Assembly (NCBI GenBank): GCA_030386875.1 | Contig: CM059566.1 | Location: 41,390,068 to 41,454,067 of the forward strand | Length of the DNA: 64,000 nt | Direction of reading: 5' to 3' | Source: Morinoia aosen | Taxonomy: Eukaryota; Arthropoda; Malacostraca; Amphipoda; Talitridae | Shown here: positions 1-64,000 of the stretch, piece after piece | How the letters are laid out: the number at the start of each line of letters is the position of its first letter | Numbering within the stretch: position 1 is the stretch's first letter | Notes under the pieces: generated by a model | Databases searched by the model: none | What the model was told of the DNA's origin: nothing | Seen by the model: only the letters and a program-made list of their open reading frames with translations | Position numbers and translations under genes: made by a program

Positions 1-151
1 AGTTGCAAGACGGAGCGTGGGTCCACAGGACTGTGAGGTGGTAGAGACGGAGATGAAGCCCTGCTACTCTGTAGTGAGGAGACGTCGTCCGGTATAAATG
101 GAAGGCTATGACGTCCGCGGCTACGACCGGTCTCGCTGCTGGCTTGATGAT
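1..151 (-). CDS. KANSL1: KANSL1 homologue, exon D (partial, runs off the left edge)
   Basis: Minus-strand exon following an acceptor whose CAG occupies 154-152. Two bases (AT) complete the codon begun by exon C, giving Asp, and then 49 codons stay open to the window edge. The peptide is Ser/Pro/Arg rich and includes GRSRGRHSLPFIPDD and then SPSLPPHSPVDPRS. From memory, vertebrate KANSL1 has a comparable Ser-rich PPHSP stretch shortly before its C-terminal PEHE domain, which binds the MOF/KAT8 acetyltransferase; PEHE itself is not in the window. An earlier AG (TTATAG near 212) could also serve as acceptor, but only the one at 154-152 keeps phase with exon C. The donor lies outside the window. 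This is inferred coding sequence without transcript support. Confidence 0.75.
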   Translation of the reverse strand, partial: MIKPAARPVVAADVIAFHLYRTTSPHYRVAGLHLRLYHLTVLWTHAPSCN

Positions 152-1342
152 CTGTTGAACGTGAAATATTTTCATTCTTTATTAACCAAGTCTCGACAGA
201 ATGATCATACTATAAAGAATCACACCTGAAATACAAATCTGTTCCTGTCAATGCCCGCCACAGAAAAATGCCGGTTTCTTCTGATACGTTCAAGAGAGAA
301 AAACAAACATTTCTTTATAGAACAAGTTATTGAATTTCAATAGCCACTAAGAAGACACAGAAAGCACGTACATGTATGTATGATTAAAACTATATAAAAT
401 GAAATTAATACTGAAAACTAATAAGCACATTGAGCAGAATGAGAAAATGGGAGTGGAGGGTAACATGAGCACACGTTCAACAGCACGCTTTTCAAGAGCC
501 ATTGCAGAAGCCAAAATCGTAATAGATGTAAATGTGAATATACGCGAATTAAAATGCCATAAAATACTTCAGTAGAAATACCATGCAACAAACTCGCAGA
601 TGGCAGCATGCAACAGCAAAACGTATAGGTTCATCTACAAAAGTTGACGAGTCCGTTTTGAAAGTCCAGTAAAAGAAAAAATTTAAGTTTAAAAATAATT
701 TGCAAAAATAACGATTTACCCTCGTTTTAAAAAGTACAATGCATACAACTTGAAAATTATTTTTTACTGCATACAAATTTTTGTCAATTCAAATAAAGCC
801 TTAAGAAGACACAACCCCCTACGTACTGACGTTTAGATCAGCCAAAAACAGTTATGGGCAGAAGTTACTAAAACACCGAATATAAATAACCATAGATTTT
901 AAAATAATTTCACCAAACCAAAATCATAAGAAAATAGCATTAAATATAAAGGTTTAGATTACCCTCAAACGAGCGATTGATAATACGCAGTGGATGTTAT
1001 GCGGACAACTCTATCTCACTGTTAATAATCGAACACAAGTGAAAAAAACATAACATATTACTCTTTAGAGGAGAGACGCTTTCTTCTCAATGCTACTTTA
1101 AATTTGGATTCGCTACACATTAACGAAAAACCAACTTCTTGACTGGGCTTCAGGTGAGGGTACGGTTGAAAGAATTGAAAAATCCCTTCAAGCCACAATT
1201 GAAGTTCATTACTTCGGTGGTATGGAAGAATTTAGTGGTGAGGCGGAACTACTGTATCTAGGGCATAACTAAGGGTGAGGACCGTGAAACTAGGAGCTAA
1301 TAATGGTAGTGGAGTACGCTAGCACTAAAGCGAGCTAATTAC
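152..1342 (-). other. KANSL1 intron C-D
   Basis: A+T-rich spacer between exon C (donor GTAATT at 1342-1337) and exon D (acceptor CAG at 154-152). No repeat copy, RNA gene or long open frame is recognised in it. The part from about 1140 to 1340 is less A+T rich than the rest but shows no open frame that fits the flanking exons. Confidence 0.6.
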
Positions 1343-1423
1343 CATGGTGGTACAGCTGAACACTGTCAGGCAGACTGCTGGGAGTGGCGACCAGTTCGCC
1401 TGTCACGGATGACTTCCGTAGGC
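1343..1423 (-). CDS. KANSL1: KANSL1 homologue, exon C
   Basis: A short 81-nt minus-strand exon. The acceptor is TTGTGCAG (CAG at 1426-1424). The donor is GTAATT at 1342-1337, which is a non-optimal sequence. It enters and leaves in phase 1: its first two bases GC complete the C left by exon B to make Arg, and its last G joins AT of exon D to make Asp. It encodes LRKSSVTGELVATPSSLPD followed by SVQLYHH. From memory, vertebrate KANSL1 has LSLKHR..PGSLPDS at the equivalent place, so the LTLRLRK and SSLPDS matches support the call. The alternative frames contain stops. The weak donor and small size make this the least certain exon, yet exact phase agreement on both sides argues for it. Confidence 0.72.
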
Positions 1424-3768
1424 CTGCACAATGGACGAGCCCTAGTGGTCAGCTATGCACTTCTTCTATTATAGTAACTTTCACTGAAGTTCGTTGCATT
1501 TCTCCATTATCACAATCAAAAACTGTGCCCGATTACTGTACTGATGCATGCTTTTTTTTTGTTTTTCAACAGTGAAGCTTATACGTAAATTCAAGCTATT
1601 TCAAGTATATTTCTATATTGTAGTAAATATCTACAAAGAAAATTGGTTTATGATTGTTAAAAACCAACGTGAAAATGATTTAAACGAGCAAAATACACAC
1701 TGAGAACCCTCATGAAAGTGCAGTTGTTAGAACATAACTCTGAATTAACAGAATCATTCAATAATTTCGAATGGGTTTACAGTGTTCAACTTCTGACGGA
1801 TACGGAATGAACTGTAACCGATTGATTATATTAGTGTTCTCCACGTTTCTAACGCCAGCTTCAGAGGTTAACTTAGTTGAGGTACGTAACAAATACACCA
1901 ATCCACGCATACCCATTAAGAGATAGAGAACTCGCTAGCCTAGGGCAAGTGATTAGCTTTTGAAACATCAAAATCTGTCGGAGACGTAATGACTGCAAAA
2001 TTACTTTTCGTGTTACGAAAGCCGACTACATGCAGCGATACAACATACTCGTATGGTCTGTGCAACTACAAAAAATAATAACCCCTTGATGTTAGAAGTA
2101 AAAAAAAACATCAGTTTTTGTGCTCTCAACACTAACGACGCTTAAATACTTCGCCAATCTAATCTAAATATGAAATTAAGTCTAAATCTGTCGAGTCCCT
2201 GAATTTATTTCTCAGTCGCTGCTCGAACCTAGGAACGCTAAACAAGACTGGCATAATCGAATCGAGCGTCACGTTTCTAAAACAAGCCCAAGGACAAACC
2301 TCTCGAAATTTAATTTTCCTCTCCGATTACGCTCAAAAACTGTGTAAGACGAAAGCTCGTAAAAGAATGTGTTGTCGCAGTTGAGAGTTTTCCTTAGAGA
2401 TCAATCAAAAAATTCGAATGGCAGAATTTGTTCAACATTGTTCATGAAGTATGAAGAATAAAACCTACCTTTGTTAATATTTGGTTAATAATTTTCTATG
2501 AGGGTCTGAATTTCAAGAAAACACGTAAGTTCTGCCCTTCTGAATCAGAAATAATTCAGAAATCACTCTGGAGAATCAAATAAAGAATAAGCCCTAAGGA
2601 AGCCCGTCAAAAATACAACAAGCTAACTACAACAACTATCATAGCGGATGAAACAGCTCTTCATTTTTTTCGAGACAATAAAACAAAACCTCACGCTCCA
2701 AGAGCCTAGTGATTCTGATCTTGTCCCACAAGTTGAACATCATTCACAAAAAAATATAATAATAAAATAAACAGCTAACTAACTTTGTAGTACATGCTCA
2801 ACTTGAGAATTGAGTAAGTACTAGGTCAATTTTTCCCGGTTTCCCTAACCGCTTGAAGTTAACCCACGAATAGTAAACTTTCACACAAATAGTCGAAAAT
2901 TTTTTAGCAAAGCTTTGTCACAGTACTTATTATTTTCAATGATAAATAATAATACCTCAACAGCGCCTCGACACATGATTTAAAAGCAAAAACACAAGTA
3001 AAAGGAAGAACCGACTCAATTCATGCTAAATAAATATGCATGTACAGGTAAATATATATGCACCAGCAAGACAAACTGAAAAAATGCTGCAAGAACACAA
3101 AAGCAGATGCGAGAAGTAGACCTTTACATTTAGTCAGTTTATTTACCCTCTCAGTACGTCAAACAGATTTCCACTTGAAACTCCTCGATGATGAGAAAGA
3201 CTTTGCGTCATTTGATTTTGAACCCCATTAAATTTTTATAACAGGGATCAACTGAATGAAAACACACTGACCTGAAAGCAAGTAGTAAGATACGACCAGT
3301 CTAACCTCACATCATCGCTGAGTAATCAAGAAATATCAAGTTTGTGCCCACGTAGTCACACCACCAAAATTTTCCCACTAAAAAATGCTTTTTTCTGATA
3401 AATACCAAATTCCAACAGACAAAATACCTCTCCGAATTATCTTCAAATGCATAAGACAAATAGCAAGGAAATGCATTTGATAGATAGCAAGGAAATGCAT
3501 TCAAACATAAAAGAAAAGATAGCGAGATTGACGCGACAGTCATTAAGTTATAAGACCCGTCCGGTAAAAAAATCACATGTACTAATGAATGAGTTAGAAG
3601 TCCTACAAGTTCTACAATAAAAAGATTAGAAATTCGTAAGCAAGCCTCTGAAATGTTATTTACCGTATGAGGTTAATTCATGTAACAAATTCATAAAACT
3701 ACGTTCTCATGAACACTTCATACAATACGGCTAGCAGGCAGTAACTGCGATATGTCAAGTAAACTTAC
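1424..3768 (-). other. KANSL1 intron B-C
   Basis: Intron of about 2.3 kb beginning with a strong GTAAGT donor at 3768-3763 (minus strand). It is A+T-rich single-copy-looking DNA. The only local pattern seen is a short tandem duplication near 3462-3501 containing AGCAAGGAAATGCATT twice. No K-family copy, RNA gene or further exon is recognised. Confidence 0.6.
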
Positions 3769-4188
3769 GCAACGTAAGACGACCCTTCTGTTCAAGCTTC
3801 TCCTTTCTCTTGAATGCTTTCTTCTTTTTTTCTTTCCTCTTTTCTTCTCTGTCTTTAGACCGCTGCTTCATTTTGTCTTTGCTTTTCTTCTTCTTTTTGG
3901 CACTGGATTTATGTGGCATGTAAAGTTCGTCATCAGCAACAGCATCGTCCCCGTGGCGACGGTGGCGACGATTATTGTTCCTGTGGCCGTTGTTGCTTTT
4001 GTGGCGACGCGAGGAGCTCGAAGACAAGCCACAATACCCAGGTAAGCTCGAAGCCTGCACGCCACTCAGCGATGTCGAATCTGAAGTCTCCGTTGCGCTC
4101 TCGTTGCTCGCAGTCACCAAGCTTGCTACTTTGCTGCACCAAAATCTGCTTTTCAAAATGCTTTCCGTGCGGGCATTTACCGGAATTT
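3769..4188 (-). CDS. KANSL1: KANSL1 homologue, exon B (Lys-rich segment)
   Basis: A 420-nt minus-strand exon with acceptor CCATTTCAG (CAG at 4191-4189) and strong donor GTAAGT at 3768-3763. It enters after one base of exon A (C plus AA makes Gln) and leaves in phase 1. Its start encodes IPVNARTESILKSRFWCSK. Together with the end of exon A this resembles the KANSL1 segment ERL....HP.LA......SMLKSQW, which supports the splice junction. It continues with a Ser-rich stretch, a His/Arg/Asn-rich stretch and a long Lys/Arg/Glu-rich probable helix (AKKKKKSKDKMKQRSKDREE), ending GRLTL. Basic composition fits a nuclear protein. The Lys-rich run is longer than I recall in vertebrate KANSL1. An opposite-strand frame here is a shadow of this composition. 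Confidence 0.86.
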
Positions 4189-4231
4189 CTGAAATGGTAA
4201 CGAAAATTTAGAATATTACCCGAGAAAATGA

Positions 4232-4575
4232 GCTGATTAGATAAGTTCATTTAAGCCTCCCTAACCGCAACAATGGCGTTCTGAAGAGAGAAAGGTAAAA
4301 GACACCATTTAGCACGTACTTAAGGAGACGCGGAATCTGTGCACAGAGTGCATAGGGACACTAAGTTGCGAAAGGAGTTCTTGAAGAAGATGAAATTTGA
4401 AGAAGAAAGTAGTAGGTGCTAAAAATAGGCCAGCAGTGAACCGAAAAAAAAGTTCGTAAAAAAATAAAAACCTATTTTATCTGAACAAAAAGAAGGCTTC
4501 CTAACCATTTGTTCGAGACCTCACATTTTTCACTCCCGGGAGCGCTAATTCCCATAGACACAATACAATACATAG
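4232..4575 (-). mobile_element. K-family retroposon, old copy, in KANSL1 intron A-B
   Basis: Diverged but nearly full-length. Plus-strand landmarks are TTTAAGCCTCCCTAACCGC at the left (the element's 3' side), CAGCAGTGAACCGAAAA in the middle and GGGAGCGCTAATTCCC at the right. The 5' palindromes are decayed. It lies 44 bp inside the intron from the exon B acceptor. Confidence 0.8.
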
Positions 4576-5277
4576 CTGAATCCTCCAGAAGAGCCCAACA
4601 AAATGAGCAAGACATGGCTTGCACACGCACACCAAGAACAAAAACTACCCATCTTTTTCGATCTTATCAATCCATTCAATATTAAGAATAGTTTTCAAAA
4701 TAGGAACACACCGAATGAAATCACGCTCAGACATCCTTTCAATACGTACTACAGATATACTAAAATTTAACAGAAGCCTTGTGAAAAAATATGGAAGAAT
4801 TTCAATTGTGACATCCTGACGAGCGTTTTAGTTAGTTTTCCCCACATAAACTGTGCCCAAACGACTCCTGAACCCTTGCTGTCAACATTTCAACACTAAA
4901 CCAACAAACACTATCCTACCACAAACGAAAAATTAGATTTATCTTGAGTATACCATAACATAGGTAACAAAATGAATCTAGTGAAGCCACTAATTTACGT
5001 GAATAGGGCGAAAACCGGATTAGACAGAGAAGCTCTAGAATCTTCCATATTATTACTCAAAGATATTTTTGTCCCTACTAACTAATTTAATGGAGTTGTT
5101 GGCAGAAACCAATAAGGAAATTGCTGATACAAGAACATATCGTTTCTTGCGCTCAGGTGCAATAGAAACGACACAGGACGCCTCGATTCAGCAATGAAGG
5201 CATTGTGCAAAACATCCGGCAATATTTCTTGGCAACAGATATTTCTATTTCTAAAGATATTAATTAGAAAATTTATA

Positions 5278-5451
5278 CAGGGTGTCCCCAAAAAATATAT
5301 CTACTGACCAATGTATGAGTGAGTATAGGATACAGGAACCATACACCAAAATTAAACTGTTGTACGGTTTCGATATTTGATGCCGGAATCATAGATATTT
5401 TACAATGTAAAAATAAATCGGTCAATGGAGACATTTTTTGTGGACACCCGG
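5278..5451. mobile_element. Short MITE with imperfect inverted ends, flanked by TA
   Basis: The left end CAGGGTGTCCCCAAAAAA (5278-5295) is matched by TTTTTTGTGGACACCCGG (5434-5451) as an inverted repeat with few mismatches. TA precedes the left end at 5276-5277. The 174-bp body has no coding capacity. The termini resemble those of Tc1/mariner-class MITEs common in insects; the TA target is visible only on the left, so the superfamily is an inference. Confidence 0.6.
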
Positions 5452-5588
5452 CGCATCCTAATCTGAGAAAGAATGCCTCACGTTAAATTTTTTGTGGACA
5501 TCCTGTACATCTTAAGCTGTAAGAAAACATCGCATTGAATTTTTCAAGAACACCCTGTACATCTTAATCGGAAAGAAAGGCTCACGTG
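5434..5588. repeat. Three tandem units (about 53 bp) derived from the MITE right end, reaching the exon A donor
   Basis: Units begin near 5434, 5488 and 5541. Each has a TTTTTTGTGGACA-like end followed by CATCTTAA and a GAAAGAA-CTCACGT-like tail. The third unit ends in GGCTCACGTG, which on the minus strand is the 3' end of exon A and its GTGAGC donor. The first unit has the near-identical GCCTCACGTT. Confidence 0.6.
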
Positions 5589-6832
5589 TATCGCTGGAGA
5601 GTAACGGATGATGGCCAAGATCAGTGGAAGCGAGACGCTCGTGGAGCAGCTGGGTGCTGCTCAAGCCGACTCTGCTGCTGGAAGCCACTCGAGGGTACCA
5701 CGCGTTCTTGCACAGAAGCGTAGTGCCGTGCGCAACGGGATCATTGGAGCTGGTATCAACGCTACGGAGAGTTCCGCTGCGTTGCTGAGTCGAGACATTA
5801 GTGCCACGAAGGGCAGTGCCGCTGTTGTATGAACCAACACCATCGCTGGGTATTCTCGACATCGGAGGGCACGAATTAGCGGAGGGTAATAACACGCTTG
5901 AGGTATATTGACCACTACAGCGAGGTGGAGTGAACTGAAGAGGTGACAGAGAAGGACGGAGAAGATGTGTAGGAGAAGGCGAGAGGGAAGCGCTGGATAG
6001 AGCTTTCTTCAAGGGCGTTTGCATGCCATTCACTTGGCTCATATTATTAGAGCTATTATTATTATTATTATTATTACTACTACTACTACTACTATTATTA
6101 TTATTATTTCTGGTATTAATACAACTATTGCTATACAAAGTGCCAGAGCTCGGCACGTTGCACCGAGCTTTCAAAGTGGTGCACATAACACACTGCATGG
6201 GCTCGACGCATCGACACGAGACGCTAAGCGTAGGTTGAAACACGAGGTTATTCGCAACGTCGCTCTGCATCGGCTCATCTTTGGCGCGACCTCGGCCGTG
6301 TTCGAAGATGTTCCCAACTCTGATCCAGCGTCTCTTGCGGTGCCAGCGAAGGCCTTTCGTACGAGCGCACCCGTCATCATTGGTACCTTCAAAAGATGTC
6401 GCCGCGCAGTTGGATGTTCGTGACCCAGATGTTTCATTTGGAAGGACGCGCTGTGCTGCAGGCTCTTTGGTGTGCAAACGAGGCCCTCCTGCATCGCTGT
6501 TAGCATCACTGACACCTTTCGAGCAAGTCTCGTTCTTGCTTGTAGTGTTCAGACGAGGTACGTTGCTATCGTTGGAATTATTGCTGCCTTTTCGAGGCGC
6601 TTCGGAGTTGTTGACCAAGCCCGGCTTGGTCGAATCACTGGCTCCATTTTTGACGTGGGTGGTGGCGGTGGCACCGTTAATGCTGACCCCGCTATTGATG
6701 CCGTTGATGTTGGTCCGAGTGACGCACGTGTACGCTGGCCGGTTCGCCAAAACCGGGTTGGTTGCGGTGCGGGAAGCCGAAGAGTGGTCCGACAACGAGC
6801 TCGTATTGTAGCGGTTCAGGTGGCGTAAACGT
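5586..6832 (-). CDS. KANSL1: KANSL1 homologue, exon A (large central exon)
   Basis: A 1,247-nt minus-strand exon encoding 415 full codons. The acceptor is GTATTTTTGCAG (CAG at 6835-6833) and the donor is GTGAGC at 5585-5580. The first base A completes the codon opened by exon F (CT plus A, Leu). It starts RLRHLNRYNTSSLSDHSS, followed by Asn/Ser/Thr-rich sequence. A basic patch (KGLRWHRKRRWIRVGN) precedes a Cys cluster CRCVEPMQCVMC, matching in order the KKRRLVRPN and CDVNPSCALC segments I recall from human KANSL1. Next come an Asn/Ser homopolymer, a Ser/Pro-rich region, and LLHERLASTDLGHHPLL at the end, matching the KANSL1 LLERLSQLDSCVHPVL motif. The protein scaffolds the nuclear NSL complex. 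Identification rests on remembered motifs, not a search. Confidence 0.9.
6052..6111 (-). repeat. Coding trinucleotide microsatellite (poly-Asn/Ser) in KANSL1 exon A
   Basis: On the plus strand (ATT)n then (ACT)n then (ATT)n. On the coding strand it is AAT and AGT codons giving Asn-5, Ser-6, Asn-7 and further S/N residues. It keeps the frame open and is in the middle of a low-complexity linker, so length variation is likely tolerated. Confidence 0.85.
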
Positions 6833-7269
6833 CTGCAAAAATACCGAAATTTAATTCACTCATCAGCTTTACTGTGAATGTGTTGGTATGATACAACGAA
6901 GTGATATGATTTATATAGCGTTCTACTTATACGACGAAACTATGTTCAAATGAGGCAGTACAGGACGCTCCAACTGTAACCGAACGCCTATATGCCGCAC
7001 TTCGGGATTCACATCAACATCAAATGCTAAACCACGCTAACGACTTCGAAACAAAAAACTACAGCTCATCGAAGAGGCCAGATTTCGACGCCGAGAGAAA
7101 GCTTGTCTTTTAATTATGTTCTTATATCATTATTTATTTCAACTTCTTAGGAATACAAATTAAAATGTCATCAACAACTTGGTAATAATCAATGTTTCAA
7201 TTGTTAATAGGACTTGAACGCATTATAATCAAACGACGATGCTTGCTCAAGACGTTCGAAAATAACTCT

Positions 7270-7478
7270 TCCGTTACGGTCTCGGTGCAGTAAACGCTCC
7301 GTCGCCGATATGAACCATCGGCGGGTCGTTCTTAGATTTTTCTTTCTGCGAAACGACCCATCGATGGGTCGTTTGTAAAATTTTAACAATCTTTTTTAAA
7401 TTAATGTTATTTAATGGACCCAGTTAACGTTTAGTATTTATAAATTTGCTTATTACTTTTGACTTTGAATTTTATCAG
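7270..7478 (+). mobile_element. Fragment of TTAA-type MITE (piggyBac-like)
   Basis: It contains the signature CGGCGGGTCGTTCTTAG, then GACCCATCGATGGGTCG (palindromic) and AATTAATGTTATTTAATGGA, collinear with the better-bounded copy at 28895-29115. The right end is lost near 7478. No coding capacity. Confidence 0.6.
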
Positions 7479-7753
7479 ATTGTTTTGCTTCCCTGTTGAG
7501 GTTGGAGTTGTAAGCTGCCAATGACCTTATTTAATCAAGTTTATTCTAATCCTCACGCTTCCTAATACCTTGACGCTTTGAACATATAATAAATCATATT
7601 TATTGGACAATTTGATATGAACAATGGTTGACTTATATATCTTGTGAATGATTAATGAAATATTAGAGTGACAAGAAAAGGTCACGATTACCAAGATAAA
7701 ATATAATGAGAATGCAAACAGAGCGTGCCGCGTTACACATATTTTGTAAATAT

Positions 7754-7770
7754 TATTATTATTATTATTA

Positions 7771-7828
<58 letters not shown>

Positions 7829-8173
7829 AGAAAGTTTTAGCCTCCTTTAACCACGACAAAGATGTTCCAAGAGAGGAAAGAGGAAGGCACCATTTAGTAT
7901 GGAGTTGAGGGAACGTGGAATCTATGCACAAGGTGCACAGAAACAGTAAGATAGGAAAGAAGTTCATGAAACAAGAAAAAAGTTGAAGAAGAAAATAGTA
8001 GGTGCTGAAAAACAGAACAGCAGTGAACCGAAAAAAGATGGCCCGTAACAAAACAAAAACCTATTTTATTTCAACAAAAAGGAAGCCTACCTAACCTTTA
8101 GCTCAGGCCCTCCACATGGTTCCCCTGGGAGCGCTAATTCCCATAGATACAATAGTTGTATCCCCCTGAGGGG
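7754..8173 (-). mobile_element. K-family retroposon, subtype b with (TAA)n tail, intact target duplication
   Basis: One of the clearest copies. The 15-bp target duplication ATATTTTGTAAATAT is present at 7739-7753 and 8174-8188. Inside it, from left to right, lie a (TTA)n run of about 25 units (7754-7825), ATATAAGAAAGTTTTAGCC, the body, GGGAGCGCTAATTCCC, and the 5' end CCCCTGAGGGG. The microsatellite lies inside the duplication and is therefore the element's own tail. A sense-strand short frame reads through the body into poly-Asn from the tail. Confidence 0.92.
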
Positions 8174-11100
8174 ATATTTTGTAAATATCACGAGAAAATT
8201 TCACATTAATCCCGCATTATTGGAAAGTAATAAACACGTCAAGATGGCGCTATTGAAGGATCGAGAAATCTCAACTCCGTTACGATTGGTGTTATAGCGG
8301 TGGAACTGAAAACATTTACCAAAAGAAAACCATAACATAAACTGTACACGAAATACTTGAACAGATCATGTGCACGGTTTTAAACAGTTTTCAGCTAAAA
8401 TTAACGCAAAAAAAAATGAATGTGAACAAATATAAAGCCCACATATAACTTGGCAAAGCACCTGTAAAATAAATAAATAAAATTCCAAAACTACATTCAG
8501 CAAGAATCAAGTCAAGAGGCCACACATACTCGACAATATCAGCCTCGCACACATCCCAAACTACAGAACAACGCTGATAAAGCATTCCGACAGAGTCCTT
8601 CATAGCTTTAGTTATAAGTAACCAAGGGAAGCGTCACGAACATTTTACCAACAAGAGGGTAATGAACGAATTTAAGAACAAGGTATCATCTAAAAAATTC
8701 GATACAAACGAAAATGCCACGAACACGTCTCCTATTAAAATTCTGACAGACTACACATCATGAGAAAGACCAATGGCAGTAAGAAAACTTGAATAGCTAT
8801 TTATGATATCATCTTGAATAGGCCCAGTTTTGATCGATGCATGTGCATCGTGAAATGTGGCAGTAATCATCATTCTCCACGAAAATTGCCTCTAACTCTG
8901 AAAAAGTTGAAGTCAGTTGGGTGCAATATATTGACATAATTTTCTTCAAACCGGTAAGTAGATACAACGGTAACGATTAGAATGGGCGTGTCAGAGGTAT
9001 TAGAAAAATTAAAAGACTAACTAGGAATAAAATCACTGAAATTAAAGTTTATAACGGCTGTTTCCTTAATATTGGATTTCCTTAATATGTTGACCATCTT
9101 AATGACATCAGTATTAAGAATAGCCTAACAACAACAGATTTTAGCAAAGCTTAAAAATCAGGTTATCGTAAAAACTACAGTAAACGATAAAAAAAGAAAC
9201 TCAGTCACACCAAACGCAAGTAAAAAAAAATACATTAAACCCATTCCGGAACACAAATGGACATCATGGGGATAACTGCCTCGCCTACAATAGTACTGCA
9301 TCCCGAAAACAGCTTGAACAAAGGAACTTGAAACTAAATGAAAGCATTGTGACTGAGCCTGATACAGTTTACGGCCACTAACGTGAATTAGTACTCGAGA
9401 TGATAAGAATGAGTCTGTCAAGGAGATCGGCGAAGCCAATAAGGGTTTTCTCTATCGTGTTGTTGATAAAGAGCTAACTCGCTACAAATGCAATTTAGTG
9501 AATCTATTGGTCTTTTGATTAATTAATCCTGGATGTTCCGCTAAATAGATCCTGGAAAATTCATCGTTTTTTTTAATTTTATTCAGTAGACTGAACAAGT
9601 AAGTTAATTTCGACAAGACTGGAAAATTTCTACAAATTTGACTTGAAAGTTTCATTCCATTGAACGTGTGAATTGTTACATACTTGGGAGTTTCCAACTC
9701 ATAATTGGAAGCATCATGCCATCATCAGATTAATTCCTATGTTTATAACCGAGGCTAACCGTAACTTTCGATAAAAACGTGTTCCACCTTAGTTTGCCTA
9801 TTGTAACAAAGGCGGAGCACAACGCTGCAGCACCAAAATAAGCACATGACAAGGAAGACGGACACGGAGTGGCGGGAGAGAAGCCCCATCAATAGAGAGT
9901 GAGTGAGAGGGGGCCGGGAGGGACGGAGGGGAGAACGTGGACGGGTGAGAGAAACGCAAAGAAATGAAGCGATGACGCACCTCCAGGCCTTCAGGCACGG
10001 GACAGTGAGTCATGAGTGTTAAGACTTCTGCGAAGGTTCCGTTGGAATAAATGGTTTTGATGTATCCATGACACAAAGAATATTGGGTCACACACAGTAT
10101 TTCAGAGGTTCTGAGCGAATTTTTTACATTGTGAATTAGTAGCTAATAAAATGAAAGTTTTACAAAGAAAAATAGACTAATTACATTTCTCTGTCAGTTA
10201 AACTCAATACATTCATTCAGGGAACTAAACATCAAGCTCAGAACCATAAAGACAGCACGCTCCCAGCAGTAAGCCTCGACCAGGAACGAAAAACAAACGA
10301 CGTTAAAAGTGTTACGAAAACCATGAGCGGTTGCTTCAACATTGCATCAGATACCCATACAATTGGCACGACTTCCCTCCCCCACAAAGAGCGTATTTCC
10401 ATAACAATACGCTATTAGACTTCCATGCTGTTCTCAAGTTCTTCACATAACCATTAGAGCAATCTTTGATTAGGAATGTTGAACTCCAATGGCTTTTATG
10501 AAAGATATTTTAAAACTTTACGATTGTGAAGTAAGTCTGCGGGCGAAATTTCATAAAATTTAACGTATGTAAGTGCTAACTAGAACACCTATGTCCAAAG
10601 CACATTTATTTATAAGTACTTCAATTGCAAACGCGTAAAACAAATAAGGCATCAAGAAGGAGAGAATAGATAGTACACGAAATAACTGTGAAATTGCGCG
10701 GCTAATATAAAATAAAGTTCTCCATTCAAACCTTTTATGCACGTCGAAGCACACTTTTCGCCAGAAGCTCGTGTTATTTTGCGAGTCTTACGAAGCAGGC
10801 AAGAACCCCGTCCCTGGACGATACCCTACCCAGCCTGTCTCCACTGGGAGCCTCATGATGCGGGTAAAAATACTCCTCTTCCTAAAATACCCTCTGATAA
10901 AAAACACTGGTAAAAAGTAATACTTATCGTCTCCATACAAATATATATCAATTCTCATTAAGTGGGATAACGGACTAAATTTTGGGAAATCGCAGTAGAA
11001 TTGGTAATAGGGGAGACAAAAAGAAACGGGATGGCAATGTCACAAGAAAAATGGGCAAGTTCTTTAGGCTCAAGTAGTGAAGCATCGATAAAAAGTGGAA

Positions 11101-12429
11101 GATCTTACAGTTTGGTAGAATGAAGCTGAAATTTTTAAAATGAACTCAAAACACCTTCAATATCGCCCGATGAAGTTTGAAACAGAGTTAAAAACAATTT
11201 CAAAACCGTCGCGTTCAAGCACCAAGGCTTGAATAAATATAGGAAGTACGCCTTACTAGCAGCTCACAACTCCACAATAAAAATGAGAACAAATATGTTC
11301 GCTCCAGCCATATGAATTTGCATCCGAGCCGGTAGTACGAAACACAAAACTTCTAAAGGTAACAATAGATAGAAAATAAACGCATTCTCAATGACGTTCC
11401 TAGTTGCAACTATACTTTTGACTGGTTTTCAAGAAAAACGAATTTGTGTCGCCGCTCTTGTAAAAGAAATTATTGAATCTTATTTTACTTTCCTCGACGA
11501 AATATTGGTCGGGAATAAAATCCAAGAAATACTTCAAAAAAATTCGAAATCTTTGCGGCAAAATATATAGTTCAAGCTAAAAACAATAATTGTTCTTATA
11601 TCTCGATGCGATAAAAGATGAAGACAACGCAATGACTAAAATTTAAACCAAAACCACAGACACTGAGAGCTGCATTTTTCCGATACGTCTATACTTCGAT
11701 AACAAATCACCTTTCAATGAAAGTATGGTAAAACCCCGCAAACGTCGTAATGGAGTGAAACGAAGCACGACAGTCGTTTTTGCGTCACCTATTAACCTCT
11801 TTATGATGCGATTCCTTTTCCATTTCACCTTTATAACAACCCCTATTGAAATAACCGTAACATCAGGAGGTCAACGAGGTCAAAATAAGAGAAGAACTCC
11901 TAATCGGCAGTAAATCTCGAAACCAGTTAAGAAATATTCCAGTTTGAAAAATAAATTCAGAAATAAAACAGATTTGCCAAATTTGGTTTAAACATCCACC
12001 AAGACCATAGAAAGTTAAACCATGATGACATGCCAACGTAATCAACGACAATTTACCCTTGGATATTTATTCCGTATATTCCAAAATTTCCCAGAGTTGG
12101 TTGAATATTTGTGCAGGCATTCACTGAAAAACAGAAAAGCCATTTTGGGCAGTGGTAAGCTTAATTAACTCTAGCGGTAAGCCTAAAGAGCACTTCATGC
12201 AAGTCAGTGGCACTTCCACGTATGAACGCCTCCAGCATTGAAACTAGCGATGATCAGAACATCAGAATTCCAGTTTTCGGTCATAGGAATGACAGTGAAC
12301 GCCTCAACACAGTCTCGCAAAACTGATCAAAACAAACACAGTAATATAACTCGGTAGAACGAAATGAGTAGCAGATGTTACAGTAAAGCAGTGGCGGCGA
12401 GTTCGATCGATGAAGAGCCAGAGCGCAAG

Positions 12430-12700
12430 CAAGGCGGGAAATGCGCATCAGCTGATGCAACCAACTGCAGCAGCTGCTCTGCCTCAACTTGTCAGCGCTC
12501 TCTTTTCGTCATGGGGGACAGGTTCTCTACCGTTTTCCTAGGCCGTAATTTCGAACGACCGTATTAAGAAAGGTGTTAATTGAGGAATGCGCATCAGCTG
12601 ATTCTGAGCAGTTGACATTAAACTCAATCATACGGAAAGCCCTAAGTGCTCTCTTTTCGTCATGAGGACAGGCGACCGTATTGAGAATGGTATTAATTAT
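12430..12700 (+). repeat. Imperfect tandem duplication, period 146-150 bp
   Basis: ATGCGCATCAGCTGAT occurs at 12441 and 12587, and GCTCTCTTTTCGTCATG at 12499 and 12649, followed in both by GGACAGG and CGACCGTATT. A short plus frame at 12364-12567 overlaps the first unit, but I recognise no product. Confidence 0.6.
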
Positions 12701-13814
12701 AGATGTACTGATACTTTTGGCACCACGAAAGCCACTTTACATAGGATAACGGGCGACAGCAGACAGTGATGAATGACCGACTTTAAAAACGTGAACATAG
12801 CGCTCAAGACACCCATTAAATTTAGCATGCGATTATAACTATTTAAAAGTGGTGGTAGAGGGCTTTCGCTTGTTTTCTCCCTCAACGCCTTATGTGTTCT
12901 TTCTAAGCTCTCGATTGTCCACTTGAGCTAATAATCTATCAAAATTACCTAGACATTTGTGACGGTATATCCAACTAATCTGGCTTCAAAGAGAAAAGTT
13001 TACCCCAATTTTACGAGACGTTTGTCACACTTCCTTCCTCTGCACCGTAAGCTAACTGCCTCTAGGATGTTACAGTCAACATTACTGTGCCTGATACCTC
13101 AGGCTAAATTAGGTGAATGCGTTGAGTAAATGCATTCAGAGAACAGTCCACAAAAAACCATACACAGGACATTTTGCACTTGAGTCGACCGCGAACAAAG
13201 AATGAACTAGGTAACTGAGTCCGTTTTTCAGAGAGCGAGACGATCCGCCTCCAGTCACTCTCTAAGCCTCTTCTTCCCGAATACCAAAAAACTCACCAGC
13301 TGTGCATTGATATTAGCTCATTATGCTTGTCCTCTCACTTTTCCTTATGGAACACACAAAAAAAAATAGTTATTCCTTTGAACATAAGAATTTTTTCATT
13401 TTTTTCCGTCTACTGCAACTTAAGTAGAAGAGGTCGAATCTCGCTAATAAAGACTGCCAAATGGAAGATAAGAGAAAAAATTCAAATTCTACTACATATT
13501 AAAATTCCACAACAAATTCAAATTTCGTTTGATTTTCTCGTTAAGCAACTTTTTTCAAGCCCTGGCAGTAGAGAGAAAAACCTAATTCAAAATTGAAGTT
13601 GAATTTATATGGAAATCCAAGACACGAAATATCAACTCTAACTGGAAATCCACGACAGCGTATTCGAAGGTTATATAGAATTCTTCCTGAACATGATTTC
13701 GATACAATAGCAGTTTAAAAGAATAACGCAAAATCCGTATCAAAACGATAACTGTTTAAAATAGTAACCCAGATGCATAAAGGTCAAATAAATCGTAAAA
13801 ACAAGTTTCCTGCG

Positions 13815-14012
13815 AAGGGACCCATGCGGGGATTTTTACAATGCTGCTGACTGACTTGCAGTCACTGACTTCATTATTATAAGTACTTAATGAAAATTAA
13901 TGAAGGCACCATCTGTTTAATGAATGTTCGATATTTTCTAAAATTAATCTCTAAAAACAACTAATTCAAGTTAAAAATTGAACTGCAGTTTAACCCGCCG
14001 CAGTTAACAGTT
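13815..14012 (-). mobile_element. TTAA-type MITE, second form, inverted relative to the others
   Basis: Its reverse complement runs from TTAACTGCGGCGGGTTAAAC through TTTTCATTAAGTAC to GTCAGCAGCATTGTAAAAAT. These landmarks are shared with the copies at 29245, 41535 and 52936, which read in the other direction. One terminus is also shared with the form at 28895-29115. Confidence 0.6.
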
Positions 14013-14742
14013 AAGCCTACCAACAGCACCCATCGAAGAAGGCAGAGAGATCAGCACTTAAACATGGGGCTGGCTGGTCGCTTTAAGAAACGCAGAAGGA
14101 GCTCAAAGGCGAACCTTCGGTCAGAGGGTACAGCACCGGGATCCCATTCAAAGTTTCACGACCAGATATTGCTCAGTATTTAGTTCATAGTATTCTACGT
14201 ATTCTGTTCATGATAGCATGCGCAAGAAGTGCAGAAGTCAAAGTCAGCTCTTTAGTTAGCACGGAAAAACATTTCGATAAATTTGGAAAATTTTCGATGC
14301 AACGATCAAAATTACTGGCTCAACGGAAGTCACCAAACAGACTTTAATCCATGTACGCATTTATACTACTAAATTCAACGAAAAATCATTCTGACTTCTC
14401 TGATGAACTGCTAAGCAAGGGACTTGTCAATATTCAATACCTATTTTATTTAATATATATATAACAATAAACATATAATCCATATAAGATAGTACGTGTT
14501 TACAGCAGGAAATATTTCCCACGGTAAACACACATTGTCAAACCCAGCATCAGAAACACCAACGCTCCCAAGTCGTGAATAATCCTGGAATAGCTCCACA
14601 ACTGCAACAAGAGCGCATATCGGTGCGCAACAAGGCACGAACAAACCAAAGGAGCCAGGAATAGCACTACAACTGCAACAAGAGCGCAACTCAGCACGCA
14701 ACAAGAAACGGACAAATCACAGGAGCACAGCTCCATACTCAC

Positions 14743-14865
14743 AGGTGTGCCCGAGCGTGCTGGTGGATTTTGCACTCGACGTCAGCTATCTGAGCCTCCA
14801 ACCATCCCCACCGTGACGCGATGACGGCTCGGGTCGTCTCGTACCGATACAGGGCTCGGTCCGAT
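14743..14865 (-). CDS. KANSL1: KANSL1 homologue, exon F (SRW-W-AQ motif)
   Basis: A 123-nt minus-strand exon with strong signals: acceptor TTCTTATGAGCAG (CAG at 14868-14866) and donor GTGAGT at 14742-14737. Only one frame is open; the other two contain stops. It encodes SDRALYRYETTRAVIASRW followed by GWLEAQIADVECKIHQH. From memory, vertebrate KANSL1 reads SEWKWAADRAAIVSRWNWL followed by QAHVSDLEYRIRQQ, a very close match to one of the most conserved parts of the protein outside PEHE. It ends in phase 2, matching the single leading base of exon A. It enters needing two bases from an upstream exon that I could not find further right. This exon is the strongest evidence for the gene's identity. 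Confidence 0.9.
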
Positions 14866-15847
14866 CTGCTCATAAGAAAACATGGACTGAGAACACAATG
14901 TTGAGTGAAAACACGAATTAAGTAGCCGAGAATTGAAACATGCGGAAAATGTTAAAGTGAATGATTTTGATCGATAAAAATGTACCACATATTTATGAAA
15001 TAAGTTGAAATATCCTGAACGTGTTTCGCTTAAAATGTTCATCAAAGAATACAACACAAGAAAATTAATTGCGCTTTTCTAACGTTAATACAATCGGGAA
15101 TTTCTGAGCACGATTATTCTGAAAAAAAAAAAATCGATCAACTTTCAAGCATCACTTCGCACCATTTGTGATAAATCGAAGCTGTCAAATTGGCATGGCT
15201 CCGATCTGATTCATATCACACAAAATGAGGCTGACTAGGCTTAGAAAATTTCAAGGACATGTGCAGTGATCTCATTCTGTAGAATGTGTGCATGAACATT
15301 TCAATTTCGTATAGATATTTCATACCCAACAGAAAATAGGTGTAGCCAAGTTTGTTTTTCACAGCAGCATTTCGCTACAATAGATTAGGATAATTTAACT
15401 TCAGAAATATGCATTTTTTTGCAAAAATATTAGTACGTAGTGTAGGATCTCAATTTCCTCACTAGAGCAATTGTCCTGAAATTGGAATGCGAATACTCCA
15501 CTCCTTTCGGTATTCTTCCGATGGAACCCGAGGTCGTCATAAATGATCAGTTTATCATTAAAGATCACCACATTTCAGCAATTCAACGGGAAAATGCTCA
15601 AAGTGAAATCTTCCTCGGCAGACATCGATCTTTCAAGTGTTTTACATGCAGCGACACCCTCCTTCGCCCACCAAATCAATTCGTACACAACAAATACTTC
15701 CAACAACTGAATATTTATGCTTTAGATATCTTCATACACTACTTACGTAATTTATGATCAAACAGGATGTCATAAAAGTTTAGATTATTTTGAGCTGATC
15801 ATTTACCTCCATTCGATTCAGTTCAAACTGGCTCTAGATTAGATAAA

Positions 15848-16255
15848 TTATTTCAAGCCTCGTTAACGACAACAAAGGTATCCTAATAGAAAACATTATT
15901 TAGTATGATATTAAGGGACCGGGAAATTTATGAACGATCCCTGTGCATAGAAACGGCAAGTTAGGGAGTATACGAAACAAGCTAAAACTTGGAGGAGAAA
16001 GTAGCATGTGCTAAAATCTGAAAGCAGTGAACCGAAAAGATATATTCTTCAACAGAATAAAAAGCCTACTGTACTTTAACAAAAGGCATGTAGGCGCTGA
16101 AAAATAGGACGGCAGTGAACCGAAAAAAGCTGCTTAACAAAACGAATGTTTTATTTCAATATAAAGAAGGTCTACCTAACTTCCAGCTCGGCACTTCACA
16201 TTTTCCACTGGGAGTGGTAATTCGTAGATACAATAGTTGTATCCTCCTTAGAGAG
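15848..16255 (-). mobile_element. K-family retroposon, old copy with internal partial duplication
   Basis: Collinear with the family from TTTCAAGCCTCGTTAACG to ACAATAGTTGTATCC. A segment of about 80 bp around CAGTGAACCGAAAA is present twice (about 16005-16085 and 16086-16170), so the copy is longer than usual. Confidence 0.75.
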
Positions 16256-17478
16256 AACGCATTACTTGATAAGACCCATCAAAATTCGCTAGACTCAATT
16301 TGTCACACAACGAACTTGACACTCGCACGAACGGATAAGGAAATGAAAATTTATCATAATATCTAAAGAACAATACACATCACTATAACCAGCAATATAT
16401 TTACCCCGTATGCCGAGAATGCCACTAAAATATCCGATTAAATAAGAGAAATCCCTGTGGCAATACACCTAATATTTTATCAACATATTATAATAAAACA
16501 GAGCTTTACGTAAACCGTACTCCCTTGCCCGGAAACTGACAACCTTACAATCAGAGGTGCTGCGAGCATACAGGAAAAAATGAAAACATGGAATAACATC
16601 AAAACGCCGAAAAATTATATAACAATACCAGTAAATAAATCAATGCTTTCAATTGTAAAACGAAAAAAGATAACTTTACACATAGCTGGCACAGCAATAC
16701 TAGGTTCACAGGCAGAGCATAATTATCACATAAAATGATTTAATCAACTCAAAGCAGATTTCCTACAAAAACAATCTCTCAACCTTAAACTAAGAACAAC
16801 ACGCTACATCAATGAAATTAGATGCACTCTAGTCGCACGGTTTCCCAAGACTTACAGACAGCTCAGGTACATTTACCGCATCCTGAAGTTAGAGAAATCA
16901 TTCCCTCAGAGAGCCAGAATTTGACACCAGTCAAGAAGCACTTAACAGAGCGGACAGAACGTGACCGACTCCGTAGGGAAGAAGAGCGACAAAACAGCGC
17001 CCGCATGTCTCTCCCAGCGTTCTTTTCTGAACAGTACGGGTGTATTGTCGCGCTCAGAAGTTATGGCGCGATAGACAACTTCGCACGAGTATTCCAAGTT
17101 TTAAAGTTATCTATCGCTGAATAGAATACAACATAAAACAGGTAATTACTCCTCTTTCTCAACATATTTGGGTTGTTTTTCGTACACTCTTGAAATTCTT
17201 AGCGGATATGTCAAAAATGTACTTAATACTAACCATCCCATTTTCAAAACTTCTTTCAACCAAGCAGGCTCACGAATAAAAAATCAAACGTTCTCTTGGA
17301 ACTAGTTCATTTAAAAAAATAACAAATAGCAGTTTTTATTAGGTTAGAATTCAGGGTTCCTTAACCTTTCTAATGTCGTGTACCCTCTTAGCTTAATGGT
17401 GTATCTTCATGTACCCCCAGCACAGTTAAAGGTTCAAGAAACTATAAAAATACACTTAATGATTAATAGTAGTACATA

Positions 17479-17842
17479 AGATAAGATTATAAGTTAGTTT
17501 AAGCCTCCCTAACCGCTACAAAAAAGAGCGTATCGAAGAGAGGGAGGGGAAGGCACCATTTAGTATAGAGATAAGAGAATGAGGAATCTATGTAGAAGGG
17601 GCATAGAAACAGCAAGTTGAGAAAGAAGTTGACGAAATAAGATAAAAGTTGAAGAAGGAAGTCAGAAGTGCTGAAAAACAGGACAGTAGTGAACCGAAAA
17701 ACGGTGGTCTTTAACATAACAAAAAAAAAAAACATTTTATTTCAACAAAAAGAAGGCCTACCTAACTGTCAGCTCGGGCCCTCACATTTTCACCTGGGAG
17801 CGCAAATTCCCATAGATACGATAGTTGTATCTCCCTGAGGGG
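17479..17842 (-). mobile_element. K-family retroposon, subtype a, full length
   Basis: Flanked by TAATAGTAGTACATA (17464-17478) and TAATAGTTGTACATA (17843-17857), a 15-bp target duplication with one mismatch. It starts with the AGATTATAAGTTAG tail junction and ends at CCCTGAGGGG. An open sense frame of 78 codons (17735-17499) lies inside. Confidence 0.92.
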
Positions 17843-18047
17843 TAATAGTTGTACATACTTATACGGTTGGGTGTATATATATATTGTATATTTCAACATA
17901 TGAAGTGTGTTATTATTATTATTTTCGGGTTTTCCCGCAGTTTTCGATACTCTGACGAAATCACAGCGTAATTTGGTAGCATTGTTAATGAAGTGTGTTA
18001 AATGCAACCCAAAGTGTACATATATCCTACTTGAGAAGCCCTGGGTT

Positions 18048-18190
18048 AGATGTTAGTTCAAGCCCCCCCCCCCTCCCCCCAACTTCAACAAAGGCGTTTC
18101 AAGAGAGGAAGGAGGAAGGCACCATTTAGTGTAGACTCGAAGGAACGCGGAGTTCGTGTACAAGGTGCAAAGAAACTATCAAGTACTAAA
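18048..18190 (-). mobile_element. K-family retroposon, 5'-truncated fragment with poly-C tract
   Basis: Only the 3' part of the element is present. An unusual run of C (about 18063-18082) replaces the CCTCCCTAACC segment. The family match ends near CAAAGAAACTATCAAG. Confidence 0.7.
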
Positions 18191-18965
18191 AACAAAATCC
18201 GTTAATATTACAGTCAAGATAACTTTGTCACCTAAATCCAACACGACAAAAAAAATGAGTCTTGTTTATTTAGTAGAAAGAACCCAGAGTGCGGTAAAAC
18301 AATAAAACGACAGATGCGGCCATGATTATTACACAGCAAATTATGAGGAACTATTTCTCTCGAAACTGCTAAAGCCAGAAACAATATATTTACATACTAA
18401 CTAAAGACTGCAACTCAGCGGCTTAATACTTCGTGACATCTCAGGTTACTCCCGATAAAGTTTAGACTGGCACAATCACATTAACTACAGCGATAGAGAA
18501 CATCCAGGACGCACTGAAACAACAAATCAACGAAAGGAACGAAGAGCGGATTAGCGTGAACTATCCGAGTATCCCACGTCCATGGAGGCGCCTCGAAATA
18601 AACCCAACGACTATATGGCGGTGTGTGCACTGTGCAAATGACAGGCTGTGGCAGAGAGTACGCACGCACACAAGCAAAGCGTAATGTACGTACATGTGCT
18701 ACACAGCAGCACGTACGCAAGTGTCCACACCTACACGCAACAGCAGTGGTCCTCAACACGCCATGAAAGCATGCACGATGGGAAACTTTTGGAACGTGCA
18801 CTAGAATTAGTGGATCACTCAAGACGCAGAAAATATCGCATGTGGGTATTAATAATCATTCCAGGCGAAGAACATATTACAGCATTCTGTGATCACTCTA
18901 GAAGCAGAAAAAAGGTGGACAATTTTTTCAGCATTCTTGACGCAGAATAATTCATATGATCAACA
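18191..18965. other. Unassigned stretch
   Basis: Contains a less A+T-rich patch (18480-18830) with open frames on both strands. Neither resembles a known protein, and no splice signals support an exon. A short repeated motif ACTCAAGACGCAGAAA / ACTCTAGAAGCAGAAA occurs near 18819 and 18895. Confidence 0.4.
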
Positions 18966-19296
18966 GATTAGATTAGATGCATCATTATCCGCAACAAAGG
19001 CGATAGGAAGAGAGGAAGGCACTATTTAGTGTGGAGATAAGGGAATACGGAATCTATGCAGCAGGGGCATAGAAACAGTAAGTTGAGGAAGAAGTTTACG
19101 AAGCAAATTAAAAATTGAAGAAGAAACTTGTGGATGCTGAAAACAGGACGGAAGTGAACAAAAAAACGATGGTCCTTAAAACAAAAACACTTATTTCAAC
19201 AAAATGAAGGCCTACCTATCACTCAGCACAGGATCACACATTTTTTTCGTATGAGCGCTAATTCCCATAAATACAATAGTTGTATCTCCCAGGGGG
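18966..19296 (-). mobile_element. K-family retroposon with (GATTA)n tail
   Basis: Begins AGATTAGATTAGATG and ends ACAATAGTTGTATCTCCC. Target duplication is only weakly visible (TTCATAT on both sides), so the copy is moderately old. Confidence 0.8.
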
Positions 19297-21084
19297 TTCA
19301 TATTGAAGATCACAAGACAACTTCTAAAAAATTCCATTATCCCACAGTTGCAAAATATTCTTGCACGGTTCACTATCTTCGCACATCACAGCAAAACAGC
19401 GTGTATAGAAGCATGTAGATGCTAGCACAGCAAGAACAACGACAGGCAGGCACACCAGTGACGGCAGAGGGAGGAGGTAGCATGCCGGTGTCGACGCTCG
19501 GTGACTACACAACGAGAAGGATGAAGAACGAAAAAAGTAGCCGGTTGAGCGACACGAACGCCGGCTGAGTGAGCTGAGCTCCATACACAACTGCTTTGGT
19601 CGCTGACGGTACGCGGTTAGAGAGACAACCGTAGAAACAAGTTTTCTTCGAGCTAATCAGCAGCATAATTCATGTCAGGCATCCCTAGGGTGTGAGTTTT
19701 GATAAGTTAATGTTGGGCCGTCATCGAGAGAATGATTTATAAATTTTGAGAAAACCAACTACAAAAAAGTACCCGCATGTTCGGTATGATTATAAGAGGC
19801 ACGCTATGTGCACGAAGATTAGGAGTTGAGGTTCCCTTATTCCAAATATTTCGAAGCAGAGAAGAATGTCCATTCCAGATAAATTTGAAGCTCGTTAGGA
19901 GTCACTTTCTGACTTTATTTTAACTCCATCACAAGTAAAATTAAATGCTCATTTGTTTTTACACGTACGTAAAGCGGCGAGCCTGAAGATATCGATAGCA
20001 TAAGCCAAGTAAATAAAATGTCAGTAAAAGAGAACTAAGGTATTGCGAAAATATTACCAGCTAGGTCGTAGATCATCCATAAATTTTTGAACAGTTATTA
20101 TATTTCAAGATGGCAAGCATTGAAACAAATGTTTGGCGGCTCGACAGTAGCCTACGCTTCGTAATTTACACTTAACGGTTTAGCAGGCGAGACGAATACA
20201 GTGCTGCTTCAAAATAAAAGTTTTCAATGTTACCATAATGTTGTGCCGGCACATCATCTACGAGAGCTCTTATCATTATGTATTCATTTAGGCGCTAGTG
20301 CATCATATAAATACCTTTGCGAAAAAAATGAAATATTATAAAGACAGAATACGGCATCATTCACTCAGATTACACATTGTGGTAACTTCAATTCACTTTC
20401 TCAAAAAAAGAAATGACAATATTTTCCAATTCTATGAACTCGCTCTGACCAAGCACCAAATATTACCCATAGATCCATTTGGAGAAGTCACCAGTCGAAA
20501 AAACAGCAAATTAGCTCGACTAAGTACATCATGAGATGCAAAGATACATCGTACACGGGAGGTACTCGAACGATAACGTATCTAAGTTCTGATAGCCAGC
20601 CCACAGCAGTCGCAGCCAGCGTCTGCGGCATTTCTCCCGGGGCGCTACAGAATCACCCACTCATTCACACGCACATAACTCATTCACGATAATTCAAAGA
20701 ACGATACACACTCTCAACGGTTTGTGATTATTTAACTCAAGAGTAAATTAATGATTAAAGAAGTCCCCATCATTTAACGAGACAAGTTCAATCAGCACGA
20801 CTGTTTTCAACAGAGTAGAGTAACTCGGCTCAAGTTCGAGGAAACTTAAGACTCTTCTCGAGTTTAGGATGGTGTTGTTCTTGATTAAATACTGTGCTAT
20901 TTGTGTCTCTAGCCATTGCAGCGCATTACAATCACAGACACGAAAAACGACAAGGAGTCTATACTTTAACAACAAGCCAAAGTGCGAAGTTAATGATTGC
21001 GTAAAAAAATGAAAACACACCATTATCAACGCAGTTCGGGCATCACTATCTAATAGAAAGGTCAACAACAATATCGTCTAACTA

Positions 21085-21178
21085 TAGCATATAGTTTAAG
21101 ACTTTATCTCCTTAGCAAGGATGTTTTCACACCGGGATGAATGAGAAAATTTAGTATGGAGTGAGAAAAACGTGGAAT
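21085..21178 (-). mobile_element. Left part of an old K-family copy split by a younger insertion
   Basis: Starts near TAGTTTAAGACTTTATC and is interrupted at GAGAAAAACGTGGAAT. It resumes at 21550 with CTATGCACAAGGTG, exactly collinear with the family. Confidence 0.75.
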
Positions 21179-21533
21179 TATTATTATATAAGAAAGTTTT
21201 AGCCTCCCTTAACCACGACAAAGATGTACCAAGAGAGGAAAGAGGAAGGTACCATTTAGTATGGAGTTGAGGGAACGCGGAATCTATGCACAAAGTGCAC
21301 AGAAACAGTGAGCTAGGAAGGAAGTTCATGAAACAAGAAAAAAGTTGAAGAAGAAAGTAGTAGGTGCTGAAAAACAGGACAGCAGTGAACCGAAAAAAGA
21401 TGGTCCGTAACAAAACAAAAACCTATTTTATTACAACAAAAAGGAAGCCTACCTAACCTTTAGCTCAGGCCCTCACATAGTCCCCCTGGGAGCGCCAATT
21501 CCCATAGATACAATAGTTGTATCCCCCTGAGGG
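21179..21533 (-). mobile_element. K-family retroposon, subtype b, nested in an older K copy
   Basis: A perfect 16-bp target duplication GAGAAAAACGTGGAAT is at 21163-21178 and 21534-21549, and it is sequence of the host copy itself. Between the duplications lie a short (TTA)n tail, TATAAGAAAGTTTTAGCC, the body, and the complete right end GTATCCCCCTGAGGGG. An open sense frame of 105 codons (21413-21099) crosses the body. Confidence 0.93.
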
Positions 21534-21549
21534 GAGAAAAACGTGGAAT

Positions 21550-21770
21550 CTATGCACAAGGTGTCCACTCTAGATATCCTGCAGAAACAGTAAGTTAGAA
21601 AAAAGTAAGTGAGGAAAAAATAGGAGCAAAATACAACGAAGATTTAGCGAAGAAAGCATGAAAACTGTAAGAAGCAAAGAAGGCAAGAACGATGAAGTCC
21701 CTGAGGCCTATCTATAGCTGAGCTGAACTAACAATTTCTCTCCAGGGAGCGCGATCAACAACATTAACGT
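21550..21770 (-). mobile_element. Right part of the split old K-family copy
   Basis: Continues the host element after the nested insertion (CTATGCACAAGGTG, then CAGAAACAGTAAGTTAG). It is diverged and loses recognisable similarity after GAGCTGAACTAACAATTTC and a GGGAGCGCGATC remnant near 21746. Confidence 0.65.
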
Positions 21771-22382
21771 TATAACTGCTGCCGCCGCCGCCGGTAATAA
21801 ACTTAGCGGTACAAAATTTACGGCGAGTTTTTAAATAATAACTTCACACAGATTTTAAAATTTGGTTAATTAAGTTTAAAATTTGAGCGATATTTTGAGA
21901 TCATACACTACAGCAAATATTATAATTAGCTGACCAGCATCAGATTCTTAAAGAGCAATATACAACATTTTCATTTTTCAGCCACTAGAATGGGATTTCA
22001 AAAGCGATAACCTCAAAATTCCTTCATGAGAGACAGGCCAGTGAAGTCAAACCACGCAGTGATTCGTGACGTCGACCGAAGATACCGTATAACATCAATC
22101 AAGAAACGGCGTCTAGTTAACATGGATAACCACTATGAAAAAAATGCAAACGCTTTAGAAATAGAGCGCTGCATAGAACGACATTGGGGAGCTCGCGCTT
22201 AAGCCACCGGCGTTTCTTAAAATACAGACGTTGAGAAGCACACGAGCCGTCAGCGAAGGACAACGAGCCATTATGATGGCTGCATCAATTTAAGAGGGCA
22301 ACCGGGACGTGCGTGAGAGAACATGCCTCGAAATGGAAAACGATTCACTTGATGCAATGCTCACTAGGGAAACATTAACCCA

Positions 22383-22566
22383 GGCCGTAGACAAGAATGT
22401 TATAGTTATATCACATAGGGTTATGATATAGCGGGGATTCAAGGTGTGGAATAACTTCCCATGCAGTAGACACGAATGTATTAGTAATATCACTTACGCG
22501 TATGATACGACGTGGATTATTTATAGAACTCATGTTGAAACCCAAGAGCAAGGTGTGGAGTAACTT
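22383..22566 (+). repeat. Degenerate tandem duplication
   Basis: Two units share GTAGACA-GAATGT, AATATCAC/TATATCAC, ATGATA-G-CG-GGATT and CAAGGTGTGGA-TAACTT. The second unit carries an insertion before the last block. Confidence 0.5.
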
Positions 22567-23499
22567 GAGAATCAGATTTCGCTTAACTGCAGGGCTGACT
22601 CGTGTCAGGCGGTCATTAACTTTGTGATTGGAAGACTCCCTACAAAATTATACTGCCGTCCCTCTTTCACACACGCGTTTTATACTTATGATGCAAAATT
22701 CAGATAACCGAAACCCCTCAAACTCACCTCTTGACTCCATTTTTCGTTGAAGAGCTGACATACGCTTCGTTAAATACGGTGACTCTTGTAGATGAATTTC
22801 AGCTAGCTAATTTTCGACAATGGCTATGCTCATCAACAAAAAAGCAAAAAAAAAAGATATGAAACAATCTGTGACGCATTGATGCCTACTTTTTACCCTT
22901 AAAAACAATAATAACGATACCTCAATGCTAGGCTACACATCTATTAACCGATATGCAATGCAACTATGTAACACTTCACAAAAAAAGCCTCTTTTACGGA
23001 TAATCACTTCGGAGGACTTGAAAACATTCGTTCCCTGATTCTGTTTCCTGTAGACTGAAATATTATATACTAATACTAAGCCTAGGTAATCCGCGAAATA
23101 ATAACAAAATCACTCAAAGCTTATAGCAGTGAGAAAAGACACACAGAAACCCAAAGGGAAGAGCGATGGGCACGTCGATACGGAGACAACGGTTGCCAAA
23201 AGCGACGCAACCTGCGACCGCCACTAATAGCCAGGCGTTCGAAAGAACTGAATAGAACACGGAACGTGATCGGTTAACGTATCGAACTAACTTGTGACAT
23301 ATATCTAACTGTTCTTCACTTTAATATTCGCAGGTGAAAACTTGCTGCATGGAGAAAACGAAGTCCTAGTAGAAGCGTAAACTTAAAGGCATTTGAATTT
23401 TGTCTTCCTTCAGAGTTTCGAACAGGAAAATGAATTGAAGTTTTTATAGAAATATCATCCCATTTTTTAGGCGTAGATACCATTAACACGGTAATCGAC

Positions 23500-23894
23500 C
23501 ATGATTAGATTGAAAAATGTTAAAGCCCCACTAACCACAACTTCAATGTTCCCAAGACAGGAAAGAGGAAGACACCATTTAATACGGCCTTAAGGAAACT
23601 GAGAATCCATCCACAAAATGTGCTCCCACACAAGGTCTTAACGCATAGAAATAGCAAGTAAGGTATTAGGTTAATGGAAATAGCAAGTAAGGTATTAGGT
23701 TAATGAAACAGAATAAAAGTTGATAAATAGCAGGTGCTGAAAAAATTGCAGTTAATCGAAAAAAAAAGATGATCTGTACCAGAACAAAAAAGTATACTTA
23801 AAAGGCCTACCTAACCTTCAGCTCAAGGTCTCGCAGTTTCCCCCTTGAAGCTTCGATTCCCATAAATACAATAGAAGTGCCTACAAGAGGGGAC
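23500..23894 (-). mobile_element. K-family retroposon, subtype c (longer form), old
   Basis: This form has about 20 extra bases containing GTGCTCCCACACAAGG before CGCATAGAAA, also seen at 39830, 48832, 62729 and 63768. A 28-bp segment AAATAGCAAGTAAGG... is tandemly duplicated (about 23650-23705). Confidence 0.75.
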
Positions 23895-24216
23895 AGACCA
23901 TAACGAGTAAACTGCTCACTCTTATTCATAACTTTCACGCATAAATTTATGGTCATCAATAGAAATAAATGTACGCAAAGAACCACGTTTAGTTTGGACG
24001 CTGTTAGCAGCAATGCTGAAGACAAAAACTACGAAGACCATATCCGTTGTGTAGGGAAAGTTACCCAAAATGCACTTTTTTCCGCCTCCGACTGCCTTAA
24101 TATGAAGAACACAAGGACAAATTAGTGCACCTACTCATCATCACCCCAAAGGGTATTAGCGCGTTGCTTGCTTGGTTGATCCGTCCGCATCTTCTCAAAC
24201 ATTTTATTTGAATGAA

Positions 24217-24500
24217 TAGAATGTAGATTAAATGTTAGTACAACCCTCCCTAACCGCAACACAGGCGTTCCGAGGAGAGAAAGGAAAGCACTATTTACTA
24301 TGGAGATGAGGAAACGCGGAATCTATGCACGAAGTGCATACAAACAGTAAGTTGAGAAAGAAGTTCATGAAACAAGATAAAAGTTGCAGAAAAAAGTAGG
24401 CGCTGAAAAACGAGACGGCAGTGAACCGAAAAACATGGTCGGTAATATAAAAACTTTTTTATTCTATTTAAAAAAAATACCTAATCTTTAGCTCGAGACC
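24217..24500 (-). mobile_element. K-family retroposon, truncated at a Tc1-type relic
   Basis: Collinear from TGTAGATTAAATGTTAG to TTTAGCTCGAGACC. The remaining 5' part is missing where Tc1-like sequence begins. Confidence 0.75.
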
Positions 24501-24519
24501 TTTAGACATGAGAGATTCT

Positions 24520-24839
24520 TTGATCTTTGCGCAGGAGAACGCTCCAGCACATGCTTCAGAACACACGAAGGACTTTTCTCAAAGCTCATGGTTTTCATGG
24601 ACTGAATCTCATGGATTGGCCCCTTAACAGCACAGATATTAAGATTATTAACCCAATTGAAAACATTTGGACCATCATAAAAAGAAAAGTTAATACAAAT
24701 CAAATTACACCAATACAATTCATCTGATGCGCTTTGGAAGGGAATAGATCACAATGATGTTACTCCATCTCAAATAAAAAATCGTATGATTTTGTTGATC
24801 AAAGGCATATCAAAAACTCATAGAAACAAGAGCAAATAA
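24520..24839 (+). pseudogene. Tc1-type transposase relic (C-terminal part of DDE domain)
   Basis: Three frames must be joined to follow it. QENAPAHASEHTKD (from 24532) aligns with the QDNAP.H block of Tc1 transposases, with Glu where the second catalytic Asp is expected. LMDWPLNSTDI then INPIENIWTIIKRKV follow in a second frame with a three-residue insertion before NPIEN, and the catalytic Glu is kept. DALWKGI then a basic tail ends at TAA 24837-24839 in a third frame. Frameshifts, the altered Asp and the absence of the N-terminal half show it is dead. No inverted repeats were found around it. Confidence 0.8.
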
Positions 24840-25187
24840 GATGAACAAGTAATCATCCTAAACTTAATTTTTCTGCAGGAATTACAGTAACTCGTAATAT
24901 CCTGATGTCATATATTGATAATAAACTCTAAAAAAATTAAAGTATACGAATAAAGTGTTTTTTTGGACGATTTTTGCTGCCCTGCACAAAATTTTCGATT
25001 AGTTTAAATTGTGTATAATGCAAATAAATGTTTTCTTCAAGTGAGTAGTTGAAATTTTTCGCCTGATAATTACGCCCTTAATTAGCAATAAATAAAACAA
25101 TTGAAGTAAAATAAAATGTCCGCTGGTTTCACTTACATATTTATATTTAAGCAATTTGTTGAACTCGTATAAAAAGATATTAAAGAA

Positions 25188-25350
25188 TAAATTCTGAAAA
25201 ACAGAATAAAATTGAGTCGATGAAGAGGCTCAGAACATAACAAAACAAAGGAAAACTATTCTGTTTCGACAAAAAGAAGGCCTGCATAAACCCTAGCTCG
25301 GGATAAGGCACATTTCTCCTGATAGCTTTGATTCCCATCCTTCTAAAGGG
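25188..25350 (-). mobile_element. K-family fragment (5' half), possibly the displaced part of the copy at 24217
   Basis: Runs from TTCTGAAAAACAGAATAAAA through ACAAAAAGAAGGCCTG to GATTCCCATCCTTC. It lacks the 3' half. Together with 24217-24500 it could be one element split by the Tc1-type insertion and the DNA around it, but the halves do not abut precisely. Confidence 0.65.
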
Positions 25351-25429
25351 GCGTCAACTGAAAACCGAAGCGCTCAACTTTAAATGAAAATTTTGAATTG
25401 TTTCTTTTACAAGGAAACGACATGCTAAC

Positions 25430-26170
25430 TCACAAACAAAGCAATGGAAATAAGAAAGGGTATGCTCGTGAACTTCACTTGAAAACACAGAATTTATCGG
25501 AGCTGCAAATAGGAAAATCATGGGCTTTTTTGACGGCCGGCAACAACATGAAAGTAACGAGCGGTAGTCCGTTCTGCTATTCACATGCCTCCCACCTAAA
25601 CTGCAGCTCATCAAACGAGTCGCAGTCTTGAACTTCATTCGAAAGCACTTCGAGAATTAATCATAGCTATAAATAGGAAAAATCATGGCCATTTATGCCG
25701 GAAGTAGCATGAAAATAACGAGCGATAGTCGGTTCTGCTGTTCACAAGATTAGGATTATAAGTTAGTTTAAGCCTCCCTAACCGCTACAAAAAAGAGCGT
25801 ATCGAAGGGAGAAAGGAGGGAGGCACCATTTAGTATGGAGATAAGAGAATGAGGAATTTATGCAGAAGGGGCATAGAAACAGCAAGTTGAGAAAGAAATT
25901 GATGAAATAAGATAAAAGTTGAAGAAGAAAGTCAAAGGTGCTGAAAAACAGGACAGCAGCAGTGAACCGAAAAAGGTGGTCTTTAACGTAACATCAACAT
26001 TTTATTTCAACAAAAAAGAAGGCCTACCTAACACCTTAGCTCAGGGCCCACACACGTTTTCCCCCTAGGAGCGCTAATTCCCATAGATACAATAATTGTA
26101 TCCCCCTGAGGGGTTAGCTGTTCACAAGCCCCCAGCCAAACTGCAGAACAGAAAACGAGTCGCGGACAAA
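25430..26170 (+). repeat. Tandem duplication (about 170 bp unit) interrupted by a K-family insertion
   Basis: Landmarks occur twice: CAAATAGGAAAATCATGG / TAAATAGGAAAAATCATGG, GAGCGGTAGTCCGTTCTGCT / GAGCGATAGTCGGTTCTGCT, and AAACTGCAG followed by AACGAGTCGC. The second unit is split by the K copy at 25749-26113. Confidence 0.75.
25749..26113 (-). mobile_element. K-family retroposon, subtype a, full length
   Basis: A perfect 12-bp target duplication GCTGTTCACAAG is at 25737-25748 and 26117-26128, with three extra bases TTA at the 5' (right) junction. It has the ATTAGGATTATAAGTTAG tail junction at the left and GTATCCCCCTGAGGGG at the right. Such non-templated 5'-junction bases are typical of target-primed reverse transcription. 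Confidence 0.93.
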
Positions 26171-26369
26171 AAGGTAAGCAGCAAAACACAAAAGGGCGGG
26201 AACACGAAGGTCACTCGATGCCGTTTGCGGGGCATCGGCATCGCGACCTCGAGGGCGCTGCTTTCAGGTCAAAGGGCTCCTAAAACAGAACCTTCGACTT
26301 GTTTGTTACGGAGCATTACAGTGCTTTATTATGTTGATACTACGAGCTTCGCGAGAATTACTTATTGGT

Positions 26370-26470
26370 CGGGCGATGCTTCAGTATGTTGGTATTAATT
26401 ATAAAACAAAAATTCCCTCACGGGAGATTCGTTGTTGACATTAATGATAAAACGAAAATTGCCGCACGGG
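26370..26470 (+). repeat. Short tandem duplication (about 60 bp)
   Basis: TTAATTATAAAACAAAAATT-CCTCACGGGA is followed by TTAATGATAAAACGAAAATT-CCGCACGGGA, each preceded by TGTTG. Confidence 0.55.
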
Positions 26471-28890
26471 ACAGCCCATAATAAAAACGTGCGATTAGGA
26501 CTAAGCGGCACCGCAGAAGTTACTGTAACTCGCTTGGTTTATCATTAAAACGAGTATCCACCTCGAGGAAATCGAATATAAAATGGAAAAGAAGAAACGA
26601 GAACGCTTGTTCGAGTGCTATTGCACGCTATGCCACACCCACGAAATACGGCGAAAATATCCTTTATGTATAAAACTTTAAACTGGCTCAAGTCGAAACT
26701 GAAGTGGGATGCAAAATTTTTTTTAACCCTTTGAGCAATCCAAAAGACCATTGAATACTAAAAGAACACTCATGGTTTGACACAAACAACTTGCATGCCT
26801 CGAATGCAACACGGAAGTCTTACACATCAACATGCGTCCTATTTTTCGCCGTAGAACAATTTCGTGGCAGGCATTTCCAGCAAAGACAATTCTAACAATT
26901 TTACCTCGTGATTAAAATAATGTAGTTTATAAATTTAATAATAACAGTCACATTACTTATTATAATGATGATCTGATATCCTAAACAATAGTATTCAAAA
27001 TAATTTTCTCAGTTTCATGCATTTTTCAATTTATACACTCAGTCAGAGCATGGGACCACATTATCAGCTCAGCTTTGTAACACCTCAATGCTGAGCGACA
27101 CAGTTTTGTTGTATCGCCCAGATGAGATGTCTTCGACAAATGCCCTTGAAACACTTAAGACGAAAGGTTCAATTTGTAGCTCCAGTGGACGCAAAACAGA
27201 CAACTTTGAGCGCATTCTTTGCACCACAAAATGGAAGATTTGTGAAACATCAGCGCATTAGCGAGGGTTTTGAAAATTGTCTCTTAAAACTAAAAAATTA
27301 GGGCAACGAGCTATCAATATAACACAAAGACAATATCATTTCCGATACTATGCTGCTGTGGCACAACATATTGCAGTGAGTGCGCTAAAGTGGCTAAATA
27401 TACAACAGCGATGCGCTTAGCTCAACACCGCTGATTAAATTACAAAAAATGAGCTCGGCTCCACACCGCCATTGATTTTCAAAAAATTAGCTCAGCTTCA
27501 CACTGCCCATTGAATTTCAAAATATAAACTTAATCCCATACATATAAATGTCAATCCAGAGCGGTGTCGCGATCACCTTGTTGCCACTGAAGTTCAGATG
27601 AACGTACAATATACAATTTGAAATTCATTTTATGATAAAGCTGAAGCGCTAATAACTTTCTTGCAAACTACTACTACTACTACTTCTACTGATTTATGAC
27701 AAAGCAGAAAAATTCGAGCAAAAAATTAATACTTTCCAGCATAACATATAAGCCAATGCTCAGATTAACTCGAACAAGCGTTTTAAGAATGTTCTCGTCG
27801 GTAATGAGTATTCTTTTCTAACTGGTCGCAATGAAACCATACCAAAAAGCCATTTACAGAATGTACCAGCTCACGTAATTAACACAAACCATATTTATAA
27901 GTCATATCAGCGTGCTTCAATCGTATAAGCATCTGCATCATCTGTAAAAGAAATTTCTATAACGTTACGGCAATGATACAGCTCTGAAACGATGTATCAG
28001 CATCGGTTCTAATATTTATGCAGGCGCACACGCTTAGCACCGAAGAAGTTAGGCTCTTATGAATTAAAATGAACCTATCCGTAGAAACTAAAATATAGCT
28101 CAGAATTACTCCTCTCCATCTGAGGCTTCCCATACAGATAGTTTCACCAACCCAATCTGAGTCTGACAGCCACGATGCACCAGCTACTAAAAAAAAAGCA
28201 TTTAGATACATGCGTGCAATGGAAAACCATTAACAGGGAGTCAGCACACGGTGGACATGCGGGTGCGACGCACACGGCGCACCCTACTTAGCAGGGCGTA
28301 CGACACTCTCATACAAAGAGCGCGGGAAACAGAACAAAGAGGTGTGTTCCCAGTAGCAAGAGCGGCAGCGCTACGCCAGAGTGAGAGCGGTTTTTGCTGT
28401 GCTGGCGAGTTATCTAGCGCTGCTGAGGATCACGACACGCATATGTATCAATGCAGACCCCCCGCTGTGACGGTGACTGTTCGTACTTCTCAACAACGAC
28501 CACGGACATGAAGGTAAAACATGGTAATTCTTGCGCTTGTTTACTGTAATTAAAGGAAAATACCTACATGCCGACCGTTCGCTGTGACGGTACATACTTC
28601 TCAACAACGACCATGGACAAGAAAGTAGTAGATCCAGAGTTTTCATTAAAGGAACATTTATTAGTATTTTCTGTATTCTACTCTGAATCCATTGAGTGCC
28701 GAATCACTTGCACTGCTGATAGTCAAATCATTATACACGTCAATCCATAGCTCACCACGCTGCCGAATTGCATGAGCATCTAGATGAGACGGAAAGGTGA
28801 ATAGACAATAGAGATTAAAAAAAGATGACACTCGTGCACGATGTCGGGTTCACGATAAGCCGGATCTTCCTCACTATGGAGATAGAGAAG
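26471..28890. other. Mostly unassigned stretch with two small tandem repeats
   Basis: At 27418-27530 a 43-bp unit (GCTC-GC-TCACACCGCC-ATTGA-TT-CAAAAA) occurs about three times. At 28445-28630 a segment CGCTGTGACGGT-AC-T-CGTACTTCTCAACAACGACCA occurs twice, about 115 bp apart. Short frames overlap both but resemble nothing known. Confidence 0.5.
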
Positions 28891-28894
28891 TTAA

Positions 28895-29115
28895 CTCGTT
28901 GACTGCGATACGACCCACCGGGGGGTCGTGCTCAAGTTTTTCCTGCTACGAAAAGACCCGTTGATAGGTCGTTTGAAAAAATTTCAACAATCTTTTAAAA
29001 TTAATGGTATTTAATAGATCCAGGTAATGTTTGGTACTTTCAAATTCCTAACAACTTCTGAGTTTAAATTTGAGTTGAATACTGAACTTCAGTTTAACCC
29101 ATCGTAGTAAACGTG
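28895..29115 (+). mobile_element. TTAA-bounded MITE (piggyBac-like), complete copy
   Basis: TTAA target duplications are at 28891-28894 and 29116-29119. The ends are inverted: left CTCGTTGACTGCGAT versus right (reverse complement) CACGTTTACTACGAT. Internal landmarks are GACCCACCGGGGGGTCGTGC and GACCCGTTGATAGGTCG, which are near-palindromic. At 221 bp there is no coding capacity, so it would have needed a transposase in trans. Confidence 0.8.
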
Positions 29116-29244
29116 TTAAGTATGAAAGTCCCGTCTTATTTATAAATCAAAAACAAACTCTCGCAACAACTTTTGTTGATTCGGTGGTAAGAAGTACCGG
29201 CAGCCGATGACAAGCGCTATTTTTCTCAAGTACAATAACACTTT

Positions 29245-29475
29245 GACCGCAAAGGGTAAATGGTTCTAGGTTAATGGTTAATGATAGCATTCAACTCTAA
29301 TTTGAAGTCAGTTGTAGTGAGTAATTCTAAAAATAACAAATACATTAACAAGATTGTACTTTAATTTTGCTTTAATCAAGTCTTAATGAAAATTGAGTTC
29401 GTGACTACCGGTACGTCAGCAGCATTATGAAATCCCCTCCGTGACCACCGGTGCTATCAAGGTCTTCACGGGGAC
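29245..29475 (+). mobile_element. TTAA-type MITE, second form, partial
   Basis: Begins AACACTTTGACCGCAAAGGG and contains TTAATGAAAATTGAGTTCG, GTCAGCAGCATTATGAAAT and CCGTGACCACCGGTG. The right terminus is not visible. Confidence 0.6.
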
Positions 29476-29713
29476 TGACACCATCAGTACGCCCGTAGCT
29501 CCGGTCTCCTGAATATCCTCAAGAAGCGCAAAGTTTATCAGATATACACTGAAAGACAATCTTCCTTGAGGAAGAAGCCTTATGCTAACGTGATGTCTAG
29601 AAGTCCACTGGGCTCATTTAGCGACAGGCATACCGCTCGTAGCCTATACGCTAATTGCACACAAAACTGGGCAACTAGCATAGCATGTCAAGAAAACTTG
29701 TATACAAAAAGAA

Positions 29714-30047
29714 ATTAGAATAGTCGTTAGTTTTAGCCTTCCTACCCAGCAACAAATGCGATCCAAAGAGAGGAAGGAGGAAGGCACCATTTAGTATGGA
29801 GTTAAGAAAACGCGGAATCTACGCAGAAAGGGCATAGAAACAGTAAGTTGTGAAAGAAGATTATGAAACAAGATCAAAGTTTGAGAAGAAAGTAGTAGGA
29901 GCTTAAGAACAAACAGAACAGCAGTGAACCGAAAAAAGGTGGTTCTTGACATAACAAAAACATTTTATTTCAACAAAAAGAAGGCCTACCTAACTATCAG
30001 CTCGGGCCCTCACATTGTCCCCCTGGGAGGGCTAATTCCCATAGATA
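29714..30047 (-). mobile_element. K-family retroposon, subtype with CGTTAGTTTTAGCC 3' end, 5'-truncated
   Basis: Distinguished by TTTTAGCCTTCCTACCCAGC and AACAAATGCGATCC, a variant found elsewhere only in the chimera at 51903. It stops at AATTCCCATAGATA, missing the last roughly 30 bases of the 5' end. No clear target duplication. Confidence 0.8.
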
Positions 30048-30469
30048 AAAAAAGAGATATTCGAACTAGTCAACCTGGGCCCATTTGGCGACAGCAGACA
30101 GTTCATGCATAACAGAGTTGCCGAGTTTTATCGAAGTGCAACGACCTACATTGCAGCATGCACTCTAATTATCTCATGCTGGCTACCATGGAACCGAGGC
30201 ATCGCAGTAATACTTGATACTCCAATTCTTCGACCCATAAACGTCCATATACTTATCTGATAACGGTCCAAGTCAGTGACCTCCATTATGTAGCAGAATA
30301 TAATCGCACACTTTTACGATAAAAAGTCAAATAAAGTCATACAATTTGCGACAAAATGCCGTTCTAATTCTAAACGGTACACTGCAGAAAGTATTTATCG
30401 TCACCTTGCACGATTATCAATGGTTACACAACATCTAAACTGGGGGAAGTGATACACTTCAGTGACATA

Positions 30470-30640
30470 CATAGAAAGATGGCATATGACAGAAAAATAC
30501 ATAAATTCAAAGTTTAAAGCGACTGAATAATAAATAATACCGACAGAAAAATACACATAAAACAGCAGCCTACAAATAAAACAGAAAATACATCAATTCA
30601 AAATTTAAAGAGCCTGAATAGTGAATAACACTGATAGAAC
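30470..30640 (+). repeat. Degenerate tandem duplication, about 110 bp
   Basis: GACAGAAAAATACATAAATT CAAAGTTTAAAGCGACTGAATAATA is echoed by ACAGAAAATACATCAATT CAAAATTTAAAGAGCCTGAATAGTG. No coding meaning is seen. Confidence 0.6.
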
Positions 30641-31299
30641 AATACAGAAGTCACAAAACACATAAATCCAGAATTTGACGACGAAATAACAAGTATGGCA
30701 TAAGAATTAAAGACAGATAAATTCAAATTTTTCAAGATACCAAATAATAGAGAGGGAGCAGAAAGTGAAGAGTGAGAGCAGCGTGAGAGACAACAGCCCC
30801 CAACCACAGGATAGCCTCGTTGGCTCATAGCACTTCTAGCGGTGTTCGGCGAGTCAGGGACATCCTCGAGCAGAATACAACTTAGATTTATGGTACCTTC
30901 ATCCCTACAACTGAAAATATAACGCGGGAAATCACTACAGCCCTTAGTAAAATTAAAGCGATAGGCTTCAAATCGAAACTCATGAAAGACCACATGCTAA
31001 ATTAACTTAAATCAGAAACTCTTAGGCCAATGATTTAAGTATTGCATAATGTACAGTACACAACAATTCAATTATGAAAAGCTGCAAAAAAACGCTTTAA
31101 GAAAGTCTACTCGTGTATATTTCTCGCAAGCACAAATTCAGCTATGAAAAGCTGTAAGAAAAATAGCACATTGCGCCCGCCGTCAGCAAAGAAGAGGTGT
31201 TGAGCCAAATAACGAGACCGCGGAAAGCGTATCGCAAAACCAACCGAAAGCTAACATTTGCAGCAGACACTAAGCTTACTCATCCTGACATCCTTCAAC

Positions 31300-31465
31300 A
31301 CTTTGACCGCAATTGGTTGAACTGAAGTTTAATATCCAACTCAAATTTACAGTCAATTGCACTTGGCAATTTTGAAAATAGCAAAAATTACTGAATCGTA
31401 CCTGCATTTAGCTTTGATCAAGTATTTATGGAAACTAGCAGGGCCCGTGGAAATTCCACGGAGAA
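31300..31465 (+). mobile_element. TTAA-type MITE, second form, diverged fragment
   Basis: CAACACTTTGACCGCAATTG, then CAACTCAAATTTACAGTCAA and TTGATCAAGTATTTATGG are collinear with 29245-29475. Confidence 0.55.
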
Positions 31466-31830
31466 TGTCATCAATAAGCTAGGTGGATCCGTGAAAAGCA
31501 TTTGGTCAACATTACTTCCCAGATTTTGAAGTAAGATATTCTAGCCTAACTATCTGAACATATTCAAACTATCTTCTTCTACCCTATGCTAACCAAATTA
31601 TTCTAACCTAACATATCTTAACCTATCCTAAACCAACATAACCTATCCTATTCGATCCTAAACTAATTTTAACCTATGTCAGCAATAAGCTAGGTGGACC
31701 CGTGAAAAAATTCGGTCAACTCTACCTAACAAATTCTATCACAACATTCTAATCTAACCCACCCTAACATATACAAGCCTATCCTGTCTTAACCTATCCT
31801 ATCCCAACAAACTAAAAAAAAATGATAAAA
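31466..31830 (+). repeat. Tandem pair with CCTAACC-like degenerate DNA
   Basis: TAAGCTAGGTGGATCCGTGA (31472) recurs 213 bp later as TAAGCTAGGTGGACCCGTGA, each followed by TTTGGTCAAC/TTCGGTCAAC. The rest of each unit is made of TAACCTATCC-like, telomere-reminiscent but irregular repeats. Confidence 0.7.
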
Positions 31831-31869
31831 AATTTAAAAATCTTGAAAAATTTAAAAACATTAAACAAT

Positions 31870-31938
31870 TTTCATCTCTCCTGCCCCTCTCCCTCTCTCT
31901 CTTCCTTCCTTCTCCCCCTCTCCCTCTCTCCCTCTAAT
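31870..31938 (+). repeat. CT-rich low-complexity tract
   Basis: About 70 bp of C and T only apart from a few bases, followed by a GC-richer segment (31940-32070) that ends in a perfect 8-bp-arm hairpin CAACCCGA-GTA-TCGGGTTG at 32045-32063. Confidence 0.8.
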
Positions 31939-32074
31939 GTAACGCGACCCGACGCGAGCCAACCCGTATCATAGATACCGCAATGATGTTGAAGGGCGTG
32001 ACGCACAGGTTAGCGTATTAATATATAGACTAGTATTACCGGTTCAACCCGAGTATCGGGTTGTCCGACTTGCC

Positions 32075-32185
32075 TAAAAATAAAAAAAAAAAAAATAAAA
32101 AAAAAAATAAAAAAAATAAAGAAAAAAATGAAAAATAAAAATAAAAAATGAAAAAAAAATAAAAAAATGAAGAAAAATAAATAGT
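32075..32185 (+). repeat. A-rich low-complexity tract
   Basis: More than 100 bp of A with scattered T and G, just after the hairpin at 32045-32063 and a CTAA. It may be a tail or simple slippage. Confidence 0.85.
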
Positions 32186-32297
32186 TTTATGAAAATATAG
32201 ACACCAGTGGCTTCAATTTAATACCTCACTTGACCATATAGACTCAGCCAATTTTCTAAACGGACTCGGACAAATTTTGAGTTACTGAATTAAGTAT

Positions 32298-32862
32298 ATA
32301 GATTATTATTATTATTATTATTATCATTATTATTATTATTATTATATAAGAAAGTTTTAGCCTCCCTTAACCACGACAAAGATGTTCTAAGAGAGGAAAG
32401 AGGAGGGCACCTTTAGTATGGAGTTGAGGGAACGCGGAACCTCTGCACAAGGTGCACAGAAACAGTAAGCTAGGAAAGAAGTTCATGAAACAAGATTAGA
32501 TTAGATTAGATTATAAGTTAGTTTAAGCCTCCCTAACCGCTGCAAAAATAGAGCGTATCGAAGAGAGGAAGGAGGAAGGCACCATTTAGTATGGAGATAA
32601 GAAAATGAGGAATCTATGCAGAAAGGGCATAGAAACAGTTAGATGGGAAAGAAGTTCATGAAACAAGAAAAAGTTGAAGAAGAAAGTAGTAAGCGCTGAA
32701 AAACAGGACAGCAGTGAACCGAAAAAAGATGGTCCGTAACAAAACTAAAACCTATTTTATTACAACAAAAAGAAAGCCTACCTAACCTTTAGCTCGGGCC
32801 CTCACATAGTCCCCCTGGGAGCGCTAATTCCCATAGATACAATAGTTGTATCCCCCTGAGGG
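32298..32862 (-). mobile_element. Composite of two K-family units (subtype a inside subtype b)
   Basis: The outer subtype b unit has a (TTA)n tail (32303-32344) and is collinear to 32494. An inner subtype a unit of about 152 bp (32495-32646) with tail (ATTAG)n follows. The outer unit resumes with its b-type sequence (GTCCGTAACAAAACTAAAAC) to CCCCTGAGGG. A 21-bp identical stretch flanks the inner unit at 32474-32494 and 32647-32667; part is probably target duplication and part shared family sequence. Confidence 0.82.
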
Positions 32863-32960
32863 AAGTATCAATGGAAATCGAGTTCGTGACCACTGGTCGG
32901 ACAGCAGCATTATGAGAATCCCCCACGGTGGCGCATGTTGCGGTTAAAGCGTCGAAGAAC
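32863..32960 (+). mobile_element. TTAA-type MITE, second form, end fragment
   Basis: TCAATGGAAATCGAGTTCG, CACTGGTCGGACAGCAGC and ATTATGAGAATCCC match the corresponding segment of 29245-29475; the rest is missing, probably cut by the adjacent K insertion. Confidence 0.55.
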
Positions 32961-33167
32961 AACGCAGATGCGACAGCTCTCCACGAAACTTAACGGGCAA
33001 GCAGCAGCGTGACACGACAAGGGTACACATACAGTACGCGGTTAGCGCCAGCAAGTTACCATCGATCGCAGGTTCAGAGAGAACATCCACACTAACACGC
33101 AGTGCAGCTGTTATTCTACAGCCCCTCTACCGTCAGTAACTGGTTGTTCTCTTCTTGACTTCGGGAC

Positions 33168-33400
33168 GATTAGATTCTAAGATGTTGAAGCTAGCTACCT
33201 AACCACTATAAAGGTGTGTCAAAGACAGGATGGAGGGAAGCACCAATTAGAGTAGAATCAAGGGAACGATGAATCTATGCAGCAGATGATTCGCTACACC
33301 CTGCGCGCTGAAACGGCAAGATTGACAAAATGACGACACAAAATAAAAATTGAAGAGAGTCTCAACATCTACAGGGAGAACCTACCTTAAGAGATGCCAA
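33168..33400 (-). mobile_element. K-family retroposon, old fragment
   Basis: TGAAGCTAGCTACCTAACCA, GGATGGAGGGAAGCACC and GAATCTATGCAGCAGATG are recognisable; the 5' third is reduced to AACCTACCTTAAG. Confidence 0.6.
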
Positions 33401-34929
33401 AGTAAATAAATAAAATTGTACAATAACACTGATATTTGCGAAAAATTAAGTTCAAAAACTAATTTGTGTTGAATTTTTACCTTAATTGGAAACCCGTTTA
33501 ATTATTGGAATTAGAAGAGGAAAATCGAAACTTTTTAACAGATGGAAACTTGAAATCCTTATATATTAACAAATATTATACTACGAAACATCGTAACTTC
33601 CCATGCAAAACCGACTAAGCCCAAAATTTATCAAAATCGACCGTAATAAACATACACAAGCCACAAAATGAATGCCCCCGCACATTGTTTTAAAAATGAA
33701 ACCAAAATTAACCCTACAAGGAATTACCTAGAACCAAACGCAGGGAGCAAACGAAAATTCAAGTGAAGCATGGCACTGACGCACTAAATGACCATGAGCG
33801 AAGAAGCACTTGCAAAACAGATCAGGGCAGTAATTACACGGTGCATCACTAGCATGTGAGAGTGAGAGCAACGAGGAAGTCCTCTCACATTTCAGCACAT
33901 CCAATTGGAGGACTAGCGAAGTGAAAAGTGAAAAACAGAGAAATGCTCAGGAAGAATCTCCGCTATGGAGTTCAGAACGCGAAACCGAGCTTGAATGCCG
34001 CAGTTCGACGTTAATGGTCCCATTTGAACAATTAATCCCGTCTCAAATAAGGTAAAAAGTCCACAGATCATCAGACTCGATTCCCTAGCGTTCTTTGGAT
34101 CAAAGGGAGCTCAAACTTCATCTCAATTCTCGACTGAGGTCGAGAAGAGCTATTCCTTCTCACCGCCCTGCTAACGTCATGCGGAATTCATCAAAAGTAT
34201 AAGAGGGTGAAAGACAGCGACGGTGTGCCACTTTTCAAAGAAAAAAAGACGAGCAATCGATAGCACGCACCCCTAGAGGCCTGCGTGAGCCGACCGCTCT
34301 GCCCTCTTCAGCTGGCCAAGACAAGGGAGGAGAAAGGCACGGATACTAAAAGAAGCCGCAGAATTACTTGCAGATCGATACCCGTGAGAGAGACACAACT
34401 GCTTTAGCTTGAATTTTTATTCAATTAGCAAAATTTTGACTCATTCAAGGACAGTCGAAGCAAAATATAGAATTTAATGTGGACAAATTCTAAAACGAAC
34501 GGCATGTATTTCAACATACAAAGATAAAATTCGTTCCTATGACAAACAAATTTTCAGGCCTTAATCTACTTCGGTAACACTAATCTTATACAAACTTCAA
34601 GAGAATTCTCCTCAAAATATTACACGCACAATAGCCTCCCTACGAAAACACTTTACGACAATAGAAGGAAATTGAATTTTATGCCGAGGATCCTAGGCAG
34701 CAATCGGGTGCTCCGGGGACTGCTGCTCACGTGGAATACACGAATGGAAGGAGAGTATTACTTTACTGAACTCACATTCCAAGACAATCTTAAGCTGAGA
34801 ACCGAAACACTGTTGAATTGAATTTCTCATGCGAAAATTCTCATGAGTACACTGGCATTTTGTAGATTAGCAGGGAATGAATATTTTTCCAATTTCACTG
34901 CAATGACAGTGTTCTCCTTTTATATTCTA

Positions 34930-34930
<1 letters not shown>

Positions 34931-34970
<40 letters not shown>

Positions 34971-35280
34971 AGAAAGTTTTAGCCTCCCTTAATTGCACGA
35001 CAAAGATGTTCTATGAGAGGAAGGAGGAAGGCACCATTTAGTATGGAGTTGAGGGAACGCGGAATCGATGCATAAGGTGCACAGAAACAGGAAGCTAAGA
35101 AAGAAGTTCATGAAACAAGAAAAAGTTGAAGAAGAAAGTAGTAGGTGCTGAAAAACAGGACAGCAGTGAACCGAAAAAAGATGGTCCGTAACAAAACAAA
35201 ATAAAACATTGAACCCATGTGAGGGCCTACCTAACCTTTAGCTCAGGCCCTCACATGGTTCCCCTGGGAGCGCTAATTCC
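34931..35280 (-). mobile_element. K-family retroposon, subtype b, (TAA)n tail, slightly 5'-truncated
   Basis: A perfect 15-bp target duplication CCTTTTATATTCTAA is at 34916-34930 and 35281-35295. Inside are (TTA)n, ATATAAGAAAGTTTTAGCC and the body, ending at GAGCGCTAATTCC. The last roughly 35 bases of the 5' end are missing. Near 35200 the usual segment is replaced by AAAATAAAACATTGAACCCA. Confidence 0.92.
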
Positions 35281-35591
35281 CCTTTTATATTCTAAAATGT
35301 GTCCCTATGGTGAGTGGTACATAAATAAGAGTATACATAGAGGCATTCGAATTATAATTGAAAAGTGAAATATGACGATGTAAGAAATGTACCTACATCC
35401 GCACAACTTACGCAACTGTTAACAAGAGGGAAACGAACTTCGGCGCTTCCTCAAAAAAGCTACTGAATGCTGAGAAAAATGGGTAATACGAGGCGAACTG
35501 TCAAAATGCGCATTTCCAACAATTAGTGTAATTGGATTTTCTATAGCGTATAAAGAATCTATCTTCAACTGATACAACACAGCAACAGATT

Positions 35592-35948
35592 GTAGATTAT
35601 AAGTTAGTTTAAGCCTCCCTAACCGCTGCAAAAATAGAGCGTATCGAAGAGAGGAAGGAGGAAGGTATCATTTAGTATGGAGATAAGAAAATGAGGAATC
35701 TATGCAGAAAGGGCATAGAAACAGTAAGATGGGAAAGAAGTTCATGAAATAAGATAGAAGTTGAAGAAGAAAGTCAGAGGTGCTGAAAAACAGGACAGTA
35801 GTGAACCGAAAAAGGTGGTCCTTAACATAACAAAAAACATTTTATTTCAACAAAAAGAAGGCCTACCTAACTCTCAGCTCGGGCCATCACATTTTTCCCC
35901 TGGGAGCGCTAATTACCATAGATACAATAGTTGTATCACCCTGAGGGG
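35592..35948 (-). mobile_element. K-family retroposon, subtype a, full length
   Basis: From GTAGATTATAAGTTAG to GTATCACCCTGAGGGG. No clear target duplication; the right flank serves as the left target duplication of the next copy. Confidence 0.88.
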
Positions 35949-35963
35949 CTGCACGAAATCAAA

Positions 35964-36268
35964 TCGAGTAGATTAATATATCTATCATATGAAAGTTTTA
36001 GGCTCGCTTTATCGCAAAAAAAGATATTCAAAGAGAGGAAGGATGAAGGCACCATTTAGTCAAGAGTTAAAGGGAACGTGGAATCTACGCACAAGGTGCA
36101 TAAAAACGGTAAGCTAAGAAAAAAGTTCATGAAACAAGAAAAAGTTGAAGAAGAAAGTAGTAGGTGCTGAAAAACGGGACAGCAGTGAACCGAAAAAGAT
36201 GTCTGTAACAAAACAAAAACCTATTCTATTTCAACAAAAAAGAAAACCTACCTAACCTTTAGCTCGGG
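35964..36268 (-). mobile_element. K-family retroposon, 5'-truncated, inserted beside the previous copy
   Basis: Flanks GCTGCACGAAATCAAA (35948-35963) and GCTACAAGAAATCAAA (36269-36284) form a 16-bp target duplication with two mismatches. The element stops at TTTAGCTCGG, missing about 75 bases of its 5' end. Confidence 0.85.
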
Positions 36269-36897
36269 GCTACAAGAAATCAAACACGCGTCTGCATCGA
36301 GTAGAGTTCTCGCGAAGTGCTACTCTCGTATTATACGCTGGTGTAAAATTTTGGAGAAAAACAGAGACACCGAGTTGAAGCGTGAGATATGAGCATGGAA
36401 CGCGCGCCCATCATTAAGCACTGCAGACCGAGGGTCAACTAACTCAGCCAGTACCAGCGTTCCGGGCGGCTCGTTGAGAACACATGCACAAAAAGCAGTC
36501 TACTTATCAGCTCGACTACACGCCTTATGACTCGAAACGATAAGCCAAGAACCCGGCGTTACAGCTAATTACTAAGCGCTTTCGTTTAGCCGGAACGCCT
36601 TTAGCCTACCGGAACGGACAAAAATACAGATTTTTAAAACTATGTATGTAAAACGCGTACCTACTGTGCTTCAATGTTCGTTCAGTAATCAATCACTCTT
36701 AACTTGAAACTTATAAGAAACTTCAGGAAACAAGTGCAGGAATACTATGATATTGGGCTGATTTTACACCAATAAATATAATCTAACTCCTAAGAGTGGT
36801 CCAGAGTAGGTACAGCAATGGTGTAACAATTACAACATTGATCAAACAAACAGAAAGCGATGCGTTAGCAATATCGCAGGAGATACAGTTACAGCAA

Positions 36898-37190
36898 CAC
36901 CGAGGCAGCTATACTCAGCAACACTGCTGATGTGACGGCAACAACACTGGTGCAGCTGCAGCAACACTGCTGGTGTGACGGCAACAACACTGGTGCAGCT
37001 GCAGCAACACTGCTGGTGTGACGGCAACAACACTGGTGCAGCTGCAGCAACACTGCTGGTGTGACAACAACAACACTGGTGTGACGGCAACAACACTGGT
37101 GTGACGGCAACAACACTGGTGCAGCTGCAGCAACACTGCTGGTGTGACGGCAACAACACTGGTGCAGCTGCAGCAACAGCAGCAACAACA
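36898..37190 (+). repeat. 43-bp minisatellite with a 24-bp sub-variant
   Basis: The unit is CAGCAACACTGCTGGTGTGA + CGGCAACAACACTGGTG + CAGCTG, about six times, with a middle section where the 24-bp part CAACACTGGTGTGACGGCAA repeats alone. Because 43 is not a multiple of three, all minus frames stay open, which explains three overlapping Cys/Val/Ala-rich frames. I do not regard them as genes. Confidence 0.9.
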
Positions 37191-37281
37191 ACATGAAGAA
37201 CAACGCGCGCTGTCACTGACCCCGAAGCGGCAGCACTCCCGTGTACATAGACAGCTATGCAGCTGCGTCTAGATCTTATCA
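37191..37281. other. GC-richer flank of the minisatellite
   Basis: Contains ACGCGCGCTGTCACTGACC and CGGCAGCACTCCCGTG. No gene recognised. Confidence 0.3.
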
Positions 37282-39829
37282 CTAATTACCAAATTTTCAA
37301 CGTGAGCACTCCAAACTTGGACACTACTAACAGTGAATTGCTTATGACAAGCACTTGACATGTAAATGCATTTGTTGGAACGCAACGCTAGATGTTACGC
37401 ACAGATGATAACGCCATTCAACTCCGATTCTGAACTCTGATACTGTAAATAATGAACATGCATGCAAAGCAGAGCAGAATATATAACTTTCAAGAGCACC
37501 AAAGATACAGACATGCTATTAAATTCGAAATGCGCTGTTGCATCGCCTATAAACGGTTGTCAAAGATTAATCGTAGCGATTTTTAAATTTCACTAAATGC
37601 ATGAACCACTGTGCCAGATAAACATCTACGACTTGAAAAAACTGTAGCTTTTAATTAACCCAGACACATGACTTTTTCGTATATTAACCGTACGTCAGAT
37701 TTTTCCTGTCTAGCAATTCGATGTGTCGCATTGAGAGTCATTACTTGAGCTTCCATTCAGAAGTAAAATGTGCTCCAGGAGGTGCATGGCAGGGGAAGGC
37801 TAAATCATAGGAATTTATAGATAACAGTATTAAATTTAAATAAATGGAACAAAATATTAAAATTAATAAAACAAAAGACGCGCTCATCCCAGGCAAGACG
37901 CGCGTTCACGAGCCTCAAGTGCACTTCGATTACTCTGCTAAAACTAAACCAAATACCAGCGTCAACAATGTGACGCAATATAAACTACTGAACAGGTTTG
38001 ACAACCAACAAACACGCTGAGAAAATGAAGAGCCGCGGTTGTGAACGATGTTACCTTGCATACCTAAAACGTAAAATCAACATTAAAATAGCTACTTCAG
38101 AAAAATATCGAATACGCAGTTCACGTCGAAATCCCTCAACAAAAGCACATGTTTTCAAATGTAAATGGCTTAACTCTGAGCATTTTCAAGGGTAAATAAT
38201 TTGAGAAAAACAAAGGTATTAATAAATAAATTCCACAAGGAACAGCTACGTTGACACGCATCGATGGCAGCGTACCCGTGGTGGGTAGCTGACGAACTGA
38301 GTGCGTGCTGTGCCCTTATGTAACGAAGGTAAATTTCATCGGCACTACGCCCTCCCTCTTTCTACGCGACTGGCTACTGCAGACAATAATGAGAAATTAA
38401 TATTAACTAAACAGAGAATGCTGATGTGGACCAGTTACAAGTAATTCATTATAAGTTTATTCACTTCATCGAGAACCACCTGACCTTTATTTAGTTCATA
38501 GGCTAAACGAAAGAAACAAGTACATCCGCAATCCGAAAATCATTCACACTCTCGCTTTATTTTGAAATCCAATAAGAGCATACATAAGTAATTTGAACAG
38601 GACCCACCGTAGTTAAAATATCAATTTAAATTCGCGTGGCTAAATTTAAATATTAGAATTTGACAAGCTGTATCAGCTGTGAACATTTGAGGCCAATGTT
38701 GCAGAACTGCAGACGAAACAAATAATTAGCTCTCAAGAGTAGTGGTGTGCCAATCAAAAGGCATCGGCAAAAATCTGCCTCGGCACACGGTGATACCTGA
38801 CAAATTCTCAAATAGAATTTAAAAATGTCTAGAGCAAGTCCGTTGCTGTAGCAGCGAACATTTCACAATTTCCTTCTGCTGTCAAGAGAAATCTTTGTTA
38901 AAACACCTGGATTTTCAACAGCTCGAGCAAAGTACAAAATACAACGATAATGTGCGAGTATTAACACGTTTCGCTAATATTTGAAATTAAAATTCATTGG
39001 TCGCATATAATACTTCCTTTTTCTCATAGTTGAACCAACGCACAGTTCAAGGTCCAAAATAGGAGTACAGGGGGTTCTCAAGGTTCACAGATCCCTCCCT
39101 CCTTATTATGTTCTAACTCGAATTTTAGGGCAAGTCGGAACACACTTTAAGACAGTACGTTTGTAAATAAGCACGAAAGTCACTGACCTACGCTAATGCA
39201 GTACAGTGTAAATATTAAAGTTATAATCTAGGACAGAACAAAACCCTTCTATGGCATGAAAACATAACTAGGGCTTAAACAAAATCCGGAAGACATAAAT
39301 ATAAAGACAATTTTTATGGGATATTGCGTCGTGTCCACGAAACGTCAGATCGGTACCGTCGTTAACCAAGGACCTCCTGTCATAACTTGAATTCTTTCAC
39401 ACTTGTTCGCTCGATTATTAACAATAATTACCCATTAACTTGTTGAAAATATAAGGATAACTTTGTTTTCATTACTTAAAAGATGCTCATTTTATCAATA
39501 TGAACATATATCATAAACAACCGGCAAAGGGTTTTAGCACAACTATTTCGGAACAGCGAGAGTATCAAAATAGTTACAACACATGAACTTCCACAAAATA
39601 CATATTCTATTTTTGACCTTACAGAATGAAAATCGTATAATCTCTACCTTACTGTTCAAACATTGCAGTCAAGATCGCAGATTGTTCCCTCCGAGTTACG
39701 GACACTGAATGGATAACGATGTTGTGATAGCGTCATTTCATCTTATGATGGCGTATGCGTCGGTGCAGACAAAAGAAACGAATGTTCGTTAGGTTTAGTA
39801 TTAGCCTAGAAATTACAGAATATGATACG

Positions 39830-40112
39830 TAAATTAGTTTAAGCCTCCCTAACTGCAACGAAGGTGTTCCAAAAATAGAGGGCATCATTTTATACTGGCT
39901 TTAGGAAACGCAGAATCTGTGCACAAATGTGTTCCCACACAAGATCCCTTATGCTTAGAAACAGCAAGTTAGTTAAATAAAAAATTATTGAAACAAGATA
40001 ATAGTTGACAAAAGTAGTAGGTGATGATGTACAGGACATCGATGGACCTAAAGTAAAAATGGTGCGTAACCAAACGAAAACCTATTCCATATCAACCTAT
40101 TCCCATCGACGA
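39830..40112 (-). mobile_element. K-family retroposon, subtype c, 5'-truncated
   Basis: GTAAATTAGTTTAAGCCTCC at the left, the longer-form block GTGTTCCCACACAAGATCCC in the middle, and loss of similarity after ACCTATTCCATATCAACC. Confidence 0.75.
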
Positions 40113-40389
40113 CATTGGTTTAAAAAAATGGCATAGGTATCGGCATCGGTTGAAATTTTGGAACCGGTGAATTACTCCATATTTGAGATTGAGCGGTTTA
40201 CTGAGTCAGATAAACTTTTCCAGCTTCTGTTGCTTTTTTTCAGCTTTTAAGCGTTAAGTACTTGGACGTAACAGGATGTGAAGTCGCAAGTGCAGTGACT
40301 CCCCATCCCAACATTGCTCTCTCTCGGATTGTTATATGTACTCCGACATATACAAATGAAAAGTTGATACGATATCGAAAAATTTCGTT

Positions 40390-40740
40390 TTCTCACACAT
40401 ACATAGTATATCAGTATCACAATGTAATTTTAACTGTTTCAAAATAATTTAGACATATTTTCTATACATACGAGTATTATAATGTATTTTTCATCTTTTC
40501 ACTGCTCGAAAAAGAGGCAAGATAACAAATGAGACCAATACTCATCGCGCAGCTGTTCGTGCAATAAAGCCTGACAAACTCCGCCCTACATCTACATGTA
40601 TATTGTATATCAGTATCATAACGTAATTGTCACTGCTTAAAAAAATTGCTTAGATTTTGTAAACAAGAATTATAACAGTTTTCACTGCTCGGAGAAGGAG
40701 TACTAAAACAAATGTGACCAACACTCATTGGCTTGGAAAC
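40390..40740 (+). repeat. Imperfect tandem duplication, about 210 bp
   Basis: ATATCAGTATCACAATGTAA / ATATCAGTATCATAACGTAA, then TTTTCACTGCTCG-A-AA and ACAAATG-GACCAA-ACTCAT occur in both units. Confidence 0.65.
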
Positions 40741-41534
40741 TAAGGGAAAACTAAGCTAAGCAACGCACTCAACCGGAGAACGCCACCTTTCCAAAATACG
40801 CAGAACCATCCACTGATGCGTACTTCTTGAGGGGGTTAGATGATAAATTTTCCTGAGCAGTCGATTTGATATGCATTAAATTTATGCATTGACGTCAGAG
40901 ACGTACTCAATTGACATTACATATGCAAATGAGTACACCAGCAACAAGACTTGCAATACGTTCTACATCTGCCGATTAACTCACCTCTCTTAATTCTAAA
41001 AGCACTTAATTAAAAATTTAATTCTACGAGCGAATTTCAACGGAAGGAAAAATCCTTACAATGGCAGGTTTTGAGGAGTCTGCAGCAAGAAATGAAGCAT
41101 CAATGAAACTAAACTTGAGCAACATTACTATTTCTAAAGTTTTTACTCAACACAAGACGAAATACACACATGAATAAAAATGGATTAAGAGGGCTTTACG
41201 GCGTATAAAGTTGAATCAAAATATTATATAATCAAAACATGTAGTACTGCCTGGTATGTAGGGTATAACGTATCAGGTGGAGTATAATAATGGCAGTTTT
41301 CCTCAACATGGTAATAACAAATTACGCCCAGGGTAATGACGCTCACACACATGACGCGTTGAAGGATGCGTAGATAAATGCATAGAATAATCTGGAAATA
41401 CATAACTTGAAAATGGATGAAGCATGAATACAATGTGATTCGCGTCGTGATAGGCGATGCGTGGGTGCATGACGTAAGTAGTGCAGAAACAACCCACACG
41501 CTAGAAAACTAGATACCAATAGTTGACGAATTAA

Positions 41535-41745
41535 TACTATGACTGCGGCAAATGAATATGAAGTTTAATATTCAAGTTGAAAGTCAGTTGTATTAAGCAT
41601 GGTGACATTACCAAACATTAACTGGAGCATGTTTTCATCTAGTTTTGAGTATTTTTTAAATGGAGTTTGAGACTAATGGTTGGTCAGCAGCAAACCTCCC
41701 TCAGTGACCAATTGTGGCTCACGTCGCAGTCTATGTGTAAAGACA
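41535..41745 (+). mobile_element. TTAA-type MITE, second form, diverged
   Basis: TATGACTGCGGCAAATG, TTAATATTCAAGTTGAAAGT, TTTTGAGTATTTTTTAAATG, GGTCAGCAGCAAACCTCCC and CAGTGACCAATTGTGG are collinear with 29245-29475 and 52936-53140. Confidence 0.55.
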
Positions 41746-42371
41746 CCGCGCAGAGAAATGATACATGATACAACGACAAAAACAAAGCCTGACTGGAAAA
41801 AATAGCGCAATGGTAAACAATAGCAGCATAAAATTGAGACCTGAATTATACTTCAAAATTAGTCCAGAAATATTCAAACAATATAATTTCCTGGTTCTGT
41901 GTCGCGACAACGGGCAAAAAATTTCTAAACTTAAAGGTCTCAAGTTCTCAACTTAGAAGTAAAAAATGCAAGGAAATGAATTAAAACTAGCTAAGTCTTC
42001 AGCAGAAGCAGTTTTATAAGCCTCACTTTGCAGTTCACATCTTTTGTGGCAGTGCTCAACTTCTGTACCAAACATACTACAGCTCCAGTGAGTTGATGAA
42101 ACAATCATTTCAAATTGAAAACTTACTACAACTAAGTTCAAAAACAATGTTAAATAATGACATTTATCAAAAATTTCACTTCTGGCTAATACGTTCCAGA
42201 TGTGAATAGACCGATAAAAATCAAATTTATTTAGAACGATCCCTTCGTGCTCTACTAAACTACCCTCAATCTGCGAAGCATCCAACCGAGGCAAGCCAGA
42301 GGATTTGACCGAATACGTCGATTTTCACTTAAAAATTAGGATAATTCAAATTAGTACAAATAAGCGTCTTT

Positions 42372-42660
42372 ATTCACAACAAAGGTGTGTTTCAAGAGAG
42401 GAAGGAGTACGGAAGAGAAGAATAAGAACGGAATCGACGAAGCGAGGAATTTATCCGCAAGATGTATCCCTCCATCCTATGTATAGAAACAGCATGGTTA
42501 ACATAAGCTTAGGAAACAAGATAAAAGAAAAGCAATAATTCCAGATAAAGTACAACGGTGAGCTGAAAGATATATGGTCCGTACCAAAACTAGAACAAAA
42601 AATCTATTCTATTTCAACTGAAGGAAAGTCTATCGAACTTTCAGTTTGGGATCTCACGTT
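42372..42660 (-). mobile_element. K-family retroposon, old, lacking both ends
   Basis: CACAACAAAGGTGTGTTTC, AAGAGAGGAAGGAGTACG and TTCTATTTCAACTGAAGG are collinear with the family. Confidence 0.65.
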
Positions 42661-43630
42661 AGCGGTATGAGAAATTAAAGGAAAATTACACCCTGCATGT
42701 CACTGGTCTAGAGAATTTGTAAACCAAATCTATTAGCCCTTAACAGCCTCACGTGCCATACATGGCACACTCACTAAAAATGCGAACACAATTTTTTTTC
42801 TGGTTGAATTTGTGTCCTAACGTAATTTTTAAGCTTTCTGCCGGATGGCAGTTCCGTCCCCACTCTGGTGTTGGTAAAAACCTGATGTCAGCGTCAGTCT
42901 AATAACGGTGGTTGTAATATTACGAGTAAAAAATTGGGCTGAATTGGGTTGATATATCCTTGCAGGTTTCCCGATTTTCGCTCTTCAGAACAAAACCAGA
43001 AGATCTTCCTTCTTAAGACACAGCTGCCGGTATCAGCAGCCTTTGTATTCTCGTTTTATTTTTTAACCCTTCAGGTATTGCCTGTATTGATTCTGAAAGC
43101 ACTCGATGGTTTTTCTGATTAAGTGACACTTGAACAAGGTAGAAACTGTCAGTGCCTACGATTAAACAACGTAAAAAATTTCAGAAGCTAAGATGAGATT
43201 TTGAAGCTGGCAAATATTTTCTTTTCCTCTTCATGAATTTCCTTGATCGCTCGAGTTTTTTGTTGTTATTGTTTTGCAGCGCACAAGAAGACTCGAGATT
43301 TTTAAAGCTAAAAAGGACGCGTTCCCAAGTGTTCTCTGCAGCCCGAGTATTGAGACATCCTCGACACTCGTGATTCTCGGTCATTTGCTTCATTGATCTC
43401 TCGGGATTCCTGCAGATCTTTTATGTGACAGCTTAAATGACTTTAGCGGCTCTCTCTGATATCTCGGACGACCGATCGAGGGCGATCATGAATACTTTGA
43501 GTCTTTTCATATCTTGGTCCCTTAAATAAAAAAGGCATTTGAACTAGTAAGCGTATTAGTATTTTCAAGTATTACTTTTCAGCTTACTCTTTAAAGCTCA
43601 TCAACGACTAATGTTCTATCAACATTAGCA
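42661..43630. other. Unassigned stretch with a TTAA-element-like end
   Basis: TTAACAGCCTCACGTGCC with the palindrome GTGCCATACATGGCAC (about 42740-42770) looks like another TTAA-element terminus; no partner end was found. The rest is T-rich on the plus strand and shows no gene. Confidence 0.35.
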
Positions 43631-43632
43631 TA

Positions 43633-44594
43633 CGAGGCCTGTCGAAAAAGTATCCGACCTTTGGCCAGAAAAAATACTTCAACAACCTGACGGGGTTGGG
43701 ACCCTAATCCCCTTCAAAGTAGGCTCCTTGTGCTTCCACACACTTAGCCCACCGATCCTTCCACTGCCGGAAACACCTCTGGAAGTCTTCTTTTGGAATG
43801 GTGTTCAGCTCTGTCGTCGCGTTCCGCATTATCTCTTCTCTACTCTCAAAACGGGATCCTTTCAGTGGTGTCTTCAATTTTGGAAACAACCAGAAGTCGC
43901 AAGGAGCCAGGTCTGGAGAGTAGGGAGGTTGGCGAACGGTCGTAATTCCATGTTTGGCCAAGAAATTGCGGATCAAATGGGATGAATGTGCGGGCGCGTT
44001 GTCGTGATGCAAGTGCCAGTTGTTCGCAGTCCACATGTCTGGTCTTTTGCGCCGAACTGCATCACGAAGTCGCCGGAGAACATCCTGATAGTACTCCTTT
44101 GTCACTGTTTGTCCTTCCGGTGCGTATTCGTGATGCACAATTCCACGGACATCAAAGAAAACAGTCAGCATCACCTTGATTTTGCTTCGCACCTGCCGCG
44201 CTTTCTTCGGCCTTGGAGACTCGGGATGCTTCCATTGGGATGACTGTCTTTTTGTTTCTGGGTCGTTTGTGTTACACCCATAGCATCTTCCCCAAACACC
44301 TGCTGAATCTTACGAATTGTTTCAATTTGAGAATCACCAAGCTTTTGACAAAATTTGATGCAGTGTCTTTGCTCAATTCGTTCAGTCATCTTGCAAGAAA
44401 ACTAAATCCGACAAACACTTAGAACAGCACCTTACTTGGCGACCACCAGCCAGTGACTGGCCCAAGTGAATGCGGTGAAAAAAGTCAAGCATGCGCATTA
44501 AGATTCCTCCTTCCACCGTGCACAGTGGCGCCGCCTTAGAATCACTACTTTGCGCGGGAAAAATTAAGGTCGGATACTTTTTCGACAGGCCTCG
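43633..44594 (-). mobile_element. mariner element, internally deleted, perfect inverted repeats
   Basis: Perfect 29-bp inverted repeats are at 43633-43661 and 44566-44594 (starting CGAGGCCTGTCGAAAAAG), bounded on both sides by TA (43631-43632, 44595-44596). At 962 bp it is about 300 bp shorter than typical mariners. The perfect repeats suggest fairly recent movement, and they would let it be mobilised in trans. Confidence 0.95.
43704..44389 (-). pseudogene. mariner transposase, internal deletion plus frameshift
   Basis: The N-terminal part (from ATG at 44389: MTERIEQRHCIKFCQKLGDS, then TIRKIQQVFGEDAMGVTQ) is a mariner helix-turn-helix region. It then joins, in a different frame, to KRQSSQW..PRPKKAR and a catalytic domain with MLTVFFDVRGIVHHEYAP, LHHDNAPAHSS and PYSPDLAPCDFWLF, ending at a stop at 43704. 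HHDNAPAH and SPDLAPCDFWLF carry the second and third Asp of the DD34D triad. The segment that should hold the first Asp and the second DNA-binding helix is deleted. The product is therefore inactive; what remains lies inside intact inverted repeats. Confidence 0.92.
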
Positions 44595-44999
44595 TATTCC
44601 TTTTTTCACACATTTGAAATGGGCAAATATTATAAAACTAAAAAATTAAATTGCAATCGTTTATGAGTCCAGCAACAATCTACAAGACTGCAACGTTATT
44701 TAGCGCAATTTTTGTAAGCGAAATTTGCGAAACAAAAATTCAAATAAGACTTCAGAGTCACATTATTTCGGATATTAAAACTTTCTTCGACTCTATTATC
44801 TCTAGAAGGAAAACTTCTAAAAACGACTATTAAACTTTGAAAAAAAAAACAGAAGAAATTTACAGTTGGCATAAATCATATAGTCTTAGCAGCGAAATTA
44901 GAGAAGACGATCGATACCAACGGGTAATTTGTCGACCATCATCTGACAGCCTATAGGGAGTTCCCAGAAAAGGAAGAACAAACAATTCACATTATACGG

Positions 45000-45125
45000 G
45001 AATAATTGTCACACTTCGATGTATTTAAAACAATTTCTAAAGCCCATTCGTAGGGAATAATTTTCATACTTCGATACATTTAAAACTATTTCAAATACAT
45101 GTTAACATTACAGAGAAATAGTTCT
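45000..45125 (+). repeat. Tandem duplication, about 60 bp
   Basis: GGGAATAATTGTCACACTTC-GATGTATTTAAAAC-ATTTC is repeated as GGGAATAATTTTCATACTTC-GATACATTTAAAAC-ATTTC. Confidence 0.65.
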
Positions 45126-46011
45126 AGTCTGCGATAAGAATGAAATGCTGGTAGGCCCCGCGCGATAGCTCGAAAATCACCGATATGAAGTTCAGATCCC
45201 TCTGTCAATTCGATGGTTTCTTAAAAAAGGCAAGCATGTAGTTCTTCGACGACGCACAATGTTTTATCGAAGTTCATACTGCGGACTTTAACCTGGACAC
45301 AAGTAAAGCGCACCGTACAAGAACAGAAGCGAAGTCAATCTTGGGCAGCTAACTGCCTGCACTCGACCTATTAATTTGCTTTACCGCTCACCGACTTCAG
45401 CTCCAATTACACATGACAACTTCAATAAGCACAAGTTTCCCATTGATGCCACAGAGGACACCATTTACAGCCGATGACGATCAGAACAAATTGAGCCAGA
45501 GTAACTTGTCAATGGTAAATCATCCACCGAGAGGAATTCTGCTATTTACGTTATTCTTCTATTATTTCAACGGAGCTCCTCTGAAAGTCTTCAATCACGA
45601 AATAATTTTGAGGTACGGTTGAAGAGGCTGCAAAAAAAATGTCATCCAAATCAATGTTTTCAGACCCGCAAAAAGTTTTAGCGCCAAAATGACGCAACTC
45701 GCACACACCTGCTCGGGCAGGTCGACATGTGGCACTCTTAGAGCTGTGTGCACGCAACACTTCAGTATCACACGTACACTCCACAGCGCACACGAGGGAA
45801 GTGTACACGCTGGAATAAAGTACATTGAACTATGAAGAATAAACGAATGAGTGGCTTGCAAATTAGACTCGCATGATCCGTGAGGATGTCACATCATATA
45901 TTAGATTTTCAATTGCCGCGCAGAAAATGCGATAAAGCAAAGTTTGACTGAATTACATTTTAGAAGTGTCGAGAAACACTTAATTTTGGGAAATTTTAAC
46001 TGATTTGTGTC

Positions 46012-47760
46012 CTTTTTTTGTGTAAACTGATTTGTGCTCTTGTGTTTTGTAAAATTTTTTAGGATATTGTAGTACTTGCGTATTCCAACAGCACGAGCGG
46101 ATCGCTTAACATGTGTGCCTGGTGGCTTGTGTTCACATGTGCTGGAGTTGGGTGCTACGTGTTGTGTTGGTGTTGTGCTTGGAAGGAATTTGTGTGTAAG
46201 CCTTTCCTGGACAAGAGAGTCTGTTTTCTTAAACCACATTCGACGGGGAGAACTAATGGCCACACAAAGAGGTCCTGTGTTGAAGATGTGAGAAACATGA
46301 ACTTGTTATGATTAGCTAAGACCTTTTGGAGAGGCATGGGCGCCCAACAGTCAAACCACAAGGGTGACAAGGATTTATAGAGCACTCAAGCTTGAGGGTG
46401 GGGGACGAGCGACACTCGAAGCGGCAAGATTGTTGACACAGCAGGATACGAAACAACCAGGCATTAGAAAAACATAGTAAAAAAAAATTTAGAGCAGAAC
46501 TCATGAAAAAAAAAGATCGCCAGTGTTCCTGAGAGACGGCGGAGTCGGCTATACGTTCTCATCAGAGGGCTTACAGCCAATGTAATGGTCAGAGCACCCT
46601 TGGAAAGATTTTCGAAGTGGAGAACCGCCAATCAGAGAAATTGTAGGCGTTCACGAATGAAAGAGGGCAGCCCTCACAGCACACAAGACCAAAGAGTTAG
46701 TAAGTTTGGGCGAGCCGTCCGACAAGGTGCGTTAGTACGAAGTGTTCACAGATAAATACACGCTGTGAAAATACGTGGAAAACATATAGCCTGCTTCACA
46801 GTGTAATTGTACTGGTTAGAATTTAATGTAAACACTTTCCATTTTTCAGAGAAGAGAAGTCTCACGCACGACCGTCGGGGTCGAGACATTAGAATCAGAA
46901 AATAAAGTGTAGGCGTCTGTGGGCGGGTAAGAAGTTATTTCTGGTTGTGCAAGATATGCTGTTCGAAAAAAATATGTGATGTAAAGTACTGTCATTCAAA
47001 GTTAACACTGAATGTTTAAATGAGCACAATTTTGCAATCAAAGTAATGGGTTAAATGTTTGTATCTTTGCAGGAGGGCGGTCTCTTTTTACTCCTCTCTT
47101 GGCAGTTCTTCACAGTCAATTTCAACTTGAAGAAAAACTTACGAGATGCTGTCATACAATCATCAAAAGATACTGTACTGAACTGTGAATAAGTCAGGGA
47201 ATCGGAACTGAAGCGGTGCCTGAGAATACGCATGTGATTTGAAGCTATGATCGTGCTTTGTGCTGTTGGAAACGTTATTAAAAATAGGTTGCATATTATC
47301 ATGTGTATTGATTCAATTGATGCGCAGAGGGTTGGCCAACCCGTATTATTAGGGTAGTATTATCAGGAGGCTATGACGCTCGAATCTTGTTTAAAATTCT
47401 GGCAGTTGCGTTAGGATCTTGAGAAGGGTAGTTTGCTCAGGGTGTCATGTGTGTGCCGCGAGCATAAATTCTTTCCGATAACCTCTGCAGTATTAATACA
47501 TCCCCTCGCAATAGGCCTTCCAGCAATTCAGATGCGCACAGAAACGCGTTGTAAGTGGGTCAGCTGTCGTCGGTGAGTACCGTTTGTTTTAGTATATGTA
47601 CTGTAATGTTAATTAATTTCTTGATTTTTGTGTGTTTAGGTTTGTGTCTGGAGGTGTGCCATTCCTCTATTCCGAGAACCTGATCTTCTTGTTAATGAAA
47701 TGTTAACAAGGAGAAGGGCCCATTTCTCGTGACAGAAGAATGAGATGCCTGAATGCAAGT
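46012..47760 (+). other. T/G-rich island with plus-strand splice-like signals; no gene recognised
   Basis: Most of the window is A-rich on the plus strand, but this block is T/G-rich. It contains acceptor-like TTTTTTAG (46060), CCATTTTTCAG (about 46850), GTATCTTTGCAG (about 47070) and TTTTTGTGTGTTTAG (47640), and donor-like GGCGG/GTAAGAAG (about 46927) and GTCG/GTGAGTACC (about 47571). A spliced short frame can be drawn across the last donor-acceptor pair, but I recognise no protein. It could be a plus-strand transcript or a foreign insertion. Confidence 0.35.
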
Positions 47761-48831
47761 AATTTACGGCTAGAACTCCGAGTTTATATGAGAAAACGAA
47801 ACAACGGATCATTAAGGTAAACTCATCTCCCTACAGACTGCAGGACGTTCAATGCATGCTGCTGAAGAGCACGCGAAGAGCAACAGAAATCGAAGCGACG
47901 AGTTCGGGGTAACAAAATTTTACAACGCCTCTAACGCAACAAAATTAAAAATAAGGGCCACCAAAGGGTAAGCAAAATTTTACTTTGGCCCTTGCACCTA
48001 GCATGGCTGATCAGGAAGAAACAACGTCAATTCAATTCATGTGTCATGAAAAAAAATTTGAGGTCAATTTGACGTGCATTCCTACTTACAATTCACTGAG
48101 AGAAGAACAGTAGCCAACTTATGACTGCACGGAGAATTAAACCACTCAAAAACAGAGAAATACAATCTCCGGTAGCTCACAGCCCTGAACCTTCTTCGCA
48201 CATCGAATGCAACAAAGGAGATAAAAAAAGTCGAATAAGAGACTGTCATGCTAAAACAAATAGAAGGTACGGAAATCGAACGCAGCCACTAGTACTTGTC
48301 AAGCTATAGAGAAGAGGCCAGTAGCGATAGAAGATTTTCTTGTGGGATCAAAAACCTAGCATCAGTACACATATCTACACGGGATTTTCTACATAAGCTC
48401 ACTGATGACAACTCACACGAACAAATTTTGCAGCAGTGTTTTGGAAGCTGAAATTTGTCCTCTGGCATACAGCTCCTACTTTACATTCTACTTTACACCC
48501 GCGACATGCACGTAACAGCTTAGTCTTCACACGGAATTCAGGGGAAAACAGTAAAAAAATTCTTGCGAGAACAGCTGACAGGTCGGACCAGAACACTACA
48601 CAAAAAATCGACTCATATAATCGGGGTTCTCAACACGCGCGTCTCCCTTCATTACCGAGACTGAATTGAGAACATCTACGTGCGATTTCTTAGGGGAAAG
48701 TCTTCGGAGCTTCAACACAATACAAAAGATACGTCATAACCTCGGCTGATCTACACAACGAACAGGAGTAATGCGCGCCAACTGCAACACAGAAAATTAG
48801 CTATGCCTTGCCTCATTCAATTTTAATGGCA

Positions 48832-49212
48832 GTATAAGTTAGTTCAAGCATCCCTGACCATACTAAAGGTGTTCTAAAAAAATAAATTATTATTAAGTAG
48901 GCAATTAAGAGAACAGGGAATCAAAGCACAAGGAGTGTCCCCACACCTTGCGCGTGGAAACGCAAGATTGAAAGAAATTTCACATAACATAATATATTGA
49001 AATGGAGAAAGTAAAGTCAGGTACAGAAAAAACAGCAGTGAACCGAAAAACATGATTCGGTTCACTACAGTGAACATGGATGGTTCGATACAGAAAGAAA
49101 ATCCATTCTATCTCAACAAAAGGAAAACCTACCTAACTTTCAACTCTGGACTCAACATTTTCTCTTTAGAAGAGTTAAAAGAGATACAGCAGTCGTATCC
49201 CTCTGAGATGGA
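48832..49212 (-). mobile_element. K-family retroposon, subtype c, old
   Basis: AGTATAAGTTAGTTCAAGC at the left, longer-form block GTGTCCCCACACCTTG, a duplicated CGGTTCACTACAGTGAAC hairpin-like insert near 49057, and TCGTATCCCTCTGAGATGG at the right. Confidence 0.75.
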
Positions 49213-50228
49213 CTTCTAATACAGGTCGATAGAATGAGATACATACTCCGGCTGTCGATAATATCTGCCGATATTATCAGCTCAGGAAGTCTGTATAGAC
49301 AAGTATACGGAAACCAGAAGAAACACACATGAAGAGTACAAAAGTAAAATATAAGAAATGCAGCTGAGTAAACTTCCACATTGAAATGTTACATTTGATT
49401 GAAACACTACATACTTTTCTAAAACCGAGTTCTCTTTAAATTCCATCAAGAAAGGACTTCCTTTTTTTTAGAGCAGCGAAATTCGCATTCACTAAGTAAC
49501 CCTGACTCCAACTTAAGTAACCATATATCAAGGACAACAACTTCAGATTAGGAAAAAAAGTGCCTAAATTCTAAAATAAATGCTATAAATGTAAATGCCA
49601 GAACAGTCACACGTTTGTCTCAGTTACCAGAGGAACCTCCATCTAACACCAGCTCACAGACCAATTCTACACACCAGCGCATCACCATTACAGCGAATGA
49701 GGCAACACGGAATTGAATCGAAGCGTCAGATTCAGTTGAATCAGTTTAGGTAATGAAGAGCGGCACAGATTCAGTTGAACCAGTCTAGGTAATGAAGAGG
49801 GACACAAGTGTTGAGAACCCTAATGATACGAGTCGATTTTTCGTATGGTGTTTAATTCAGACCTGCCAGCTGTTCTCGCAAGAAATTGTTCGTCCGTTTT
49901 CCTCTAGATTCGGTACGTCGGATTCTACCTAACAGCGAAAACGTTCTAATTAGACTTGCCAGCTGGTCTCGTCAGAAATTTTTCGCTGTTCTCCTCTAAA
50001 TTCGGTGCACCGAATTCAACTTAACAACGAAAACGTTCAGAAGAGGAGACTCGATATAGCACTGACGCACCCTAGGAGTTACGTAAGCCTCAGGCTGTGT
50101 GACGTTGCGCTCGGTCTGTTGTTATACAGACACACACACACGTCTCATACTACGCGCCACTGCACGCTCACACCAACTTGCGTACATGCACGTGCCGCAC
50201 ACATGCGCGTGCTGATCAGTGTGGCGCA
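49213..50228. other. Unassigned stretch with two tandem duplications
   Basis: GATTCAGTTGAA-CAGT-TAGGTAATGAAGAG occurs twice near 49730-49800. A roughly 115-bp unit with TGCCAGCTG-TCTCG-CAGAAATT and CGAAAACGTTC occurs twice between 49860 and 50040. No gene is recognised; the frame at 50005-50289 runs into the minisatellite. Confidence 0.5.
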
Positions 50229-50545
50229 CATGCTCGTTTGCTTTATGTACTGCGTACATGCTTGTTTGTGCGGTGTACTGCGTACATGATCGTTTGAGCG
50301 GTGTACTGCGCACATGATCACTTACATAGCGTGCTGCGCACATGATCATTTTCATGGTGTACTGCTTACATGATCATTTACATGGTGTACTGCGTACATG
50401 ATCGTATACATGGTGTGCTGCGTACATGATCATTTACACGATGTACTGAGTATACGCTGATTTACACGATGTACTGAGTACACGCTCATCTACACAACGT
50501 AATGCGAGCATGCACATTTGCATGATACACTACGTACACGCTCCT
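50229..50545 (+). repeat. 28-bp minisatellite, about 11 units
   Basis: Units such as CATGATCATTTACATGGTGT-ACTGCGTA follow one another, increasingly diverged to the right. Internal alternating purine-pyrimidine steps (GTGTAC, GCGTACATG) are frequent. Confidence 0.85.
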
Positions 50546-51709
50546 ACATGATTTACTAGATGAAAAGGTTCAATAATCATGAAAAATACACCAGCGTGTA
50601 AGCATATGCAAAAATTACGCACTTATAACAGTTTTTTGTTATTAAATCTGCAGAAATGAACATTTTGTATATTATTCAATAGTGCTGTAAAAATTAGAAA
50701 GCAACTATTCGAAGTGATTCACAGTTACGACACATACATGCATCACTCAACAACCACCTAATACTTTGATCCTCAACAAAGAGTGCTAGGAACATCACCA
50801 AACGCAAGGAGCGAGTGATGTGCATATCGGCCTAAATAGCTCTCTTTTATCAGTTCAAACGTCCACGAATCTTATCTCGGAGCTGAGGTGAGAAAGGTTC
50901 TGCGACACAGATTGGACGCTTCGCATTTAACGAATGGTTTTCAATTGGGCGATTAAAATGGATGGAACTTTTTACTTCACCCAGGGCTATTATACCGGCG
51001 TAAATGCGGTCCTATACAGTACAAGAACGCGTACATACAAATGATAACTACCACGTAGGTTGGGCACTCGACTGCAGGTGGAAACAAAAAGTCACTACAA
51101 AAATTGTCAACGCTCGAAGATAGGCACTGCACCCAGGTTATCAAAATAAAACTTACAGTCAGAAGACTTTGATGAGTTAACTAGCGGTGAGTTATTGTCA
51201 GTACAGTGGCTGCGAATGCGCGAGCTCAAGTCAACTATTTTGTAAGATTGATTAAAAGTTGTATGAATAAATGTTATTTTATGTACGATAGAAGCATACA
51301 CTACCTTTTAAAGGAGGCGAATTTCGATGTGACATCAAGAACGTGAAAATTAATTAAAGTAGAAGGAGATAATGATGCACTTAATCTATCGATGCCATTT
51401 ACTTATCTTTCGAAACTGGTAACACGTACAATATAACATCAATACGAACACCAGTGGCTTCTAAACCCAAAAATATACTTCATTGAGATCATCTGGAGGA
51501 TCTACTGAGGTCAACCAAATGTCTAGCACCGTATTCATTAAATTCACTTGATTTTGACTGAAGCGAGATGTTATTTTAGCAAAAATTAACACAAAATTCC
51601 CGGGCACACCGTTTTTAAAATTTTCAGAACTATCAACACATGATAGCCATCTTGCAAAATATTTGTCTGACTGCAGTGCAATGGCGACAAATTGAGATCG
51701 AGTCGACAG

Positions 51710-51888
51710 AAGCAGTGCAATAACAGGAAATCGAACAGGAAATAATACAGTCGACAGGAGATCGAGCAGACCAAAAACAACACATTAACAAGAGATCGAG
51801 CAGCAACACAATAACATGAATAATACGAGATCGAGCAGCAATACACTAACAGGAGACCAAGCAGACAGAAGAAAATTAAGCAATACAT
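51710..51888 (+). repeat. Degenerate tandem repeat of a GAGATCGAGCAG unit
   Basis: The core A-GAGATCGAGCAG(A/C)-CA-AA-ACA-TAACA recurs five or six times at about 25-45-bp spacing, and once more beyond the K insertion (CACGAGATTGAGCATAC at 52334). Confidence 0.65.
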
Positions 51889-51902
51889 ATTAACACGAGA
51901 TT

Positions 51903-52328
51903 AGATTAGCCGTTTGTTTTAGCCTCCCTACCCAGTAACAAATGCGATCCAAAGAGAAGAAAGAGAAGATTAAGATTATAAGTTAGTTTAAGCCTCCCTA
52001 ACCGCTGCAAAAATAGAGCGTATCGAAGAGAGGAAGGAGGAAGGCACCATTTAGTATGGAGATGAGAAAATGAGGAATCTATGCAGAAAGGGCATAGAAA
52101 CAGTAAGATGGGAAAGAAGTTCATGAAATAAGATAAAAGTTGAAGAAGAAAGTCAGAGATGCTGAAAAACAGGACAGTAATGAATCGAAAAAAGTTGGTC
52201 CTTAACATAACAAAAACATTTTATTTGAACAAAAAGGAAGGCCTACCTGACTCTTAGCTCGGGCCCTGACATTGTCCCCCTGGGAGCGCTAGTTCCCATG
52301 GATACAATAATTGTATCCCCCTGAGGGG
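51903..52328 (-). mobile_element. Chimeric K-family insertion: full subtype a joined to a 3' fragment of another subtype
   Basis: A single perfect 14-bp target duplication ATTAACACGAGATT (51889-51902 and 52329-52342) encloses two units. Next to the tail is about 62 bp of the 29714-type variant (GCCGTTTGTTTTAGCCTCC to AAAGAGAAGAAAGAGAAG, 51903-51964). Directly joined is a full-length subtype a copy with its own tail junction (ATTAAGATTATAAGTTAG, from 51965) to CCCCTGAGGGG. No remaining part of the first unit follows. Confidence 0.9.
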
Positions 52329-52359
52329 ATTAACACGAGATTGAGCATACAAAAGCCAC

Positions 52360-52640
52360 ACAATCAGAACAAAACAAAAGAAAAATAAACAAAGCCAGCG
52401 CCACGAAAACAGCAGCAGCAGCAGCGGCGGCGGTGCGAGCAGAAGAAGGCGACGACGGAGGAGGTGCTCAGCGCTGGAGTCGGCACACACCACCGCGCTT
52501 TCCTGCGCCTGATAAGAGAGTGTAACGGAAACCGCTCACCAGCGCCGAGCTGCCAGGGAACGCATGTACAGCTCGCTACGGGAATGTCGCGAGTGCAGTG
52601 AGCTAACTTTGTACACGTGTTTTTGAGGTTGTGCAATCAT
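52360..52640 (-). promoter_or_regulatory. CpG-rich patch, candidate promoter or first exon
   Basis: GC-rich with many CpG in an A+T-rich setting, plus a (CAG)n/(CGG)n run at 52408-52432. On the minus strand GCTCGGCGCTG is followed by GTGAGC (52539-52534), a plausible donor. No in-frame KANSL1 sequence is seen. It might be a non-coding first exon, a regulatory island or chance. Confidence 0.25.
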
Positions 52641-52751
52641 CCCAGGGAAAACGTCTTTTGAACTGGTAACGAGATTTTTACCGCCACCACAAAATTATAG
52701 CCCAGAGATACACAAACCTCTATTTACCGATCATTGACAAGGTGCATGAGA

Positions 52752-52935
52752 GATTAGAAAACGTAAGCTTCCCCTAAATGCAACAAAACATGTTTCCAAA
52801 AGAGGAAAGAGGACAGCACCATTTAGTGTGGAATTAAGATAAGGAGGAATCTATGCACAAATTGCATCTCCACACCCAGCACTGAGGAGAAACAGCATGG
52901 CTGAAGAAAATGAATCAAGTTAAAAGCTGAAAAAT
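52752..52935 (-). mobile_element. K-family retroposon, old fragment abutting a TTAA element
   Basis: CGTAAGCTTCCCCTAAATGC, GAGGAAAGAGGACAGCACC and CAAGTTAAAAGCTGAAAAA are collinear; the 5' half is absent where TTAA-type sequence begins. Confidence 0.65.
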
Positions 52936-53140
52936 TAGGTTCAATATTCAACTCAAATATAAAGTCAATTGTAACAAGAAATTTTGAAAATGGCAAACAT
53001 TACCTGGATCGTGCATTCATTTAACTGTGATTAAGCATTTATGAAAATTGAGTTGGTGACTACTGCTCGATCAGCAGCATTATGAAAATTCCCTCCGTGT
53101 ACCACCGGTGCTCATTTGGCGGTTAACTCGTTTATAAAGC
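52936..53140 (+). mobile_element. TTAA-type MITE, second form
   Basis: Carries TTCAATATTCAACTCAAAT, AAGCATTTATGAAAATTGAG, ATCAGCAGCATTATGAAAAT, CCGTGTACCACCGGTG and a right end GGCGGTTAACTCG. Confidence 0.6.
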
Positions 53141-53324
53141 ATTGAACGCGTTACAAACCTCAGTATGTGTCGAAGCTCTCAGATGGCGGTTAACGTGTTA
53201 CTTAAGCATTGAATGTGCTGGAGGCCTCAATATACGAGTTAGTACGTATATTGAGATATATTGGTCTCAATATAGGGAAGATTTCACACCCAAGTCAGAT
53301 GTAGAAGAAACCCCTTGAGTAAAC

Positions 53325-53900
53325 ACATTGGCTTGCGATACGAAACACCGGTGGGTAGTGCTTAGTAGTAGTATCACACTAGTGTGGGTAGTAGTGTCCG
53401 GTGGGTAGTGCTTAGTAGTACCACACTAGTGTGGGTAGTAGTGCCCGGTGGGTAGTGCTCAGTAGTAGTATCGCGCTAGTGTGGGTAGTAGTACCCGGTG
53501 GGTAGTGCTTAGTAGTATCGTATCGCACAAGTGTGGGTAGTAGTACCGGGTAGGTAGTGCTTAGTAGTATCGCACAAGTGTGGGTGGTAGTAGTACCCGG
53601 TGGGTAGTGCTTAGTAGTATCGCACTAGTGTGGGTAGTAGTACCCAGTGGGTAGTGCTTAGTAGTATCGCACAGGTGTGGGTAGTAGTGCCCGGTGGGTA
53701 GTGCTTACGTTTTACCTGCTGCGAAATGACCCATCGATGGTCGTTTGAAAAACTCTAACAACCTTTTTTAAATTAATGGTATTTAATGTTCCCAGATATT
53801 TGTATTTATAAATTTGCTAATCGCTTTTGGCTTTAAATTAGAATTGAACATTGAGCTGCAGTTTAAGCCATCGCAGTCAACGTGTTTAACACAGGCGCAA
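53325..53900 (+). mobile_element. TTAA-type MITE expanded by an internal minisatellite
   Basis: The left part TTGCGATACGAAACACCGGT and the right part, from TGCGAAATGACCCATCGATG through TTAATGGTATTTAATG to CGCAGTCAACGTGTTTAA, are the same element as 28895-29115. In place of the ACCGG...GTCGTGCT segment lies a 360-bp minisatellite. Confidence 0.75.
53350..53710 (+). repeat. 47-51-bp minisatellite, eight units, inside a TTAA element
   Basis: Units begin at about 53350, 53400, 53447, 53497, 53548, 53599, 53646 and 53693 with GGTGGGTAGTGCTTAGTAGT, followed by ATCGCACTAGTGTGGGTAG and TAGTGCCC. Confidence 0.9.
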
Positions 53901-54451
53901 TGGTCACATACACGCGAGGTATAAGCATTCGCACCCAAGTCAGACGTGGAAGAAGCCCCTTGAGTTAAACACAGGCGCAAAGAAGGTCACATGGACACGG
54001 ACACGAGGTCGCGGCGCAGACGAGCCAAAAGCTGGTCCACAAACAGGGCACGTTGACAAAGCAGGAAATCAAGCCTGGGACAGCACGGCGAGGGCACGTC
54101 GGTAGGCAGTTCGTGGAACGAGCTAGAGAGTCGTTCGAGTCCTGATGCAACAGTTCCGTTACATGCAAGCCCACTGTGTACAGTTTTATCAATGTTCCAG
54201 GAATGAGGATGCACGCTTTTTTGATTTGATTTTCGAGTCTAGAAGGACAGAACTTTTTTCAGGGTAGGTGCCTTAGAAGGCACTCATAGCTTGTTCAACT
54301 ACGTCCTACTAAAACAAAAGTAACACGATATCAACATCGCCTTTTACACCTGTAGCGTGAAGGTTGGTGGGCCAACACGTTGTATAACTTCAACACGTTG
54401 TATAACTTCAAAGTGTTGTGACATTGTTTTGTATTAGCATGAGTAGGTTCT

Positions 54452-54740
54452 AGGTTGTGCTCGCCATAGCGCAAGTGGCTAGGGGTTCTGCCGCCGTGCG
54501 GGAGACCCGGGATCGATTCTCGGCGCTGGCGGTGGCGATTTTCTCTGTTGGGTATAGGAGAAAAATTCCAAGCACAATACCCCACTCCACCCAGGTGTCT
54601 GAAATGGGTACCGGTCTTGACCGGGGGAAAGCGTCATGGCGTCCTGGCGTTAGTTATAAGGCATTTGAAAATCCAATGTACAAGGTGATGTGTATCAGGC
54701 TTGATTGGAAATAAAGCATCCGTAGATGCCTTCATTATTA
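54452..54740 (+). mobile_element. tRNA-derived SINE
   Basis: The tRNA-like head has an A box TAGCGCAAGTGG (54467-54478) and a B box GGATCGATTCTC (54510-54521) at normal spacing. The body contains GAAATGGGTACCGGTC and TTGACCGGGGGAAAGCG. It ends in an (ATT)n-like tail (54732 onward). It is on the plus strand, unlike every K copy. The parent tRNA and the LINE partner are not identified. Confidence 0.85.
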
Positions 54741-54971
54741 TTTATTATTTCTACCAACTCTAGAAAGTTCACGTAAAGGATGAGTGAATTCAAAAACAAA
54801 TGCGAGCAAAATGGAAATTATATAAAGTAACCAATAAACTGAGGCTTGAATCAATAAACCGAAACACTGGACGAATTTTAATTTAAACAATAACTCATGT
54901 CCTACATATTACAGCCCCGAGTTATGAATGACGTCACATTACATCAAAAGCGACTCTTTCAGCAAAAAAGT

Positions 54972-55435
54972 TAGTTTAACATGACACTATAGAATTAAAA
55001 TGTTCGTCCACAAGTAAAAATTAGATCCACTGCTAATTGCCTTTCACACAAGACAAAACAAACCAACACAAAGAACGAACAATAGTTTAACGTAGTGCTA
55101 TAAAATTAAAATGTTCATTCGCAAGTAAAAATGAGCTCCGACGGCTTATTGCCTTTCACACAAAACAAAGCATAAACTTCAATACAATGAACAAACAATA
55201 GTTTAACGTAATATTGCAAAATTTGAATGTTCGTCTGCAAGTAAAAATTAGCTCCGACGGCTTATTGTCTTTCACACAAAACTAAGCATAAACTTCAATA
55301 CAATGAACAAACAATAGTTAAACGTAATATTGCAAAATTTAAGTATTCGTCCGCAAGTAAAAATTAGCTCCGACAGCTAATTTCCTTTCACAGAAGACTA
55401 AATATAAAATTAAATGCAATGACCGAATAAACTCC
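54972..55435 (+). repeat. Tandem repeat, four units of 111-117 bp
   Basis: Each unit has TGTTCGTC-CAAGTAAAAATTAG, CTCCGACGGCT-ATTGCCTTTCACA, CAATACAATGAACAAACAAT and AGTTTAACGTAATATTGCAA. The middle two are most alike; the outer ones are decayed. No open frame. Confidence 0.85.
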
Positions 55436-56487
55436 AAAGCGCTTCACGTCACCAAGTCGCCGCCCCAGCAGGCACGTCCAGGTGGCTAACCCACCACCGA
55501 CGTACAGCTAAGCCGCTTGCGTTTTCAGGGTTATGCCCTTTTCTAAAAAATTGAGCGCGTTTGTTAAAAACGTTTTCCTAACAAGGACTAGGCGAATCGA
55601 CCTTCTAGTTCCACATTCAATCACAAGAAACGTTTGCCAAGATTTTTCACAAGACCTGCAAATTTTTTACTTATACGGCGCGTAAGCTTAGCTTAGTAAC
55701 GTGACTTGAAAAATACACCGATAATATGGAGCGTACATATGAATATACACAGAAAATTCATTTATTTCTGGTCAATTATCAATAAAAAATTGACAAAAAA
55801 TGTTCATACGATGAACAGTTTAAATACTAATACTAGCAATCAACAATTTACATCCGTTTCCACAATGACAATTGTAAAACTAAATATTCATTCAACAAAA
55901 CGCACACCTTTGGTTTTGCTCGTAAATTGAATAGCACAAAAATATGAAATAAATCGTTAACTGAACAAAACACGAGCCACATGTCTTTCTCAAAACCGTA
56001 ACCAGTAAATTTGCCATGTCTTTCAAATAAAAAAAAACGTCATGTCTTGTTAATAAAACCGTAACCGGTAAGTTGACCAATATTAAAAAAAAACGTTCAA
56101 GCCTCAATGCGCGGCTGCGTGACGTGGCGGTCGCTCGACGAAAACGAACGCTCAGGTGCGTGCAGTGTAATGGGGCGAAGCCGTCAATTGGTGCCAAGGC
56201 AATTGTCAACAGCAAACAATTATTGCATATCATTCTCGAAAATTCATTAAGCAGTTGGCAGAGATCAAAACAAAATACGGGTGCAATGCACTCTAAAATA
56301 AAACACTGAATTTTACGCACGTGCAAACAAACATTGAGATGCAAAATCAAACATGAATCGACTTCGTACATGTCATTATTTTTTCAAACGAGAAAGATCA
56401 ACACCAATTTTTGCCTACTGCAAAATGATTGCTCTGTTGATAATACCAGCCGATGTTCAATGCGGAGACAGTGTCGCATCACCTCAA

Positions 56488-56872
56488 TTTATGTTTAGTT
56501 TCAACATCCCTTACCGCAACAAAAATACTCAAAAGAGACGAAGGACGAAGGCACATGTATGGAATTGAGGGAACGCATACTCTACACATGTACAAGGTGA
56601 GTTCCCGAACACGATCTACTGTGTATTGGAAACGTCGACAAGAAAGGTTAGGAAACAAGGTAAAATAAAAGTTGAAAAAGTAAATCAGAGGTGCAGAAAA
56701 ACAGGACAGCAGTGAATCGAAAAAAGATGGTCCTTGACAAAACAAGAACATTTTATTTCAACAAAAAGAAGACTCGCCTAACTCAACTTGGGACCTCATA
56801 TTCTTCTCCCCTTCAGAGAGCTAATTTACATAAATACATAAATACTATAGTTGTATCTCCCTGAAGGGTTAA
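56488..56872 (-). mobile_element. K-family retroposon, nearly full length, diverged
   Basis: GTTTAGTTTCAACATCCC at the left, AAACAGGACAGCAGTGAAT in the middle, ATAGTTGTATCTCCCTGAAGG at the right. A duplicated ACATAAATACATAAATACTA is near the 5' end. Confidence 0.8.
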
Positions 56873-57659
56873 TAGGAAGAAACAACCGACAAGCTCACAC
56901 TATATAGGCTCGAACCCTCAACCAACCACACGAACGGTTATTTCTTCTCCCAGCAAGCTAAGATGCTCACAGAGCGAATGTCATGAGTCCAATTCCGAGT
57001 ATAGCCGTGGGCACGCATCTGAGCTCCTCATTTTCATAACATCGGTAGAAATGTGAGTCGGTCTGACAGTATCAGCTACTTTTTGTGCCAGCGTGGGTGA
57101 TATACGATGTACACTTGGCACTGAAACGGGATCATGTTTCGGGGAAGGTTTAGAATGAATTCTATTGTTGACATAATTCAAAATCTATGACGAACGATTA
57201 GAAAAATTTGAGAGGAAAATCGGATGAGAAACAAAAGAATCGTTTTCATAAACTATTTTTAAAAAGTCTGAACAAAATTAACGCGAGAATGTGTCAAGAC
57301 GAATAACATTTTGGACAATTAAGAACAGCATGTGATCAAGCCCGAAATCAATATGCTATAAACAAAGCTCACTCGTTTCCAAGTGAAATAATACTTCATA
57401 ATAATGTGGCATGAGAAGAAATGCATCGAGAAGTTTCAAAACACGACGATACGCAATGAAGACCTAAGGAGACTCAAACATTGATGCAATTACGACGAGT
57501 TTCTAAGGAGCCCATAGAAATAAACTGAGATATATTTGACCGTGACAGATATTCTCATGGCATTACTTGAATTTTTACGACTCCATGGCCACACTGCAAC
57601 ACCGAAGTCAATTTCATAGAAGCGATAAGACATATCCATTAAATATGTCCTGTAGAATA

Positions 57660-57789
57660 TTAGATTGAATAACTAGCTTCAGCCTGCTAATCGCAACCCG
57701 TTTCCAAGTGAGGAAAGAATATGGGACCAATTAGTATGAAAGAAAACGGGGAATAGAGGCGCAAGTGCTGAAAAACAAAGCAGCAGTCA
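57660..57789 (-). mobile_element. Left part of an old K copy split by a young one
   Basis: TTAGATTGAATAACTAGCTT to GTGCTGAAAAACAAAGCAGC. It continues at 58177. Confidence 0.75.
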
Positions 57790-58164
57790 GATTAGATTAT
57801 TATAGATTATAAGTTAGTTTAAACCTCCCTAACCGCTACAAAAAATAGAGCGTATCGAAGAGAGGAAGGAGGAAGGCACGATTTAGTATGGAGATAAGAA
57901 AATGAGGAATCTATGCTGAAGGGGCATAGAAACAGTAAGATGAGAAAGAAGTTCATGAAATAAGATAAAAGTTGAAGAATAAAGTGAGAGGTGCTGAAAA
58001 ACAGGACAGCAGTGAACCGAAAAAAGGTGGTCCAATTAACATAACAAAAAAAAACCTTTATTTCAACAAAAAGAAGGCCTACCTAACTCTCAGCTCGGGC
58101 CCTCACATTTTTCCCCTGGGAGCGCTAATTCTCATAGATACAATAGTTGTATCCCCCTGAGGGG
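57790..58164 (-). mobile_element. K-family retroposon, subtype a, nested in an older copy
   Basis: A perfect 12-bp target duplication AAGCAGCAGTCA is at 57778-57789 and 58165-58176. The tail is GATTAGATTATTATAGATTA and the 5' end CCCCTGAGGGG is complete. Confidence 0.93.
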
Positions 58165-58176
58165 AAGCAGCAGTCA

Positions 58177-58324
58177 ACCCAGGGAATTGGGTTCGTTACA
58201 AAACAAAAAAACTATTGAAACTAAAGGAAGGCCTACTTAACTACTTAATCCGCAGCTTGGGACGTCACATATGTCCCTGTGAAGGCTAGTTCCTTTAGAA
58301 ACAATTTTTGTTTCTCTCAGAGGG
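58177..58324 (-). mobile_element. Right part of the split old K copy
   Basis: ACCCAGGGAATTGGGTTCG, GAAGGCCTACTTAACTACTT and ACAATTTTTGTTTCTCTCAG resume the host copy; its 5' hairpin arms have co-varied to AACAATTTTTGTT-like. Confidence 0.7.
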
Positions 58325-59407
58325 TAATTACATTCTTATATTAGTTCAGTCGATACCGCAAGCTCTGTCATTGCTCTTACCATGAATTGATCTTTTGGTT
58401 TTGAGTTACGAAGGCAGTCAAAAACTTTTAGCTCACTAACTAGCCAGAACAGCTTTTGCATTATCACATGCAGCCCTAGAGCCAACTCTACCTTGGAAAG
58501 AGTCCGTTTCGCAACATCATCAAAGGAAACGGAAACGCATCATCGTGTTTGCCTATAATGGCAACGTTGCAACACATTCTACAGCACTACAGAATGAGCT
58601 CAACTTTTTGAATGAGCTAAACTTTTGAGCTAATGTGAGCGCGACGTCACGTACTGAAGCTACCATATTCTTGGAACGAAACTCACACTTCTATTCATGG
58701 ATATCAAGACTGGCATTTTACAAACTAGAAACGTCAAGATTATTTTATTTTATCTTCTCAAACATTTAACCACAAAGACCACTGAGCGTCTGGCAACCCG
58801 GAAAAGATTGTCAAATGCACAGTCGTTCATATGGTCAAATTTTTTTCTATAACTCTTAAACGTGAGGATTTTGGTCAGAAATGAGACTAACCAGACAACC
58901 CCGCTTCTGCGTCAAACTCAGACTTTCATTAGCTATTCATTAATTCAGAAAATAGTATGCTCACGTCACTAATTCCTAGATGGAAAAAATTCACTATAAG
59001 TTTACCGTTTTGAACGACTTAGTAAAATTACAGCCGCTCACATTTTTTTTCCAAAATTCGTTGTCATTGAATGATTTTCACTTCGTTAGAATGAATAAGG
59101 CCTATGAAATAGCCTTAAAAGCATTAAAAAATACAGCTAACTAATTTCTACAAACGACGTTAAGACGTGAATTAAAAACCCACTAAATTACAACCTTCCA
59201 CGCAATCATCTTTTTTCGATCACTATCAATTTTCTCCATTTCATTTGCTGCTCGATTTCACCGCTTCTCTTCTGTAAAATAATCGTGTTTACTGTTTACT
59301 GAACACTACGAAAAACAGGAAAGCGATGCTGCAATTTCACGGCAATATAATTCACACTGCAAAAAACAGGAAAGCGGTGCTGCAATAATCAAGACAATAT
59401 AAACCAG

Positions 59408-59771
59408 GAAAGATTAAGATTATGAGTAAGTTTAAGCCTCCCTAACCGCTACAAAAAAGAGCGTATCGAAGAGAGGAAGGAGAAAAGCACCATTTAGTAT
59501 GGAGATAAGAGAATGAGGAATCTATGCAGAAAGGGCATAGAAACAGTAAGTTGAGAAAGAAGTTCATGAAATAAGATAAAAGTTGAAGAAGAAAGTCAGA
59601 GGTGCTGAAAAACAGGATAGCAGTGAACCGAAAAAAGGTGGTCCTTAACATAACAAAAACCATTTTATTTCAACTAAAAGAAGGCCTACCTATCTCTCAG
59701 CTTGGGCCCTCGCAGTTTACCCCTGGGAGCGCTAATTCCCATAGATAGAATAATTGTATCCCCCTGAGGGG
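59408..59771 (-). mobile_element. K-family retroposon, subtype a, full length
   Basis: Target duplication TATAAACCAG (59398-59407 and 59772-59781), extending to 13 of 14 bases. GATTAAGATTATGAGTAAG tail junction and complete GTATCCCCCTGAGGGG end. An open sense frame of 73 codons (59663-59442) lies inside. Confidence 0.93.
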
Positions 59772-60388
59772 TATAAACCAGAAAATCAGTACTGCACTAT
59801 CAAGATAATATATCTCACTCAACGAAAAATAGGAAATCAGTGCTGCAATACCATAGAGCGAATAACCAACGTCACCTAAAGTCAGAATCCAAGACACTTG
59901 CACGCGCCGTCTTCGAGGAAATCTACCCCCTTTGCGACCGGCCAAACCTGGACAGCTGTAGACGCAAGAAGCCTGTGTACCGCTGCGATTCTGTAATCCT
60001 ATCGTTCAGAAGAAGCTCGTAGCGGATGATCCTTCGCACCAGATACTATCAGCTCCGAAGAGTACTAGACGAATACCACTTACAGTTGCAATCTTGTGAA
60101 TCGCTTATCAGCTCCTAAAAATTGAAACGTAACGTATTGTTATATAGACACAACGAGCATGAGTTGATTGAAATAATTACACCAAAAACGCGAAAACTCT
60201 GCTCAATGAACTCGTACTCCTCAATTGTACGCAGTGTAAATCAATTTAAAGGTCAAAAGTTTAAATCTGAATACCTCTTCCCCGCAACGACGGCGGTGCA
60301 ACAACAATGCAGATTACAGCACGACAGTGCATAAACACACGACGCAGCATCAAATTTTCCAACTTATAGATGGATCTTGGCCAGTAAA

Positions 60389-60677
60389 ATTAGATTAGGT
60401 TATAAGTTAGTTTAAGCCTCCCTAACCGCTGCAAAAACAGCGTATCGAAGAGAGGAAGGAGGAAGGCACCATTTAGTATGGAGATAAGAAAATGAGGAAC
60501 CTATGCAGAAAAAGCATAGAAACAGTAAGATGGGAAAGAAGTTCATGAAATAAGATAAAAATTGAAGAAGAAAGTCAGAGGTGCTGAAAAACAGGACAGT
60601 AGTGAACCGAAAAAAAGTGGTCCTTAACATAACAAAAAGCATTTTATTCCAACAAAAAGAAGGCCTACCTAACTCTC
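60389..60677 (-). mobile_element. K-family retroposon, subtype a, clearly 5'-truncated
   Basis: A perfect 14-bp target duplication TCTTGGCCAGTAAA (60375-60388 and 60678-60691) encloses a copy that stops at GGCCTACCTAACTC. The terminal 80 or so bases, present in full copies, are absent. This proves that the variable end is the right (5') end and the tailed end is the left. Confidence 0.94.
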
Positions 60678-60838
60678 TCTTGGCCAGTAAATACTAAATG
60701 TAAAACTTAGAAGGAAAAAATTAACATGGGCTCGTAACGCTAGCAGCCTCGATTCACACGTAGCACGAAACCCTTTGATAAAGTCTACCGTACTTCGCTC
60801 ATGCGTCCACACATCACGTTGAATCAATTTGAATAGCT

Positions 60839-60892
60839 CATCACCATGATGATGGTGATGATTTAATTACCATCCTCGGATGGTAATTAAAT
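60839..60892. repeat. Two adjacent perfect hairpins
   Basis: CATCACCAT-GATG-ATGGTGATG (60839-60860) is followed immediately by a palindrome with 15-base arms starting ATTTAATTACCATCC and a two-base TC loop (60861-60892). Confidence 0.9.
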
Positions 60893-61191
60893 AAGCTACG
60901 ATGGTACACAGGAACTATTCAGTTGGTCAGCCTAGGAAGTCACGCCTCCAAAAGGAAAAAAGAGCTACAAAGCTCCTCAGATTCGACGAACATAAACCAA
61001 GGATACGCTCTCTACAAGGACTCGAAACGAGACTCCACAAAAAAAGAAAAACAAAATCAAGTGATCAGATACAAGAAAACTAAATAGAAAACGCCTCAGC
61101 GCTCTGCTACAGGTTCACAAGCGAAAGTAGTACATTGACTAACACTCGCCGCTGCTACAGAAACAACGATAAACCAAACGGAAGTACTCAC

Positions 61192-61740
61192 GACGAAGGG
61201 GATAAAAACACCCACCCAAAAAGCGCGCGAGAACAGCCGGCAGCAGCAAGCAGTCAGGCAGGCAGGCAAGCAAGCTCGGAGCCACGTACATCGCCCACCG
61301 ACTTGTGCATCGGATCACAGATTACACCACCCGCAACCTTTGAGCTCGAATTAAACGCCAGCTCGCAGATGGATCACTGAAAATTACTTGGATGTCCACT
61401 GAAGTCGTAACATTTCGATAGAGTGTCATCGATTGTACAGGGTGAGAGAGAGGGAGAGGGTGGGTGGATGTGAAGGGGCGTGTACTGTTGCCGTGGTGCT
61501 GCAGATATGCCACATCCCTGATGAAGGTAGCAGTGGTGCTGCGTACATGTGGCACGACCTCCGCGCTGGTGCGGCGTTGCCAAGTGTAGCGGTGGTCATG
61601 GTGACGACCTGGCGGTGGTGCCAAATCACCTCTCGAAGTGCGACCATAACATCAAGCACCAGGGCCGATGGTTGGCATGCATTGCGGCAGGGGCGAGCTG
61701 AGCTCCAACGATGAATTGTTTCACGAGCGTTGACACGATC
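61192..61740 (-). promoter_or_regulatory. CpG-rich island, candidate promoter or non-coding first exon
   Basis: About 550 bp markedly richer in GC and CpG than its surroundings. On the minus strand CCCCTTCGTC is followed by GTGAGTAC (61191-61184), the best donor in the right part of the window. The upstream sequence has only short frames, so any exon would be 5' untranslated. It could be the start of the KANSL1 homologue or of an unrelated gene. Plus-strand frames across it resemble nothing known. Confidence 0.3.
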
Positions 61741-61867
61741 CATTCAATAAATGACTAATTATATCACCTCCTCGAAGTATTCTTCTTTCCACCGCTCACA
61801 TTAGATAACAAGCGATTGCTGTTCAATAAAAATCAGGTGATAGGAGCCAATATCTTTACGAGATAGG

Positions 61868-62140
61868 ATGAGCTGATTAAAGCCTCCTTAACCATACCGA
61901 TGTTCCCAAGAAAGGAAAGAGGAAGGCATTCTTTAGCGCGGAATTAAGAGAACGAGTAATATATGCACAAGATGAGTTTACACTTCCTGATCCTAACTAG
62001 GAACAGCAAGATTGAAATTAATTTATGAAATAAAATTAAAACTGGAGAAGTAAATAATAGATGTTAAAATAATGACAGCAATGAAAAAAGATTGTTCAGC
62101 CATTGTCACAAAAAAGCGTATTACAATATAACAATGTTTG
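61868..62140 (-). mobile_element. K-family retroposon, old, 5'-truncated
   Basis: GAGCTGATTAAAGCCTCC at the left, GGAAAGAGGAAGGCATTC, and loss after GATTGTTCAGCCATTGTC. Confidence 0.7.
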
Positions 62141-62196
62141 TTACAATGGATGGCTGACTGACTGATTGCAGTTAGATTCTTTGCATGGACAACTTC

Positions 62197-62475
62197 AGAT
62201 TATAGTCGGTTCAAACCACTTCAATGACACCAAAGACATTCCAAAGAGAGACACCATTCAAACCATTTAATATATGGAGTTATGAGATAAGGAGAACCTA
62301 CGCACTATGTACGTCCCCACACACAACGTATAGACACAGCAAGACTGGAAGAAAGTGATGAAATTACATCACATTTCAAGAAAATAGATGCTGAGAAACT
62401 ATCAGTACGTTGAAAAGGACGTAGTACAACACAACAGAAAGGAAATATTTCATAACAAGGATTATTCTACCTTCA
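62197..62475 (-). mobile_element. K-family retroposon, very old, subtype c-like
   Basis: ATTATAGTCGGTTCAAACC, GAGACACCATTCAAACC and TACGTCCCCACACACAACG mark it. The 5' end is unrecognisable. Confidence 0.6.
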
Positions 62476-62728
62476 ACTCATTACCGGTTACGAGTTTTTG
62501 CCTACTTTGTTGCGCTATGAGGTATTTTTCATTTAAAATTAATAAAACACTATAGCCCCTATAAATATTAGAGAGGCCGAAATTATCCATTTCGGTCAGA
62601 AATTATTTCAGAAATGCCGATCAGTAGCCAAGTCCACAGAACTTCCGCAGCCAGTTGTACCGCTACGATGAGGTAAATTACTTGCAAAATCATTCCGCAG
62701 CTCAAAAATTAACGTCGACTGCAGGGCT

Positions 62729-63063
62729 GATTGATTGATTACAAATTAGTTGTAGCCTTCCTTTACCATAACAAGGATGTTCAAAGAGAGGTAGGATGAA
62801 GGCACCATTTAGTGTGGAGTTAAGGGAACGTGGAACCTATGCACAAAGGGCGTTCCTGCAATGATCCCGTGCGCATAGAAACAGTAAGATAAGAAGGAAG
62901 GTTGTGAAACACGATAAAAGTTAAAGAAAAAAGTCATATATGCTGAAAACAGAACAGCAGTGAACCGAAAAAAAAGATAGTCCTTAACAAAATTAAAAAA
63001 CATTATTTCAACAAAAAGAAGGCCTCGCAACTCTCAGCTCTGGACCTCACACTTTTCACCTAC
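62729..63063 (-). mobile_element. K-family retroposon, subtype c, (GATT)n tail, 5'-truncated
   Basis: A perfect 14-bp target duplication TCGACTGCAGGGCT (62715-62728 and 63064-63077). The tail is GATTGATTGATT. It contains the longer-form block GCGTTCCTGCAATGATCCC and stops at CACTTTTCACC. Confidence 0.92.
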
Positions 63064-63767
63064 TCGACTGCAGGGCTCTGTGGCGAAGCTCCTGGAGACC
63101 TCGGCCAGATGCGCGCCGTCAGCACAACGTGAGCAAATACCGCAAATCCAATCGTCGCATATTTTTCATGATCTAATAGCGTTTCAGATTATTTATCCAT
63201 GATTTTTTTCTTTTAAAGCAAGCTGGAAATTGTTTCGATGCGATCAATCAATGGTGTTTGCTGCCTTTTGTTTTTATTTAGTCGCCGGGAACAAGCGTTG
63301 ATGTTCAACAAAAAGAACAGTTATTCCTAATCAGAGAACAAAAATCAAGACATGACATTTTTGTTCTCACATGACACGAGCCCACTTGTTTATAATCATA
63401 TTAGATACTAAGTGCAAAAGATATCCTGAGCTCAACTCACCACATGCATTTTGTACAAAGTTTGACAAGCCACTCAGGGAAACGCGTACACAAAATGATC
63501 AGAAAACTCAGCCGAATAAAAATAATTCAGATTATTGAAAAAGCTGACAGTAAAATTTCTAGGCACGCGGCTTTTTGCATGTCTAGAAATATACGAAGAA
63601 AACATTATAGGGCAGTATGAAATTTACAGACACGAGAAGATTTCGTTCATTACACGGAAGTGCACTAAATTCTACAAACGAAGAATCAATAAGTCGCGAG
63701 GGCGACATGCGGAAATACTTCGAAATAGACTGATAAGATGGCAAAAGGTATAAAGGCGCAACAGTGA

Positions 63768-64000
63768 GGCCTACTCTTGGGCTGACTGATTGATGGTAAG
63801 TTAATTTCAGTGTCCCTTACGACAACAAAGGAGGATGAAGACGCCATTTAGTATGGAGTTTGAGAGAACACGGAATCTACGCACGAGGTGTGTTCCCGCA
63901 CAGGATCCCCAGCGCAAAGAAACAGCAAGGTTAAGAAACAAGATAAAATTTGAAAAAAAGGCGTTGAAAACCAGGACAGCAGTAAACCAAAGAAAGACAG
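63768..64000 (-). mobile_element. K-family retroposon, subtype c, cut by the right edge
   Basis: Starts with a GATTGATGG tail and AAGTTAATTTCAGTGTCCC. It contains the longer-form block GTGTTCCCGCACAGGATCCC and runs to CAGTAAACCAAAGAAAG at the edge. Confidence 0.8.

Follow-up and report, generated by a model that had tools for sequence, protein, structure and literature searches.

K copies in the window

The window analysed here (the whole stretch of 64,000 nt) carries on its minus strand a host gene, a putative KANSL1 homologue, and with it numerous copies of a repeat family, K. Two minus-strand ORFs were read as exons of this gene, one at 3755..4207 and a large one of 447 aa at 5512..6855, neither with a Pfam match. 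The gene name, already proposed in a preliminary description of the sequence, drew no support from any tool, a Pfam search with four ORFs returning 0 matches.

Both strands of the window were searched with nhmmer (--max) and a profile of 34 K copies, counting hits at E < 0.001. We detected 36 K fragments, all on the minus strand, and two weaker minus-strand matches (E 0.038 and 6.7), while the plus strand, where reverse copies were sought, gave none up to E = 10. In a control search, the window reversed without complementing reached at best 2.4 bits with the K profile, and the top plus-strand match of an earlier, 8-copy profile scored 4.2 bits. Merging neighbouring fragments resulted in 29 K loci, 0 plus to 29 minus (two-sided p = 3.7e-9), bearing out the uniform orientation, with the minus strand as sense strand, first noticed for 32 loci counted by eye. 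The minus-strand block extends from -2.7 kb to +64.1 kb in window coordinates.

Inspection for repeats at the nhmmer hits showed that 9 of the 37 K fragments examined are flanked by a direct repeat of 12-16 nt, a target duplication. Eight of the repeats abut the K ends or are offset from them by no more than a few bases. They flank full-length copies at 7819..8173 (15 nt; (AAT)n tail), 17484..17842 (15 nt, 1 mismatch), 25754..26113 (12 nt) and 59417..59771 (14 nt, 1 mismatch), as well as 5’-truncated copies at 60395..60681 and 62736..63062 (14 nt each). They also flank copies lodged between other K pieces of the same orientation: the copy at 21181-21534 (16 nt) separates two pieces of another K within 21091..21606, including the weak match with E 0.038 (21091-21178), and the copy at 57803-58164 (12 nt), within 57671..58324, sits between two pieces resembling one older K. 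The ninth repeat, of 14 nt, encloses a full-length copy together with an adjoining K tail piece (51901..52328). Target duplications and tails were also seen by eye at K loci L002-L008.

The other minus-strand nhmmer matches comprise copies at 4238..4591 (model positions 3-353), 18979..19296 (2-336), 23510..23892, 29715..30050 (22-357), 34962..35309 (with an (AAT)n tail, on inspection of its flank) and 56495..56868, a diverged copy at 48831..49207, a 5’-truncated one at 24224..24501 (62-356), and a copy at 63791..64000 that continues to 64,106 in the flank. Two fragments adjoin each other at 15842..16252; a copy and a fragment lie head to tail at 32340..32862, as do two copies at 35593..36273. 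Single fragments occur at 18043..18184 (221-355), 25179..25339 (29-191), 33170..33356 (184-357), 39830..40097, 42361..42660, 52756..52941, 61866..62097 and 62197..62479.

Structure and class of K

K is a retroposon of ~357 bp with a fixed 5’ end, at which many copies start, and a tail of (AAT)n or (AATCT)n. With up to 3 mismatches allowed, a 32-mer from K matches the genome 57,988 times, nearly balanced between the strands. The element thus has the short, non-coding body, high copy number, defined 5’ end, target duplications and simple-repeat tail of a SINE, and its variable-length target duplications, 3’ tail and 5’ truncation are those of retroposons of the non-LTR type. We conclude that K is a short non-autonomous retroposon made by target-primed reverse transcription.

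An RNA polymerase III head (tRNA, 5S or 7SL) was not found: ARAGORN reported 0 tRNA genes in the window, and Rfam gave 0 matches at the gathering score there and only sub-threshold ones for K copy L007. Because this head was not found, and a diverged one may be present, we call K SINE-like rather than a SINE. K was also considered, and rejected, as a known or structured RNA, as Rfam gave no match at the gathering score and its fold was no better than those of shuffled sequences (z -0.45). Two short pieces, at -33882 and -66812, match just the last ~45 nt of K, but no LINE ending in this way was found. A LINE near -38 kb, considered as a partner, seems to carry an (AAT)n-like end of its own, so no partner is named.

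Orientation in gene blocks and across the genome

In the 264 kb around the window, K orientation falls into blocks that follow the genes and flips with gene strand. Sense to antisense counts were 11:1 in INTS15 (plus strand), 32:0 in the window gene (minus strand) and 4:0 in a YL1_C gene (plus strand), INTS15 and the YL1_C gene being recognised by Pfam and the direction of transcription being inferred from exons and A/T skew. The INTS15 count omits the weak tail-only pieces (-66812, minus, E 0.0011; -33882, plus, E 0.00091), and its one antisense copy lies at -22785. Between convergent genes K switches strand within about 11 kb, and 66 of 67 K matches agree with the local A/T strand skew of K-masked sequence, computed in overlapping windows that are not independent. 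A transcription unit behind the bias had been expected to reach at least 63.8 kb; in keeping with this, minus-strand K copies continue as far as 64.1 kb, and a positive A/T skew persists up to 68 kb.

Three plus-strand K loci at 72-77 kb would be antisense to the window gene if that gene has an exon in a minus-strand ORF at 80-82 kb. The A/T skew also flips at 72-77 kb, and a plus-strand zinc-finger ORF lies at 69.2 kb. When every ambiguous locus is counted as well, 56 of 61 are sense, so that K is 92-98% sense in the genes examined, the range being set by the treatment of ambiguous loci. Equal orientation inside other long introns, which would have spoken against a link to the gene, was not seen in the other genes examined; the bias is not special to the window gene.

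Elsewhere, on contig C1 from another chromosome, adjacent pairs less than 25 kb apart among the 148 K copies in the matches listed agree in orientation 59:5, and this agreement decays to near parity by 200-400 kb. Of six regions around kinase exons, 2 lack K, and in the other 4 every one of the 8 K fragments is sense. Two plus-strand kinase exons have 13 K copies no farther than 100 kb away among the matches listed, 13 of 13 being plus. One minus K lies between minus-strand RRM exons, with a plus-strand RRM exon 41 kb away; C1 gave no AAA matches. A point against the rule is that the A/T skew is opposite in the K flanks of L006. K was denser around kinase exons (8 fragments in 30 kb) than in random pieces (1 in 40 kb; p = 0.006, 70 kb in total). 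The window itself has 13 matches of the K 32-mer as compared with 29 per Mb, a figure biased because the reader had picked the window for its K.

Other repeats served as controls. In the blocks of INTS15 and the window gene, repeats other than K were few and mixed, pairs of same and opposite orientation numbering 3:6 in the former and 4:1 in the latter. Neighbours of the control repeat F3 on C1 agree and disagree 4:10, and of 9 F3 copies lying less than 25 kb from a listed K, 8 share its orientation, so that another family may also be biased towards gene sense. A MITE-like repeat (121 + 100 copies) and the LINE of L008 (22 + 33 copies) were too sparse to use.

Three very young K copies have an identical 120-mer in common. 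For two of them all K neighbours are on the same strand (4/4), and the third is, by eye, sense within a LINE; all three look sense, already following the rule. Many other copies are old, identity to the closest relative falling to about 70%, and most are old enough for past selection.

Origin of the bias and comparison with known systems

Transcription-coupled, strand-specific insertion is the best reading of these data, and we hold it with moderate confidence. K would insert in transcribed chromatin, the first nick falling almost only on the template strand; K RNA would then prime at that nick, and the cDNA would join the template strand. The machinery, for which a LINE acting in trans is the candidate, would read the direction of active RNA polymerase II, from either the opened template or contact with the elongating complex. 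Whether such co-transcriptional insertion nicks the template of genes transcribed in the germline, so that nearly every K is born sense and K forms a fossil record of germline transcription, we judge evenly balanced. We know of no precedent for a mechanism favouring the template strand, because transcription-coupled repair drives human L1 the opposite way. The L1 bias is directed against sense copies and can arise at insertion through this repair (PMC5717806).

The preliminary description had named three causes: selection within one long transcription unit, insertion tied to replication or transcription, and biased removal of opposite copies. The tie to a transcription unit is supported. Selection, the main rival, is possible but less favoured, because K is denser near kinase exons, very young copies obey the rule, and the K sense strand carries acceptor-like sites and AATAAA. 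It would have K insert blind to orientation, antisense copies then being purged from transcribed genes, for instance because their purine-rich strand acts as a splice enhancer or because they form double-stranded RNA; we consider this unlikely, yet well worth weighing. In one copy, a home-made scan found four GAR-type enhancer-like motifs in the purine-rich antisense K and none in sense K; many copies are old; and an antisense copy would presumably pair with the sense copies accumulated in the same pre-mRNA. However, the bias is near-complete even deep in long introns, and K is not depleted near the kinase exons. In one young copy, acceptor-like sites, in mid-element, and AATAAA occur on the sense strand alone, and therefore ordinary selection should oppose sense copies. 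The authors of the mouse study ascribe orientation biases to selection, but the biases published there are milder and antisense (PMC3446317).

That replication-fork direction sets K orientation and happens to coincide with gene direction is improbable: the blocks are tens of kb long and insertion direction is linked to replication in other elements, but the 68-80 kb flip and the ~11-kb switch track strand composition and ORFs more closely than a fork model. More doubtful still is an effect of composition, in which T-rich sense introns and a T-rich nick site offer more targets in one orientation. In the window gene, and for the most part in the INTS15 block, the sense strand is rich in T, 15 insertion sites placed by eye show a weak T-rich preference, and plain T6 runs are in 1.9-3.2-fold excess in the sense direction; sites fitting the 15-insertion motif are, however, only 1.2-1.6-fold commoner, too small an asymmetry for 66 of 67, which brings this reading close to refutation. 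We give even less credence to sense K being retained as an aid to splicing or elongation through long introns; its acceptor-like motif would suit such a role, but copies decay to the low identities given above. That a few copies were multiplied locally, by duplication or gene conversion, is scarcely credible, despite the head-to-tail pairs and a nearby duplication with 35-kb spacing at 112-164 kb, as the target duplications are independent, nearest relatives lie in the copy’s own gene block in 8 of 21 cases versus 7.6 expected from the share of copies, and the rule holds on other chromosomes. Many copies are thus separate insertions, as first proposed; a single duplicated block is refuted for the bulk of them, and local hopping within a gene was rejected on the same kinship.

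If transcription-coupled insertion is correct, K marks the strand transcribed in the germline over long evolution, including unannotated or nested units, and its retroposition machinery works in association with RNA polymerase II, which might be put to use for directing DNA insertion. The gene orientation bias of mobile elements is usually modest and antisense, and is debated as selection versus repair. A family of about 58,000 recognisable, near-completely sense copies could settle the question of selection versus insertion, and young K copies in a population would reveal directly whether the bias arises at insertion.

K resembles SINEs in its short, non-coding body, fixed 5’ end with some 5’ truncation, simple tail, target duplications and many copies, and differs from them in the RNA polymerase III head that was not found and, in the genes examined, in its near-complete gene-sense orientation. 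Searches of an open-access library showed, among the titles and abstracts listed, no recognised report of a retroposon so oriented. Introners (PMC9860276) also have many copies within genes, but create introns in exons, whereas K occurs many times per stretch inside long introns, with no exons recognised between copies and acceptor-like motifs in mid-element. Mouse intronic transposable-element variants are likewise biased but 26-45% sense (PMC3446317), every class being antisense-biased and SINEs, whose variants are enriched in introns, reaching 43-45%, as compared with 92-98% for K. The antisense excess of the L1 type was not seen for K, with sense to antisense counts of 32:0, 11:1, 4:0 and 8:0. 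According to PMC5717806, the gene-orientation bias of L1 can arise at insertion, as proposed here for K, but the direction in K is the opposite one; this sense bias, opposite to that reported for mammalian mobile elements, suggests insertion tied to transcription.

K elements in the window

An eight-copy profile of K, and a second one made from 34 hits, were searched against both strands of the window without filters. The 34-hit profile found 36 minus-strand hits at E < 0.001 and two weaker minus hits, with no plus-strand hit up to E = 10 anywhere in the window, and the reversed window gave noise only. Merging yielded 29 loci (plus:minus 0:29), bearing out the one-way orientation reported in the preliminary description; K makes up 15.5% of the window.

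The element is about 357 bp long, with a fixed 5' end and a tail of (AAT)n or (AATCT)n. Direct repeats of 12-16 nt, the target duplications also claimed from first inspection, were indeed found at 9 of the 37 fragments examined (two of these nine being 5'-truncated copies), and target duplications were seen by eye at all seven genome-wide copies read with their flanks (L002-L008), one of which, L005, is inserted inside another K in the same orientation. One pair of copies, located on different chromosomes, has identical sequence over 360 bp within unrelated flanks, indicating that K moved recently. Neither a tRNA nor an Rfam signature was found in K, Rfam matches being sub-threshold only. From the fixed 5' end, tail, direct repeats and recent movement, together with the lack of such a signature, we class K as a SINE-like retroposon that is copied through target-primed reverse transcription. 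At 51901-52328 one target-duplication pair encloses a K copy together with a further K tail fragment, as if a single insertion event had carried K plus part of a second K. The window also holds a recent-looking mariner-type DNA transposon at 43630-44597, whose 32-bp terminal inverted repeats are perfect and whose transposase frame (Pfam Transposase_1 and DDE_3) runs on the minus strand, and minisatellite arrays at 53348-53707, 54993-55422, 50245-50538 and 36916-37178, with periods of 47, 116, 28 and 43 bases, respectively.

Orientation across neighbouring gene blocks

To judge from sequence features, K very probably lies sense to transcription well beyond the window gene. We surveyed a 264-kb region around the window, counting a duplicated segment once (flank coordinates are relative to the window). 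The leftmost K block, from -72 to -13 kb, is plus at 11 loci and minus at 1; two weak tail-only hits, one per strand and straddling E 0.001, are left out of this count. A minus block (32:0) extends from -2.7 to +64.1 kb, followed by three plus loci at 72-77 kb (3:0), a single minus copy at 84 kb and a plus block (4:0) at 125-136 kb. An INTS15 exon (Pfam), on the plus strand, marks the left end of the -72 to -13 kb block, and a plus exon with a YL1_C domain lies within the 125-136 kb block. The window gene, four ORFs of which had no Pfam match, we take to be KANSL1, the name it had been given previously.

The A/T skew of K-masked flanks agrees with the K strand for 66 of 67 hits (it was taken in overlapping intervals, with both weak hits outside the cut-off applied there); in this genome such skew can serve as a separate indicator of transcription strand. 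Across the K-masked window the plus strand is A-rich (A/T skew 0.12); outside, the skew mostly flips with gene direction, with exceptions over satellites and LINEs. Two exceptions stand out among the K loci. One is a minus copy at -22785, within the INTS15 block; the other is the group of plus loci at 72-77 kb, which falls inside the window gene if a minus ORF at 80-82 kb is, as a likeness suggests, one of that gene's exons. At this plus block the A/T skew flips too and a plus zinc-finger ORF occurs at 69.2 kb, so that a putative nested unit or inversion is likely. A tandem duplication at +112 to +164 kb (L023-L028; 35-kb spacing, 98-99% identical) carries a large open frame and frames that we take to be LINE.

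K and a control repeat on other chromosomes

In the genome containing the window (1.99 Gb, 29 contigs), a 32-mer from the most widely shared stretch of K, allowing at most 3 mismatches, has 28,640 forward and 29,348 reverse matches, a nearly even split (49.4:50.6, p = 0.003); read backwards, the pattern has 0 matches in the genome. The mean is 29 matches per Mb, and the window, which was picked for K, has 13, about seven times as many.

Six partial-domain kinase exons without stops were chosen from 135 kinase matches, in table order and before viewing K. A duplicated inverted pair was passed over, and the 5 kb around each chosen exon was read. K occurred in four of the six regions, all 8 fragments being sense to the exon, and none was present in the other two. 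K is thus sense in 55 of 56 cases with exon-known strand (32:0, 11:1, 4:0, 8:0), and in 56 of 61 when every doubtful locus is counted. The sample on contig C1 of genome G000 comprised 148 K copies, drawn from the first 100 entries in the lists of exact 32-mer and 42-mer matches and all lying below 16.87 Mb. Among these, neighbours less than 25 kb apart were same:opposite 59:5 (p = 4.5e-13), while all pairs gave 77:12 at 25-50 kb, 165:85 at 100-200 kb, 196:153 at 200-400 kb, 461:439 at 0.4-1 Mb and 1688:1979 at 1-4 Mb; the listed copies found up to 100 kb from two plus-strand kinase exons were plus in all 13 cases, one of these two genes also belonging to the six-exon sample. RRM exons on the minus strand flank a minus K, with a plus RRM exon 41 kb away, and further K beside L002-L008 had the same orientation in 9 of 9 fragments at four of the seven loci, other K being absent beside the remaining three. 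On contig C27 of G000, many long conserved domains without stops cluster at about 55-71 Mb, with 10 of 20 AAA matches on that contig at 55.8-71.3 Mb and several kinase, RRM and ion-channel matches; the region may be rich in genes, or of foreign origin, from the genome of an endosymbiont or parasite.

The control repeat F3 (about 245 bp), which is unrelated to K, has 14,513 genome-wide matches to its 29-mer, 7,252 forward and 7,261 reverse, with copies at flank positions -63156, -62835, -30706 and -28460 and in loci L029 and L030. Among the matches listed on C1, F3 neighbours less than 25 kb apart were same:opposite 4:10 (Fisher p = 1.8e-6 against K), and its strands in the INTS15 block were 2:2, so that neither the assembly nor repeats in general account for K co-orientation. 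F3 copies up to 25 kb from a listed K share its orientation in 8 of 9 cases (a duplicated pair seems to supply two of the nine), and gene-internal F3 may have an orientation bias.

Insertion or selection

The sequence evidence inclines us slightly towards an origin of the bias at insertion as the best explanation, through a putative mechanism coupled to transcription that would act on the template strand first. Next comes strong selective removal of antisense copies, which seems unlikely. A home-made scan of one young K did place four enhancer-like motifs on the antisense strand; however, two acceptor-like sites, a donor-like site and AATAAA were confined to the sense strand, so that common splicing and polyadenylation costs should act against sense copies. 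Moreover, orientation-blind insertion followed by selection only predicts at least as much intergenic as intronic K, whereas small density samples, less biased than the window count, show the opposite: four 10-kb pieces at positions set in advance (40 kb) held one 73-bp fragment, and the six 5-kb kinase-exon regions (30 kb) held 8 (p = 0.006).

Three copies with an identical 120-mer already obey the orientation rule, which also argues against selection: one has 3 of 3 same-strand K neighbours, another has 1 of 1 and fitting skew, and the third, judged by eye, lies within a LINE's second frame in the sense direction. That arrangement, again by eye, is seen for the K at L008:1502-1858, which is identical to the L007 copy and has a 14-nt target duplication; a 32-mer of the LINE at L008 has 55 matches genome-wide. 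In L006, another young copy, the flanks show the opposite skew, which does not readily fit the rule. The sense:antisense ratio is only 1.2-1.6 for the weak K target motif, drawn from 15 sites located by eye, and 1.9-3.2 for plain T6 runs.

In one mouse study, intronic elements are sense in 32.5-32.8% of cases for ERV, 35.5-41.6% for LINE, 43.1-45.1% for SINE and 25.9-30.9% for IAP, biases that its authors put down to selection (PMC3446317); these are antisense and milder, in contrast to the near-complete sense orientation of K. For human L1, a bias at insertion through transcription-coupled repair on the template strand is described in PMC5717806, and it runs opposite to the direction of K.
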